Shown here piece by piece: positions 1 to 51,714 of a stretch of DNA of 51,714 nucleotides; position 1 is the stretch's first letter, and the number at the start of each line of letters is the position of its first letter. This stretch comes from Segetibacter koreensis DSM 18137. GTDB taxonomy: Bacteria; Bacteroidota; Bacteroidia; Chitinophagales; Chitinophagaceae. The notes below the pieces were generated by a model. The model saw nothing but the letters and a program-made list of their open reading frames with translations. It searched no databases and was not told the DNA's origin. The stretch covers positions 1 to 51,714 of the forward strand of contig NZ_KB893335.1 of NCBI RefSeq assembly GCF_000374045.1. Direction: 5' to 3'. The translations under genes and the position numbers were made by a program.

Positions 1-118
1 ATTCCCTTACATCATCTTTGGCCTGTCCTATCGCTACAAAATGTGAGCGGCTACCTACATCAATACCGGCGGCATTAGGATTAATAATTTCCATTGAAAC
101 ATTTTTCTTCACAAGCAT
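1..118 (-). CDS. IS110-family transposase, N-terminal part (cut by window edge)
   Basis: Only the first 39 or so residues are inside the window. They read MLVKKNVSMEIINPNAAG followed by IDVGSRSHFVAIGQ, which is the start of the RuvC-like DEDD catalytic domain of IS110/IS116/IS902 transposases; the Asp of GIDVGS is the first acidic catalytic residue of that family. An in-frame ATG at 94 (MEIINPN) is an alternative start. IS110 enzymes are known to recombine DNA with a bridge RNA made from the non-coding end of the element, so the DNA just upstream (119 onward) may belong to the same element. Whether the gene is intact cannot be seen. Confidence 0.85.
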   Translation of the reverse strand, partial: MLVKKNVSMEIINPNAAGIDVGSRSHFVAIGQAKDDVRE

Positions 119-216
119 TCTTTTTTAGTTTAAAAATGCTCTAAGGGAATGTATCTTTGACATGTAAATATTCTGATCGGGATGTCCAACTGGGGACTCA
201 CCACTGAAATCATCTC

Positions 217-246
217 AAAGCCTTTTTGTTGTAGCAGAAAGGCTTT
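217..246 (+). terminator. Hairpin with T-run, terminator-like
   Basis: A 9-bp perfect stem (AAAGCCTTT at 217-225, AAAGGCTTT at 238-246) has a 12-nt loop and runs into further T residues. It lies about 100 bp upstream of the IS110 transposase start. It could be a terminator read on the plus strand, or part of a folded RNA from the IS110 non-coding end. I see no intact plus-strand gene for it to terminate. Confidence 0.45.
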
Positions 247-474
247 TTACATTCCAACCAGGATTACGCCCGTGCTATTACGCAACAGTCTTTAATCGGC
301 CTTACAATAGAGCAAGGCAATATAATAATTATGCTGATGCACCAGTCAAACGTTAGCTTCGGAAATCATTTTTGGAGGAGCCGAAAAAGGAGGGATTACC
401 GAGAACGTACAAGCATTTAAGCTGTGGCGGCAATAAAATTACTGAAGCCAGAATAAAGATATGACATCTGAACG

Positions 475-712
475 GGTGGAGTTAGCGGCACAGTAGCAGA
501 TCCTAAACTCATTTTTATAGCTGCATTAAAAAGCAATGCATGCGGGGTCGTACTTTCTCATAATCACCATCAGGAAACCTAAAGCCCTCCAGACAAGATG
601 AAGAGTTGACCAGGAAGATAAAAGAAGCCGGTGCTCCTCTCGGCATCAAAGTTTGGATCACATTGTTATTACTTCAGAAGCTTATTATTCATTTGCTGTT
701 GATTTTAGATAA
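475..712 (+). pseudogene. RadC/JAB-domain protein, decayed C-terminal part
   Basis: Pieces in several frames align to the C-terminal half of RadC-family (MPN/JAB metalloprotease fold) proteins. In order: GGVSGTVADPKLIFIAALK, then VVLSHNH where the family has HNHPSG, then RQDEELTRKIKEAG in another frame, then LDHIVITSEAYYSFA in a third. At least two frameshifts and a stop after HNHHQET make it non-functional. RadC-like genes are common passengers of Bacteroidota mobile elements. The fragment stops where a response-regulator fragment begins on the other strand, with a few bases of overlap, so this is a recombination junction. Confidence 0.75.
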
Positions 713-863
713 CTGAAAGCTGTGGAGCATGTATCAAAAAAACAATTTCGTTCGATATGTCCAGTTCCTTTATTACATCTGTAATAATCTCTTGGGCGTC
801 TATATCATCTTCTATAATCACAATTGGTCCTGACTTTACCACTTTTGTTCGGTTTTTTTCCAC
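705..863 (-). pseudogene. Response-regulator receiver domain, N-terminal fragment
   Basis: The minus strand encodes about 52 residues containing SGPIVIIEDDIDAQEIITDV and IKELDISNEIVF. This is the first beta strand, the acidic pair (EDD) and helix 1 of a CheY-like receiver domain. The reading frame runs from a GTG at 863 to a stop at 705, inside the end of the radC remnant. The phospho-acceptor Asp and everything after it are missing, so it cannot work as a response regulator. Confidence 0.6.
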
Positions 864-1049
864 TCAAAACTAAATTAATCCGAAACAGGAAAGCTGAAAA
901 AAAGATTAAAAATACAAGGAGTGGGTGATACTGCAAATCCTATCTTTCATCCCATATCCCTTCCCCATGTAAAGAAATCGAGAGGCTATCAAGTTAGGGT
1001 ACTTCGACACCGAAGGTGAAGTAGTAGTTTCCCGAAAGTTCAAAATTGG

Positions 1050-1514
1050 TTATTTTTTGCCTTCACTTAAATCAAGGATGGCCTTTTCCATTCTTCTTTG
1101 CCGGGTTTCTTCTGTTTTTGCTTGTTCGATGGGCAAAACATATCGTTGTTGGTTGCTGTAGGAAAGTGCTTCAAAAAATTGTTTGGCTGTGGGGTTTTCA
1201 TTCAGTAATTGTTGAAAGTAGGCCGGAACTTCTACCTCTCGAGGTTTTGTGTCAAGCTCTAATGTTACCTTTACTTTATCGCCCCCTTTAATACCTGTCT
1301 TGCTACGGATATCTGCACTTACACCAATCATAAATTTTCCGCTCATGACGGCAACGGTATTTCTGTATGTATAATCATCATTTAACGTAACTTCCACCGG
1401 CGGCTTTTTCCCTGCTCCCAATTCTTCGACAACTTCATTAGGAACGCAAATGCCTGTATTGTTTCCAATTTGCAGTATCGCAGTATCAAAACTTATTTTT
1501 TTTGTATCAGCCAT
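1050..1514 (-). CDS. DUF1905/YdeI (OmpD-associated) family protein
   Basis: The 154-residue protein has a DUF1905-type beta-barrel in its first 95 residues (KISFDTAILQ, PVEVTLNDDYTYRNTVAVM, FMIGVSADIRSKTGIKGGD). A helical YdeI/OmpD-associated tail follows (REVEVPAYFQQLL, FFEALSYSNQQRYVLPIEQ, ETRQRRMEKAI). Both halves are typical and the length is normal for the two-part family. It has no signal peptide and is probably cytoplasmic. The molecular function is not established; some homologues are annotated as bacteriocin-protection proteins. It is the only clearly healthy gene in the first 1.9 kb. A YhcG fragment ends 17 bp upstream on the same strand. Confidence 0.85.
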   Translation of the reverse strand: MADTKKISFDTAILQIGNNTGICVPNEVVEELGAGKKPPVEVTLNDDYTYRNTVAVMSGKFMIGVSADIRSKTGIKGGDKVKVTLELDTKPREVEVPAYFQQLLNENPTAKQFFEALSYSNQQRYVLPIEQAKTEETRQRRMEKAILDLSEGKK

Positions 1515-1531
1515 AATTATAAATCTTTATT

Positions 1532-1621
1532 TCATGTTTTATTGTGTTTGAAGTTCAATCCATTCATAGTGGTTCGTGCAATCTCTCCAACCAAACCTTT
1601 GTACGATTGTAGCTTATTCAT
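1532..1621 (-). pseudogene. YhcG/DUF1016 nuclease, N-terminal scrap
   Basis: A 29-codon frame reads MNKLQSYKGLVGEI and then ARTTMNG. The first 14 residues match the start of the decayed YhcG gene near 28150 (MMKEVQSYKALVGEIGALL) and of DUF1016 proteins generally. After VGEI the similarity stops. It is a leftover start of a PDDEXK-type YhcG gene, not a working gene. Confidence 0.5.
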
Positions 1622-1940
1622 GATAGCGTGTCGTTGTTTTTATAAAATGTCTACAGAGGCAATTTAAATGAGGGATTCGAGTAAACATTGCTTTTTGTGT
1701 AAACATGTTTCAATAGAATTTCCAATTATCAGAACTCACGCGCTTACTGCGCTACCTTATTACTATGTATATTATTTATAATGTTAATACCGATTATAAT
1801 TTTTATTGTTTAATTTTTCTATAACAAGTTTAAATTATATGGTATCGAATTTTACCAAATCTTTTAAAGGTATTAAGAAAGTTTAATGACTTGACATCGG
1901 GGTAATATTATATTTTTATTGGCATAAAACTAGTCTAAGA
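1622..1940. other. AT-rich intergenic stretch
   Basis: No gene was recognised. The last 100 bases are very AT-rich and include TTGACA with TATTATATT downstream, which resembles a generic promoter in front of the small gene at 1941; the Bacteroidota TAnnTTTG motif is not clear here. Confidence 0.4.
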
Positions 1941-2186
1941 ATGCAAATTACCTTTATAAAGACAATCGACGGTAGTTCCATTGAGTTCAACAGAATCTTA
2001 TACCCCTTACGTTATTGCGTCATAAATAAAGAGCCCGATAGCAACGGTATGAAATATTTTTTCAGGAAAGGAGATACTGGCGAATGGAAACCGGATATGG
2101 ACGAGTTGCCTGAGTGGATTAAAAAGATTTACCACCAAGTGCACCAATTAATTTTAGAAAATGAAAAAGACAGTGTTAGAGGATAG
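1941..2186 (+). CDS. Small hypothetical protein (81 aa)
   Basis: I do not recognise the family. The 81-residue product is acidic and soluble, begins MQITFIKTIDGSSIEFNRI and ends with a helical, charged segment (ELPEWIKKIYHQVHQL). It has no signal peptide or membrane segment. Codon use looks like real coding sequence and an AT-rich promoter-like region lies directly upstream. It stands alone between scraps of other genes. Confidence 0.5.
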   Translation: MQITFIKTIDGSSIEFNRILYPLRYCVINKEPDSNGMKYFFRKGDTGEWKPDMDELPEWIKKIYHQVHQLILENEKDSVRG

Positions 2187-2440
2187 ACGCTATTACATCT
2201 AATGTTTCCTGTTGCAGCTGTAGAAATTTTTTTAGCCTGTTTATACAATGGGCTTTTTTGGTTCTTTAGGGTTTCCTGCGGGCATTAAAAAGAACAAATA
2301 CTAAAAGGCGGCCTCATACAACTTAATCTTGTGTAAGTGTGATGACATTTTTCCAATTGTAAGTAGAAGCTTCAACAGTTATTCCTGTTTTTCTGAGAAC
2401 GGTAACTCCCCACCTAGATGTACTTCAACGAGTTAATATT

Positions 2441-2722
2441 TTGGCACGATTGTACCATTCGTATAAACAAATGCGCGGTATAACAGTAGAAGATTTTAAC
2501 AACTACGATGATGCGAAACAAAAGTTTTTATTGTGCGATGCTGGAAAAGTGTCCGAGAATAAAGATGAACTGTTAACTATGAATTATGATATTGACAATA
2601 TATTTATCGAGGTTAAAATTTACCGAATAGAAAAAAAGTACATCAAGGCATTTAGTTTAACCGGTTTGCCATCTACTTACGCTGCTCTCGTGTGGACGTA
2701 TTTAAAATATACTGCACCTTAA
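2441..2722 (+). CDS. Possible small hypothetical protein, start uncertain
   Basis: An open frame of up to 93 codons from a TTG, or about 83 from the ATG at 2471 (MRGITVEDFNNYDDAKQKF). The middle looks protein-like, with a KIYRIEKKYIKAF strand segment and a hydrophobic C-terminal helix. The frame stays open upstream to a stop at about 2360 but offers no ATG, so the gene may have lost its 5' end. I do not recognise the family. Confidence 0.35.
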   Translation: MARLYHSYKQMRGITVEDFNNYDDAKQKFLLCDAGKVSENKDELLTMNYDIDNIFIEVKIYRIEKKYIKAFSLTGLPSTYAALVWTYLKYTAP

Positions 2723-3531
2723 TTTATTAAAATTATCTACGAAAAGAACTTATTTTACTATGTTAATAGCCTCAATAATTGTCATGAAAGACGAAACCGA
2801 ATTAGAAGCAATTACCGTTAACCCTGTGTTTAATTTTACAGATGATAATATGTTTTAAACACTTTTGGTCTTCCGTCTGTAGCCCCTTAATTGCGGCTTT
2901 TTAATTATTATCTACTATTATCTACGCTGTGCATCTTCTTAATATTGCTTTCTCCTTAGTTAAGAATTTCAAATTTAAAATTTACTCTTAGTTGTTAAAT
3001 AGAAACTTGCCGTGTATTTTGTACGAGGCGGGGTAATAATCTATTTCAACAACGTTATAAAACAACGGTCGCTTTTTTTAAAAACTCCTCTCCTACTACG
3101 AAAATTAAAAATTACGCTTTAAAGGTTTATAGAAAACTATTTTAATTAATCTAATCATAAAAAACATCTATTGCATACGTTTCTTTTAAATATCTTATTA
3201 AACTAACTTAATACAACTATTAATATTTTTTTATAGCCACATAGGTTAAGCGAACGGATGAAATACGGTTACATCAAGGTCTGTAAGCAGGATTAGAACT
3301 ACGATCAGCAACTGCCAGGTGTGATAAGATCATTTCCACAAAAATGAGCAGAACGAACAATGAATTGAAGAACGTTTCCTCTTAACTATATATTCGTCAC
3401 CTTTCTACTCATCGTCGTGCCATAGGAAATGGAAATAAAGAAAGGATACTGACATTCAAAGGCAAATCTTACAAACAACCGGTTGGAATCGTGCCATGTT
3501 GAGGATTTTATGGTGCAAATATGGGTGCAAA
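2723..3531. other. AT-rich non-coding stretch
   Basis: No gene or recognisable gene remnant was found on either strand. Near its right end two direct copies of GTGCAAATA (about 3513-3533) sit just before a terminator and the left att copy; similar short repeats occur near integrase-element ends in Bacteroidota, by recollection. Confidence 0.4.
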
Positions 3532-3568
3532 TAAAAAAGCACTTACAAAGATAATTTTATAAGTGCTT
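3532..3568 (-). terminator. Rho-independent terminator next to the tRNA remnant
   Basis: A 9-bp perfect stem (AAGCACTTA at 3537-3545, TAAGTGCTT at 3560-3568) with a 14-nt loop is followed on the minus strand by a run of six T. It lies 9 bp beyond the displaced tRNA-Arg 3' end, in the direction in which that tRNA would have been read. This is what the original downstream flank of the tRNA gene would look like before island insertion. Confidence 0.7.
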
Positions 3569-3577
3569 GATTTTCAA

Positions 3578-3599
3578 GTGACCGCGTTAGGATTCAAAC
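3578..3599 (-). repeat. Displaced tRNA-Arg 3' end: left attachment-site copy
   Basis: Twenty-two bases here match the 3' part of the complete tRNA-Arg gene (37120-37141) at 21 positions: GTGACCGCGT, one differing base, then AGGATTCAAAC. On the minus strand this is the TPsiC-arm 3' half plus acceptor 3' strand. No other tRNA part is present. Such a one-sided copy is the usual scar of a tyrosine-recombinase element that integrated into a tRNA 3' end and restored it at the other border. Confidence 0.7.
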
Positions 3600-4017
3600 T
3601 GTATTTTCAAATGCTTATCCAGCAAGGGTTTCAAAAGAACTTGTCGTTGTAGGTATCCTATTAAGGCACCTACAAATTAAATCAAATTTAGTTAGAAAAA
3701 TCCCTTTCAAAATCACCTGCTGCAAAAATTTTTGTTTATGAAAGGAGACACGGGGGAAGATAACGAAAAATGTTCGCAGCCGCGGGCGACAGTAGTGACC
3801 CATCAATGACTGGGAGTAATAAGGTCAAATGCAACGCATTCTTCAATATCAAACAATGCAGGTAACAATCAGAAAGTCGAATTACTACGTTTATTGAAAA
3901 AAACAGTTTTTACTATTGGTGAAAAAGTTGGGGGATATCTGGCGAATTTATATATTACGCTATATTTGTTAGACTGACACTTAAACACCTACTTCCACAC
4001 AACGATTAATTAATCAT
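3600..4017. other. Left end of the island, no gene recognised
   Basis: Short open frames occur on both strands but none resembles a known protein. The only signal is the TAnnTTTG promoter motif at 3961. This is the leader of the arabinofuranosidase gene. Confidence 0.4.
3961..3968 (+). promoter_or_regulatory. Bacteroidota-type -7 element upstream of the arabinofuranosidase
   Basis: TATATTTG fits the Bacteroidota primary-sigma -7 consensus TAnnTTTG and lies about 50 bases before the start codon at 4018. A good -33 TTTG is not visible at the usual spacing; only a weak CTGG occurs there. Confidence 0.35.
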
Positions 4018-5922
4018 ATGAAAAATATTAAACGTTATATTTCAATTGTTGGTTTTATATGTAGTTCTATCGTTTCGTCTGCTCAATACCCCGGTCAGTA
4101 TGAGGGGAAAGAGAAAGTACAAGAGCAGGTACCGGTCAAAGCATATAGTTTCGATCTGCAGGATGTCACCTTATTAAAAAGCCCTTTTACGGAAAACAGG
4201 GATCGGGATGCACAGTGGTTGCTTGCACTGGAGAGTAAGAGACTGCTACATAGCTTTCGTGTAAACGCCGGCGTTGAAACCAATGCTAAACCCTTGGGCG
4301 GCTGGGAGGCATTGGATTGTGAACTGCGGGGGCATAGCATGGGACACATCTTATCTGGACTTGCTTTGATGTATGCTTCCACCAACGACGAAGCTTTCAG
4401 AAGGAAAGGAGATAGTCTGGTTACTGCCCTGGCTGAAGTGCAAACAGTGCTAAACCAGGATGGTTATTTAAGTGCTTTTCCACAATACTTCGTTGACCGT
4501 TGTATTGCGGGCAAGCCGGTATGGGCACCATGGTATACTATACACAAGATTATGGCAGGTATGATAGATATGTACCTTTACACGGGAAATCAGCAGGCAT
4601 TGGATGTTGTAAATAAAATGTCCTCCTGGGCTTACAAAAAACTTTCGCCTTTAAGCAAGGAGCGGTTGGCTATAATGGAAAGAAATGAGTTTGGTGGCAT
4701 GAGTGAATCTGCGTATAACCTGTATGCCATTACTGGCAATAAAGAGGATAAAGCCCTGTCTGAAATTTTTTACGACCAGAACGTTCTAGAACCACTTGCA
4801 AAAAAAGAAGACAAGCTGAATAAACTACATGCAAATACACAGATCCCGAAAATTATAGGTGAAGCCCGTGGATATGAATTGACCGGAACTGAAAAACAAA
4901 AAGATATAGCAAACTTCTTTTGGCAAACAGTCATTGACAATCATACCTATGCAACGGGAGGCAACAGTGATAATGAGCATTTTTTTGAACCCGGCAAGTT
5001 GTCTCAGCATCTGGGCGTTCGGACTACTGAATCCTGCAACACGTACAATATGCTAAAGCTCACTAAGCACCTCTTTACGTGGTCCGCAAATGAGCAATAT
5101 GCTGATTATTACGAGCAGGCTTTATACAATCACATACTGGCTACACAAGATCCACAAACATCGATGGTGTCTTATTTTATGCCTTTCAAGCCAGGTTCAT
5201 TTAAGGTGTACAGTACTGCAGATAGTTCTTTCTGGTGTTGTGTTGGCACCGGCTTCGAGAACCATGCAAAGTATGGAGAAGGCATTTATTATCATGATGA
5301 CAACGGGGTGTTTGTAAATCTTTTTATTCCTTCAGAGTTAAATTGGAAGGACAAAAAAGTTAAGATCCGCCAGGAAACACGCTACCCTGAAGATGCTACC
5401 ACAACATTAACGATGGAAGCACCAACAGATGTCGCACTATACATCCGTTATCCTTCATGGGCTGTCAACGGAGCAACCATTGCAATTAACGGAAAGAATG
5501 TTAAGGTTAATCAGAAGCCCGGCAGTTATATTGTATTAAACAGGAAATGGAAGGAAGGGGATAAAATCGGTATTACTTTTCCAATGTCGTTACGATTGGT
5601 AGGCACACCCGACAATCCTAACAAAGCTGCCATTGCCTACGGGCCTATTGTTTTGGCCGGGGCGATGGGAAAGGAAGGTATTGAAGCACCGGCTCCTTAT
5701 GCCAAAGATCAGAACGATCTTAATAACTACCCTGTGCCTGATAATCTCGTTCATCAATTAAATACCGGAGGACGCACGGTAACAGAATGGCTGAAGCCGG
5801 CTAACAATGCTGAATCATTAACTTTTGTAACCAGTAGTACTGCGAATGGAAAAGAGATCAGTATGATACCGTATTATAAAATACATCATCAGCGTTATGT
5901 AATTTATTGGGATTTGAAGTAG
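4018..5922 (+). CDS. Secreted GH127/GH146-type beta-L-arabinofuranosidase
   Basis: The 634-residue product begins with a signal peptide (MKNIKRYISIVGFICSSI, cleavage near SSAQ), then an (alpha/alpha)6-barrel and a C-terminal beta-sandwich, the architecture of PF07944 beta-L-arabinofuranosidases. The family's zinc/cysteine site is visible: Glu338 and Cys340 in TTESCNTYNML, and Cys407-Cys408 in SSFWCCVGTGFENHAK. In this family one of these cysteines is the catalytic nucleophile. EHFFEPGK around 320-327 should carry the acid/base Glu. Length is normal for the Bacteroidota branch, where GH127 and GH146 are hard to tell apart by eye. The expected role is removing L-arabinofuranose from arabinoxylan or arabinan oligosaccharides in the periplasm. 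It leads the xylan-degrading run (GH8 and GH10 follow). Confidence 0.88.
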   Translation: MKNIKRYISIVGFICSSIVSSAQYPGQYEGKEKVQEQVPVKAYSFDLQDVTLLKSPFTENRDRDAQWLLALESKRLLHSFRVNAGVETNAKPLGGWEALDCELRGHSMGHILSGLALMYASTNDEAFRRKGDSLVTALAEVQTVLNQDGYLSAFPQYFVDRCIAGKPVWAPWYTIHKIMAGMIDMYLYTGNQQALDVVNKMSSWAYKKLSPLSKERLAIMERNEFGGMSESAYNLYAITGNKEDKALSEIFYDQNVLEPLAKKEDKLNKLHANTQIPKIIGEARGYELTGTEKQKDIANFFWQTVIDNHTYATGGNSDNEHFFEPGKLSQHLGVRTTESCNTYNMLKLTKHLFTWSANEQYADYYEQALYNHILATQDPQTSMVSYFMPFKPGSFKVYSTADSSFWCCVGTGFENHAKYGEGIYYHDDNGVFVNLFIPSELNWKDKKVKIRQETRYPEDATTTLTMEAPTDVALYIRYPSWAVNGATIAINGKNVKVNQKPGSYIVLNRKWKEGDKIGITFPMSLRLVGTPDNPNKAAIAYGPIVLAGAMGKEGIEAPAPYAKDQNDLNNYPVPDNLVHQLNTGGRTVTEWLKPANNAESLTFVTSSTANGKEISMIPYYKIHHQRYVIYWDLK

Positions 5923-6219
5923 ATGAATTCCTGGCGAGTTGAATGGTTAAGCCATTGTTGATATATTAATTGTCCATCCCTTATCAATCAAAATCAATAT
6001 TAAATTAAATTACAGCCAATGAGTCTTAAGACCTTCGTTCGTCTGTGCTTGCGCCAACGTTGTTTAAAGAGTAAAATCATTGGAATGAAGAACAGTACGG
6101 TTATTTTTTAGCCGGCCCTTACCTCCTGTAACAGTATCTCTTTACTGCCTTTCAAGAAATATTCAAATAAGGGAATGACATTCAGAAATATAAAAGAAAA
6201 TTAAATCGCGTAATCTATA
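5923..6219 (+). other. Leader between arabinofuranosidase and GH8 genes
   Basis: About 300 bases with no recognised gene. The spacing suggests that the GH8 gene has its own promoter or that something was lost here; no SusC/SusD remnant could be recognised. Confidence 0.35.
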
Positions 6220-7506
6220 ATGAAGAAATGTAAGAGTAGCCTATTGCTGGTGATTATAGTTGTTTTTTTATTGCCTCTTCAGGCGTTTAATCAAAACAAT
6301 AAGCAAAGCAAAAAAACCACAAAGAAAGCAGCGTTCTATTCCGGCACCTATCGAAACCTTTTGCACGAGGCGGGGTACAGCCAGGCTGAGATTGATAAGA
6401 AAGTAGCCCAGGCTTATTCTGACGTCTTTGAGGGACCACACAAGGTCTACTTCGAGGTGGGTGATTCGATGGCTTATGTCTCCGACGTAAAAAACCACGA
6501 TGCCCGTACTGAAGGACTTTCTTATGGAATGATGATAGCAGTTCAATTAAATAAGAAGGATGTTTTTGACCGCATCTGGCGCTGGTCGAAAAAGTACCTG
6601 CAACACCAGGAAGGACCAAGAGAGGCTTACTTCGCCTGGAGCATCAATCCGCAAACAATGAAGAAGAACTCTGAAGGCTCGGCTTCTGATGGTGAGCTGT
6701 ATTTTGTAACCGATCTTTTGTTTGCTTCGAACCGCTGGGGCAATAACATCGGAATTAATTATTATGGCGAAGCCAGACGCATACTGGATGCGGCCTGGAA
6801 GAAAGATGGTACCGGAAACGTTTTCAACCTCATCAACACGCAGCACAAACAAATAACCTTTGTTCCTGAAGGAGATATGCACAACTGGACGGATCCTTCT
6901 TATCACTTACCCGCCTTTTATGAAATTTGGGCTAAATACGCTGAAGACGGTCATGAACAATTTTACATGGATTGTGCAGATACTTCCCGATCTTTCTTGC
7001 ATAGAGCTTGCAATGCAGTAACAGGGCTGAATGCCGATTATACTGAGTTCAGTGGCGCACCACATCCTACACCATGGATGCCGGTAGGCTTCCGGTTCGA
7101 CTCATGGCGTGTGCCTATGAACATTGCGATGGACTATAATTGGTTTGGTAAGGACAGAAGTTGGCAAGAGGATTACGCTAAACACTTTCAAAATTTTCTA
7201 CTGTCGAAGGGCATTGACACTTTTGAGGACCAGTTTAACCTGGACGGCTCCCGTCCTGATACAATTCTGCAGGCTGGCGGATTTAAAAAGCTAAGACACT
7301 CGCTCGGGTTAGTAGGTACGGCGGCAACAGCCTCACTTGTCAGCAAGGAAAAGAATAGCCTGGATTTTGTACATGCACTTTGGAATGCCAAACTACAACC
7401 GTATGAAGACGGTTATTTCGACCCATATTACGATGGTTTATTGTATTTATTCAGCCTGATGCATTTAAGCGGCAAATACCAGGTCATCAAACCACAAGCA
7501 CATTGA
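6220..7506 (+). CDS. GH8 reducing-end-xylose-releasing exo-oligoxylanase (Rex-like)
   Basis: The 428-residue protein has a signal peptide (KSSLLLVIIVVFLLPLQAF) and a complete GH8 (alpha/alpha)6 domain. Catalytic motifs are visible: Glu98 in DARTEGLSYGMMIA (general acid), Asp157 in SASDGELYFVTDLL, and Asp294 in FRFDSWRVPMNIAM. The length and the EGLSYGMM / SDGELYF / FDSWRVPMN set fit the exo-oligoxylanase (Rex) branch better than endoglucanases or chitosanases, but the subgroup call is by eye. Rex enzymes release xylose from the reducing end of xylo-oligosaccharides. It sits between an arabinofuranosidase and a GH10 xylanase, so it would act on the products of the latter. Confidence 0.88.
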   Translation: MKKCKSSLLLVIIVVFLLPLQAFNQNNKQSKKTTKKAAFYSGTYRNLLHEAGYSQAEIDKKVAQAYSDVFEGPHKVYFEVGDSMAYVSDVKNHDARTEGLSYGMMIAVQLNKKDVFDRIWRWSKKYLQHQEGPREAYFAWSINPQTMKKNSEGSASDGELYFVTDLLFASNRWGNNIGINYYGEARRILDAAWKKDGTGNVFNLINTQHKQITFVPEGDMHNWTDPSYHLPAFYEIWAKYAEDGHEQFYMDCADTSRSFLHRACNAVTGLNADYTEFSGAPHPTPWMPVGFRFDSWRVPMNIAMDYNWFGKDRSWQEDYAKHFQNFLLSKGIDTFEDQFNLDGSRPDTILQAGGFKKLRHSLGLVGTAATASLVSKEKNSLDFVHALWNAKLQPYEDGYFDPYYDGLLYLFSLMHLSGKYQVIKPQAH

Positions 7507-7624
7507 CGTATTTAATAAAGTACAATTAAAAAGCACCAAACATGACGCAATAAATTCTCTCAGTGGCTATCTCACTACTATGTATTTTGTCAGCCAGTTC
7601 GCAACGTGTCAATAAACTCCGACA

Positions 7625-7807
7625 GGTTTTAATGTGTTAAAAGCAGAAATTCCTTGCGGAAAAATTGACACCGTTATGTATGATCCAAAAACCATGGGCA
7701 CAAAACGGGAAGCATTAATTTACACGCCTCCCCGTTCAAAGATTGCTCTAACCGGAGACAGTGCGGAGGACCCCTTGCCGAAAATGAATGATAGCATTTT
7801 TCAATAA
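7625..7807 (+). pseudogene. CE1-type esterase, N-terminal remnant
   Basis: Between the GH8 and GH10 genes an open frame reads GFNVLKAEIPCGKIDTV, MYDPKTMGTKREALIYTPP and then unrelated sequence to a stop. The motif G-K-I-D-T-V-x-Y-x-S/P-K-T-x-G-T-x-R is the start of the secreted XynZ-like esterase domain (PF00756, feruloyl or acetyl-xylan esterases), just before the usual YPVLYLLHG strand. The Ser-Asp-His core is gone. A probable broken signal peptide precedes it (CILSASSQ at about 7580-7605). This shows that the xylan locus once carried a third esterase. Confidence 0.6.
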
Positions 7808-7848
7808 AGTTTTTTAGTGTTTAAATTAGATTTAACATTCGAAATAAA

Positions 7849-8991
7849 ATGAAGATAAATTGGCTGTTTAAAAATTCTCAAATAATGAATGCACAAAAAG
7901 GATGGTTAATCGCGGCTGTTTTATTGCTCCTTTGTTCCTCTTCCTACAGCCAAAAACCAATTCGGTCAAATATTACCAGCGCCAAAGGATTAAAAGATTA
8001 TTATCAGGATTATTTTCCAATTGGTGTTGCGGTTGCTCCCCGAATGCTGCATGGCGATGACTCTGCATTAATCCTTTCTCAGTTCAACAGTCTGACTGCC
8101 GAGAACGCAATGAAGATGGGGCCTATCCATCCCAGGGAGCATGAATATTACTGGAAAGATGCAGACTCTATTGCCACATTTGCAAAAAAACATGGAATGA
8201 GGTTGCGTGGTCATAATCTGTGTTGGCATTCCCAGGCTCCGTCATGGATGTTTGTAAATGAAAAAGGCGATACCGTTTCAAAACAAGTTTTACTGCAACG
8301 ATTGAAGGAACACATAACAACGGTAGTAAATCGATACAAAGATGTTATCTATGGATGGGACGTTGTGAACGAAGCAATCGACGACAGAGACTCAGTTTTC
8401 TACCGGCAATCGGCATGGTATAAAATCTGTGGCGAAGATTTTATTGCCAAAGCGTTTGAATATGCACACGCTGCTGACCCAAAAGCAGTTCTCTTCTATA
8501 ACGATTACAACACAGAAAATCCAAAGAAACGGGAGAAGATTTACCAGACGGTCAGAAAGTTGAAGGAGGCTGGTGTTGCTATCCATGGAGTGGGTTTGCA
8601 AGGTCACTGGTCACTCAATAACCCATCCCGGGAAGAATTGGAAAAATCTATACAAATGTTTTCCTCACTTGGTTTGCAAGTTCAGGTAACAGAAATGGAT
8701 GTTTCAGTGTATGCAGGCCGTCAGGGTGGTCAGCTTATTCAGAATCAAAATCAGGCAGCTGCAACCTTCACTGGCGACATGGAGCAGCAGCAACGGGACA
8801 AGTACAAGATGGTGTTTGATGTTCTCCGGGAGAACAAAGGCAAGATATCGGGAGTAACATTCTGGAATGTCAGTGACAGCTACAGCTGGCTCGATGGCAG
8901 GGGCAGAAAAAATTATCCGTTGTTGTTTGATATGAACCGTCAACCGAAGAAAGCCTATTGGGATGTGGTCAACTTCGTTGAGACGAAATAG
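7849..8991 (+). CDS. Secreted GH10 endo-1,4-beta-xylanase
   Basis: A full GH10 TIM barrel of about 335 residues follows a signal peptide. Acid/base Glu175 lies in WDVVNEAIDD and nucleophile Glu282 in QVTEMDVSVY; the substrate-binding motif RGHNLCWHSQAPSW is also complete. The start may be Met1 (MKINWLFKNS) or Met13 (MNAQKGWLIAAVLLLL, start 7885); the latter gives a more normal signal peptide ending near SYSQ. No carbohydrate-binding module or T9SS domain is present, so it probably acts in the periplasm or is exported by another route. It supplies xylo-oligosaccharides to the GH8 enzyme. Confidence 0.95.
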   Translation: MKINWLFKNSQIMNAQKGWLIAAVLLLLCSSSYSQKPIRSNITSAKGLKDYYQDYFPIGVAVAPRMLHGDDSALILSQFNSLTAENAMKMGPIHPREHEYYWKDADSIATFAKKHGMRLRGHNLCWHSQAPSWMFVNEKGDTVSKQVLLQRLKEHITTVVNRYKDVIYGWDVVNEAIDDRDSVFYRQSAWYKICGEDFIAKAFEYAHAADPKAVLFYNDYNTENPKKREKIYQTVRKLKEAGVAIHGVGLQGHWSLNNPSREELEKSIQMFSSLGLQVQVTEMDVSVYAGRQGGQLIQNQNQAAATFTGDMEQQQRDKYKMVFDVLRENKGKISGVTFWNVSDSYSWLDGRGRKNYPLLFDMNRQPKKAYWDVVNFVETK

Positions 8992-9049
8992 CATATTATT
9001 TATATTTCTATACTGTGCTGAAGAATATGTTCCTTAAGTGGTGTAGCTT

Positions 9050-9361
9050 TTAGACCTCAATCTCCATTTCCAGCAACGCGTAACTTAGGGTTTTGCCGTG
9101 TGTATCCATAACCAATGATGTAGTTACGCCACCGCCCAGTGCCTGCTGACAAACAAATTGTAAAGCAGCTATATTGGGCAGATCATATCGGATGATGTCG
9201 CCACGAACAATTTCTCTCAAATGCTCTTTTACTTTTTCTGCAGTTACCTCCCTGCATAGGAGTTCGAAATCTTTTTCATCATAAGGAATTAACGACAATG
9301 TAAGTGTATTTCCCTTGTCACCGGCCCGGCTATGGGCTATTTCGTAGAGCTTTTGTTTCAT
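9050..9361 (-). CDS. AtuA-like small subunit (ferredoxin-fold)
   Basis: The 103-residue protein (KLYEIAHSRAGDKGNTLTLS, LLCREVTAEKVKEHL, LPNIAALQFVCQQALGGGVTTSL, HGKTLSYALLEMEI) matches the small domain that is fused to the C terminus of AtuA (DUF1446) in many species. Here it is a separate gene whose ATG overlaps the end of the large subunit by 4 bases, so the two are translationally coupled. The SRAGDKGN segment is the most conserved part of the family. The biochemical role is not established; AtuA genes were named for acyclic terpene utilization. Confidence 0.85.
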   Translation of the reverse strand: MKQKLYEIAHSRAGDKGNTLTLSLIPYDEKDFELLCREVTAEKVKEHLREIVRGDIIRYDLPNIAALQFVCQQALGGGVTTSLVMDTHGKTLSYALLEMEIEV

Positions 9362-10680
9362 GTTGATTTTACTGTTACGGTTGCTTTAATTCGGTTGCGA
9401 TCGATAAGTGTGGAGACAATACCTACTACTTCATTAACATATTTACGAACACCGCCGCCTCCTGCTGGACCATTCGTATAAAGTGCTTCCACCTCTTCAC
9501 CAATCAGTGCTGCTTGGGCCGCTGTTGCAGCTTTTCCCGCTACTCTCAACCGGACTTCATAAGGATGACTATTTTCCCCAAGCGAAGGAGGATGCACAGA
9601 AGTGCAACCAATATAGTCAAGGCGCAGATCAGCGAACCTAGCTTGAATTCGCTTTCGAATAGTTTCACCAGCAAGTTGCGCCCGTTCCAGCGCGTACATA
9701 CCAGCGTACGAAATTTCCCCTTCACCAACAAAGCCCGCTTTGTAACCTACACTCACTTTTAGTGTAACAGGTTTTTGTTTACCACCTCCACCATTTACGC
9801 TTACACAGTCGATTCCTTCGAGCTGCACGCCAACAGTTGTAAAATCAGCTACGACGTCAGGAGTAATATACTCGTGCGGGTTGGTGACTTCATATAGCAA
9901 CTGCTCTTTTGTAGTAGCCAGATTGATGATGCCTCCGGTGTCTTCTACCTTGCTGATGGTAGCCTTACCATCCGCTCCTACATCTACAAATGGATGCCCT
10001 AATCTATCCATACCTTCAACCGGCTTTTTTACTGGGTCAGCAAAGTACCCCCCGGTAATTTGTCCTGCGCATTCCATTAAGTGTCCGATGACCGTTGCTT
10101 TTCCTATAATTTCTGTATTGTCTAGTGACCAACCAAGTTCTTTTACGAGAGGGGCAACAACCAGAGACGGATCCGCAACTCTACCTGTAATGATAATATC
10201 AGCCCCTGTTTGCAGGGCCGGCAAAATTGCATCAGCTCCTAAATAGGCATTAGCAGAAAGTATTTCACCTGATTGAGACAACGCCTTTCCGGTTTCCATC
10301 GCTGTTTCTTCTCCGGTAAGCATGTGCAATATATCGTCACCAGTTACTGCTGCCACTTTCACCGATAAACCTAATTGTTTTGCTATCTCGATTACCTTGT
10401 CTGCTGCTGCGATCGGATTGGCGGCACCCATATTCGTTAACAGCTTTACGTTGTGTTTTTTAAGTAAGGGCAACAAAAGTTCAATCCTTCTTTCAAGCAT
10501 TGGATCATAGCCTTTTGTCGGGTCTGCAGCTTTTCGTTTTTGTGCCAATCCAATCGTTCGTTCTGCCAGGCATTCGAGCACTAAGTAATCGAGATTACCT
10601 TTTTCAACAAGAACGGCAGCCGGCTCGATTCTATCACCTGAAAACCCGGCGCCGCAACCAATTCTTACTTTTTGCTTCAT
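9358..10680 (-). CDS. AtuA / DUF1446 acyclic-terpene-utilization family protein
   Basis: The product has about 440 residues if translation starts at the ATG at 10680 (MKQKVRIGCGAGFSGDRIEP); an upstream in-frame ATG at 10725 adds 15 residues that look unlike the family. Conserved stretches include GCGAGFSGDRIEPA, DYLVLECLAERTIGLA, NMGAANPIAAADKV, DIIITGRVADPSLVVAP, AGQITGGYFADP and YIGCTSVHPPS. There is no signal peptide, so it is cytoplasmic. The frame overlaps the small AtuA-like gene by 4 bases. It is the fifth gene of a minus-strand run headed by esterases and a CitMHS transporter. AtuA homologues often accompany carboxylate transporters and acyl-CoA genes, which suggests carboxylic-acid catabolism; no CoA gene is present here. 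Confidence 0.88.
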   Translation of the reverse strand: MKQKVRIGCGAGFSGDRIEPAAVLVEKGNLDYLVLECLAERTIGLAQKRKAADPTKGYDPMLERRIELLLPLLKKHNVKLLTNMGAANPIAAADKVIEIAKQLGLSVKVAAVTGDDILHMLTGEETAMETGKALSQSGEILSANAYLGADAILPALQTGADIIITGRVADPSLVVAPLVKELGWSLDNTEIIGKATVIGHLMECAGQITGGYFADPVKKPVEGMDRLGHPFVDVGADGKATISKVEDTGGIINLATTKEQLLYEVTNPHEYITPDVVADFTTVGVQLEGIDCVSVNGGGGKQKPVTLKVSVGYKAGFVGEGEISYAGMYALERAQLAGETIRKRIQARFADLRLDYIGCTSVHPPSLGENSHPYEVRLRVAGKAATAAQAALIGEEVEALYTNGPAGGGGVRKYVNEVVGIVSTLIDRNRIKATVTVKST

Positions 10681-10821
10681 CTTTATTTTTTTTAAATCAA
10701 CCCTTTCTAGGAACAGCTCTGGCATTAGAAATCGCTATAGAAAAAATATAACAATGGCTGATAAGTGCAGCAGTTTCGTTGTCTACTTATCAACTAAGGA
10801 AGTGTTTAAAACACTAGTAGA

Positions 10822-11827
10822 TCATTTCAACTTATTTTCATCCAGGCGAAAAAAACGAACAGCGTTGTTGAAAAAGATATCGCGTTTTTGATCGAAAGAA
10901 AGATAGTTCGCATTTTCAATTACCCCGATGGAAGTTTCAAGAAGCTTCGGCCATATCATAAGATCAGTGCCATACATAATTCTTTTTTCAAAACCAGCCT
11001 GTACCAGTCTTTTAATGTAATCGTTTACTTCTGCAAGGGGATAACTCCAAATCATACCAGCGACGTCTACATATACATAAGCGTTTGCACCCATCAGTGC
11101 AATCATTTCATCGATCATTGGATATCCTGCATGCATCACCCATACTTTAAGTTTTGGATGGCGTGCAAGTAAGTCTTCCAACAATAATGGATTTCCCATA
11201 GAGGCACGGTATTTTGGCGAGGAAATATTTGCCATACCATTTCCCCCCAGTACCCAAATGAATGCCTACTGGTATATTCAATTTTTCTGCAGCCCCAAAG
11301 TAGGCATCGAGTGAGGTGTCACTCGGGGACATGCCCTGGTACTGTGGTGCGACTTCGCCCATTACTTTATAAAAACCGGATGAAAGCGAATCCGTGAATG
11401 CCATTACTGTCATTTCTTTTGAAGCGCTGAGGGTAAGGGAAGGAATGACCCTGCCCGGCTCCGCTGCTTTTTGCCAGCGGCGAATAATAGACGCATCACC
11501 ACTGGCAATAATTGTCATATTCAACCGCTTCATAGTAGCAATCAATGAGTCCTGGAATTCTTTATCTGACTTTGCTGCCTTAAGGGGTGTAGCACAATCT
11601 GTATTTATAAAAGAGGGCGGCGGCTGGTTGGGATCGCCTCCCGGCATATTGCTTAAAAACCAGGGGCACATATCTGCAGCAAAGGCAGGATTGACCTTCA
11701 TTGCATGTACATGTACATCAATAATAGGCAGGTGCCTACTTTTTGCAGCATTCTGTGCATACATCTTTGCTGTCGACAATAACAATGCAATGGTAACAAT
11801 AACGGAGCAAGTAATTTTTGTTCTCAT
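10822..11827 (-). pseudogene. Exported amidohydrolase (PF04909-like), split by one frameshift
   Basis: Two overlapping frames form one TIM-barrel metal-dependent hydrolase. The 5' frame has a signal peptide (TCSVIVTIALLLSTAKMYAQ) and the metal-binding HxH (His39, His41 in IIDVHVHAM), and stays in register to IPVGIHLGTGG. The 3' frame continues with NPLLLEDLLARHPKLKVWV, the metal-site His in MHAGYP, and YGTDLMIWP with the catalytic Asp. The switch lies at a GGGGGG-AAA run near 11250, so a single-base slip explains it. It may be a true mutation, a sequencing error or programmed slippage. The substrate is unknown; the family includes decarboxylases and lactonases. It lies between the transporter and AtuA genes. 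Confidence 0.8.
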
Positions 11828-11870
11828 ATACGGAATTTAAAGTTATCATTTTAAGAAGTGGATAGGTAGC

Positions 11871-13166
11871 TTATATGTGAATAGATCCTGTTAAGAGTGC
11901 AATGATCGTCATTACGATTGTAGTGCCCCATGCCCACTTAAAAATAAACTTTTGATGGTCACCTAATTCTACTTCTGCCAAACCTATTAATAAAAAAGTA
12001 GAGGCAGTAAGCGGACTCAAAGGAAAGCCTACTGTCATTTGTCCTAATAGAGAAGCCCTGCCAATTTCAAGTGGATCCACCCCAAGCTGCGAACAGGTAT
12101 GACTAAGTACTGGCACTACACCAAAATAATAAGCATCAGGCGTAAATAGTATACTTGCTGGCATACTGATAATAGCCGTAAGAACAGGTATGAACGAAGC
12201 ATGTTCTTTCGGAATCAAATTAACCAAACCTGATGCCATCGCTGCTATCATTTTTGATTCTGTAAGAATACCTGAATACACACCGGCAGCAAATATTAAA
12301 CTAGACACTAAAAAAATATTCGAAGCATGTGCTTTTAGTACCTTTTGCTGATCCGGGAGTTTGTTGTAATTAATCATTAGTGCAACAACAGCCGCAATAA
12401 CAAATAAAACCGGTGCAGGCACCACGCCTATTAACAGTGCAGTAATAAGCGATATGGTTAATATAGCATTAATGAGAATCAATTTAGGTCTACGCAAAGC
12501 TTTTTGATCTTCGGTTAGATTTTCCCTGTGCTCATAATCAAATTGAATGATGCCAATACGTTTTCTTTCCCTCTTTCCAAAAATGTAGGCTACAAACAAC
12601 ACCCAAACCAAGCCACCCAACATTGCAGGAATATTTGGATTAAACATGTGTACCGCGTCTGTATTTAGCGTTGACATTGCTCTTACTGATGTACCTGACC
12701 ACGGCACCAGGTGCATAGGTCCTACGCTCAGGGCTACAATGCCAGCTAGTATCAGCCTGTTAATTCCTAGTCGTTTATAGATGGGCAAAAAAGTAGAAAG
12801 CACGATCATAAAAGTAGCCGTGCCATCACCATCTAAATGAACAAGCATGGTAAGTACAGCTGTACCTACAATAACCTTTAGTGGGTCGCCCTTTACAGAA
12901 CGCACAATGATGGCAATAACCGGATCAAACAAACCGACATCGAGCATCACTGAAAAATATAAGACCGCAAACATTAAAAGAATTCCGGTAGGCGCAACTT
13001 GCTTTATACCAGCCAAAGACATGGCTCCGATTTCTTTATAACTAAAACCGGCAACAAAAGCAATAATAACAGGAACTAACACCAAAGCTGTTATCACAGA
13101 CAAACGCTTTGTCATGATAACGACGAGAAAAATAATGATAGTAACTACGCCATAAACTGCAAGCAT
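11871..13166 (-). CDS. CitMHS-family carboxylate transporter
   Basis: The 431-residue protein has about 12 hydrophobic segments and motifs of the citrate-Mg2+:H+ symporter (CitMHS) family: HLDGDGTATFMIVLS near residue 110, GPMHLVPWSGTSVRA, and MPASILFTPDAYYFGVVPVL. The length is typical. The family carries metal-complexed citrate or related carboxylates across the inner membrane. It is preceded by two esterase genes (10-bp gap) and followed by a hydrolase and AtuA, so the substrate may be an acid released from an ester; the substrate is an inference. No regulator is adjacent. Confidence 0.9.
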   Translation of the reverse strand: MLAVYGVVTIIIFLVVIMTKRLSVITALVLVPVIIAFVAGFSYKEIGAMSLAGIKQVAPTGILLMFAVLYFSVMLDVGLFDPVIAIIVRSVKGDPLKVIVGTAVLTMLVHLDGDGTATFMIVLSTFLPIYKRLGINRLILAGIVALSVGPMHLVPWSGTSVRAMSTLNTDAVHMFNPNIPAMLGGLVWVLFVAYIFGKRERKRIGIIQFDYEHRENLTEDQKALRRPKLILINAILTISLITALLIGVVPAPVLFVIAAVVALMINYNKLPDQQKVLKAHASNIFLVSSLIFAAGVYSGILTESKMIAAMASGLVNLIPKEHASFIPVLTAIISMPASILFTPDAYYFGVVPVLSHTCSQLGVDPLEIGRASLLGQMTVGFPLSPLTASTFLLIGLAEVELGDHQKFIFKWAWGTTIVMTIIALLTGSIHI

Positions 13167-13176
13167 AAGCAGGAAG

Positions 13177-14049
13177 TTAGTTTACATACGATCCATTTTC
13201 TTTAAAAACCTTTGAGAAAAACAAAGCATGGAATGGCAGCGAATTCTGCCAATAATCCCATGTATGCGAACCAGGTCGTTCTGAATAATCATGGGGGGTG
13301 CTATTAAAGACTAGCCTTCTATGCAACTCACGGTTAGCTTCAATTAAAAAATCTTCAGTGCCATCATCAAAAATCAGTTTGATGTTTGCAGCTTTTATTT
13401 TGTCGGCCATGTTTATTACAGACGCATCAGCATATGCCTGTCGGTTTGTCTCAAGCGGTCCTAAAATTTTTTCGAATTCTTTTCTGATACCTTTTTCCAT
13501 ATCCGGCGCCATCTTCCAGGCCTGCATGTCAGGGTTTAAGGCTCCGCTCATACTGCCAGCCGCGCAGAACAAATCAGGATGACGTGCAGATAAACACAAT
13601 GCACCATAACCACCCATGGATAAGCCGGTAATGGCTCTTCCCTTTCTGTCTTTTATGGTATGGTACGTGTTGTCGATCTTCTCCACCACTTCTTTACTGA
13701 TATAGGTTTCAAACTGACTTTCCTTATTTACAGGGCTATTAAGGTAATAACTGAAGACTTCACCTTCGGGCATCACAACAATCATGTTATATTGATCCGC
13801 CAGTCTCTGGATCAAAGTTTTTTCGGGAGTCTTTCTTATCCAGTCGTCAAAATGTCCATAGCCGCCATGTAGTAAGTACAGTACGGGATAAGTTGTGGTA
13901 TTAGATGCATACGAAGCGGGCAAAACAATAACTGCCTTATACGTTTTATTCATAACATTGCTTCGAATTGCAATTGTGTCAACAGTTGCTGCAAACGTTT
14001 TTATAGTCAGAAACAGGAGAATAGTTAAGTATACCAGAGACTTTCTCAT
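13177..14049 (-). CDS. Secreted esterase (PF00756, esterase-D/tributyrin-esterase-like)
   Basis: The 290-residue alpha/beta-hydrolase has a signal peptide (SLVYLTILLFLTIKTFA), the oxyanion strand YPVLYLLHGGYG, the nucleophile elbow GLSMGGYG (Ser144), a probable acid Asp233 in DGTEDFLIE and His262 in GSHTWDYW. All triad members are present. Homologues are carbohydrate esterases or tributyrin esterases; the xylan context favours an acyl group on xylan or its oligosaccharides. It starts 27 bp after the next esterase and ends 10 bp before the CitMHS gene, so it is in their operon. Confidence 0.85.
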   Translation of the reverse strand: MRKSLVYLTILLFLTIKTFAATVDTIAIRSNVMNKTYKAVIVLPASYASNTTTYPVLYLLHGGYGHFDDWIRKTPEKTLIQRLADQYNMIVVMPEGEVFSYYLNSPVNKESQFETYISKEVVEKIDNTYHTIKDRKGRAITGLSMGGYGALCLSARHPDLFCAAGSMSGALNPDMQAWKMAPDMEKGIRKEFEKILGPLETNRQAYADASVINMADKIKAANIKLIFDDGTEDFLIEANRELHRRLVFNSTPHDYSERPGSHTWDYWQNSLPFHALFFSKVFKENGSYVN

Positions 14050-14076
14050 ATAAATTGAGTTACCGTTTTTAATGAT

Positions 14077-15114
14077 TTATTCAAACTCCAAATAGTCAGC
14101 AAAGAAGGGAAGCATCTCGTTAAGTACCCTTCCATCTGTTGTCCAGATCTTATTTACATGCGTTCCTATGTATTCTTCAGCATAATGCTCTATCCCGTGG
14201 TTCTCTAATGCCTGGCTGAACATACCACATTGCACAGGAAAGCGCGGCGAGTCGTTTCTACCCCAATCCAATTTTATCGCTTTTAATTTTTTTAGATTCG
14301 ATGCATATTGGTCTACCATGTACAATGGCATGTTAGCTTGCCATTTTTTGTAAACTACCGTATCTACCACGAGGCTATCGCCAATGTAATTAAAAGGAAG
14401 GTCTATGTAAAACGGCGGCTTGTTAGGATTAGGAGACCACGCTGACGCGCAAGCTGCAATGACTTTAGGGTAATAAGATTTGTCTAAATCAGCCTTGGTT
14501 TTAATAGCAGCGAGTTGTTTATAAGAGTCACTATTAGGCCCGAACTCTTTTACAAAAGCAAGTAACCCGGGGCTAAGGGCATACACGCAACTAAAAACAT
14601 CAGGGTAAAGCATTGCGATTTTCAATGCACCGTAGCCGCCCATGGAATGACCACCTATACCCCGTGAATTTCGGTTTGCAATAGTTTTGAAATTTTTATC
14701 AACGTAAGCGACTAACTCCTTTGCCTCAAAATCGCTCCAGTTGCCTATTGATGACGAATTACTATAAAAACTTCCACCAAGCGCAGTGTAGTTGTCGGCG
14801 ATAACTAAAATGTAAGGACGGATTTTGTTTCTTGCAATGCCCAAATCAAGAATGCTTTTCATGTTAGGCGCAATGCTATCGGTGCCGCCGAACCCGTGTA
14901 GATAGTAAATAACAGGATAACGTTTTTTCGACTGTTCGTAACCCGGCGGCAGGTATACCGAGATTTTCCTGTTGGGATTTTCTCCCGAGGTATTTTTTAA
15001 GTAAGTGGAGTTAAGGATCCTCGTAATCACCGTGCCGGAAGAAATTTGGCTTTCAGCGTCATATACCGAAGCTAGTAGTAATATGAGAACAACGAATCTT
15101 TTCATATAGGGCAA
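14077..15114 (-). CDS. Secreted esterase (PF00756), first gene of the operon
   Basis: The 345-residue protein starts at Met1 or more likely Met4 (MKRFVVLILLLASVYDAESQ, signal peptide). It has YPVIYYLHGFGG, the nucleophile elbow GGHSMGGYG (Ser157) and His319 in IGTHVNKIW. The family is the same as the next gene but the two are not close copies. A much closer paralogue, cut off after residue 230 or so, lies at 24815-25513, so this gene was duplicated within the island. Expected action is hydrolysis of acyl or feruloyl esters outside the cytoplasm. No gene lies directly upstream, so the operon promoter should be at about 15120-15220. Confidence 0.87.
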   Translation of the reverse strand: MPYMKRFVVLILLLASVYDAESQISSGTVITRILNSTYLKNTSGENPNRKISVYLPPGYEQSKKRYPVIYYLHGFGGTDSIAPNMKSILDLGIARNKIRPYILVIADNYTALGGSFYSNSSSIGNWSDFEAKELVAYVDKNFKTIANRNSRGIGGHSMGGYGALKIAMLYPDVFSCVYALSPGLLAFVKEFGPNSDSYKQLAAIKTKADLDKSYYPKVIAACASAWSPNPNKPPFYIDLPFNYIGDSLVVDTVVYKKWQANMPLYMVDQYASNLKKLKAIKLDWGRNDSPRFPVQCGMFSQALENHGIEHYAEEYIGTHVNKIWTTDGRVLNEMLPFFADYLEFE

Positions 15115-15549
15115 AAGTTGGTTAAAAATGGTCGTTAGAAGTTAAGGTTTCCAGCTATTTATTTTAGATGTCGTTTACTCCCACACTTGTAGTGTCAAAT
15201 GTACGTTTTAATTGAAATTGCACTAATTATTTTGGAATATAGAGTAGCTAGTGGTGCATATACTTTCTCCTATTACCTGCGAACGAGACCGGCGGTAAAT
15301 TGAAATAGTTTCGGCCTCAGCAATGTGATTGAATATTGCAAAGACAAAAGTGCTTTGAAGGATATTATTTATGTGGGTAGTGGATTGATAAAAACTAAGT
15401 AGAATGCCTTGCTCCATGAGTTTAAGAATGTCACGGTTTGTACGAGAAGCAGCTGTTCCCGCTATTGATTTGATGTTATTTAATTAACCCGAACACATAT
15501 TTGTATCTTTCCCTATGCTGTTACAGTTAGAAAATAGCCAACAGGACGA
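15115..15549. other. Intergenic stretch upstream of the esterase operon
   Basis: No gene was recognised. It should hold the promoter of the minus-strand operon, but no convincing TAnnTTTG motif with a -33 partner was found. Confidence 0.35.
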
Positions 15550-15760
15550 TCAATAAGCTGATAGCTTTTGCAAAACAAAATCCTTTGAAATTATCGATTG
15601 TTGATGATAGTGACGAGTACCATCTACTAGCAGGCCTTTTAATAATGATAAGATCGCTGAATTAATTGAAAGTAGCCGAACCGGCGGTGCTATTTCTATG
15701 CATGATGATTATGCTTTGATCGCAAGAAGTATAATGCAGATTAATTATACAAAGAACGTA
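15550..15760 (+). pseudogene. Possible antitoxin-like small gene, decayed
   Basis: In one frame the plus strand reads INKLIAFAKQNPLKLSIVDD, and after a +1 shift NNDKIAELIESSRTGGAIS and MHDDYALIARS. This pattern of a helix, a VDD turn and an ELIxxSRxxGxIS motif resembles small antitoxin-like proteins that precede RelE-type toxins in Bacteroidota. The match is from memory only. No intact toxin follows; downstream sequence to 16021 is not recognised. Confidence 0.3.
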
Positions 15761-16021
15761 TTTGCAACATTAGCCCTTCTTGTAAATATATTGAAGCTTT
15801 TAGTACCCAGGGCGCAGGGGGTAGGATGGTTTAATCGGTACGAAGCATTTTTAGAAAATAAATTTTGCCCTTAGACTTTGTATTAACTCAACTTTTGATA
15901 AATTAAATCTCCCTTGCATCCATTTTAATGACTGGCTGATTGCATTTTCTATTCGTAAAAGTTTTATACTCGTAGTGGCTATATTACACCCCAAGAATTG
16001 TTGACCAACGACTCGCAATTT

Positions 16022-16609
16022 TTATCTGCTTTCCTTCGCTTTTGCTTTCAGCTCTTCGGCCTCTCTTTCTTTTTCACCCGCAAGTCGAAGCAGTTTGAAT
16101 TGTTCAGCGATGCGATCTTCTTGCTGTATTGTTGTAATTTTTACGGAATCAGGATTGAAATTGTAAGAGCTGTCCATGTAGTAAAATATCCTCGACAGAT
16201 TCTTACCTGCGGTAATTTTCAGTGCCCTGTATTTGATGTCGTTTGCTTCAGATTGCTTTTTATCGTTGCAGGTATTAATCCATCCCATTAACAGTAAGAC
16301 AGAACTGATAAATAATGCTAAAGCAAGCCATAAGCTTTTATGTAAATGCAAATGGTACGTAACCTCAGTTTTTATCGGCGCATCTTTTTTTGACAGAGAT
16401 GAATCAAGCCGCAATAAAATCTCATTTGCGCGTTCGTTGCTTATCTGGACACCTTGCGAAGTATTTTTTAACTCATTTCGGAACCCCTTTAGTTCATTCA
16501 ATACAGCCTGGCGTGCTTCATCATCTAATGTTAGAGGTTGGTGCTTTAATAAAGCAGTCTCAATGGCCTCAAGTTTGTCTACAATTGCCTGCAATACTAT
16601 CTCACTCAT
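16022..16609 (-). CDS. Coiled-coil, single-TM protein of the mobilization module
   Basis: The 195-residue protein has a helical N-terminal half (residues 1-75, heptad-like LEAIETALLKHQ, AVLNELKGFRNELK), one membrane segment at about 93-111 (LWLALALFISSVLLLMGWI) and a charged coiled-coil tail (EREAEELKAKAKESR). I do not recognise a named domain. It starts 17 bp after the MobA stop on the same strand, so it is the third gene of mobC-mobA-orf. A role in tethering or helping the relaxosome at the membrane is an inference from position only. Confidence 0.7.
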   Translation of the reverse strand: MSEIVLQAIVDKLEAIETALLKHQPLTLDDEARQAVLNELKGFRNELKNTSQGVQISNERANEILLRLDSSLSKKDAPIKTEVTYHLHLHKSLWLALALFISSVLLLMGWINTCNDKKQSEANDIKYRALKITAGKNLSRIFYYMDSSYNFNPDSVKITTIQQEDRIAEQFKLLRLAGEKEREAEELKAKAKESR

Positions 16610-16626
16610 CTCAATTCATTTTTAAG

Positions 16627-17544
16627 TTATAAATGGAGGCTTTTTGATTTCTTTTTGCGTTTCCTGATTAGAAGTTGATTAGGTACCTGCTCATATTTAG
16701 TGTCGGGCTGAGTCAGTGCGTTTATTAGACTATTCTCCTTCGAATACTGAACTTCGTTTTTAACTTTCCCTGGAGTATTATTAGCATAAAAAGGTGAGTG
16801 TCGAGGTGTTTGTTTCACTTGTTGCTCTAATGTTCTCTGCAAATTCTTGATCGAAAAGTTTCTGTCCACTTCACTGCCTTTGTACTTGTATTCGCCAATC
16901 TTGAAACTAATCCCTTGCAGTTCGGTTGTCTGTCCCTTGTATTTAAATAGTGTCTCTATACCCTGTTTTTGCAATTGATTCTTCAAGTCATTCAGATCCG
17001 TGCATCTTGCTTTTGTTGCAGAAATAGCCTTGAAAACGGCGTATCTGTTTGCTTCTTTTTCATTTAATCTATCAAGATGAATTAGGTCTAAATTTTTAGT
17101 AACTGCTTCTTTTAATCCATATTGTTTAGTTAGTTGTTGGGCTACTTTTTTGCCTTTTAATCCTATCCAGTTGTCTTTAATTGTTTTCCCTTGATTGTTT
17201 ACCAAATTTGCAATCACATGCACGTGTGGATGCTCTTTATCGCAATGTTTTGTGATGGCAACTTGAGTATCTATTATGCCTAATTTTTTCAGGTATTCTC
17301 GGGCAATCTGAGCCATCTTTTCATCATGAATCTTTTCCCCAGGGTAGAAGCTGAGTATGGCATGAAAAACGGCCTTATGTAGTGAGGGTCTTAGGGCTTG
17401 CTGCTCTTCAAAATCTGATGCCATAAGTTTGCAGTCATGTCCGCGAACACCTTCCACATATAGTACTATAGCCCTGGTTTGATCGGCACAAACATATGGA
17501 CATACTCCGCTAAAAGAGCTACCTGTAATAACCTTGCTAATCAT
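16627..17544 (-). CDS. mobA: MobA-type relaxase (relaxase/mobilization nuclease)
   Basis: The first 150 residues are a relaxase domain (PF03432-like). The three-histidine metal site is seen as KHCDKEHPHVHVIANLV (His100, His107, His109). The likely catalytic Tyr is Tyr17 in SGVCPYVCADQ. The rest (residues 150-305) is a basic, helical tail with the NRYAVFKAISA and LQKQGIETLFKYK segments seen in Bacteroidota mobilization proteins. The protein is short compared with conjugative relaxases and has no helicase or primase domain, as expected for a mobilizable rather than self-transmissible element. Its ATG overlaps the end of mobC by 4 bases. Confidence 0.88.
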   Translation of the reverse strand: MISKVITGSSFSGVCPYVCADQTRAIVLYVEGVRGHDCKLMASDFEEQQALRPSLHKAVFHAILSFYPGEKIHDEKMAQIAREYLKKLGIIDTQVAITKHCDKEHPHVHVIANLVNNQGKTIKDNWIGLKGKKVAQQLTKQYGLKEAVTKNLDLIHLDRLNEKEANRYAVFKAISATKARCTDLNDLKNQLQKQGIETLFKYKGQTTELQGISFKIGEYKYKGSEVDRNFSIKNLQRTLEQQVKQTPRHSPFYANNTPGKVKNEVQYSKENSLINALTQPDTKYEQVPNQLLIRKRKKKSKSLHL

Positions 17545-17903
17545 TTTTTAAACCGTTGTAAGAGTTCGTCAAACTGGTTTCTATAAGTTTCAAAAACTAA
17601 CAATGCTTTCAACAATCCTTCCTTGTGTGCTTTTATTGTTAGCTGGTTTAAGTTATTTGCAATTCCTAGGGCAGTCCTAATTAATTGCCTTTCTTCATTA
17701 GTCAGCCTTGCAACGACTTGTCCATTTAAAGCCATTTGTCGTATGTAGACGCTAATCCCTAATCCTGCTTTAGCAGCCTTCTGTTTTACAACAAAATGTT
17801 CAACTTTCGAGAACCGCACACCCGTTACCGTATCTTTTTTTATGGCTTGCTTTGGCCGTCCTCCACCGTGTTTCATTTGTTCTGCTTCACTTTCCATAAT
17901 CAT
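17541..17903 (-). CDS. mobC: MobC-like relaxosome accessory protein
   Basis: The 120-residue protein has an N-terminal basic stretch (GGGRPKQAIKKDTVTGVRFS), a ribbon-helix-helix-like core (AAKAGLGISVYIRQMAL), and the conserved tail RLTNEERQLIRTALGIANNLNQ typical of MobC proteins (PF05713-like). Such proteins bind oriT and help open it for the relaxase. Translational coupling to mobA (4-base overlap) and the inverted repeat directly upstream support the role. Confidence 0.85.
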   Translation of the reverse strand: MIMESEAEQMKHGGGRPKQAIKKDTVTGVRFSKVEHFVVKQKAAKAGLGISVYIRQMALNGQVVARLTNEERQLIRTALGIANNLNQLTIKAHKEGLLKALLVFETYRNQFDELLQRFKK

Positions 17904-17934
17904 GCTTTTTTCTTATGCGACCAACGGGATGCAG

Positions 17935-17976
17935 AAGCAAGCCAGGGTTTTTGTGCAACAAAAACACCGCTTGCTT
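17935..17976. promoter_or_regulatory. Nested inverted repeat upstream of mobC: candidate oriT or operator
   Basis: An outer 8-bp repeat (AAGCAAGC at 17935-17942, GCTTGCTT at 17969-17976) encloses an inner 8-bp perfect repeat (GTTTTTGT at 17947-17954, ACAAAAAC at 17958-17965) with a 3-nt loop. The structure begins 32 bp upstream of the mobC start. Inverted repeats beside mobC are typical of oriT regions. It could instead be a terminator or an operator for MobC; no nick site was identified. Confidence 0.4.
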
Positions 17977-17984
17977 TTCTTTAG

Positions 17985-18707
17985 ACATTGTAAGTACCTA
18001 AGCTGCCGGTAACCCGTTTTTGATCCTTGCATAGTTTGACAATACATTCATTTAGATCTTTATAGACTGCATAGAATTTGCTTTTAGCAGGAAATTTTGC
18101 TGATCTCTTTTTAGCCACCCATAGTGCATTTTTTTAACATCGTTATCTTCGTGGACGCGCAGGCAACCTGGTTATGTTTTTCCATTAATAACAAGCTCCT
18201 GTCAAGGAATAAAAGTGAGTTTAGCATAAGAAAATTTGTCATTGAACGAGGATGTTATTGATGTAATCGTGATAGCTCAAGTAATCAAAAAAAGACCCCA
18301 AAAACACTGATATTATTGGCCTTTTTATCCACGTATGTAATCCACTTTGGCTAGCTGCTTCCCTTAAAACATTGGTTCCTTAATTTATATCCTCCTGCTA
18401 TATTTTTAAAGCCGATTGCCGTATAAATTTTACCACTAAAACTGTATGGAACGTCGCCGCAATAACTACTTTGCAATGCCTTCGACAATCATTTTTTTGC
18501 AGGTGGCAGCACAGTAATGGTTTGGTGACACGATGTTTTTCGCCTATTATTTTACTAGCCGTTTCAGTGATATCTGCTTGAAAGAAAACCTTATTTTAAA
18601 GCCTCTGATACGGCGATTTTACAAACTATTTCTATAGTTGATTTTGCGGGTGAAAAAGAAGATGAATGTAACTCGAGCTAGGGTCAATGAATTTCAAACA
18701 GAGTTTA
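17985..18707. other. Non-coding stretch between mobilization genes and HTH gene
   Basis: No gene or clear remnant was recognised on either strand. The stretch directly upstream of mobC would be the natural place for the rest of oriT. A weak AAAAAG...CTTTTT fold lies near 18288-18328. Confidence 0.35.
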
Positions 18708-19034
18708 TTACTGCCTGTTGGTCTTTCCTGCTTCGAGTAGTTGTTGTATTTCTTCGTAGTCGTAATAATGCACTCCGCCTATTTTAGTATAAGGAATGAC
18801 ACCCGAAGTTTTAAGAGTCTGTAAAGTGCCAGGAGAAATTTTTAAAAGTCGTCTCACTTCATGAGACTTCAGCCACTTTTTTGTTGTTATACCTGGTGCT
18901 GGCTTTAGTACCCTCAACAACTCTTCTAATAATTGTTTTTTAAATTCCACTAAATCATCAACAGTTATAAGTTGATGAGCGAAGATTTTCCTAGGATAAG
19001 TATCCTCTACTGTTTTTCTGAATGCTCTTTCCAT
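18708..19034 (-). CDS. Excisionase-like helix-turn-helix protein (MerR-type HTH_17)
   Basis: The 108-residue protein ends in a small winged HTH domain: KKWLKSHEVRRLLKISPGTL, QTLKTSGVIPYTKIGG, VHYYDYEEIQQLLEAGK. This is the helix-turn-helix type used by excisionases and Bacteroidota mobile-element regulators. The N-terminal 40 residues are helical (VDDLVEFKKQLLEELLRVL). It lies in the mobilization module, so control of excision or mobilization is a reasonable inference. Confidence 0.8.
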   Translation of the reverse strand: MERAFRKTVEDTYPRKIFAHQLITVDDLVEFKKQLLEELLRVLKPAPGITTKKWLKSHEVRRLLKISPGTLQTLKTSGVIPYTKIGGVHYYDYEEIQQLLEAGKTNRQ

Positions 19035-19735
19035 TACACCTCATTTTTTATTTCAAAATTTTATATAGTCCACTACGCTAATTCATGTTTTTAAAATAGT
19101 TTTAGTGCTTCGACCTTCAGATTGTTTAATGTCAATTAGTCTCAATTTTATTTACGTTCTTAATCTTAATAATCAAGCAACTATTTGAAACACTTTAATA
19201 GGAAGACGAAATTAGATACTAGAGGTAGCTCAAACAATCCTGTTCAAATTTTAAACAGGAGAGAAAAGTTAGCGCCTTTAACCTTGCAGAAGATGTTGAC
19301 GTAGGAGCTAATTCAAATGAATATTAAAAAGAGTGGGCGTAGAAGCAATTGCGAGTTGTATTAAAATGCTGATGAACATGTTAGGCAAAATGGTAGCGTG
19401 GCGGAGAAAAGCGAATGACACGCATAAAACAACAATCATTCCTGATTATGAACAAAAAGCGTAGAAACAGAAATTACTTTTGGAAGTGATAGCGTTGATA
19501 ACGTTTTCTTGCATAAAGAAGTTGTGGGAATGAGGGAGAAGATGAAGTGGAGCTTCGTGAGACACAAACAAGCTTACTGGATGCATAACAGTTAAGCTTT
19601 GCTAAAGTGATTTCGGGGTAGAATAACGACTAAATAAGTGTATGCGAGGCTTTGAAAAACTTTAATTCAAAGCCTAAAATGTTTTTGAAAAGAAAGATAA
19701 TTGGCACATCAGTAACAAAAATGGTACGCTTTTCC
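19035..19735. other. Degenerate stretch with one strong inverted repeat
   Basis: Short plus-strand frames look protein-like (for example VETEITFGSDSVDNVFLHKE near 19460-19520 and EDEVELRETQTSLLDA in another frame) but contain many stops and match no family I recognise. A 10-bp perfect inverted repeat closes the stretch at 19647-19675. Confidence 0.35.
19647..19675. terminator. 10-bp inverted repeat, possible terminator
   Basis: AGGCTTTGAA (19647-19656) and TTCAAAGCCT (19666-19675) form a perfect stem with a 9-nt loop. There is no strong T-run on either side, so the terminator call is weak. It lies 60 bp downstream of the monooxygenase gene's stop, in the position of its terminator. Confidence 0.35.
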
Positions 19736-20767
19736 CTACTTCCGCACCGCCTCTCTCACCTTTGGTGCAATCTTCGTCCCAAAGATTTCGATAGATTTCA
19801 TCATTGTTTGATGTGACGGTCCACCAACATCCATGTGTGCTGAGAAGCGGGTAAGGCCAAACATCTCAAACATGTGAAGTATTTTATCGATAGCTTCATT
19901 AGCATCGCCAATGATAAGATGACCTTGTGGTGAGCGCCCCTGTTCAAACTGTTGCTTTGTGTATGCTGGCCATCCTCTTTGCCTTCCAATGCGGTTCATT
20001 TGCGCTGCATATGTTGGATAGTACTCGTCTGCGATTTGCCTGCTATTCTCGCCAAAAAACGAATGTATATGTACACCTACTTGTAGTGTTTCAACACTGT
20101 GACCAAAATGCTGAAGTGCTTTTCTGTAATAGTCGAATAGCGGCTTGAATTGTGAGGGGTTTCCGCCAATAATAGCAAAAATTACAGGCAGGTTAAACTT
20201 TGCCGCTCTAACTACCGACTCCGGTGTGCCGCCAACAGCCACCCAAATATCTAATGCGTCATTCACTGCACGTGGTAGTACCTGCTGGTTCTCCAATGCC
20301 GGCCGGAACTTGCCTTTCCATGTTACATTGGGCTGCTTATTGATCTGCAAGAGCAGCTCCAGTTTCTCCTCAAACAACTCGTTGTAATGTTGCAGGTCGT
20401 AACCAAATAATGGAAAGGACTCGGTAAAACTTCCGCGACCTACCATCAGTTCAGCTCGCCCATTGCTAATCAGGTCAACCGTAGCAAAACTCTGGTACAA
20501 CCGCACGGGATCAGACGAACTTAATACAGAAACAGCGCTTCCCAGTTTAATGTTCTTTGTTACGGTTGCTGCTGCAGCCAATAAAATCTCAGGCGTTGAG
20601 ACTGCATAATCGGGACGGTGATGCTCACCTATGCCAAAAAAATCAAGGCCTACCTCATCCATCAATTTGATCTCTTCTATTAATTCCTGCATCCGCTGCT
20701 GTGCAGGCTGCACCTCACCCTTACTATTTATGTGCAGATCTCCAAACATTCCAACCCCTAATTCCAT
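19736..20767 (-). CDS. LLM-class flavin-dependent oxidoreductase (luciferase-like monooxygenase)
   Basis: The complete 343-residue protein has the bacterial luciferase-like TIM-barrel pattern: MELGVGMFGDL, DEVGLDFFGIGEHHRPDYAV, LGSAVSVLSSSDPVRLYQSF, SNGRAELMVGRGSF, IWVAVGGTPESVVRAA and a C-terminal ARFSAHMDVGG-like segment. It should use reduced FMN; the substrate is unknown. A pirin remnant lies upstream on the same strand and an MRJP/SMP-30-like gene beyond it. A C-terminal copy of about 130 residues, highly similar, lies at 27186-27594, so part of this gene was duplicated. Confidence 0.9.
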   Translation of the reverse strand: MELGVGMFGDLHINSKGEVQPAQQRMQELIEEIKLMDEVGLDFFGIGEHHRPDYAVSTPEILLAAAATVTKNIKLGSAVSVLSSSDPVRLYQSFATVDLISNGRAELMVGRGSFTESFPLFGYDLQHYNELFEEKLELLLQINKQPNVTWKGKFRPALENQQVLPRAVNDALDIWVAVGGTPESVVRAAKFNLPVIFAIIGGNPSQFKPLFDYYRKALQHFGHSVETLQVGVHIHSFFGENSRQIADEYYPTYAAQMNRIGRQRGWPAYTKQQFEQGRSPQGHLIIGDANEAIDKILHMFEMFGLTRFSAHMDVGGPSHQTMMKSIEIFGTKIAPKVREAVRK

Positions 20768-20826
20768 ACTAATGATTTTTAATTTTGCGAAGATACTTGC
20801 TCTGCTTTATTGCTTTTGTTTTATGC

Positions 20827-21190
20827 CTACCAACTCGATCTTTGGCTTTCGCCTACCGTTGAAATATGTTTCATTTTCCCCTGCTTGTATTCACTATAAA
20901 AACGCATCATGTCCTGTGAACTATCTGCAATGAAGGGACCATGTGAAACAATGGAGTCGCTGGTTGGTTTACCGCTATACAGCCCAAGCTCCGTTGTTAC
21001 CTGCTGTTAACTTCAGCTCATTTGCAGCATCATCGTTTGCAATATCTAACCATCCCACCTGGTACTTGTTCAACTGTTTTTCATCTTCACAAATCACCAC
21101 GCTTCCGTCTAAAACCGGTAAGAAGGTGTTGAAGTTGGCAGGTATATCAAGTACAGTTGTAGCACCGGGCTCAATGCTGACATCAGCAAT
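20827..21190 (-). pseudogene. Pirin-family protein, C-terminal half, frameshifted
   Basis: The minus strand reads DVSIEPGATTVLDIPANF, NTFLPVLDGSVVICEDEK, QVGWLDIANDDAANELKL, then after one frameshift SGKPTSDSIVSHGPFIADS and EYKQGKMKHISTVGESQRSS with a natural stop. These are the second cupin domain and the characteristic C-terminus of pirins. The N-terminal metal-binding cupin is missing, with a stop near 21190. Pirin genes often accompany flavin-dependent oxidoreductases, as here. Confidence 0.75.
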
Positions 21191-21323
21191 TCACCAACGT
21201 ACTACAAGGCCTAACCGCAGTTCGTTCCTTCGGATTTGTGGTAAGTAGAGCTTTTATGTACTTAGCTTTTGTGCTACAATTTAGCCTTGGTTGCGTCGCA
21301 CTCTGGTTTTGTCGCGGCTCGTT

Positions 21324-22355
21324 TTATGTGGCAGGCAACTTCATCCGGTAAATGGCATAAGGTGTTGTTCTTTTATTTTCGCCTTCATTGTAATCGGGTT
21401 GCTTATTGATCTGCGAGCAACTGATGTATAAAAAGCCGTCGGCCGAAATGGAATAACTATCGGGCCAAATCAGCCTTTCGTCTGCTACTAAATCTTCCTG
21501 TTTAAGTTCAGGCGTTATTTTTACCATTTTGTAGTTCTGGTAATCACCCTGGTAAAGGTTGCCGGTGGGGTCAAAGATCATCCCATCAGTAACAGCGAAC
21601 GTTCCCAAATCTTCTACCGCAGCCTCCACTTTATCTTCCGTTAATTCTTCATTACGTAAAAACTTGGTTCTTATGCGGTACAGTTTATTATCGGTGAGTG
21701 GTTTGTAATAAAGCAATTCACCGTCGGGTGACAGCGCGATCCCATCCGAATGAAGGTGCACCGGTTGGCCCTGTTTTTTAAATTCTTTCCCATCCACTAT
21801 CAGCTTAAAGGATGGGTCGTGCTTCACCGAATAATGATTGCCGAGCAACTGTATGATTGTTCCGTTTTCAAGATTAACCACCACAATTCCACCTTCGTTC
21901 ATATTGGTTAAATAGGCTACTTTTCTTTGCGTATCAACGCGAACATCGTTAATATAACTTTTGTTACTTAGTATCCCATCAAACCTGTACACTTCTTCAA
22001 TGCTGTTAGTGGCAAGGTTGAACTTTACCAGCTTATAACTATTGTCATACACCTGTTCCATAAAAGGGCATGCAGGGTCAACAACCCAGAGGTAATTCTC
22101 ATTGTCAACATACACGGCCTGCGCACAAACCCATTTGTTCTTTCCGTCGTCACCGTCTTTCCAGCTGTTCCACTGTTCGTCGGGAAATGGTTTGCATGTA
22201 TCAGGTCCAACGATTTCGACCACGCTCCACTTATGTGGGCCAGGCCATAGGGGATAACAGGTAAACACACGTCCGTCTTTTGATACCGCCACACCTGTTA
22301 GCTGGTAGGTATCGTCTGAAAAAACTTTTTCAAGTTGATTACTGTTTGTACTCAT
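21324..22355 (-). CDS. MRJP/yellow or SMP-30-like six-bladed propeller protein
   Basis: The 343-residue protein is a beta-propeller similar to major royal jelly/yellow proteins and SMP-30-type lactonases (PF03022/PF08450). Repeated blade motifs include QLTGVAVSKDGRVFTCYPLW, WVVDPACPFM, YINDVRVDTQRKVAYLTNMN, SDGIALSPDGELLYYKPLTD and VTDGMIFDPTGNLYQGDYQN. No signal peptide is seen, which is unusual for yellow-like proteins but normal for lactonases. The DSYSISADGFLYISCSQIN end is intact. The substrate is unknown. Confidence 0.8.
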   Translation of the reverse strand: MSTNSNQLEKVFSDDTYQLTGVAVSKDGRVFTCYPLWPGPHKWSVVEIVGPDTCKPFPDEQWNSWKDGDDGKNKWVCAQAVYVDNENYLWVVDPACPFMEQVYDNSYKLVKFNLATNSIEEVYRFDGILSNKSYINDVRVDTQRKVAYLTNMNEGGIVVVNLENGTIIQLLGNHYSVKHDPSFKLIVDGKEFKKQGQPVHLHSDGIALSPDGELLYYKPLTDNKLYRIRTKFLRNEELTEDKVEAAVEDLGTFAVTDGMIFDPTGNLYQGDYQNYKMVKITPELKQEDLVADERLIWPDSYSISADGFLYISCSQINKQPDYNEGENKRTTPYAIYRMKLPAT

Positions 22356-22645
22356 GAGTGAATCGTTTTAATTAAAATGTTACCAATAGAAATTTTACAG
22401 GTCAATACGTGCTTATGCTTGCTTTTTATAGTTGAACTTAAAGTGTCCATTATCATCCCGGCCACTCTTTTCATCATGAAATCTGCGAGCAAGCCTTTAA
22501 TTTTGAACTTGAATAAAGAGGTAAATTCTCCATCCCGGTTGAAAAGAAAACTATTCTCCGAACGAGAAGCAATAAAGAGATCCGCCTCAGACCTCTGATG
22601 AAATAGCCGTTATCGACCGAAGCTGTACGATTGTTTTTGATTTAA
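22356..22645. other. Intergenic stretch
   Basis: About 290 bases without a recognised gene. A plus-strand frame (SKPLILNLNKEVNSPSRLKR) resembles nothing I know. Confidence 0.3.
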
Positions 22646-22811
22646 TTAAGGATTAAAATTCTCCGCGGTAACCTTCAGCAAATCCATATCCGGGAAACTG
22701 CCAAGCAACGAAAGCGCATGTTTGGTTAATTCCTGAGGAATACGGCCAGTGAGGTGTTTTAAACGGGCACCATTGTCAGGAAAAACATCAAAAATGCCAT
22801 ACTCATCATTA
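22646..22811 (-). pseudogene. Antibiotic-biosynthesis-type monooxygenase (ABM), C-terminal fragment
   Basis: The minus strand reads DEYGIFDVFPDNGARLKHLT, GRIPQELTKHALSLLG and ends TAENFNP with a stop. This matches the second half of ABM-fold proteins, where EYGIFDVFPD and HL-G are conserved. The first half is missing. It lies 13 bp beyond the end of the lipoprotein gene. Confidence 0.55.
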
Positions 22812-22823
22812 GGTCCTTAAGCC

Positions 22824-24260
22824 CTACTCAATTACAAGAACGTTGGTAACGGTTTGGGCGTACGAAAAGTCCGTCCAAGACCAAACCAGGCGATTGTAGG
22901 CATCGAATTCTACAGCATGAGGACCTGTGCCAGTATTGCCGTCACCAAGCCAATTAGCAATGAGGATATTGCCGTTAGCAGGAACAACGCTATAGCCTGA
23001 AAACTTTCGCAGTCGCGCTGCCGGGTGTTTAGTCATGCCGCCCCAGTATTTGACAACCGCGCCGGTCGAACCGAACTCCAGCAGCTTGTTGTCATCCTTC
23101 CCCGGCTGGTACAAGTTGCCAACAGGGCACATCGTTGCTCGCGTGTTGCCATTGGTAAGGCGGTTGGCGACGTAGCCCTTACCACCGTAAAGCAACTGCT
23201 GCCACACAACCGTGCCAGCCCCATCGACCTCGAACACTTTATACTTTAAGTCGTTGTTAAAGTCGCCCGTGATCAATGTGTGGCCATTAGGTAACCGGCG
23301 AGCAAGACGAAAGGTTGTAATATTATTTATAGTCACCCTTGCGACTTCCCGCCCTGCGCTGGTCACTTCGGATAGTACCACTTTGGCAGGAGTACTGCCA
23401 GAAGCCACCCTTGACCAGCCCAACAATGTGTTACCGTTACGCAATCGCTGCGCGGTGGAAACCCCAGAATATGTACTGATGGACCAACCCCTGGCACCAG
23501 TAGTGCGGTCGTATTCCGCCGCGCCGTTGCCATGGCTGACCAATATCTTGTTGTTTGCGACCAACTGCAAGTCTCGGGAACCAGTAGGAATAGAAATTTT
23601 CCAGTTTTTGGAAGGGTCCTTTTGATTAAGAAAGATGAGTTGGTTGAAGCCATTGTCTACCATGTAAAGAAGGTGCTTTAAACCATTACTACTAAAGTTA
23701 AGGTTATCGACGTTGGGTCCGTTATAACCAATAGTAGTGAGTCGTATTTTGTTTGCTCCGCTAATTAAGTTTGCATATGTCGAAGAAAGAGCCCATGTTG
23801 ACCAGGCGCCAGTTGGAGGAAAGGCAAGCGTAGTTGCAACTACGGCTCCATTTATTTTCAGTTGCAAAGGCCGATCAGTCGTTGCTCCATTTGCAAACCT
23901 GAATTTTAGCAAAAAAGGACCGGCAGCAGAAGTATTAACTGTGAATTCGATAAAATCACCAGTAGTATTTACGAAATCAGCGTACCCGGAGCCTGTATAA
24001 CCAGTTTGACCGGACGCTTTTACTGCTCCACTTAAAACAGCCAGTTCCGCTTCAAGAATTTCGGATTGAGTTAAAGCGGCGGTAACTAAATTGGTGCTTT
24101 TTCTGCCGCTCTTTTCGTAGGAGTAACCTAATTCCTTTTTGCAACCGGTAAACAAAATAGCAGCAACAAGGAAACATGTAAAAAGTCTTAACCGAAAAAA
24201 GCAATAGCTGCCATAAGCAGATATATTATGTAAATGTTTCATTGTGTTTAGATTTCTCAT
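22824..24260 (-). CDS. Lipoprotein with CBM-like domain and propeller-like repeats
   Basis: The 478-residue protein has a long N-terminus ending in a lipobox (VAAILFTGC, Cys40), so it is lipid-anchored. Residues 65-185 look like a CBM6/CBM35-type sandwich (ILEAELAVLSGAVKASGQTG, DFIEFTVNTSAAGPFLLKF, PLQLKINGAVVATTLAFP, WSTWALSSTYANLISGANKI). The rest has propeller-like blades (LVSHGNGAAEYDRTTGARGW, QRLRNGNTLLGWS, RRLPNGHTLITGDF, RLTNGNTRATMCPVGNLY, SVVPANGNILIANWLGDGNT), similar to arylsulfotransferase/PQQ-like propellers. Catalytic residues of a lyase or sulfotransferase were not identified. It probably binds a glycan at the cell surface. Met7 is an alternative start. Confidence 0.75.
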   Translation of the reverse strand: MRNLNTMKHLHNISAYGSYCFFRLRLFTCFLVAAILFTGCKKELGYSYEKSGRKSTNLVTAALTQSEILEAELAVLSGAVKASGQTGYTGSGYADFVNTTGDFIEFTVNTSAAGPFLLKFRFANGATTDRPLQLKINGAVVATTLAFPPTGAWSTWALSSTYANLISGANKIRLTTIGYNGPNVDNLNFSSNGLKHLLYMVDNGFNQLIFLNQKDPSKNWKISIPTGSRDLQLVANNKILVSHGNGAAEYDRTTGARGWSISTYSGVSTAQRLRNGNTLLGWSRVASGSTPAKVVLSEVTSAGREVARVTINNITTFRLARRLPNGHTLITGDFNNDLKYKVFEVDGAGTVVWQQLLYGGKGYVANRLTNGNTRATMCPVGNLYQPGKDDNKLLEFGSTGAVVKYWGGMTKHPAARLRKFSGYSVVPANGNILIANWLGDGNTGTGPHAVEFDAYNRLVWSWTDFSYAQTVTNVLVIE

Positions 24261-24682
24261 TAAGAAAAATTTGTGTTAACATTCTGTATATTAACAGGAG
24301 TCCGAAACTTGATACAAACAAGGATAAGGAAAGCATTGGAAACGAATGAATATTCAGGAGAATTACCAGTAGTAAAATACAAATTTTACCTTGCAATTGC
24401 AAGTGAAAAGGGGGAATTTTTGTCTAATTAGGGCACCTAAAGACCTTGCAGGAATAAGACTACCCGCACATAAGTTAGAACGTCCGGGATTAACTGGACA
24501 AAACTTGCATGGCTTTTGCTCTGTTTAGTCCTTCACATTTGTTGCTGTAATGTTTAGTCTTCACTGTTTCAAATACAGTCATACCATTTAATTCCCTCAG
24601 TGAGGGTACGTTCTTCTCCCGTAGCTGAACGAATGACTTTAACGGTCTTGCAGATGTTGATATTAAATTAAGGTCCTTCTTA
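24261..24682. other. Intergenic stretch before the truncated esterase
   Basis: No gene was recognised. A minus-strand frame at about 24515-24650 (SFVQLREKNVPSLRELNGM, TVFETVKTKHYSNKCEGL) looks coding but matches no family I know and has no clear start. Confidence 0.3.
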
Positions 24683-24814
24683 GTGGAAGCTTCCCTATCG
24701 GGCGCAGCTATAAAATCTGCGGACTACTTACTCTTTCTTTTCATATTTTTACTAACGCCGGAGGTTGCTGAACAGTTAATAAGTATCTTTCATTTATTGT
24801 ATAGTGCTCGTGAT

Positions 24815-25513
24815 GTGAAAACAATATTTTCTGTTGTATGTGTACTGATCTTTATTAACATCACTGTTGCCCAAACTACTACCGGCTCTGTTGTTACAAG
24901 CATTATCCATTCAGTTTATCTGCAAAACAAGGGCGGCGAAAATCCTGACAGGGCTATTTCGGTTTATCTTCCTGCAGGTTATGCAAACTCAAAGCACCGT
25001 TATCCTGTCATCTATTACCTGCATGGTTTTATGGGTACAGACAGTATTGCGACCAATATGAAAAGCATTCTCGACATGTCAATTGCAAAAAGTAAAATCG
25101 GACCTTACATATTGGTCATCGCAGACAATAACACTTTATACTCAGGGAGCTTTTACAGTAATTCTTCCCTCACCGGCAACTGGAGTGAGTTTGAAGCTAA
25201 AGAACTGGTTGCCTATATGGATAAAAATTTCAGAACAATCGCAACTCGCGACGCACGTGCAATTGGGGGCCATTCAATGGGTGGATACGGCGCGTTAAAA
25301 ATTGCCATGCTCTATCCGGATGTGTTCAGTTGTGTATATGCCTTGAGTCCGGATTTGCTTGCTTTTTTAAAGGAGTTTGGACCCAACAGAGATTCCTATA
25401 AACAACTTGCTGCTATCAAATCAAAAGATGCCTTGGATAAGACATATTACCGCAGGGTGATCGCTGCATGCGCAAGATCGTGGTCACCTAACGCAAACAA
25501 ACCGCCATTTTAG
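24815..25513 (+). pseudogene. Truncated PF00756 esterase, paralogue of the operon esterase
   Basis: From a GTG at 24815 (VKTIFSVVCVLIFINITVAQ, signal peptide) the protein follows the esterase at 14077-15114 closely: NKGGENPDRAISVYLPAGYA, YPVIYYLHGFMG, the nucleophile elbow GGHSMGGYG and DVFSCVYALSPDLLAFLKEF. It ends at NKPPF with a TAG, where the full paralogue continues with YIDLPFNYIG. The last 100 or so residues, including the catalytic His, are missing. The frame is open upstream to 24683 but that part is unlike a signal peptide. The sequence after the stop belongs to an exonuclease fragment on the other strand. Confidence 0.8.
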
Positions 25514-25831
25514 CTCATTAACATCGGTGAATACCGGTTCATCCATTCTCAACGTAGCAAGGCGTTTGAACAGCAATGCTTTTTCACGTTGTTGTCCCAG
25601 TACCTCTGGCGGGAAATTTTCGATTGGCCCATATCTGTTCAACAGCCTGGTTGCACTCCGCTTGCCAACACCCGAGATGCTGGGATATCCATCCGTGCTA
25701 TCGCCAACAAGGGCAAGATAATCGGGATTGAGTACAGGTGTAACACCAAATTTATTGAAAACAGCGCCTGCATCTCTTATCGCTTTAGCAAAGTTTTCTT
25801 TTTGAACCTGGTACCATGTAATATAAGGCAT
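25502..25831 (-). pseudogene. 5'-3' exonuclease (Pol I-like), internal/C-terminal fragment
   Basis: The minus strand reads GAVFNKFGVTPVLNPDYLAL, VGDSTDGYPSISGVGKRSAT, RLLNRYGPIENFPPEVL and ATLRMDEPVFTDVNELKW. This is the helix-3-turn-helix DNA-binding part of the 5'-3' exonuclease domain (LVGDSxDGYPxIxGVGxxxA). The N-terminal metal-binding Asp residues are absent and the frame before residue 1 is broken. It ends at the junction with the truncated esterase, where both genes lose their tails. Confidence 0.8.
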
Positions 25832-26108
25832 ACCAAGTTCAATTAAATGGTAACAATGGGCAGGTAGTTCTGCATAGTTGTCAACCAGTATTTCTTTTGA
25901 ATGGTGCCTTTCTTTAAAGCCTAAAAAAACTTCAATGACGGCACAGCAAAATGTAGCTACTCCTTGCTTTTACTTGTCGCATTTATACCTTAAGATGTCG
26001 TAATGCCACCTATACAATTCTTATTTGCACGATTATTTTTGTGATAGGTACTACATGTACTAAATTGGTAAAACAAATTACACGACAATTTTAAAATTAG
26101 CCAAAACA

Positions 26109-26510
26109 ATGACAACAAAATCTACAAACCTTACTTATTGGATATGTACTATCCTTTTCGCAGCGTTAATGATATTCTCTGCTGTTGGCGGTATTAAACC
26201 TTCGCAACAGGCAATTCAATTAATGCACGACTTCCTCGGTTATCCGGTTTATTTTATACAATTTCTCAGCGTTGCAAAGTTGATTGGTTCTATGGTTATA
26301 CTAATTCCAAATTTAGACAGAATAAAAGAATGGGCATACGCAGGTTTGTTTTTTGACCTTGCTGGTGCTATTTATTCTGGCATTGCTTCTTCAGGTAAGT
26401 TTGACCCAATGATGCTTACAATGGCAATATGGATACTACCAGGAACTTTGTCTTATTACTTCTGGCATAGGAGAATGAGCGGCAGACAACTTGCAATGAA
26501 TGGCAGGTAA
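26109..26510 (+). CDS. DoxX-like membrane protein
   Basis: The 133-residue protein has four hydrophobic segments (residues 10-28, 47-66, 75-93, 100-118) and motifs of the DoxX-like family (PF13564): MIFSAVGGIKP near the first segment, HDFLGYPVYFIQFLSVAKLI, and EWAYAGLFFDLAGAIYSG. It is complete, with a normal length. The function of the family is not known. It has no operon partner here. Confidence 0.85.
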   Translation: MTTKSTNLTYWICTILFAALMIFSAVGGIKPSQQAIQLMHDFLGYPVYFIQFLSVAKLIGSMVILIPNLDRIKEWAYAGLFFDLAGAIYSGIASSGKFDPMMLTMAIWILPGTLSYYFWHRRMSGRQLAMNGR

Positions 26511-26550
26511 TGATATAGCAGAACGCAGCGCTTCTACTAAATTGAAAACT

Positions 26551-26784
26551 CTAGCTTAACGACGTTGAACTAACTTTTCTTAGCTGGTTAAAAAACTTTC
26601 CTTGTGCTGCCTGAGTATCAAGGCTTCGGAATTGAGAATAAAGTGAAGGCGTTAATGCTACCTTATTTGTATCTATGTTCCAAAAGCCGTTGTCGCCTGA
26701 ACTATCCTCGTAAACATAGATTTCAATTTTTACAACTTCGGTTTCACCTTTTGGAATAAACATTATGGTCTGCCTTAAAGTCAT
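26551..26784 (-). CDS. Small hypothetical protein (77 aa)
   Basis: The family is not recognised. The product has beta-strand-like segments (TIMFIPKGETEVVKIEIYVY) and a helical tail (YSQFRSLDTQAAQGKFFNQL). Its ATG overlaps the end of the gene at 26781-27062 by 4 bases, so the two are translated together. No signal peptide or membrane segment is present. Confidence 0.55.
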   Translation of the reverse strand: MTLRQTIMFIPKGETEVVKIEIYVYEDSSGDNGFWNIDTNKVALTPSLYSQFRSLDTQAAQGKFFNQLRKVSSTSLS

Positions 26785-27062
26785 TTGCTCTTTTCAACAT
26801 AGACAAGTTCCTTTTCTTCAACTAATTCAGTTTGTCGTTTTGTTTTATCAACTTTCACAAATCTACTTGGTCTAAAAGAATACTCTTGTGCGTTTGGGTG
26901 GCTAGGGTTTGGAAGCTCGTAAAATACTAAACCTATCTTATTATCAATAGTAGATTTAACCTCTTCTTTCAAAGTGTAAGTTTCACCCTTTACCGGCAAA
27001 TTTTCAAATCCACGCTTTTGCTCAGCTGTAAAAACATCATTAATGCATAAGTATTCATCCAT
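26781..27062 (-). CDS. Small hypothetical protein (93 aa)
   Basis: The family is not recognised. The 93-residue protein (MDEYLCINDVFTAEQKRGFE, GETYTLKEEVKSTIDNKIGL, RPSRFVKVDKTKRQTEL) is soluble and charged, and reads like a small beta-barrel. It is the first gene of a two-gene unit with 26551-26784. Confidence 0.55.
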   Translation of the reverse strand: MDEYLCINDVFTAEQKRGFENLPVKGETYTLKEEVKSTIDNKIGLVFYELPNPSHPNAQEYSFRPSRFVKVDKTKRQTELVEEKELVYVEKSK

Positions 27063-27185
27063 AGTATTAATGTTAAGCTGTTGGGGAAATAGTTTTTGCG
27101 TCTTGACTACTTATTTCAAATCTTGTCCCTGAATTATAATAAATGCAAATTAGTGTTCTTTACTTCCCAAAACAAAATCCGTCCC

Positions 27186-27594
27186 TTAAACTTGCTCTGT
27201 TGCCCTAATTCCCAAAGCTTCTCTCACCTTAGGTGCAATCTTCGTCCCAAAGATTTCAATAGATTTCATCATTGATTCATGTGATGGTCCACCAACATCC
27301 ATCTGGGCGGAAAAGCGGGTGAGGCCAAACATCTCTTGCATGTGAAGTATTTTATCGACAGCTTCATTAGCATCGCCAATAATGAGATGGCCTTGTGATG
27401 AACGCCCTTGTTCAAACTGTTGCTTTGTGTATGCTGGCCCTCCCCTCTGCTTGCCAATGCGGTTCATCTGAGCTGCATAGGTTGGATAGTACTCGTCTTC
27501 AATTTGCCTGCTATTCTCGCCAAAAAACGAATGTATATGTACGCCTACTTGTAGTGTTTCTACATTGTGACCAAAATACTGAAGTGCTTTTCTG
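27186..27594 (-). pseudogene. Luciferase-like monooxygenase, C-terminal duplicate fused to YhcG remnant
   Basis: About 135 residues (ALQYFGHNVETLQVGVHIHS to GTKIAPKVREAL) are nearly identical to the C-terminus of the complete monooxygenase at 19736-20767 (ALQHFGHSVETLQVGVHIHS). Similarity at the DNA level starts at the RKALQ codons (about 27594). Upstream of that the frame continues without a stop into a YhcG fragment, giving a 199-residue chimeric frame (27186-27785). The flavin-binding N-terminus is missing, so it is not an active monooxygenase. Confidence 0.85.
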
Positions 27595-28150
27595 GGTATG
27601 CCTAAAAATTCAAACACGTAGGGGTCTTTGATGATGTCTTCTGGTTTTTGCATCTCTATGCCCTTTTCGGCTATTTTCAAAATACCTTCTTTATCCTTGC
27701 TTAAGGCCAAGTGGTGAAAAAGCATGCCCTTCATCTGGCGTTTTAATTCTCGTACACTCCAGTTTTCTTTTTCGCATTGTCGCACGTAGAAACTTATTCC
27801 AGTCCTTTGTCCGGTTTTAGGATATCTGCATAGTGGCTCCAGGATAATTTCCAGACAGTGTCCGGATTTTTGGGAATTTGAGATAGAACTGCCGAATCAG
27901 GAAAAGATTAGAGCGGCTCAAACCTTGGTATATGGTAGCGTCAGCTCTTTTGACAAACGCTCCAGTAGTTCTGCGGCGTATGTCGCTTTTTCTTTTCCAC
28001 CCTGTTCAAATTCAATAATATGTTTTCCAATTGCCAGTCAGTGTTTACTAAAATAGTATTCACTGCCCTGCGGGCATTCTTTCTTGCATCCAACAGCAAC
28101 GCCCCTATCTCGCCAACCAAAGCTTTGTACGATTGCACTTCTTTCATCAT
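27595..28150 (-). pseudogene. YhcG (DUF1016, PDDEXK nuclease) remnant with several frameshifts
   Basis: Reading three frames in turn gives an ordered DUF1016 N-terminal domain: MMKEVQSYKALVGEIGALLL, DARKNARRAVNTILVNTDWQ, GKEKATYAAELLERLSKEL, SRSNLFLIRQFYLKFPKIRT, LSWSHYADILKPDKG, FYVRQCEKENWSVRELKRQM and SKDKEGILKIAEKGIE to KDPYVFEFLGIP. The C-terminal nuclease half is missing and replaced by the monooxygenase fragment. At least three frameshifts are needed. YhcG proteins are common in mobile and defence-rich regions. Confidence 0.8.
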
Positions 28151-28169
28151 TGAGTATTAGTAATTATAA

Positions 28170-28446
28170 TTACCCTTTATCCTGTTCTTCGTTTTTGAAG
28201 TGCCTTTCTATCTCGCGTATTGCCAGCGCAAAACCTACTCCGTTTCTTACTTCACCGCTAATGATTTTCCAATCAGCACTTGTGCGTGAGTTAATTTTTT
28301 TAAAAATAATGGTTGTTCGTGTGAACTACTACCACCTTGCCACCTCCCGACACCTCGAGCGGGTCAATAGTATCACCTTGGTATACTTGCTTTACCTGCA
28401 TTTCGTAAAACTTGCCGTCAAAGTTTAAACTGATCTTAAACCGCAT
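28170..28446 (-). pseudogene. Small hypothetical protein, one frameshift
   Basis: The frame starts MRFKISLNFDGKFYEMQVKQ, VYQGDTIDPLEVSGGGKVVV, stops at NNHYF, and resumes in another frame as INSRTSADWKIISGEVRNGV, GFALAIREIERHFKNEEQ. It forms one plausible protein of about 90 residues broken at an A/T-rich run. The family is not recognised. Its ATG overlaps the stop of the SRAP remnant, so the two were once an operon. Confidence 0.55.
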
Positions 28447-28700
28447 CTTCGAAAACTAGTGCGTTTATATAAGAATAAGTGGTTTCTTTCAACGGATCTT
28501 CTGACTTCATAAAATCTTTCTGCAGGCTGTGTGCGTGCATTTCTTTACATGGCAGTTTGGTAGGTAGCGATTTGTGATACGTCTTCTGAAAGCCCGGCGC
28601 TTATCCATTCGGCCGCTAGGTCTTCAGTAAGAATTGTTGGCCTCCTCCTTCAATCCAAGCAATGATGGGAACAGCGTTACAGCAGGAAAACCAGGCCGAT
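28436..28700 (-). pseudogene. SOS-response-associated peptidase (SRAP/YedK), C-terminal remnant
   Basis: Two minus-strand frames read ILTEDLAAEWISAGLSEDVS, QIATYQT and then EMHAHSLQKDFMKSEDPLKE and YINALVFEDAV with a stop. This matches the end of SRAP proteins, where a line such as MPVIL...W...LxxxRIxxIAxYQ...MxAYxIxKDF is expected. The catalytic Cys2 and the central abasic-site-binding part are missing, and one frameshift separates the two pieces. Confidence 0.6.
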
Positions 28701-28740
28701 ACACCTAACTAAAGGTTTGCTTTATTAAAGGTTTATTTTA

Positions 28741-29364
28741 TTATTTTGATCTACATAATGTTGCCTGGAAATAAAGGCCAAACCTGTTACTGTTCCACTT
28801 TTCCGAATATCCTGCGCCTGAATTTTTTAAGGAGGTTCTGCCATAAAATAAAGCCCCTCCGAGTCCCCATTTTTTAGACACCATCCACTCTTTCCCTGCT
28901 TTAATATTGAAGGAAAAACCAGGATCAGTTGTTGTTCCGCCAGAATTAGAATTATTGGCAGATTCTGTTTGCAAAAAATTTCCTAATCCTACATTTCCTG
29001 TAAAAAAGAAGTTATCAGCGGTATATTTTGTAAGTCCTGCACCGTAAAACAATTCCTGGAAAGTGTGATCATTATCCATTTTTACCCCATTTATTTTAGG
29101 GCCGACTAATGTTTTGTTTTGAAGTGTGGCATGCAATATAAGGTTAGGTTTTATGGCTCCGCCAATCTGCACATCCAGGCCGAATGCTTCACCTTTAACC
29201 TTATAATCCTTCCCGGTATTATCATCCCCGTTGATGTTGCCAAAAGCGGGCCCTGCGGCCATTGATAAATAAAACCCATCGTGGCTAACTTTTGAGGGAG
29301 TACTTTGAGAAAAAACAGTTATCGAAGAACAAACTACCATAGTTGCTAAAATTGTCTTTTTCAT
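28741..29364 (-). CDS. Outer-membrane beta-barrel protein (PF13505-like)
   Basis: From the ATG at 29364 (MKKTILATMVVCSSITVFSQ) the protein is about 207 residues with a clear signal peptide; an upstream in-frame ATG at 29406 adds 14 unlikely residues. Alternating strands (SHDGFYLSMAAGPAFGNING, FGLDVQIGGAIKPNLILHAT, FFFTGNVGLGNFL, FSFNIKAGKEWMVSKKWGLG, SNRFGLYFQATL) and a C-terminal aromatic strand indicate an 8-stranded OmpW/OmpX-like barrel. The ligand is unknown. Confidence 0.8.
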   Translation of the reverse strand: MKKTILATMVVCSSITVFSQSTPSKVSHDGFYLSMAAGPAFGNINGDDNTGKDYKVKGEAFGLDVQIGGAIKPNLILHATLQNKTLVGPKINGVKMDNDHTFQELFYGAGLTKYTADNFFFTGNVGLGNFLQTESANNSNSGGTTTDPGFSFNIKAGKEWMVSKKWGLGGALFYGRTSLKNSGAGYSEKWNSNRFGLYFQATLCRSK

Positions 29365-29653
29365 AAAAAATGCAGTATAAGAGTTAAATATTGAATTGTA
29401 GTACAAACCTAAAAGTTGAAAACAATAACGGCAATGATGGGGGTAATACTAAAAAATGATTGCTGTCATAATGAATTTACTGCTATAATCTATACAGGGT
29501 AAGTAGCCAAATCATGAGTTGGTAATCATTACTTATAGATAAAAGTCATTGAATAATTTTATAAATTAACTCAAACTTTACCGTCGATTTGTGGGTGGAA
29601 AAGGAAGATTTGAGACTAAGTAAATAATTGGCAACCTAGATGTTACTAAAATT

Positions 29654-30416
29654 GGCTTTGTCGCGTCTGTAAAAATAAAAGTATGTATTATCCTTTTCCC
29701 TGATAATTATGCTGCCCGAGAACAAAATGTTTTGAAATAAGTACACCTAGGAAAAGTTACTTGTTCCTTCTTAATCATCCTTATCATTTCTATACCTACC
29801 AATGTCCTTTGTGCTGATTCGAAATTTTTGAATCCTAATACTAAAAACCTTCGCCATTGTATAAATCGATGATCTGCCTCTACCCTATTATTTAAATACT
29901 TGTTCTGCTGGATTTTGATTTTCTTTAAACGCCTCTTATTGTAAGTTTTGATAGCCTCCTTATTAGCTACACTCTTATCGATATTAACCACTTTGGGACA
30001 GCCATTATTACTAATTGGTTTCCGTGGAATTTATGTGCTGCCAGTTTACTTCTTCTCCTGGTTAATAGAAAATCAACTGTCTTTCCTTCCTTATCAACAG
30101 CTCTATACAACTACATCCACTCTCCTTTCACCTTAATATAAGTTTCATCCATCCTCCAGCTATTACCAACCAATTTTCTTCTTTTTTAATTCAACTTCAA
30201 TCAATCGAGTAAACTTATATACCCATCTTTGTATTGTAGCATGATCTACCCTTACTCCTCTAATAGATAATAACTCTTCCACATCGTGATAACTTAAACT
30301 GAATCTTAATTTAAAATATACCGCTTGTAGAATAACATTTTTAGGGAAACTATGACCCTTAACATCACACAAATCTGCTTACAACTAAATATACAAATCA
30401 CAGTTGCGACAGGACC
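29654..30416 (-). mobile_element. IS6-family insertion sequence, decayed
   Basis: Imperfect terminal inverted repeats (about 12 of 17 positions) begin GGCTTTGTCGCG on the left and GGTCCTGTCGCA on the right, close to the GGnnCTGTTGCAAA ends of IS6/IS26. The 763-bp length is right for the family. No target-site duplication is seen: the 8 bases flanking each side differ (CTAAAATT and CGATTTTG), which fits a replicative-transposition product or a later rearrangement. Confidence 0.8.
29707..30372 (-). pseudogene. IS6-family transposase with at least two frameshifts and a stop
   Basis: The N-terminal frame has FPKNVILQAVYFKLRFSLSY and the HTH segment VRVDHATIQRWVYKFTRLIE. After a frameshift it reads SWRMDETYIKVKGEWM (first catalytic Asp), a TAG, then LYRAVDKEGKTVDFLLT. 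After another shift it gives VNIDKSVANKEAIKTYN (second Asp) and NNRVEADHRFIQWRRF, containing the catalytic Glu. All three DDE residues can be traced but in different frames, so the copy is dead. Confidence 0.85.
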
Positions 30417-30680
30417 CGATTTTGCTGATATAAGTCATACAGTCAGTTAACCGTCGTCCTTTCGCAATTAACTTCTTCGCCAGAACTTGGTTATAATTTT
30501 CCATTCTTGGCAATCCTGTTAATAGCTTAATAGCTTTCTTTGATTAAATCACTTCTACGAACCACTGTCTTTTAACGGAGTTGGCCAGGAAAAAGAAAGT
30601 AGTTCGAGATTTAACGGGAATGCTGAACCGGAGTGTTCTCCTGCTTCTTCACTCAAATCATTCACTAATATTCTTAATAT
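30417..30680. other. Stretch between IS6 copy and delta-60 gene
   Basis: No intact gene. A minus-strand frame (MENYNQVLAKKLIAKGRRLT) may be part of a lost gene but is not recognised. The delta-60 promoter should be here; none is obvious. Confidence 0.3.
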
Positions 30681-33600
30681 ATGAAACGGCAGTTTTTGCT
30701 TCTTACAAGCTTACTTGCTTTACTAGGTAGTTTTGGACAGGATCGCTTTCTTGATCGCTCGTTCGGTAATAAAGGGCGCACTTACCTTGATTTTCGAAGA
30801 GGTAACTATGAAAGTGAAAACGGCAGACAAGTGTTGTTGCAAACTGACGGTAGTTATATCGTGATATTTATGCAGAACGGCTATACTCTAATGGCCCGTT
30901 ATAATTCTACCGGAATTTTAGACAAAACCTTTGGTTCAGAAGGTTTTTCTGAGCCCTTTCGGATAAATCCGATAACAGCAATACAGCAAACTAATGGGAA
31001 AATAGTAGTGCTTGGAGAATCTTTTGATGTTGCTCGCTATTATGCTAATGGCACTTTAGATCTTGGCTTCGGAACTGGTGGAAAAGTAAGCACAAATTTT
31101 GGAGGTTTTGATCGCTCTACTTCAATAGCTATTCAAGGCGATGGAAAAATAGTAGTAACCGGTTGGACTCAAGATGCGAGTAATAATTATAAGACGTGTT
31201 TTGCATTGGCTCGTTACAATCGTAATGGCTCCCGGGATAAAAGTTTTGGAAATGGCGGCAAGGTGATAACAGATTTAGGAGGCTCAAGTTGGGCTTCCGG
31301 GACTGTCATTCAAGATAATGAAAAACTAGTAGTGGCAGGGTCTAAAGAAGAACCTGATATAAGCGGTTCTGATTTTGTATTAGCTCGGTACAATCCAAAC
31401 GGTTCGCTTGATTCCAGCTTTGGGAATAAGGGTCAGGTGACGACGGATTTTGGAGGTTTTGGCTGGGCTAGCGCTGTTGTCATAGAAGATGATGAAAAAC
31501 TAGTAGTAGCAGGAGGCAATGAGGATCTGGATCATGTAAACCGCAATCTCATTTTGGCTCGGTATAATAGCGACGGTTCTCTGGATGACTCCTTTGGAAA
31601 AGGCGGCAAAGTAATAGAAGATTTTGGATCTATTGATAGAGCTAGTTCTATTGCTATTGCAAAAGACGCAAAAATACTAGTGGCAATGGGGGCCGACCTG
31701 CCTGACAATCCCCACACTAACTTTATGTTCGCTCGTTTTAATTATGATGGAACATTAGATAACACTTTCGGTACAGACGGTAAAGTAAGTACTGATTTTC
31801 TAAGTAATGCCGATGCTGCAAATTCCCTCGCTATTCAGAAGGATGGAAAAATAGTTGCCATAGGTACTGCCTATAATCCAACAGATACTGCCTATAATAT
31901 CAACTCTGATTTAGCCCTTGCGCGCTACCTTGCTAATGGCACTTTAGATACTACATTTGGAAATAACGGAAAGCTAATTAGTTATTACCCAACAGGTATC
32001 TTTACAATTAAAATTTTAGCCAATCAAAAAGATGGGAAACTGGTAGTAGCAGGAAATAGTCAAACTCCCCATAGCGAATATTCTGATTTTGCCCTTGCCC
32101 GTTACAATTTTGATGGCTCCTTAGATTCTTCTTTTGGAAAGGGAGGCAAGGTCGTTACTGACATTGGAGGTGATGGCAATGTTACTTATGCAGCTATACA
32201 GGAAGATGGTAAAATAGTAGTAGTAGGCAGTCGTAATCCAAATACTCAGACTGGTGCTGATATTGCTCTTGTCCGCTATAATCCCGATGGCTCCTTAGAT
32301 AGTAGTTTTGGCATTACTGGTAAGGTTCTTACTGATTTTGGATACACAGATATTGCTTTTGCAATAGCTATTCAAGGGGATGGAAAACTAATAGTGGCAG
32401 GATATACGGGCTATGAAGGCAAGTTTACTCTTGTTCGTTACAATAAGGATGGTTCTTTAGATAATACCTTTGGTAACAATGGCAAGGTAATTACTGATTT
32501 TGGAGGAGGTAGCTCTTCTGCCACTTCAATAGCAATTCAAGACGATGGCAAACTTGTGGTAGGAGGAAACGTTTACTTTGATAGCACCTATGGGGATTTT
32601 GTGCTTGCCCGCTATAATCCTGATGGATCTCTTGATAAGGCTTTTGGGAACGGCGGTAAGTCGGTTACTGATTTTGGAGTAAGTAATGACGGTGCTTTCT
32701 CCCTCGCCATTCAGACAAATGGCAAAATAGTACAGGGAGGCTATGTTTATGATTTCAGATCTCATAATTATAGTTACGCCCTTGCTAGTTATAATACAGA
32801 CGGTTCTCTAGATCGTACGTTTGGGAAAGACGGAAAATTAATTACCGAGTTAGCAGGAAAGGTTGGATTTATAAAGGCTACCAATTCTTTGGCTCTTCAA
32901 AATGATGGAAAGATGACGGTGGCTGGTATAAGCAATAAAGCCGTTACTCTCGCTCGTTACAATCCTAATGGCTCCTTAGATAGTAGTTTTGGCAATTATG
33001 GAAAAATTACTACCAAATTTTCAGTTGATAATTTTGAGGTTACTACTCTTATAAGTAACAAAAAAAGGGCGTATGTAGGAGGACCTTGTACAAATGGACT
33101 ACCAAGAAATCAACGAGGCTTGATAGCAGCATATAACCTAGAGGCAACTCCTTCTTCTCTTATCAATACTTACACTTTGATTGACGCAGGAAATGATAAA
33201 GACATCGAGGAACTTAAAGACGGGTTAACTATCAATTTAGCTTCCCTCTACACTCTTCATCTAAATGTTAGGGCTAATACCACTCCTTATAAAGTAGATA
33301 GTGTAAATTTTACTCTTATCGGAATAGAAGAACGGCAGCATACCGAAAACGCATCCCCGTATGCATTGTTCAATGATGACAGGGGGAATTACAACAATTG
33401 GACCCCTGCTGCTGGTAATTATACTCTCACTGCTACCCCGTATCTTAATGGAGTAGCTGGCACACCGCTCACCATACACTTTGAAGTTACTCCTTTCCTT
33501 GTTAGCAGCTTTACCCTTGTCAATGCAGATAATGAAGAAGACATTTCCGCCTATCAGACCATTCATGACGGTGCTATCATCGATCTTAATACCCTTCCGA

Positions 33601-34040
33601 CCCCAAATGTTAATATCAGGGCAAATGTGCGTCCTCATCAAGTTGGAAGTGTAATGTTAAATCTAGACGGAAAGACTCATATAGAGAACGGACCTCCTTA
33701 TGCTTTAGGTGGAGATATAGCCGGCAATTATTTCCCAATGACTTTAACCTTGGGTAGTCATACCCTCACTGCTACTCCTTATAGTCAAAGCAATGGGAAA
33801 GGCGAAAAGGGACAATCTCTTACTGTACACTTTACAGTAATGCAGTCAGCCATCACGGAGAATGGAGGAATGAAAAAAATGAATGGGGCAGCAGCAAGTG
33901 GCATGGAGTTAAACAAACCAGTTAATTTTTTTTCTGAACGGACACCAACGTATTTATTCAATGACAATAATAGATGGTTAAATCATTATTCATATTCGCG
34001 GTACGCTCCGAAATTAGCCAACCGATCTTCTCCCAATTGA
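30681..34040 (+). CDS. Secreted delta-60 repeat protein, 14 repeats
   Basis: The 1119-residue protein begins with a signal peptide (MKRQFLLLTSLLALLGSFGQ). Fourteen copies of the delta-60 motif (GSLDxSFGxxGKV, then IAIQxDGKIVVAG and LARYN) follow at intervals of about 55-60 residues from residue 23 to 800, forming beta-propeller-like blades. Two similar Ig-like segments (TLIDAGNDKDIEELKDGLTI and TLVNADNEEDISAYQTIHDG) occupy about 830-1040. Such proteins are surface proteins of unknown ligand and normally end in a T9SS sorting domain. Here the last 75 residues are low-complexity and not like a T9SS domain, and the final 55 bases run into the antisense of the next gene's end. The C-terminus was probably lost. 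Confidence 0.85.
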   Translation: MKRQFLLLTSLLALLGSFGQDRFLDRSFGNKGRTYLDFRRGNYESENGRQVLLQTDGSYIVIFMQNGYTLMARYNSTGILDKTFGSEGFSEPFRINPITAIQQTNGKIVVLGESFDVARYYANGTLDLGFGTGGKVSTNFGGFDRSTSIAIQGDGKIVVTGWTQDASNNYKTCFALARYNRNGSRDKSFGNGGKVITDLGGSSWASGTVIQDNEKLVVAGSKEEPDISGSDFVLARYNPNGSLDSSFGNKGQVTTDFGGFGWASAVVIEDDEKLVVAGGNEDLDHVNRNLILARYNSDGSLDDSFGKGGKVIEDFGSIDRASSIAIAKDAKILVAMGADLPDNPHTNFMFARFNYDGTLDNTFGTDGKVSTDFLSNADAANSLAIQKDGKIVAIGTAYNPTDTAYNINSDLALARYLANGTLDTTFGNNGKLISYYPTGIFTIKILANQKDGKLVVAGNSQTPHSEYSDFALARYNFDGSLDSSFGKGGKVVTDIGGDGNVTYAAIQEDGKIVVVGSRNPNTQTGADIALVRYNPDGSLDSSFGITGKVLTDFGYTDIAFAIAIQGDGKLIVAGYTGYEGKFTLVRYNKDGSLDNTFGNNGKVITDFGGGSSSATSIAIQDDGKLVVGGNVYFDSTYGDFVLARYNPDGSLDKAFGNGGKSVTDFGVSNDGAFSLAIQTNGKIVQGGYVYDFRSHNYSYALASYNTDGSLDRTFGKDGKLITELAGKVGFIKATNSLALQNDGKMTVAGISNKAVTLARYNPNGSLDSSFGNYGKITTKFSVDNFEVTTLISNKKRAYVGGPCTNGLPRNQRGLIAAYNLEATPSSLINTYTLIDAGNDKDIEELKDGLTINLASLYTLHLNVRANTTPYKVDSVNFTLIGIEERQHTENASPYALFNDDRGNYNNWTPAAGNYTLTATPYLNGVAGTPLTIHFEVTPFLVSSFTLVNADNEEDISAYQTIHDGAIIDLNTLPTPNVNIRANVRPHQVGSVMLNLDGKTHIENGPPYALGGDIAGNYFPMTLTLGSHTLTATPYSQSNGKGEKGQSLTVHFTVMQSAITENGGMKKMNGAAASGMELNKPVNFFSERTPTYLFNDNNRWLNHYSYSRYAPKLANRSSPN

Positions 34041-34879
34041 GCCGGTATAGGAATGAAAGGAATATTTAACTTCTCTGTAATTTGTTTCCACAGTCCTGTT
34101 CGCGCGTAGGTTTGATGCACTTTTTGAAAATATGTTGATAATAATACATCTTTGGCTTTCTGCACTTCACCCTTATCAATTAGCAATTGCACGCTTCTTT
34201 CAATTATCCATTCATCTTTCAAGGCAGCAACTTTTGACAACCATTGTTCCCGTTCAGGAATGGTTTGCATACCAAGGTTACGAAGCACTTTGTCTCTTTC
34301 GACAACTACCTGTGGATGTATCTGAAGCCATTTCTCTGTAATTGATTCGAAGGATTGCCGGGCTCCATTCATATCCCCCTTTAACTTGCCATCAATCTTA
34401 TATTGATAATTTTTATTCAACAATTGCTGACCACCCTGGGTTTTGCGCGAGCGCACCATTAGATAATTGAACTTGTTGTAAAGGAATTGGATCAAGGTAA
34501 TGCTTCTCGAGAAATTGCCCGGGATGACGCAGGTTCGATGACAATGTATCTATTATCATCAACCTGTATATCGGTCCCCACCTTCAAATCAGGATACTTT
34601 TGCTGATATTCAGTTCCTACAAACTTTACTCCTTTGTTAAGGCAATACTGTTGCTGCTATTAACAGAAGTACAATCTTCAAAACCTTTTTTGTCTTCGCA
34701 AATAACCATTGCAAGAGCATTACTCCAAATCCAATTAATAAAAATATGATAGTCATAATGGAATCTGTAGAGTCTGCGCCATATGATATTTTTTGTAGGT
34801 TTAGCAGAATAATAATAACAAGTGTTACAAGAGAGTATAAGTAAAATATAAACTTATTAATCTTTAGAATGTACATCAT
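33986..34879 (-). pseudogene. Membrane-anchored hypothetical protein broken by two frameshifts
   Basis: Three consecutive frames make one protein of about 290 residues. The first 80 residues have two or three membrane segments (YLYSLVTLVIIILLNL, IIFLLIGFGVMLLQWLF, LKIVLLLIAATVLP). Next, one base out of frame, comes NKGVKFVGTEYQQKYPDLKV, TDIQVDDNRYIVIEPASSRA. Then, one base out again, LYNKFNYLMVRSRKTQGGQQ and a helical domain ending LGEDRLANFGAYREYE. No named family is recognised. If the three parts are instead separate genes, the 169-residue 3' part (33986-34495) would start at a TTG. It converges with the delta-60 gene by a 55-bp overlap. Confidence 0.5.
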
Positions 34880-35003
34880 TGGTTTTCTCGAATCGTTTTT
34901 AAGCTCTTATCACAGTCAGATTTGTCTTCTCGTTCACAAAAGAGATTTAAATTTTAGCCGATTCAAGCCCTCCGCCATTAGAACCTGTTTGAATTCAGGT
35001 TGC

Positions 35004-35132
35004 GCATAACGGTAAACGCGTTTGTGAAGGAGTGGCATTTGGAATTCGTCAGTTTCACTCTCGCTTTGCAGTTTATTAAAGTTTTGCTGTTCAATTTAGC
35101 ACTTCAGCTCTTTTACAAACGCTATGTTGTGC
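35004..35132 (-). repeat. Long imperfect inverted repeat, attC-like
   Basis: GCATAAC (35004-35010) faces GTTGTGC (35126-35132), and inside them GCGTTTGTGAAGGAG (35018-35032) faces CTCTTTTACAAACGC (35108-35122), 13 of 15 pairs. The 7- and 3-base spacers, asymmetry and 129-nt length resemble the R/L box layout of integron attC sites, although the core 7-mers do not fit RYYYAAC/GTTRRRY exactly. It lies 15 bp after the stop of the cupin gene, the place where attC sits in a gene cassette. It could be some other folded intergenic repeat. Confidence 0.4.
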
Positions 35133-35146
35133 GTTCGAGCTATTGT

Positions 35147-35482
35147 TTATTTGTCTTTATAAATCATTCCATACTTTTTCTCTGTTGCTGCATATTCTTC
35201 CGCCGTTCTTTCCTTAGTTGCCATTCCAGTGAGCGTACCATTCTCTATAAAATATTCTTCGAAACCGGCCGGTGAATACTGGAAAACCATTTGCAGATTT
35301 TCGTTGCCGGTATTGTCCAACCCATGCCAAGTGTCCCTAGGAACAAAAACGACATCTCCGGTATTTACCTTAATAGTGTCTTCATCTAAGGTTAAGGTGC
35401 CTTCCCCTAGTTGCACAGCTCCGTCAATAATATCTTTTTTCCTTGGCGGTATGACATATAATGATAACCTGGTCAGGCTGGT
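35147..35482 (-). pseudogene. Cupin-domain protein lacking its N-terminal part
   Basis: The open frame reads LYVIPPRKKDIIDGAVQLGE, GTLTLDEDTIKVNTGDVVFV, PRDTWHGLDNTGNENLQMVF, then FEEYFIENGTLTGMATKERT to a stop. PGDVVFVPxxxWHxL is the second cupin motif. The first motif, with its metal-binding HxxxE, is missing: the sequence jumps from PPRKKDI to GAVQLGEG. No ATG exists after the in-frame stop just upstream of LTSLTR; only a GTG inside the domain (35416) could start it. It looks like a remnant of a small cupin gene. Confidence 0.6.
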
Positions 35483-35626
35483 TAATTAGTATGTGGCGAT
35501 CTACTATTTGCTCTGATAATTGTTTGATCAGGGGGAACAATGCATTTTGTAACATAGTTCGCACCGCATGTTCTATTACATCTACCGTTACTTAATTTAT
35601 CAAAGTTGTTACACACCAGCCGTCCC

Positions 35627-36868
35627 TTACTCGTATGATAAGCCAGACAACTTACGCTCTAACGTACCCATATCCGCGCTCACTTTATTCTCAAGCACCT
35701 TCGCATAAATTTGAGTGGTTGTAATTTTTGAATGACCTAACATATTGCTTACCGTTTCTATTGGTACGCCATTAGTAAGCGTTATCGTTGTAGCAAACGT
35801 ATGGCGAGCCATATGAAATGTAAGATTTTTCCTAATTCCACATACATCAGCAATTTCTTTTAAATAAGCATTAGTTTTAATATTACTGATAACAGGCAGA
35901 AGTTTACCTCTGTTTATACTTTGCTGATCGTTTTTATACTTTTCAATAATTTGAAGGGCTTTTGGTAACAAGGGAATGTTCGATTTTTCATTTGTCTTTT
36001 CGCGGAAAGTATAAATCCATTTTTTACCGTCAATCCCAACTACTAAATTATCAGGAGTCAGTTTTTCTACGTCAACATATGCTAAGCCGGTATAACAAGA
36101 AAAAATAAAAATATCCTTCACTTTTTCAAGCCGCTCTAATTCAAAAATTTTCTTTTCAATAGCATCCAATTCTACCGGCCTTAGAAAAGTTCTGTGGGTC
36201 TTTTCCGCTGTTGCCTCAAATGCTATAAATGGGTCTTTGTCAAGCCAGTTTTTACTTACCGCTCTTGTTGCAATTTTTCTAATTCGTTGAATATGTTTGA
36301 TGATAGCATTTGTACCACATCCCCAGTTTCTTCGTGCATAGCTATCAAACTCCCTTAAAAAGTTTTCGTCTAATTCTTTAAAAGAAATATCTAAACGCCG
36401 ATATTTTTTTACCAGGAATTCTTTTAAATGCCCTAAAGTCACTCTCCAGTTTTTAATGGTTCCAATTGAGAAATCTATATTAACTCTTGCCTCCATTTCC
36501 GCCAGGTATTCTGAAAAAGATAAAACAAGCGTTCTTTGCTTGTGCAAGGAACCTAACAATTCATTTTTAATATCGTCTGCACTCAGGATTTTGCCTTTTT
36601 CAATCAATCCGTTGTAAACTTCTCTTGCACGATGCTCAAATGTTTCAATTGTTTGATTAAGTCTTTTACTCTCTTGAAAGGGACTTTTTACTCTGCCCTT
36701 AGCTGCATTCCATTTGAGAGGATCTACAAACGTTTTGGTAGAAAGCTCCGCTCGTTTGCCATCAAGTGTTATTCGTAAATAAACCGGGGCTTGGCCATCC
36801 TTGTTCGCTTTGTCTCGTCTTAGATAAGAGAGTAGCGAAAATGTGTGTTTCTGTATCATACGTTTCAA
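35627..36868 (-). CDS. Tyrosine recombinase (island integrase)
   Basis: The 413-residue protein has an Arm-binding-like N-terminus (LSYLRRDKANKDGQAPVYLR), a SAM-like core-binding domain (about 100-210) and a catalytic domain. HMAR (His352, Arg355), LGHS (His379) and the nucleophile QIYAK (Tyr388) are present. The first catalytic Arg position reads TGLA rather than TGLR, a substitution known from the IntDOT group of Bacteroidota recombinases. The gene starts 250 bp from the complete tRNA-Arg gene, as usual for integrases that use a tRNA 3' end. It is intact, so excision may still be possible. Confidence 0.9.
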   Translation of the reverse strand: MKRMIQKHTFSLLSYLRRDKANKDGQAPVYLRITLDGKRAELSTKTFVDPLKWNAAKGRVKSPFQESKRLNQTIETFEHRAREVYNGLIEKGKILSADDIKNELLGSLHKQRTLVLSFSEYLAEMEARVNIDFSIGTIKNWRVTLGHLKEFLVKKYRRLDISFKELDENFLREFDSYARRNWGCGTNAIIKHIQRIRKIATRAVSKNWLDKDPFIAFEATAEKTHRTFLRPVELDAIEKKIFELERLEKVKDIFIFSCYTGLAYVDVEKLTPDNLVVGIDGKKWIYTFREKTNEKSNIPLLPKALQIIEKYKNDQQSINRGKLLPVISNIKTNAYLKEIADVCGIRKNLTFHMARHTFATTITLTNGVPIETVSNMLGHSKITTTQIYAKVLENKVSADMGTLERKLSGLSYE

Positions 36869-37062
36869 TTTTTGGTATCTTTTTTAGTCAAAAACGATTA
36901 AAAAAGACGCTTTAAAAGTTTTGAATTTAATAAGCTGAAACGCACTGCTGGTAAGATTTTGAGTGCGATTCGATACCTAAATTTAATTTTTAGAAATAGG
37001 TATCCGAATAGGGCACCAGCAGTTTGATATTATTTGAATAGTTTTGACACGGCTAAAAACAC

Positions 37063-37096
37063 AAAAGCCAGCACATCAATGATTTAGCTGGCTTTT
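37063..37096 (-). terminator. Terminator between tRNA-Arg and integrase gene
   Basis: A 10-bp perfect stem (AAAAGCCAGC at 37063-37072, GCTGGCTTTT at 37087-37096) with a 14-nt loop, followed on the minus strand by a T-rich tail. It ends transcription of the tRNA-Arg gene, which reads toward the integrase, and is of island origin if the tRNA 3' border is the attachment site. Confidence 0.75.
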
Positions 37097-37117
37097 AATA
37101 TGTTTTGAATTGCTATC

Positions 37118-37194
37118 TGGTGACCGCGTAAGGATTCAAACCTTAAACCTTCTGATCCGTAGTCAGATGCTCTATTCAGTTGAGCTACGCAGCC
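37118..37194 (-). tRNA. tRNA-Arg (anticodon ACG), CCA encoded
   Basis: The minus strand folds into a complete cloverleaf of 77 bases. The acceptor starts GGCTGCG and ends CGCGGTC-A-CCA (two G-U pairs). The anticodon stem TCTGA/TCAGA encloses the loop CTACGGA, giving anticodon ACG (arginine, CGN codons; A34 is normally changed to inosine). The TPsiC arm contains GGTTTGAATCC. The 3' 22 bases are repeated at 3578-3599, which marks this gene as the integration target. Confidence 0.92.
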
Positions 37195-37703
37195 AAAAAT
37201 TATCCCTGTTGTTATCAGGATTTGGGCTGCAAATATACAGGTTATTCCTTCTCAACCAAAAACGTTTTTAAAAAATCTACTAACCTTTTTTACATTTCTT
37301 ATTTTAATATTTATATAAGAGTAATAACAAATGTGTATGAGCGGATCACTCATAAAAATATAAACAGTTGTAATGTGATTTTTTTCGCATTCCTCGTCTC
37401 CATACAAACTTCCCGCAGATCCGCTGCTACCAACCAACGACTACTCTTTAATTTAGTAGGGTTTTCTAAATCAGCAACGCATTTATCTTTTAGCTGCGGA
37501 TATCTAAACTTGTTTTATCGCTTGTAACAATCTTATTATAAATCACTTTCTAACTGTGCAGTTGTTTTTTACAATTCCGCCAAATGGGATATATCCAGAT
37601 CATCAAAAGAAAATGGCTGAGATAGAAATCCCAGACCATTACCAATATCTTATGTAAATCAATGATAAGACTTAAAGATTTATGAAAAAGATTGCTGAAA
37701 CGG
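37195..37703. other. Non-coding stretch right of the island
   Basis: No gene or remnant was recognised. It should hold the tRNA promoter and the terminator of the 1509-aa gene. Confidence 0.35.
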
Positions 37704-40700
37704 TCACAATTTTACAAATCGCTTATACACAACCTTATCTCCACTCATTATTTTTATTGTATATACTCCGCTTGTTACTGATGATACGTCAAGCTGTATA
37801 ACTCTTGCAGGTGAATTGTTTGATTGAATAGTTTGAAGCAAAACTCCCGAGGTTGATATAATTAATAGAGTTAGAGGCTTATTTTGTTGCAAACTTCCTG
37901 TATAAATGTTTATAGTATTATTTGCGGGATTAGGAGCAAGTGTTATACCGGCAGTATTACTAATAACACTTTGGCCGTCCAAATTGATAGGCTTTCTATT
38001 TACTGGTGTTGTATTTGCGGGCATTACTTTTATTGTAAGCGTTGCAGATATAGTTTCAGCGCCAGCGTTATCAGTTGCTTTAGCAGTAAAGGAGTAATTG
38101 CCTGCTGCTAAATCATTAAGGGTATACGTATAAGGATTTGTAGCAACAGATTTAATATACGTTGTACCATTATAAAACTTAACATTCCTGATTGCACCAT
38201 CCTTATCTTCCGAACGGACATTTATAGTGATAATTGCAGGCGCAGTATAAGTGGCATTATTAGCAGGACTTATAATGCTAACTATTGGAGGAGCATTGGT
38301 TGTTGCACTAGCCTCGCCTGACGTTTCCCCTTGTCCAACTTCATTCCACGATGTTACTCTGTAATAGTAAATTTTGCCAGGATTTAGGCCAGCGTTAACA
38401 AAGCTGGTTGTAGTGATTTTAGAGCCAATAACCGTATATGGCCCCCCTCTCACCGTACTTCTTTCGATGCTGTAAAAAGTTGCTCCTGTAGAAGAATCCC
38501 ATTTTAAAATTATTTGCCCGTTTCCGCTCGCTGCTGTAAGCATTGGTGCTGGTTTTTTATACCGAAGTAAGGCCTGTAAGAAATAGTAATCTGCATAGCA
38601 AAGAGGAGAATTCACCTCGTAATTTTTAGGTTTGCTTCCTACTCCATGTTTCAATACAAAGTCATTATTAGTCCCAATGGAAGCAGTGTAAGCTGATGAA
38701 GAAATCGATTTTAGAATATTTATGCCATAATTATAATAAGCAGTTTGTTTTTCCGGCACGTACTGGCTCAGTTCTAGTAAAGCGGAGCTTGCAATAGATG
38801 CAGCAGATACATCACGATAGTCAGAGGCATCAAAATCCCAAAAGGGAACTAAATCTTTAGGCATTTTAGGATGCGAAGTGTAGAAATCAGCTATTTTCTT
38901 AGCCATGTTAAGAAACCTGATGTCTTTTGTTTCACGGTAACACATCGTAAAGCCATACAAGCCCCAAGCCTGTCCCCGTGCCCAGTCTGACGAATCATTT
39001 AACCCCTGAACAGTAATTTTAGAAAGCACTTTTCCGGTAGATGGATCATAATCTACCAGGTGATAAGAACTATTGTCGGGTCTGAAATGATTAGCCATAG
39101 TTGTCAGCGCATGGTTTACTGCAATTCTATAATAAGAGAAATCTCCACTAACCCTGGTAGCCCAAAACAAGATTTCAAGATTCATCATATTGTCTATAAT
39201 TACCGGGAAATGATAATTATTCCACGATTTTATACAGCCGACTTTAGGATTATAACGGGAAGCTAAAGATTTTGCTCCCTGCAGCAAGATTGCTTTGTAT
39301 TTTTCGTTGCCTGTCAACCTGTATCCTGCGCCAAAACTCGAATAGAGTATAAATCCAACATCATGAGTTGAAGTATTATATTGCTGGCTGGTCAGTCCTG
39401 CTGTCCATTGCTCTGCTCTTGTTCTCCAGATTTCGTTCCTGGTATTTTCGTACATTAGCCACAGCGATCCCGGGAAAAACCCACTTGTCCAGTCACTTGC
39501 AGTAACCCTTTTAATGGTTCCGTCAGGGTTTGTAGAACGTGGATATGAAGTTTTATTAGCAAATTGTTGCGCTCGCTCCAAATGCCCCATCACGTTATTC
39601 AAAGCCATCTTCGGGTCAAACGTTGTTTGTGCTGTATCTTTTAAGATTTCTACTTCTGTAACAGCATTCCATGAGTTTAGATTATTACCATGACCTACCA
39701 CTCTTACATAACGGGCAGGGGTGGCGGTTATACTATATGTTTCAAAAGCTGTTGTTTTACCGCTACTCTTGCCGGTAAAAACGGTTGTCCAATGAACACT
39801 GTCTACAGATGTTTGAATATCAAACGAATATTGTCTTTCATTGCCTTTATACCAGGCAATGTTTATTGTATTAACCGTTGTTATCGGATCAAAAAAATAT
39901 CTTATCCATTGGTTGTTTCCTAACGCAGACCAGCGGGTATTATAATCCTTATCTAAAGTATTGGAAGCAACATTGCCATCATCTGAACTTGCAATTACTT
40001 TGGCGATATTCACTGTTGCAGGGTTAGTGACAGACACCGGAGTATAAGCTTTGAGGTTAAGAGTTTTTCCATAGATTACTGCGGTTACATCTCTGTCAGT
40101 TTCAATTTTTTTTATTTCACCAACTGCTAATTGCATAACAAACCCGTTGGAAATATTGAAAGTAGCTTCCGGCTTTCCATCATTATTTATATCTATAGAT
40201 GTTCCAACTCCTCCTGCTGCTGTTCTTCCGACATAAATATTTCCCTTTACACTTCCCAGTACTGTTGAAAAATCACCTCTTACACGCGTAAAGCTCTTTC
40301 TTACGGTCTCTGCAGAAGGGTCTGCAGCGCTGCGGGGATAAATAAATGTCACGTTATTCGTGCTCCCGGAAATCATTCTTACAGGTCGCAAGTCACCATA
40401 AGGACTTCTATTAACGGCATCTGTGGCAGTAATAGCCGGCGAAGAATGCAATGCAATAAAATTTTGTTGATCTCCCTGTCCCGGAAATGAAGTACTTGCA
40501 ATATGTGATGTAACACTTGTATTAAGGTTGGTGGCCCCATCAAAAGTTAGTATAGGCCAGGTGATACCAAAATTTGTATTGGTAGATGTAAGTGTTGAGA
40601 GAATGCCATCTGGAGTAATAATAAAATCATTGGTAAAAGTTGGTCCTGTTTTACCACTCTTAGCTTTATATACTACCCTGCAACGGACTAGTAATGGGTG

Positions 40701-42233
40701 AGTAAACTGGGTTGTAAAAAAAGCTTCATAACGCTCCGGTATACTTGCGAGGCGCAACCAGTTGCCATTTTCTAAAAAGGTAGGAGCAAAAGAAACACCC
40801 AATTTATTTACTGTTTCTCTTACACCATCTGAAGGGCCAAGGCGAGAATCCCAACCGGGCCTAGAAAAACGGAGAACTCCCAGGGTAGACCAATATCGTT
40901 CATATTGTACTCCACTCGACCCCCTTAGGCTTACTTGCATGTGCATTCCTCCTGCATTAGCGACTGCTGTTGCTAATTCATTATCTGTTACAATTGTATA
41001 ACCACCTATTTCATTAGGGGCTGGCTGTTCTGTTATTGAACTTTTATGCCTCAGATAATTCTCTGCCATGTGATACATCATGTTACCATTGTAGGTACTA
41101 AAATAGCTGTAGGTTGCATATCCTATCCTGCTTGCAGGGTTAAAATGGTTTTTAGTCACAAAGTAAGTTCCATTAGACTGTCTCCATCTTTCTACACTTT
41201 GAAATGCAAGAGCAGCAGCATGACGATATTGGCCGGCTAAACGAGCGTTTCCTTCCTTATTCGTCGTTTCAGCCATTGTTTCATAACCGCTAGCTAATAG
41301 TATATCATTCCAGGTATGATCGCCACTTCTGCCACCCGTGGCTATCTGGCCTGAGGGCTCTTGAAATAAAAGACTGGATTGGGTTCCCCTTTTTAATAAC
41401 GTCAACATTTCATTTCTGGAGGGTCCGCTGTATCCATCAGCAATCATGGCTAATAAATTACTCCTTCCAACGGACTCATAGGCCCATGTATTTGGATTTG
41501 TGGTATCGTCGTGATAAAAGTTCCATAAATTACTAAGGAAGCGAAATCTTTGAGTATTAATCCAACTATTTTCTATCCAATTAATGGCAGTATCTTTATT
41601 TACATACCCATTTACAGCCCGGCTCCATTCACCTTTCATAGCATACGTTCTCCAATTCTGAGTCCGCGCACTAAGAATGCCTGCTATAGGTTTCGCCATT
41701 CTTGTTTTCCATATTTGCAACTGAGCAGCAGAAACATGAGGAGCATAAAAAGTGATGGCACTGCTAAGAGGGGCGATGAAAAATTCGCCGTGGCCATCAG
41801 GTACCGAGGCAGTTCCCCCTGCGAGATCAGAGGTAGCACTATTCATTGCTGCTACTCCTGCACTTAGTAAATCCACAGCCCGGCCTGTTGATATCAAAGC
41901 ACCCACAGCATAAGCGAAATAAGGCGTAGAATACTGAGTTTCGCGATGAGCATATGAATCTATAATAGCTCCACTCGAATTTTGCAGTTTCGCAATCTCA
42001 CGAACTACCCCTTCAACCTTGGTTAGATAAGCATCTCTTGAAATATTCAGGGCCTTCCAGGCTCTTGCAGTCAAGTGGTAGTTGACATTGGGCAAGCTGG
42101 AAGGAGAAGCGGCTTCCGAAGTAACTATGGTAAACTCATTACTCTTAAGTGACGAGTTAAGTGCAGTAGGTTGTGTATAGCAAAGTTTTAAAGAAGAAAA
42201 AATGATTGTAATGAATAAAATAGAATTTTTCAT
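37704..42233 (-). CDS. Multidomain secreted enzyme: lyase-like module, F5/8C, GH88, FN3, Ig-like, T9SS
   Basis: The 1509-residue protein has these parts. 1-21: signal peptide. About 45-735: a helical toroid-like half followed by a beta-rich half, resembling the layout of PL8/PL12/PL21-type polysaccharide lyases, but no known lyase family was recognised. Its conserved-looking residues include NWRTYAMKGEW (194-203), GGRSGDHTWNDIL (300-312) and VTKNHFNPASRIGYA (359-373). 740-865: discoidin F5/8C (CBM32-like). 870-1230: GH88 unsaturated glucuronyl hydrolase with Asp958 (THDVGF) and Asp1014 (IIDNMMNLE), its catalytic pair, and DSSDWARGQAWGLYGF. 1230-1315: FN3. 1316-1403: Ig-like. 1430-1509: T9SS sorting domain. 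A lyase that makes unsaturated ends and a GH88 that removes them would be coupled in one chain; the polymer is unknown. Confidence 0.85.
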   Translation of the reverse strand: MKNSILFITIIFSSLKLCYTQPTALNSSLKSNEFTIVTSEAASPSSLPNVNYHLTARAWKALNISRDAYLTKVEGVVREIAKLQNSSGAIIDSYAHRETQYSTPYFAYAVGALISTGRAVDLLSAGVAAMNSATSDLAGGTASVPDGHGEFFIAPLSSAITFYAPHVSAAQLQIWKTRMAKPIAGILSARTQNWRTYAMKGEWSRAVNGYVNKDTAINWIENSWINTQRFRFLSNLWNFYHDDTTNPNTWAYESVGRSNLLAMIADGYSGPSRNEMLTLLKRGTQSSLLFQEPSGQIATGGRSGDHTWNDILLASGYETMAETTNKEGNARLAGQYRHAAALAFQSVERWRQSNGTYFVTKNHFNPASRIGYATYSYFSTYNGNMMYHMAENYLRHKSSITEQPAPNEIGGYTIVTDNELATAVANAGGMHMQVSLRGSSGVQYERYWSTLGVLRFSRPGWDSRLGPSDGVRETVNKLGVSFAPTFLENGNWLRLASIPERYEAFFTTQFTHPLLVRCRVVYKAKSGKTGPTFTNDFIITPDGILSTLTSTNTNFGITWPILTFDGATNLNTSVTSHIASTSFPGQGDQQNFIALHSSPAITATDAVNRSPYGDLRPVRMISGSTNNVTFIYPRSAADPSAETVRKSFTRVRGDFSTVLGSVKGNIYVGRTAAGGVGTSIDINNDGKPEATFNISNGFVMQLAVGEIKKIETDRDVTAVIYGKTLNLKAYTPVSVTNPATVNIAKVIASSDDGNVASNTLDKDYNTRWSALGNNQWIRYFFDPITTVNTINIAWYKGNERQYSFDIQTSVDSVHWTTVFTGKSSGKTTAFETYSITATPARYVRVVGHGNNLNSWNAVTEVEILKDTAQTTFDPKMALNNVMGHLERAQQFANKTSYPRSTNPDGTIKRVTASDWTSGFFPGSLWLMYENTRNEIWRTRAEQWTAGLTSQQYNTSTHDVGFILYSSFGAGYRLTGNEKYKAILLQGAKSLASRYNPKVGCIKSWNNYHFPVIIDNMMNLEILFWATRVSGDFSYYRIAVNHALTTMANHFRPDNSSYHLVDYDPSTGKVLSKITVQGLNDSSDWARGQAWGLYGFTMCYRETKDIRFLNMAKKIADFYTSHPKMPKDLVPFWDFDASDYRDVSAASIASSALLELSQYVPEKQTAYYNYGINILKSISSSAYTASIGTNNDFVLKHGVGSKPKNYEVNSPLCYADYYFLQALLRYKKPAPMLTAASGNGQIILKWDSSTGATFYSIERSTVRGGPYTVIGSKITTTSFVNAGLNPGKIYYYRVTSWNEVGQGETSGEASATTNAPPIVSIISPANNATYTAPAIITINVRSEDKDGAIRNVKFYNGTTYIKSVATNPYTYTLNDLAAGNYSFTAKATDNAGAETISATLTIKVMPANTTPVNRKPINLDGQSVISNTAGITLAPNPANNTINIYTGSLQQNKPLTLLIISTSGVLLQTIQSNNSPARVIQLDVSSVTSGVYTIKIMSGDKVVYKRFVKL

Positions 42234-42272
42234 AACTGATGATTATCTGTCTATATAATTTATAGACTCAAT

Positions 42273-42280
42273 CAAAAGTA
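42273..42280 (-). promoter_or_regulatory. Bacteroidota-type -7 element upstream of the 1509-aa gene
   Basis: On the minus strand TACTTTTG fits TAnnTTTG and lies about 40 bases before the start codon at 42233. A -33 TTTG is not clear. Confidence 0.35.
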
Positions 42281-42596
42281 TGCTTCCCCGCTATACGCAT
42301 TAATGATATCCATCATGTGAAATTTTGATATTTCTCATAGTACTCTTTGTAACCGATAGGATTTTAAGGTTGTAGGCTTGTTAATAAAAAAGTAGCATAA
42401 CTAGATTTGTACTGAAAAATAAAACGGCAAAAAAATTCCTTTCTAAAAGAACAAATTTTCCGAAAATATCTTTTCCTACAATTCCGCTAAAAGACGTTGA
42501 TATGCTGACTGAAGCAAGGTTGGCAGCAAAGATGGCAGAAGAACTGCCGAGTGTAAAAATCATTTTGATCCGCTACTATCTCCTGTCCTATTAAGT
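42281..42596. other. Intergenic stretch between the 1509-aa gene and HupE-like gene
   Basis: No intact gene. A plus-strand frame (ISFPTIPLKDVDMLTEARLA, AKMAEELPSVKIILI, about 42455-42590) is protein-like but unrecognised. Confidence 0.3.
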
Positions 42597-43274
42597 TTAA
42601 ATGAAAAATACTCTTTGCACTGTCCAGTAGAATGCAATTGAACCAATAAGTATGGAAAGAGGAATAACTATCCATTTTCTATAATGCTGTTTCTTGCTTA
42701 AGGGAAACAGTATTAGTAAAAAAACAGCCAGGATTATACTTATTTGACCCAGTTCTACACCAACGTTAAAAGAAAGTATGGAAGTGAGAAATTTATTACG
42801 AGGTAATCCTATTTCATTTAGAGAGCTGGCAAACCCCATTCCATGAATCAATCCGAACATGAACACTAGTATTATACGCCACGGTTTAAGTTCTGTAAGC
42901 AACATGTTTTCTACCGCAACAAATAATATAGAAAGGGAAATGATCGGTTCCACAACAGCACTTGGAGCAATAATTATGCTTTTCATACTGAGAGCAAGGG
43001 TAATTGAATGAGCAACAGTAAATGCTGTAGCTTGCCATAGAATAACTTTTATTTTATTGCTGAGCAAACAAAGGCCGATAACAAACAAAATATGATCAAA
43101 TCCTTTAGGAATGATATGAGTAAAACCTAACTTAAGATAGTATAATATTGCATTCTGTATCGGAGCTTTTTCAAGCGCATAATTAATTGTATGAGCAAAT
43201 ACGCTCGAAGTATTTCCTATAAGAAAGAATAACAATAGTAAAAAAGGCAGTAATGTGGAATTTTTCTGCTTCAT
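42597..43274 (-). CDS. HupE/UreJ-family membrane protein
   Basis: The 225-residue protein has a signal peptide (ending SVFAH) and about six membrane helices. The family (PF13795-like) hallmarks are all seen: LGFTHIIPKGFDHILFVIGL, TAFTVAHSITLALS, VEPIISLSILFVAVENM, GLIHGMGFASSLNEIGLP and FNVGVELGQISIIL. The conserved His and Glu residues in these helices suggest metal transport, with nickel or cobalt known for HupE/UreJ. Its ATG overlaps the stop of the TPR gene, so the two are one transcription unit headed by the DUF4331 gene. Confidence 0.88.
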   Translation of the reverse strand: MKQKNSTLLPFLLLLFFLIGNTSSVFAHTINYALEKAPIQNAILYYLKLGFTHIIPKGFDHILFVIGLCLLSNKIKVILWQATAFTVAHSITLALSMKSIIIAPSAVVEPIISLSILFVAVENMLLTELKPWRIILVFMFGLIHGMGFASSLNEIGLPRNKFLTSILSFNVGVELGQISIILAVFLLILFPLSKKQHYRKWIVIPLSILIGSIAFYWTVQRVFFI

Positions 43275-44623
43275 TATCTTTTTGCTATTAAGAGGTCTTG
43301 TATGACATGTAAAGTTTCTGTTTGTAAAGAAGCACTTATATAAGCCTTTGAAGAAGATACTTGTTCAAGATAATTTTTAGCTAATACCTTATCCCCTGCC
43401 CTGGCAAAAATCAAGGCGGCATGCGCTAGCAACGTAGGATTTTTACAGTTCGTTTTTAAAGCTTCTTTTATATATGGTATTGCTTTACCTGCTTTGTTTT
43501 GATTATAATACACCCACGCAACCGTTTCATTTACATCAATGTTATTTGGACGGCGGTTGTACTCCGCAAGCGCATGCGCTAAAGCTTTATCATTATCATT
43601 TACTTTTAAATAAGCATAAGCTAATTCCCTATCTGAATAATGACCTATATTTCCGTTAGTCAATTCTGCTTTAGAGGCTCTATTCATATTTTCAATGACT
43701 GATCGTGCAAGTGCCTCTGCCTTCTCATTTTGCCCGGCAAGACGGTAAACGTCAACCAATTCTTCGTTAAAAACATTATCCTCTACGAGGGAATAAGCTT
43801 TTAAATAATAATGTATTGCTTTTGTATAATCTTTTTTAGCTGTGGCAATCCGTGCCATTCCTGCTATTGCATACGCATAATCAGGTCTTTCGTCAAGTGC
43901 AATTGTATAATGCATTTCTGCACTCCTGATGTCGCCTGTATTTTCGTATAAATGCCCTAACTGAACCCGTGCCCATTCAGTTCCCTCCTCGCCTTGCATG
44001 CCGGCTCCTACGGCAAGTTTCATAGCCTCAATTGCTCCAGGGTTGTCTCCATAAATTTCACGCAGATAGGAAATTCTGGAGTAAGATCTTATATCGGGTC
44101 TGATAGAGACCATACTATCGGAGTTTTCTACTGCTTTTTTATAATTTCCCATTTCAACATTGGCATCTACCAAAAGACCGTAAATGAATGCATTGTAAGG
44201 GTTGATTTCTCTTGCTTTTTCCGCAACTTCAAGCCCCTCCGCAAAATGGTGCTGTGATAAATAAACAAGGGCCTTGTAAGTCAGAGCCTCAAAATTCTCA
44301 GGTTCTATTTTCAAAACATTGTTTACTTGTTGCAGAGCAGCCATGTCGTAATAAACATGATCACCGGTAATTCTTGCTTCCTGTATATATAATGCAGCTA
44401 AGCCAAGTAAAGATTTTTTATCTTCAGGATTTTCCTTTATCGCCAGTTGTAAGCGGTCTGCCGAGGCACGGGTTAGTATGTATTCATTACTTTTTGCAAG
44501 ATTTCCTTTTCTTTCTTTTAATTCATAACTGATGCCTTGCTCTTTGTTAGATCTTACTATTATAAAAACAATGGCAATCAAAAACAAAAGCAATGTAACA
44601 CGATAAATAATCTTCTTATTCAT
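43274..44623 (-). CDS. TPR-repeat protein with N-terminal membrane anchor
   Basis: The 449-residue protein has an N-terminal hydrophobic segment (VTLLLFLIAIVFIIV, residues 9-23) and about 9-10 TPR-like units, for example LLGLAALYIQEARITGDHVY, FEALTYKALVYLSQHHFAEG, AFIYGLLVDANVEMGNYKKA and VQLGHLYENTGDIRSAEMHY. It is probably membrane-tethered and periplasmic. The neighbours on both sides (DUF4331, HupE) are the same strand with tight spacing (77 bp and 1-bp overlap). The role is probably scaffolding; nothing else is visible. Confidence 0.85.
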   Translation of the reverse strand: MNKKIIYRVTLLLFLIAIVFIIVRSNKEQGISYELKERKGNLAKSNEYILTRASADRLQLAIKENPEDKKSLLGLAALYIQEARITGDHVYYDMAALQQVNNVLKIEPENFEALTYKALVYLSQHHFAEGLEVAEKAREINPYNAFIYGLLVDANVEMGNYKKAVENSDSMVSIRPDIRSYSRISYLREIYGDNPGAIEAMKLAVGAGMQGEEGTEWARVQLGHLYENTGDIRSAEMHYTIALDERPDYAYAIAGMARIATAKKDYTKAIHYYLKAYSLVEDNVFNEELVDVYRLAGQNEKAEALARSVIENMNRASKAELTNGNIGHYSDRELAYAYLKVNDNDKALAHALAEYNRRPNNIDVNETVAWVYYNQNKAGKAIPYIKEALKTNCKNPTLLAHAALIFARAGDKVLAKNYLEQVSSSKAYISASLQTETLHVIQDLLIAKR

Positions 44624-44700
44624 ACCTAATGTTTTATTGATAATTAATGAAAGGATAGCAAGCCTAAGGATTAGAAACCATAGGCTTGCTAATAAGGACG

Positions 44701-46806
44701 TTATTTAGCTTTAACGAGTGATAGTGTTTGAGTAACTGATCCGTTTTTACTAATAGCTATGTAATAAGTTCCTTTTGTTAAAGATGAGGCATTCCATTGA
44801 AGGGTATAAGTTCCGGCATCCTGCTTTTTATCTGCCAAAATTTTCAATGCCTTTCCAGATACATCATACAGCAGGATTTTTACCTGCGAAGGTGCATCGA
44901 CTCTATATTTTAATGTACTGGTGTTAACGACAGGATTTGGTGAAGAAATAGCCGAAACCTCCGGCGTTGCTATACCTAATTTTTGTGCTACCGGAAATGA
45001 TCCCATTGTTCTTTTTTCCTCCTTCTGATTGTTATCTTCGCTGCAACTGCACACGTGCGTACCTGCCCACGGCGTTTGTTCAAACGGAAATTTTGATTTA
45101 AAAGCTGTGTCATTTTTTTCAATACCCGTGGTATAGTTGTACACACTTAGCAGGTTTTTTGTAACAGGATTAGTTCCGTCAAAATCGTCGTACCACAACC
45201 CTATTGCAGCGAGCACTATTCCACTGACAGCCTGCAACTCTATACGGGTTACATCATCTTCCAGCCTCCTTCCGTTAGGAAAGCCATCCATATTTGGAAT
45301 AAATTGAATTTTTGAAGATCCATTAAACCTTTTATCTGTTAATCCTAATACTGCAGCCTGGATTAAACCCAAAGAACTAAAATCAGGATCATCTCTTTTC
45401 GTTACAGGAACAGCCATATTAAGGCGTAACATGTCACCACCATTAGGCAGGAAATTACTAATAAATGGCTTGCCTGCCGCTAAAGGATTGCCACCTTTGC
45501 CCGTTGCTAACTGATAAGGAGGTAAATTAGGAACACCGGTATGAAAAATAGGCCATAGGTCGACTGATCGAGGAGACTTGGATGCAGGCAAAAGCAGACT
45601 GCCAAAAGCATTTTCAGCCAGCGCTGTTCCGTTAAGAGCGGCGCTTCCTTTCAATCCGTATAGACCATTTCCACCATTTCCAAAATCAAATTGTCCTAAA
45701 GATTTTCTTTGAATTCGCAATGGTTTAAACGCAGGGATTGCACCTCCAAACTGGGAGTCATCCATATAAAGGGCTAGCTCGGGATTGTAAAAAAAATTGC
45801 CAAATTCCTTTAATTCAGAGAGGTCATCATAAGGAGTTAAGCGATTCCAATAATCTTTATAAGCGATAGGAACAACCGCTTCATTAGTTAAAGGCATACC
45901 TAATCTTGATACCTGCACCCAGTCTCCTGAATATGATTCAAAGTTTTTTGAAATATGATCTGTAGCGTTATTCAAGGTTTTAATTCTTTGGCGGCTTGCA
46001 CTGGCCCACACACCAATAACAAAATCAGGATCAAGTATATTTTTAGCCTGAGAAGCCTTCTTATGATCTTTTTGTAACCTCGAAATATCAATTTCCATTG
46101 CAATAGTAGAAACGTTCATACATTTTAATCCATCTACAGGGCGACCCATTTGCCGGGGCGCATCACCAAGATCAAAAATGCCTCCAAGGTCAACAAAAAA
46201 AGGATCATCAACAGGACCGGCAAAAATGCGTTCACCATCACCATCATCCTGAATGTTTTTATACATTAATGAATCATAGCTTGGTGCATTTAAACCGACC
46301 GGCGAACTGATAGAACGAGGTCCAATGTTGGGAGGAGGCACAATGCCGTCATACAGTACTCTTAGCCATGATTTACCACCATCCATACTTCTGTCAACTG
46401 TATATCTTGTCCGTAGGTTTTCTTTTCCCAATCGTATATTGAAAAAAGTATTTGGGTCTCTTCTTGAATTTGCGGTACTAAACAGAAAACGATAAATAAT
46501 ATCATCGCCTTTTGTTGCCGGATTATTGTCTATGTGAATTTCATAACGTACGTCTTCGCCGAAATGATAAAAATTAGGACCGCCTTGTGGCGACTGGAGT
46601 GGAATATAGTTAGCAATAATTACTACCTTGTTGGGATTTGTCGGGCTTCGGAAAGCATATAAGTCTGTGTTGTCCGCCTGGGGATCATTGGCAATCATGG
46701 GTGCCTCCCTATGACTGGAAGACATGAGAATAGCAGAAAAAACCGGTAGGCACAACAATGCCAATAACCATTTATGCCTGTGAGGCAATAAGGTTTTGTT
46801 CTTCAT
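44701..46806 (-). CDS. DUF4331 protein with T9SS sorting domain
   Basis: The 701-residue protein has a signal peptide (HKWLLALLCLPVFSAILMSS) followed by SSHREAPMIANDPQADNTDL, the hallmark start of DUF4331, and further conserved segments such as FYHFGEDVRYEIHIDNNPAT and VPIAYKDYWNRLTPYDDLSE. Residues 620-701 are a T9SS type A domain (SSPNPVVNTSTLKYRV ... GTYTLQWNASSLTKGTYYIA). The family's function is unknown; secretion or surface display is implied. It heads a three-gene unit with the TPR and HupE-like genes. Confidence 0.92.
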   Translation of the reverse strand: MKNKTLLPHRHKWLLALLCLPVFSAILMSSSHREAPMIANDPQADNTDLYAFRSPTNPNKVVIIANYIPLQSPQGGPNFYHFGEDVRYEIHIDNNPATKGDDIIYRFLFSTANSRRDPNTFFNIRLGKENLRTRYTVDRSMDGGKSWLRVLYDGIVPPPNIGPRSISSPVGLNAPSYDSLMYKNIQDDGDGERIFAGPVDDPFFVDLGGIFDLGDAPRQMGRPVDGLKCMNVSTIAMEIDISRLQKDHKKASQAKNILDPDFVIGVWASASRQRIKTLNNATDHISKNFESYSGDWVQVSRLGMPLTNEAVVPIAYKDYWNRLTPYDDLSELKEFGNFFYNPELALYMDDSQFGGAIPAFKPLRIQRKSLGQFDFGNGGNGLYGLKGSAALNGTALAENAFGSLLLPASKSPRSVDLWPIFHTGVPNLPPYQLATGKGGNPLAAGKPFISNFLPNGGDMLRLNMAVPVTKRDDPDFSSLGLIQAAVLGLTDKRFNGSSKIQFIPNMDGFPNGRRLEDDVTRIELQAVSGIVLAAIGLWYDDFDGTNPVTKNLLSVYNYTTGIEKNDTAFKSKFPFEQTPWAGTHVCSCSEDNNQKEEKRTMGSFPVAQKLGIATPEVSAISSPNPVVNTSTLKYRVDAPSQVKILLYDVSGKALKILADKKQDAGTYTLQWNASSLTKGTYYIAISKNGSVTQTLSLVKAK

Positions 46807-47488
46807 TTTAGAAAAGTTTTAAATAATTAATTTAAAGTCTGATGACATGCGAGATTTTTCATAGAAGAAATTTGAATTATAGGGGCAGTATCAGCGAAGT
46901 AAGCCGGCTTTGAAACGATGAACTAAGCGCCATAACTTTACTAACGTAAAATTTTGTTAAACGGATTTAGAGATTATTATTTTTTTTGAATTTATTTCTT
47001 ATTCATTGATAACAAATGCAGAAGAGCCGCCACAGCTCGTTGGCTACAATAAAAAATTAAAAACTATCAAGAGAAGCACGGTGCATTTCTCTAAAAACCT
47101 TAAAATAAAAAGTTGATATAATTCCAAATAAATATTACCACCAGTTTTTGTAGACGACTTATGGGATGAGAGTTAATATCAGAAAAAAAGTAAATAAAAT
47201 CGAAATAGTTCATTTAATAATATGCATCCAGTAGATAGATAGATAGATAGATAGACATTATGAGCAATTTAAAAATGAAGCCGTATGAAGCGTGTTAGGA
47301 ATTTAATATCCATTTCTTAATAACTTTCAAGATATAATATAAGCAACTATAAGGTTGTTATATTGCAAGTCCATAACAAAAATGTAAGAGAAGAAAGAAA
47401 TAAAAAAGCCGTAGTTAACAATGCCAGAGGCTTAACTAAAGATTTTTGATCTTACTTGTATTGATTAAAAGCATTAACAAAAAACAAT
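46807..47488. other. Non-coding stretch with a TAGA tandem repeat
   Basis: No gene was recognised. It contains a perfect six-unit TAGA repeat (24 bases, 47232-47255). It separates two minus-strand genes, so it holds the DUF4331 leader and the end region of the histidine kinase gene. Confidence 0.5.
47232..47255. repeat. (TAGA)6 microsatellite
   Basis: Six perfect copies of TAGA. Tetranucleotide runs of this length are unusual in bacterial intergenic DNA and tend to vary in copy number. Confidence 0.85.
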
Positions 47489-50400
47489 TTACTCAATAGG
47501 TAAAAAAACTTTAAAGGTTGCTCCTTTGCCAGGTTGACTTACAGCTTCAATAAATCCTTTATGGTTTTCTACTACCTTCCGCACAATAGCGAGGCCAATA
47601 CCGGTGCCTTCATACTCTGTCTTACCATGCAAGCGTTGAAACATTTTAAAAATCTTATCGGCGTACTCTTGTTCAAACCCTATTCCATTGTCTGAAATTT
47701 CGATCAGGTTATACAACTTGTTTTTGGACTCCTCGAGCCGATCAGACGAATTGATATTTTCTCCGCTTACAACAGCAGAATAAATACTTATTTGCGGACT
47801 AACATTACGCTTACTGAACTTAAGAGCATTGGTAATTAAATTTTGAAATAGCTGCTGCATTTGTCTTTTGTGTCCTTTAATAACAGGTAAAGCACCTACC
47901 ATTACCCGAGCTTTTTTCTCAGCAACTTCCAATTCAAGATCTTCCAAAACCTGTGTCACTTTTTTATTAAGGTCAACTTCATCTAAATAATTAATTGAGG
48001 TGGAAACGTGCGAATATTCTAAAAGATCATCGATCAAATTTTTCATTCGTTCAGTTGCTTTCTCCATCCGCTCAAAGTAATGTTGGTCATCATCCAATAA
48101 TCTCCCTTGCAAATTCTTTTTTAACCTTTCTGAAAAAGTTCGAATCTTCCTGATAGGTTCTTTAAGGTCATGTGAGGCAGCATAGGCAAACTCTTCCAGG
48201 TTAGCATTAGAACGCTTAAGTTCATTCATAGTTCTTTCTAATTGCAACTGAGATTCCTTTACTGAGGTGACGTCTGTAAATATGTGAATTAGGTGATCAT
48301 TATCCATTTTAGAAAGAGTGAGCTCCAGCCATCTGTCTGTTACCTCCATATAATATTGAATAAGCGAAGGTTCACCTGTTGCTAATGTTTTTAAACACGT
48401 TTGGCCGTAAGAGGAATTTAAAATATTGGGATCTAGTTCAACTGCTGTTTTAGATAAATAAATGTCTTCAGGCAGACCAACATATTTTACAGCAGAGGCG
48501 TTGGCAAGAATTGTATTGGCATCATATATTTCGCCTCTTTCATTCCTTATCATTTCGGTAACGGAAATACCATTAGAGGAATTTTTTAAAATATTATCCA
48601 ACAGGTTTTTTTGGTCCTCCAACTCAATGGTTCGCTCTTTCACCTTCTCTTCTAACAATTCAGACCCTTTCTTTTGATCATCTATATCCGTACAAGTGCC
48701 GTACCATTTTAAAATAGCACCCGCTTCGTCTTTTAACGGCAATGCCCTTCCTAGAAACCACCTATACTGACCGTCAAAGCGCTTAAAACGATATTCAATT
48801 TCGTATGGACTACCCGTTTTTAAACTATGTAGCCAAACATCCCACGCCCTCTCCTGATCATCAGGATGCACTGCAGTATTCCAGCCCCCATCTTTGGATT
48901 GCTCATCCGTTAAACCTGTGTAATCGTACCATTGCTTGTTATAAAAATCATGATAACCATCAGCTTTGGTTGCCCAAATTATTTGAGGCATAAAATCCGT
49001 TACAAACTTAAATTCCTGGTTACTCTCTTCCACCTTCATTTTCGACACGACCTGTTCAGTAACATCGGTTGCTGCCACCATAACGCCAGATATGTTGCCT
49101 TCACTTTCTGCAAAAGCTTCGTATAGCACGTTTATATAGACTGTTTCAACTCTTTCACTGCGTGGTAAGTTAACGGGAATACCAAGCGCAGAAAAGGTTT
49201 TACCTGTAGTAAACACGCCCCTTAACAATTCCTCATACCCCTGGTTGGTAGCTTCTGGCAATCCTCTAAATATAGATTTATGAAGTAGTTCTTCCTTGCT
49301 TCTGCCCCATAATTCAAACATGCGCTCATTAGCAATTTCAACAACGAACTCAGGTCCTTTTAAGATACCCATTGCAACCGGTGATTGCAGAATCATATTT
49401 CGAAAATTGTTCTCGCTTTCTTCTACCTTTCTACGAGCCATTACCTTTGCCGTGTTGTCAAGAACCCATACAGCTACTTTTTTCACAATGCCTTGGTTGT
49501 TTTTCATCGGTTCATAAGCGAAGCTAATGTATACCATTTCCTCTTTCCCATGCCGAATCAACATTAATTCGGCATCATCAGCACGATAAGTAACACCTTC
49601 GTTTATTACCTTATTAAGAGCGTCTTCATAATGTATACGCGCTTCGGCAAAAGCATCCCAAAAAAACTTTCCTACAATCTCATCCATCGTCTTGCCAGAT
49701 ATTTCAATAAAGCGATCGTTTGCTATTTGAGCGATTAAGCTCGTAGCGTCTATTACACAAACACCGATCGGTGCCTGCAAAACCATATTACGCAGATCTT
49801 GCTCACTTTCTTCTACCTTCTTTCGAGACCTAACCTCTTTTGTTACATCTATAGCCGTATGGTGAATACCGTAAATGTTGCCCTCTTTGTTACGCAAGGC
49901 TTTATAAGTAAAATTGAAATAGAAGGGTTGCAACCTTCCATCTACACGCAAAAATGCTTCCTCTTCGATACCGGTGTAAGGTATCCCTGTTAAATAAACC
50001 TCATCTATCAAACCAAGGAACGGTTGCCCCTTTAATTCTGGTAAGGCTTCACCTATCGGCATCCCTATTATTGTATTGTCTTTGCCCCAATAACTTAGCA
50101 TAATGTCATTTGCATGCTGTATTTGCAGTTCTCTACCCAGATATAAGCCGGTAGCTACAGCAGCTTCCTCAATAAAGGTGCGAAAACGATGCTCACTTTC
50201 TTCTATATTCTTTTGGTAATGGAACTGCACAGTTACATTATGAGCTACGCAAAAAATACTGGCGGGCACCACGTCTTCCGGGCTAAGAAAATGAGGTTTA
50301 AATACAAGATCAAAGTAGCGAAGTTCCCTTACTCCGTCAATAAGTATAACTGCAGGAAAATTACCAACATGGTACGGCTGGCCTGTATTGCGTACCTCAT

Positions 50401-51016
50401 CCAGTATTCCGATCAAGCCCTGAAGGCCAGCTTCTGGTAGTGCGTCAATGATTGGTTTACCCACTATTGAAGATGTTCTGCCCAAAAATAGGAGCATATC
50501 TTTGTTTGCAAGTTCAACTACATAATCGGGACCTCCTACAATACAAACCGCAACAGGTGCACTCATAAAAAGATTATAAGCTTTTTCGATACCTTTTGTT
50601 GTTGCTATCTCTTTTTCTGCCTTTACATAGTCGGTAATATCTATTGCTGAATGAATGATATATTGTACATCACCTTCATCACTTAAGATCGGTGCGTTGT
50701 TAATCTTCTAATACTTTTTACAAAAAGTACCATCCGGGTTAGGGGTATCATATCGCTGCACCGCTATCTCGTGCGATGTCTTATTGGCAATGATATATTC
50801 AAATGAAGCCTGCAGGTTTTCTTCACCATTGAAGTTTAGATCTTCAGGGTTTTTTGGAAAGACTGTAAAGTGTCCCTTTTTAATTACATCCTTTCGATTC
50901 ATTCCAAACGCTTTGATAAAGTCATTACTTACAGCAACGTGAGTATAAACAGGTGCATCAGGAAGTACGATCACGCTTATACCTGGTGTTGCTTCATACG
51001 CTCTAAAATCCATCAT
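47489..51016 (-). pseudogene. Multi-PAS sensor histidine kinase interrupted by one amber codon
   Basis: Two frames in the same register, 50708-51016 and the rest to 47489, form one protein of about 1175 residues split by a single TAG (50708-50710). The sequence across the break is RYDTPNPDGTFCKKY, stop, KINNAPILSDEGDVQYIIHS; a Trp (TGG) is expected. Downstream are six or seven PAS/PAC units joined by VEESE-type linkers, then a HisKA domain (AASHDLKEPIRKIRTFSERL; His799 of the 1025-residue part) and an HATPase_c domain (NLITNALKFSK, DNGIGFEQEYADKIFKMFQR, GTGIGLAIVRKVVE). It has no membrane segment, so the sensor is cytoplasmic. The downstream part has an ATG at 50566 (MSAPVAVCIVGGPDYV) and may be translated as a shorter, active kinase. 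Confidence 0.85.
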
Positions 51017-51450
51017 TGACTAGCTATAGTTGGGTTAAGAATATTTGACTCGCAAAGGAAGGACTAAATTAAGTGTAATAACAAATATTCAAATAGTTTT
51101 CCTTGTACTGAAAATGGTGCAAAATATTATTTTCATAAATGCGATGAAAAAGATCATAAGTAAGGGGTAGAAAGAATATAGACCAGTGGAGCAAAATATT
51201 GCATCAGTCATTCGGTTTTAATTACATGTCCCCTGTCCTCTTCAAAATACTCCAACCGCCGAAGTTTTAATAGTACCCCAAAGAGGTTTACTCTGCTTCT
51301 GCTAAGTTTTCATTATAACTATTTATGTAATATTGACAAGGCCTGAAATAAATGAAGAGCGATTTGCATTTAACTTTTGCGTCTGGTGATTTTTAGATAC
51401 TATTCTTTCTTTTCAAACGTTTATACAAAAATTAGAAAATACAATATCTC
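51017..51450. other. Divergent intergenic region
   Basis: About 430 bases between the kinase gene (minus) and the secreted-protein gene (plus). Nothing was recognised, but promoters for both are expected here. Confidence 0.4.
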
Positions 51451-51714
51451 ATGAAAAAACTTTATTCAGTTCATGCAATTAAAATATTTCTTGTCATTGC
51501 TTCTGTTTTAACGGCCAGTTCTGCTTTTTCCCAATTAAAGATCGGCTCTAACCCAACACAAATAAACAAGTCCTCCATCCTGGAATTGGAAAGTGACAGA
51601 CAAGGTTTTTTGCTACCTCGATTAACTGATACTGCAACTATTAACACGCTCACCCCACCTGACGGTATGTTAATTTACCTATCCTCACCGGCAGCGGCAG
51701 GAAGAGGGTTATAC
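51451..51714 (+). CDS. Secreted protein of unknown function, N-terminal part (cut by window edge)
   Basis: From the ATG at 51451 the frame is open to the window end: signal peptide (HAIKIFLVIASVLTASSAFS), then QLKIGSNPTQINKSSILELE, SDRQGFLLPRLTDTATINTL, PPDGMLIYLSS. The pattern IGxNPTxINxSSILELES, then GFLLPRLT, and PPDGMLIY is common at the start of large Bacteroidota surface proteins. The function is unknown and the C-terminus is not visible. Confidence 0.8.
   Translation, partial: MKKLYSVHAIKIFLVIASVLTASSAFSQLKIGSNPTQINKSSILELESDRQGFLLPRLTDTATINTLTPPDGMLIYLSSPAAAGRGLY

Follow-up and report, generated by a model that had tools for sequence, protein, structure and literature searches.

What kind of element lies between a complete tRNA-Arg(ACG) gene and a copy of its 3' end, 33.5 kb apart, on contig NZ_KB893335.1 of Segetibacter koreensis DSM 18137, and what does it carry? 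The window, that is, the whole stretch of DNA analysed, comprises 51,714 nucleotides. A preliminary description had read the block as a tyrosine-recombinase island in tRNA-Arg with arabinoxylan-degrading cargo. Its central claim was upheld, with ends at 3578-3599 and 37120-37141, by an empty junction in a genus relative (G004) and by an element with the same two ends in Segetibacter aerophilus (G009). The block 3578-37141 is very probably a canonical integrative mobilizable element (IME) inserted in the 3' end of tRNA-Arg(ACG). Genomes other than the source (G000) are designated by their G numbers.

Ends of the element and the empty junction

The features of the two ends are the following:
3532-3568, (-): terminator-like hairpin that followed tRNA-Arg originally and now stands at the opposite end of the island; read by eye in the sequence, with homologues in G004 and G016
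3578-3599, (-): attL core, the displaced 22-bp 3' end of tRNA-Arg; 21/22 identical to 37120-37141
3600-3713, no strand: conserved left end, containing AATGCTTATCCAGCAA at 3610-3625; four left ends aligned, with identity to S. aerophilus and G005
3650-3670, no strand: candidate left arm-type integrase site, TAGGTATCC-TAT-TAAGGCACC; similar in S. aerophilus and G005
36997-37017, no strand: candidate right arm-type integrase site, TAGGTATCC-GAA-TAGGGCACC; from the right-end alignment
37063-37096, (-): terminator-like hairpin of the right end, now after the restored tRNA; read by eye, six right ends aligned
37118-37194, (-): restored tRNA-Arg(ACG); ARAGORN, and Rfam RF00005 with 59.8 bits; attR core at 37120-37141

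The 22-bp copy was recovered by a pattern search of the window and, as the preliminary description had it, no other tRNA part stands at 3578-3599, where Rfam at the gathering threshold detected no tRNA. The two terminators that it had placed beside the displaced copy and the restored gene were both read in the sequence and differ from each other. The right-end hairpin also adjoins the tRNA of G003, where there is no integrase, and it is therefore no proof of an element.

The predicted empty site, in which tRNA-Arg runs directly into the terminator of the 3532-3568 type, was looked for in relatives and is present in G004 (79% identity over 3530-3599). Around the tRNA, no flank synteny with nine genus relatives was detected at the DNA level, G004 included, which shares the tRNA and terminator only; the empty site thus holds for the junction itself. 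A search of G004 for integrase relatives at E ≤ 1e-60 found a single one, 0.2 Mb from this junction. In G016, a homologue of the terminator adjoins a displaced tRNA-Arg fragment (86% over 3529-3599). Junctions equivalent to attL were found in S. aerophilus, G005, G018 and G202; left-end identity was 82% to S. aerophilus over 3577-3713 and 77% to G005 over 3570-3718. The left-end 16-mer AATGCTTATCCAGCAA was found in 10 of 394 family genomes, in five of them beside a tRNA-Arg fragment (G000, G005, G009, G018 and G202) and in five more without it; a stringent pattern for the left end was found in 2 of 294. One genome with the 16-mer and no such fragment, G233, shows similar repeats farther inward, which may mark a relative at another site. 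In DXS (integrase 63%), no left core at ≤2 mismatches was found near its tRNA, and the exact left-end motif was not found in the 59 kb searched. The S. koreensis element combines direct repeats, specific integration and, at the level of the junction, an empty site in a relative.

The single mismatch between the two cores had been taken, with the amount of decay, as a sign of an old insertion; it does not show decay of the displaced copy. The displaced copy keeps the T-stem base present in six genus relatives, and it is the functional tRNA that differs. Its T-stem pair is unique among the full tRNA-Arg genes resolved in the allele tally, in which some genomes were counted twice and some more distant loci were not matched by the pattern; the partner base, which lies outside the repeat, has a matching change. 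Judged from these alleles, it is more likely that the functional tRNA changed, together with the matching T-stem base, than that the displaced copy decayed.

Backbone shared with Segetibacter aerophilus

The backbone genes are as follows:
16022-16609, (-): 195-aa protein of the mobilization block; 67% in S. aerophilus element A, no Pfam match
16627-17544, (-): MobA/VirD2-type relaxase, MobP-like (PF03432, E 1.5e-34; 69% to S. aerophilus)
17541-17903, (-): NikA/MbpA-like relaxosome accessory protein (PF21983, E 3.7e-20; 83% to S. aerophilus)
17935-17976, no strand: possible oriT, inverted repeats upstream of the NikA-like gene; repeat search
18708-19034, (-): HTH_17 protein, candidate excisionase (PF12728; 90% to S. 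aerophilus)
35627-36868, (-): tyrosine integrase (Arm-DNA-bind_5, Phage_int_SAM_5 and Phage_integrase; Pfam; 91% aa to S. aerophilus)

Element A of S. aerophilus NBRC 106135 (NZ_BJYT01000004.1, ~17541-30440, G009:C4; 12.9 kb) is collinear with the island and has the same left end, right end, mobilization block, integrase and tRNA-Arg target. Nucleotide identity was 82% for the left end, 75-79% for the mobilization block and 88% for the integrase with the right end. Its cargo is different, with an SrpI-like encapsulin, a class-V aminotransferase resembling cysteine desulfurase, and a cyclase, and is present in both slots of the common backbone.

The integrase lies just inside the complete tRNA, as previously placed, its ORF starting 250 bp from the tRNA 3' end. 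This site-specific integrase of the element's own can be aligned from end to end with nine relatives. HxxR, H and Y are the motif positions of tyrosine integrases, and they are invariant across the 10 aligned sequences, that of the window among them. Relatives of the integrase adjoin a complete tRNA gene at 68 of 80 loci (tRNA-Arg in 50 of those), at a distance of 212-627 bp. A homologue of the HTH_17 protein is found on the inner side of the integrase at 31 of these 80 loci and on the outer side at none (0/80), and the protein is likely an excision factor.

The left and right candidate arm sites share 17 of 20 bases, that is, three mismatches as against four in the best of 60 base shuffles. 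Nine-bp direct repeats (at least 8/9) with a 12-bp period occur in 19 of 68 right ends versus 3.8% of shuffles, which were plain base shuffles, periods 10, 19 and 20 also being above them. Repeat pairs of the TAGGTATCC type are present at both ends of the window element and of the S. aerophilus element, and pairs of the TTGTTCACC type at both ends in G018 and G202, so that left and right pairs are alike within a lineage and unlike between lineages. From this arrangement, the paired 9-bp repeats near each end are likely to be arm sites of the integrase.

The mobilization genes noticed earlier were confirmed by Pfam as a relaxase and its NikA-like partner, and the PF03432 match above the cut-off gives the element its own relaxase of a canonical family. 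Matches of the relaxase to NCBIfam NF041325, NF041893 and NF041420 (MobP-type, Bacteroidota MobB) were below the cut-offs, and its class is therefore likely, not certain; the NikA-like protein matched the MbpA model NF041418 at 1.3e-12, also below the cut-off. A relaxase search of plasmids yielded 443 records, every one with <60% identity. The inner inverted repeat GTTTTTGT/ACAAAAAC is also found upstream of the S. aerophilus NikA-like gene, and the repeats at 17935-17976 possibly constitute oriT.

Cargo and history of the island

The cargo comprises:
4018-5922, (+): GH127/GH146 beta-L-arabinofuranosidase-type enzyme (PF07944, E 1.3e-122; best solved match 5opj, 3e-117)
6220-7506, (+): GH8, like reducing-end xylose-releasing exo-oligoxylanases (PF01270, E 8.5e-25)
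7849-8991, (+): GH10 endo-xylanase (PF00331, E 8.9e-105)
9050-9361 and 9358-10725, (-): AtuA-like pair (Pfam)
10822-11235 (Pfam match) and 11147-11827 (no match), (-): amidohydrolase-type region in two ORFs
11871-13166, (-): CitMHS transporter (Pfam)
13177-14049 and 14077-15114, (-): two PF00756 esterases (Pfam)
19261-35600, no strand: second cargo segment (Pfam); the equivalent S. aerophilus flanks are ~1.9 kb apart
19736-20767: luciferase-like monooxygenase, in the second cargo segment (Pfam)
30681-34040: DUF5122 protein, in the second cargo segment (Pfam)

The presence of GH127/146, GH8 and GH10 inside the island was confirmed by Pfam and solved-structure matches. Entry 5opj is a GH146 enzyme. 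The best solved match of the GH8 protein was 22gt (named only 'cellulase'; 5.5e-89), followed by Rex/Rex8A and xylanase Y chains (1.5e-76 to 3.4e-74). The GH10 protein reached 381 bits against the xylanase part of NF041944, below the whole-protein cut-off of 1200, and the PF00756 esterases matched several esterase models below cut-off, the esterase half of NF041944 among them. Within the region 9050-13166, TIGR00784 scored 514 bits against a cut-off of 259.7. Enzymes of GH127/146 act on beta-L-arabinofuranosides, not on the usual alpha-L-arabinofuranosyl branches of arabinoxylan. The designation as arabinoxylan-degrading is an inference: GH10 and GH8 point to xylan, but the linkage type of GH127/146 is not that of the usual branches, and arabinoxylan is a plausible substrate of the cargo. 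No match to SusD or a TonB-receptor was detected among the 35 ORFs of ≥100 aa in the island, and the SusC/SusD pair of a polysaccharide utilization locus was not found.

Homologues of the GH8 protein at 75-78% identity were present in 4 of 58 other genomes searched. Within 8-20 kb around four GH8 homologues in relatives, no chromosomal locus that could readily have supplied the GH127/146-GH8-GH10 cluster was found: G039 alone has a GH10 relative (38%), G016 alone a partial GH127-like match (31%), and distant esterase matches are present in G005, G016 and G039. The second cargo segment, without counterpart in S. aerophilus, also contains MRJP-like, CBM6 and DoxX proteins and esterase and luciferase-like fragments.

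The decay reported inside the island was corroborated by the amidohydrolase in two ORFs and by the shortened luciferase-like and esterase copies. Since several cargo ORFs are broken and the 25 ORFs listed account for 0.71 of the island and 0.55 of the mobilization segment, the element may be immobile. That it is now an immobile, domesticated island kept for its enzymes, a reading compatible with an IME origin, has only slightly less than an even chance. Besides the broken cargo genes, the attL and attR cores are now non-identical, and the islands of G018 and G006 yielded integrase stretches of only 82 and 87 aa; the integrase, relaxase and NikA-like genes are nevertheless open and conserved with S. 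aerophilus, and the invariant integrase motif also argues against this reading.

It is a serious possibility, somewhat short of even, that the 33.5 kb never moved as a unit, the GH cluster and the 16-kb right segment having been added in place to a small IME like that of S. aerophilus. The backbone is collinear with the 12.9-kb element, the extra DNA is confined to two slots, and G+C content exceeds that of the backbone in three of four cargo segments (0.416-0.419 versus 0.355-0.368 for the integrase and mobilization genes), the fourth (0.386) being similar to the right flank (0.382). The luciferase-like and esterase genes are each present twice, one copy shortened. Of the 29 loci of relatives for which an HTH_17 homologue is listed, 25 have it no more than 2.5 kb from the integrase end; here the distance is 16.6 kb. 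On the other hand, both slots of the S. aerophilus element also hold cargo, and in G006 a luciferase-like gene (95% aa) adjoins that genome's own tRNA-Arg right end, so that some of the right-hand cargo may be carried along by elements of this kind.

A conjugative element (ICE) or a prophage is very improbable: a tyrosine integrase in a tRNA gene fits either as well as an IME, but no coupling-protein, mating-pore or phage structural family was detected by Pfam (E ≤ 0.001) among the 35 ORFs of at least 100 aa, and complete conjugation machinery, as an ICE would carry, was likewise not found among them. Finally, a chance or dispersed repeat, although among 150 random 22-mers from the island three are likewise repeated in the window at ≤1 mismatch, can be dismissed almost with certainty, because the match is an exact tRNA end with the empty G004 junction and the same junction in relatives, the 22-mer has only two sites in the window at ≤6 mismatches on both strands (the other being 37120-37141, 1 mismatch), and GTGACCNNGTNAGGATTCAAAC occurs at ≤2 mismatches only three times in the genome, at the two island ends and, with 2 mismatches, on contig C24, where it adjoins a stretch that weakly matches the tRNA query (76%).

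Known systems, proposed mechanism and significance

According to the review PMC5704250, Bacteroidetes IMEs have their own relaxase and no T4SS; NBU1 and MTnPi4 reside in the 3' end of tRNA-Leu and NBU2 in that of tRNA-Ser, with tyrosine integrases, and Tn4399, Tn4555, NBU1 and NBU2 encode MobP relaxases and are mobilized by ICEs. Compared by description, the island shares with NBU1, NBU2, MTnPi4, Tn4555 and Tn4399 its own relaxase and the lack of a T4SS, and differs in its target tRNA-Arg(ACG), its Segetibacter host, its 33.5 kb and its carbohydrate-enzyme cargo. The kind of mobile element is already known, and this island is a new example. Literature searches found no report of a Segetibacter genomic island, of a Chitinophagaceae IME, or of an encapsulin with a cysteine desulfurase on a mobile genetic element, which does not prove their absence from print.

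Under the proposed mechanism, the integrase would have joined the 22-bp core of a circular element, from the T-loop to the tRNA 3' end, with the chromosomal tRNA. The gene would have been restored by the 3' end that the element brought, forming attR, and the original 3' end with its terminator would have been displaced 33.5 kb, forming attL. The paired 9-bp repeats would serve as arm sites and the HTH_17 protein would act in excision, while the relaxase and its NikA/MbpA-like partner would nick oriT and borrow the secretion system of another element. An intact conjugation ATPase of the Bacteroidota ICE type (TIGR03783, 1138 bits) at G000:C24:347001-349433 could belong to such a helper. Of the two backbone slots, the left holds GH127/146, GH8, GH10 and esterases, and the right a mixed, partly decayed set.

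PMC6907783 reports 47 SusC/SusD loci on mobile elements of gut Bacteroidetes. Those loci and the island have in common carbohydrate-degradation genes on integrated mobile elements; here GH10, GH8, GH127/146 and esterases occur without SusC/SusD. The related tRNA-Arg island of G018 carries SusC- and SusD-type genes, and at 9 of 80 loci SusC-like genes are found inward of the integrase, versus 1 of 80 outward (Fisher p 0.018, kinship ignored), a count in which the inner 10 kb may extend past the element. We tentatively suggest, as a possibility rather than a probability, that a cargo-swapping family docks at Chitinophagaceae tRNA-Arg(ACG), with xylan enzymes here, an encapsulin and a cysteine desulfurase-like enzyme in S. 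aerophilus, and, in G018 and probably G202, a sugar locus of the SusC/SusD type; with every insertion, part of the host tRNA T-stem would be replaced, the host gene would compensate at the paired base, and the old allele would be fossilised in attL.

The attL copy may record a former tRNA allele, and so opens a way to study whether tRNA sequences change under the influence of integrating elements. From the lineage-specific repeat pairs comes a model of the arm sites, open to testing, for an integrase subfamily that is widespread in Bacteroidota. The mobile sugar loci described in PMC6907783 come from the gut. With its empty junction and sister element, the present element is a well-bounded vehicle by which plant-cell-wall enzymes may spread among environmental Bacteroidota.

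Boundaries, empty site and class of the island

The following features mark the island and its ends:
3578-3599, left copy of the 22-bp core (attL)
35627-36868, minus strand, integrase
37118-37194, minus strand, tRNA-Arg(ACG), complete
37120-37141, right copy of the core (attR), at the 3' end of the tRNA gene

This tRNA-Arg was the only tRNA reported by ARAGORN in the window, and Rfam agreed. Its 3' end differed from the left 22-mer at one position, the length between the two copies was 33.5 kb, and no third copy with up to six mismatches was found elsewhere in the window; a search of the whole genome with a degenerate core, allowing up to two mismatches, returned three sites, including both island ends. 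Each core copy adjoined a hairpin, the two hairpins being unlike each other when read by eye, and the integrase ORF started 250 bp inward of the complete tRNA. The extremes of the window (6-408 and 51397-51714) matched stretches of different contigs from this genome at 97-99% identity, as expected if repeats had interrupted the assembly.

The preliminary description had predicted that an island-free relative would carry tRNA-Arg followed directly by the terminator located at 3532-3568 in the window. This arrangement was encountered in a genus relative, G004, in which the tRNA-Arg ends at 2512492 and the bases after it aligned with the window terminator (79% over 3530-3599). The sole integrase relative of G004 at E ≤ 1e-60 was situated away from this tRNA, at 2298939. 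Of the ORFs listed in the 7.5 kb past the tRNA, the nearest encoded a DUF6089 protein, and no synteny with the window was found past the junction, so that the empty site of G004 is evidence on the junction only.

The island is a real and well-bounded IME, of a kind already known. Its gene set comprises an integrase, a relaxase and a NikA/MbpA-like partner, and none of the 35 island ORFs that reach 100 aa had a coupling or mating-pore match. This content fits a canonical IME of putative mobility, taking as standard the account in PMC5704250. A helper for the putative mobilization is conceivable, since contig C24 of the same genome harbours an intact gene for a Bac_Flav_CT_G ATPase; a second TraG-like ATPase copy (G000:C28:2582-5020) is broken by stop codons. 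No match to the Bac_Flav_CT_G ATPase was found in Segetibacter aerophilus.

Sister element and other occupants of tRNA-Arg

In Segetibacter aerophilus NBRC 106135 (contig NZ_BJYT01000004.1), a member of the same genus, the left junction is at 17541, an internal right junction containing 43 nt of tRNA is at 30419, and a complete tRNA-Arg follows at 94758. This layout suggests that two or more insertions took place in succession at a single tRNA. The first element (12.9 kb) was collinear with the window island, with identities of 82% in the left end, 75-79% in the mob block, and 88% in the integrase and right end. Between alignment ends, the left end and the mob block were separated by 5.3 kb, versus about 11.8 kb in the window, and the HTH_17 segment (candidate excisionase) and the integrase by 1.9 kb, versus about 16.4 kb. 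Its cargo was unlike that of the window and included an SrpI-like encapsulin shell protein that bears a cyclic-nucleotide-binding domain, a cysteine desulfurase-like class-V aminotransferase, and a cyclase. These genes (L073:3914-8173, S. aerophilus C4) resemble an operon for a protein compartment, carried by a mobilizable element.

The genome G018 carried a 33.6-kb island extending from a complete tRNA-Arg to a displaced core (two mismatches to the pattern), with the left-end motif as in the window and genes for SusD, a TonB receptor (SusC-type), GH29, a GH88-like enzyme, a LacI regulator and a two-component sensor; the only part of it that aligned with the integrase was 82 aa long. The arrangement was similar in G202, a congener of G018, its sugar-locus genes being judged by eye against those of G018. 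Copies of tRNA-Arg thus flank a sugar locus of SusC/SusD type in G018 (L081-L083), and probably in G202 (L208-L210), whose contig has two left ends in succession (at about 40.4 and 42.4 kb). G006 possessed a right end, an integrase stretch of 87 aa and a luciferase-like gene sharing 95% identity with its window counterpart. The right-end hairpin adjoins the tRNA in G003 and may be a scar; no integrase relative at E ≤ 1e-60 was found on that contig. Among 394 family genomes, the left-end 16-mer was next to a tRNA-Arg fragment in five and at other places in five more. One of the latter five, G233:C1:107449 (L201), with the left-end motif, no tRNA-Arg fragment and TTTGTTGCC-type repeats inward, is perhaps a relative at another target.

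Scanning one genome per species, 339 integrase relatives were found and 80 loci (L107-L186) were kept, ignoring kinship among loci. A complete same-strand tRNA was present 212-627 bp before the integrase in 68 of them: Arg in 50 (35 ACG, 9 TCG, 6 TCT), Leu in 6, Ser in 5, Asp in 4, Pro in 2 and Lys in 1. No tRNA was in this range in the other 12, including the S. aerophilus locus, where the tRNA is partial. SusC-like genes were observed inward of the integrase in 9/80 loci and outward of it in 1/80.

Core mismatch and candidate arm sites

The mismatch between the core copies falls at tRNA position 64 (our own numbering). The 50-64 pair was T-A in the full tRNA-Arg genes of G001, G002, G003, G005, G006 and S. 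aerophilus, C-G in G004 and in the more distant relatives resolved, and A-T in the window alone, where the displaced copy has A64, as in the T-A allele. Position 50 is outside the 22-bp repeat and is therefore chromosomal. In parallel, S. aerophilus has a C-G-type base in the displaced copy and a T-A pair in the tRNA. The simplest account is that the tRNA was T-A before insertion and that both bases of the functional gene were altered at or after insertion; the new base may come either from the element or from mutation. Alternatively, attL may have mutated later to the common allele.

A 20-bp stretch recurs at both island ends, starting at 3650 on the left and at 36997 on the right, with three mismatches between the copies; 60 base shuffles gave four at best. 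Within it, a 9-bp unit is directly repeated, the two units being 12 bp apart. Pairs of TTGTTCACC were found at corresponding places of both ends in G018 and G202, and likewise at the right end of DXS, a relative with an integrase 63% identical. In the sequences compared, the left and right repeat motifs switch together from lineage to lineage, which is what sites bound by a single integrase should do, and they are candidate arm sites. A 9-mer repeated with a 12-bp period (at least 8 of 9 positions matching) was present in 19 of the 68 right ends versus 3.8% of shuffles, periods of 10, 19 and 20 being enriched too.

Cargo and significance

GH10 was clear in the island cargo. The closest PDB chain to the GH8 was 22gt, named only "cellulase", followed by reducing-end xylose-releasing exo-oligoxylanases and xylanase Y, and the GH127-type enzyme was closest to 5opj, a GH146 enzyme. 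Together with two PF00756 esterases, these predicted enzymes suggest decorated xylan as the substrate, though beta-L-arabinofuranosidase activity does not single out arabinoxylan. The GC content was 0.416-0.419 in three of the four cargo segments, 0.386 in the remaining one, 0.355-0.368 in the integrase and mob genes, and 0.345 and 0.382 in the flanks, a difference that may reflect separate histories for cargo and backbone. The second cargo segment also encodes a long DUF5122 protein (30681-34040), with about 10 repeat units mostly about 174 nt apart.

Mobile elements that carry carbohydrate loci are known from gut Bacteroidota, according to PMC6907783. This island stands slightly above the routine through the swapping of cargo at a single tRNA, the end repeats that co-vary and the record kept in the T-stem.
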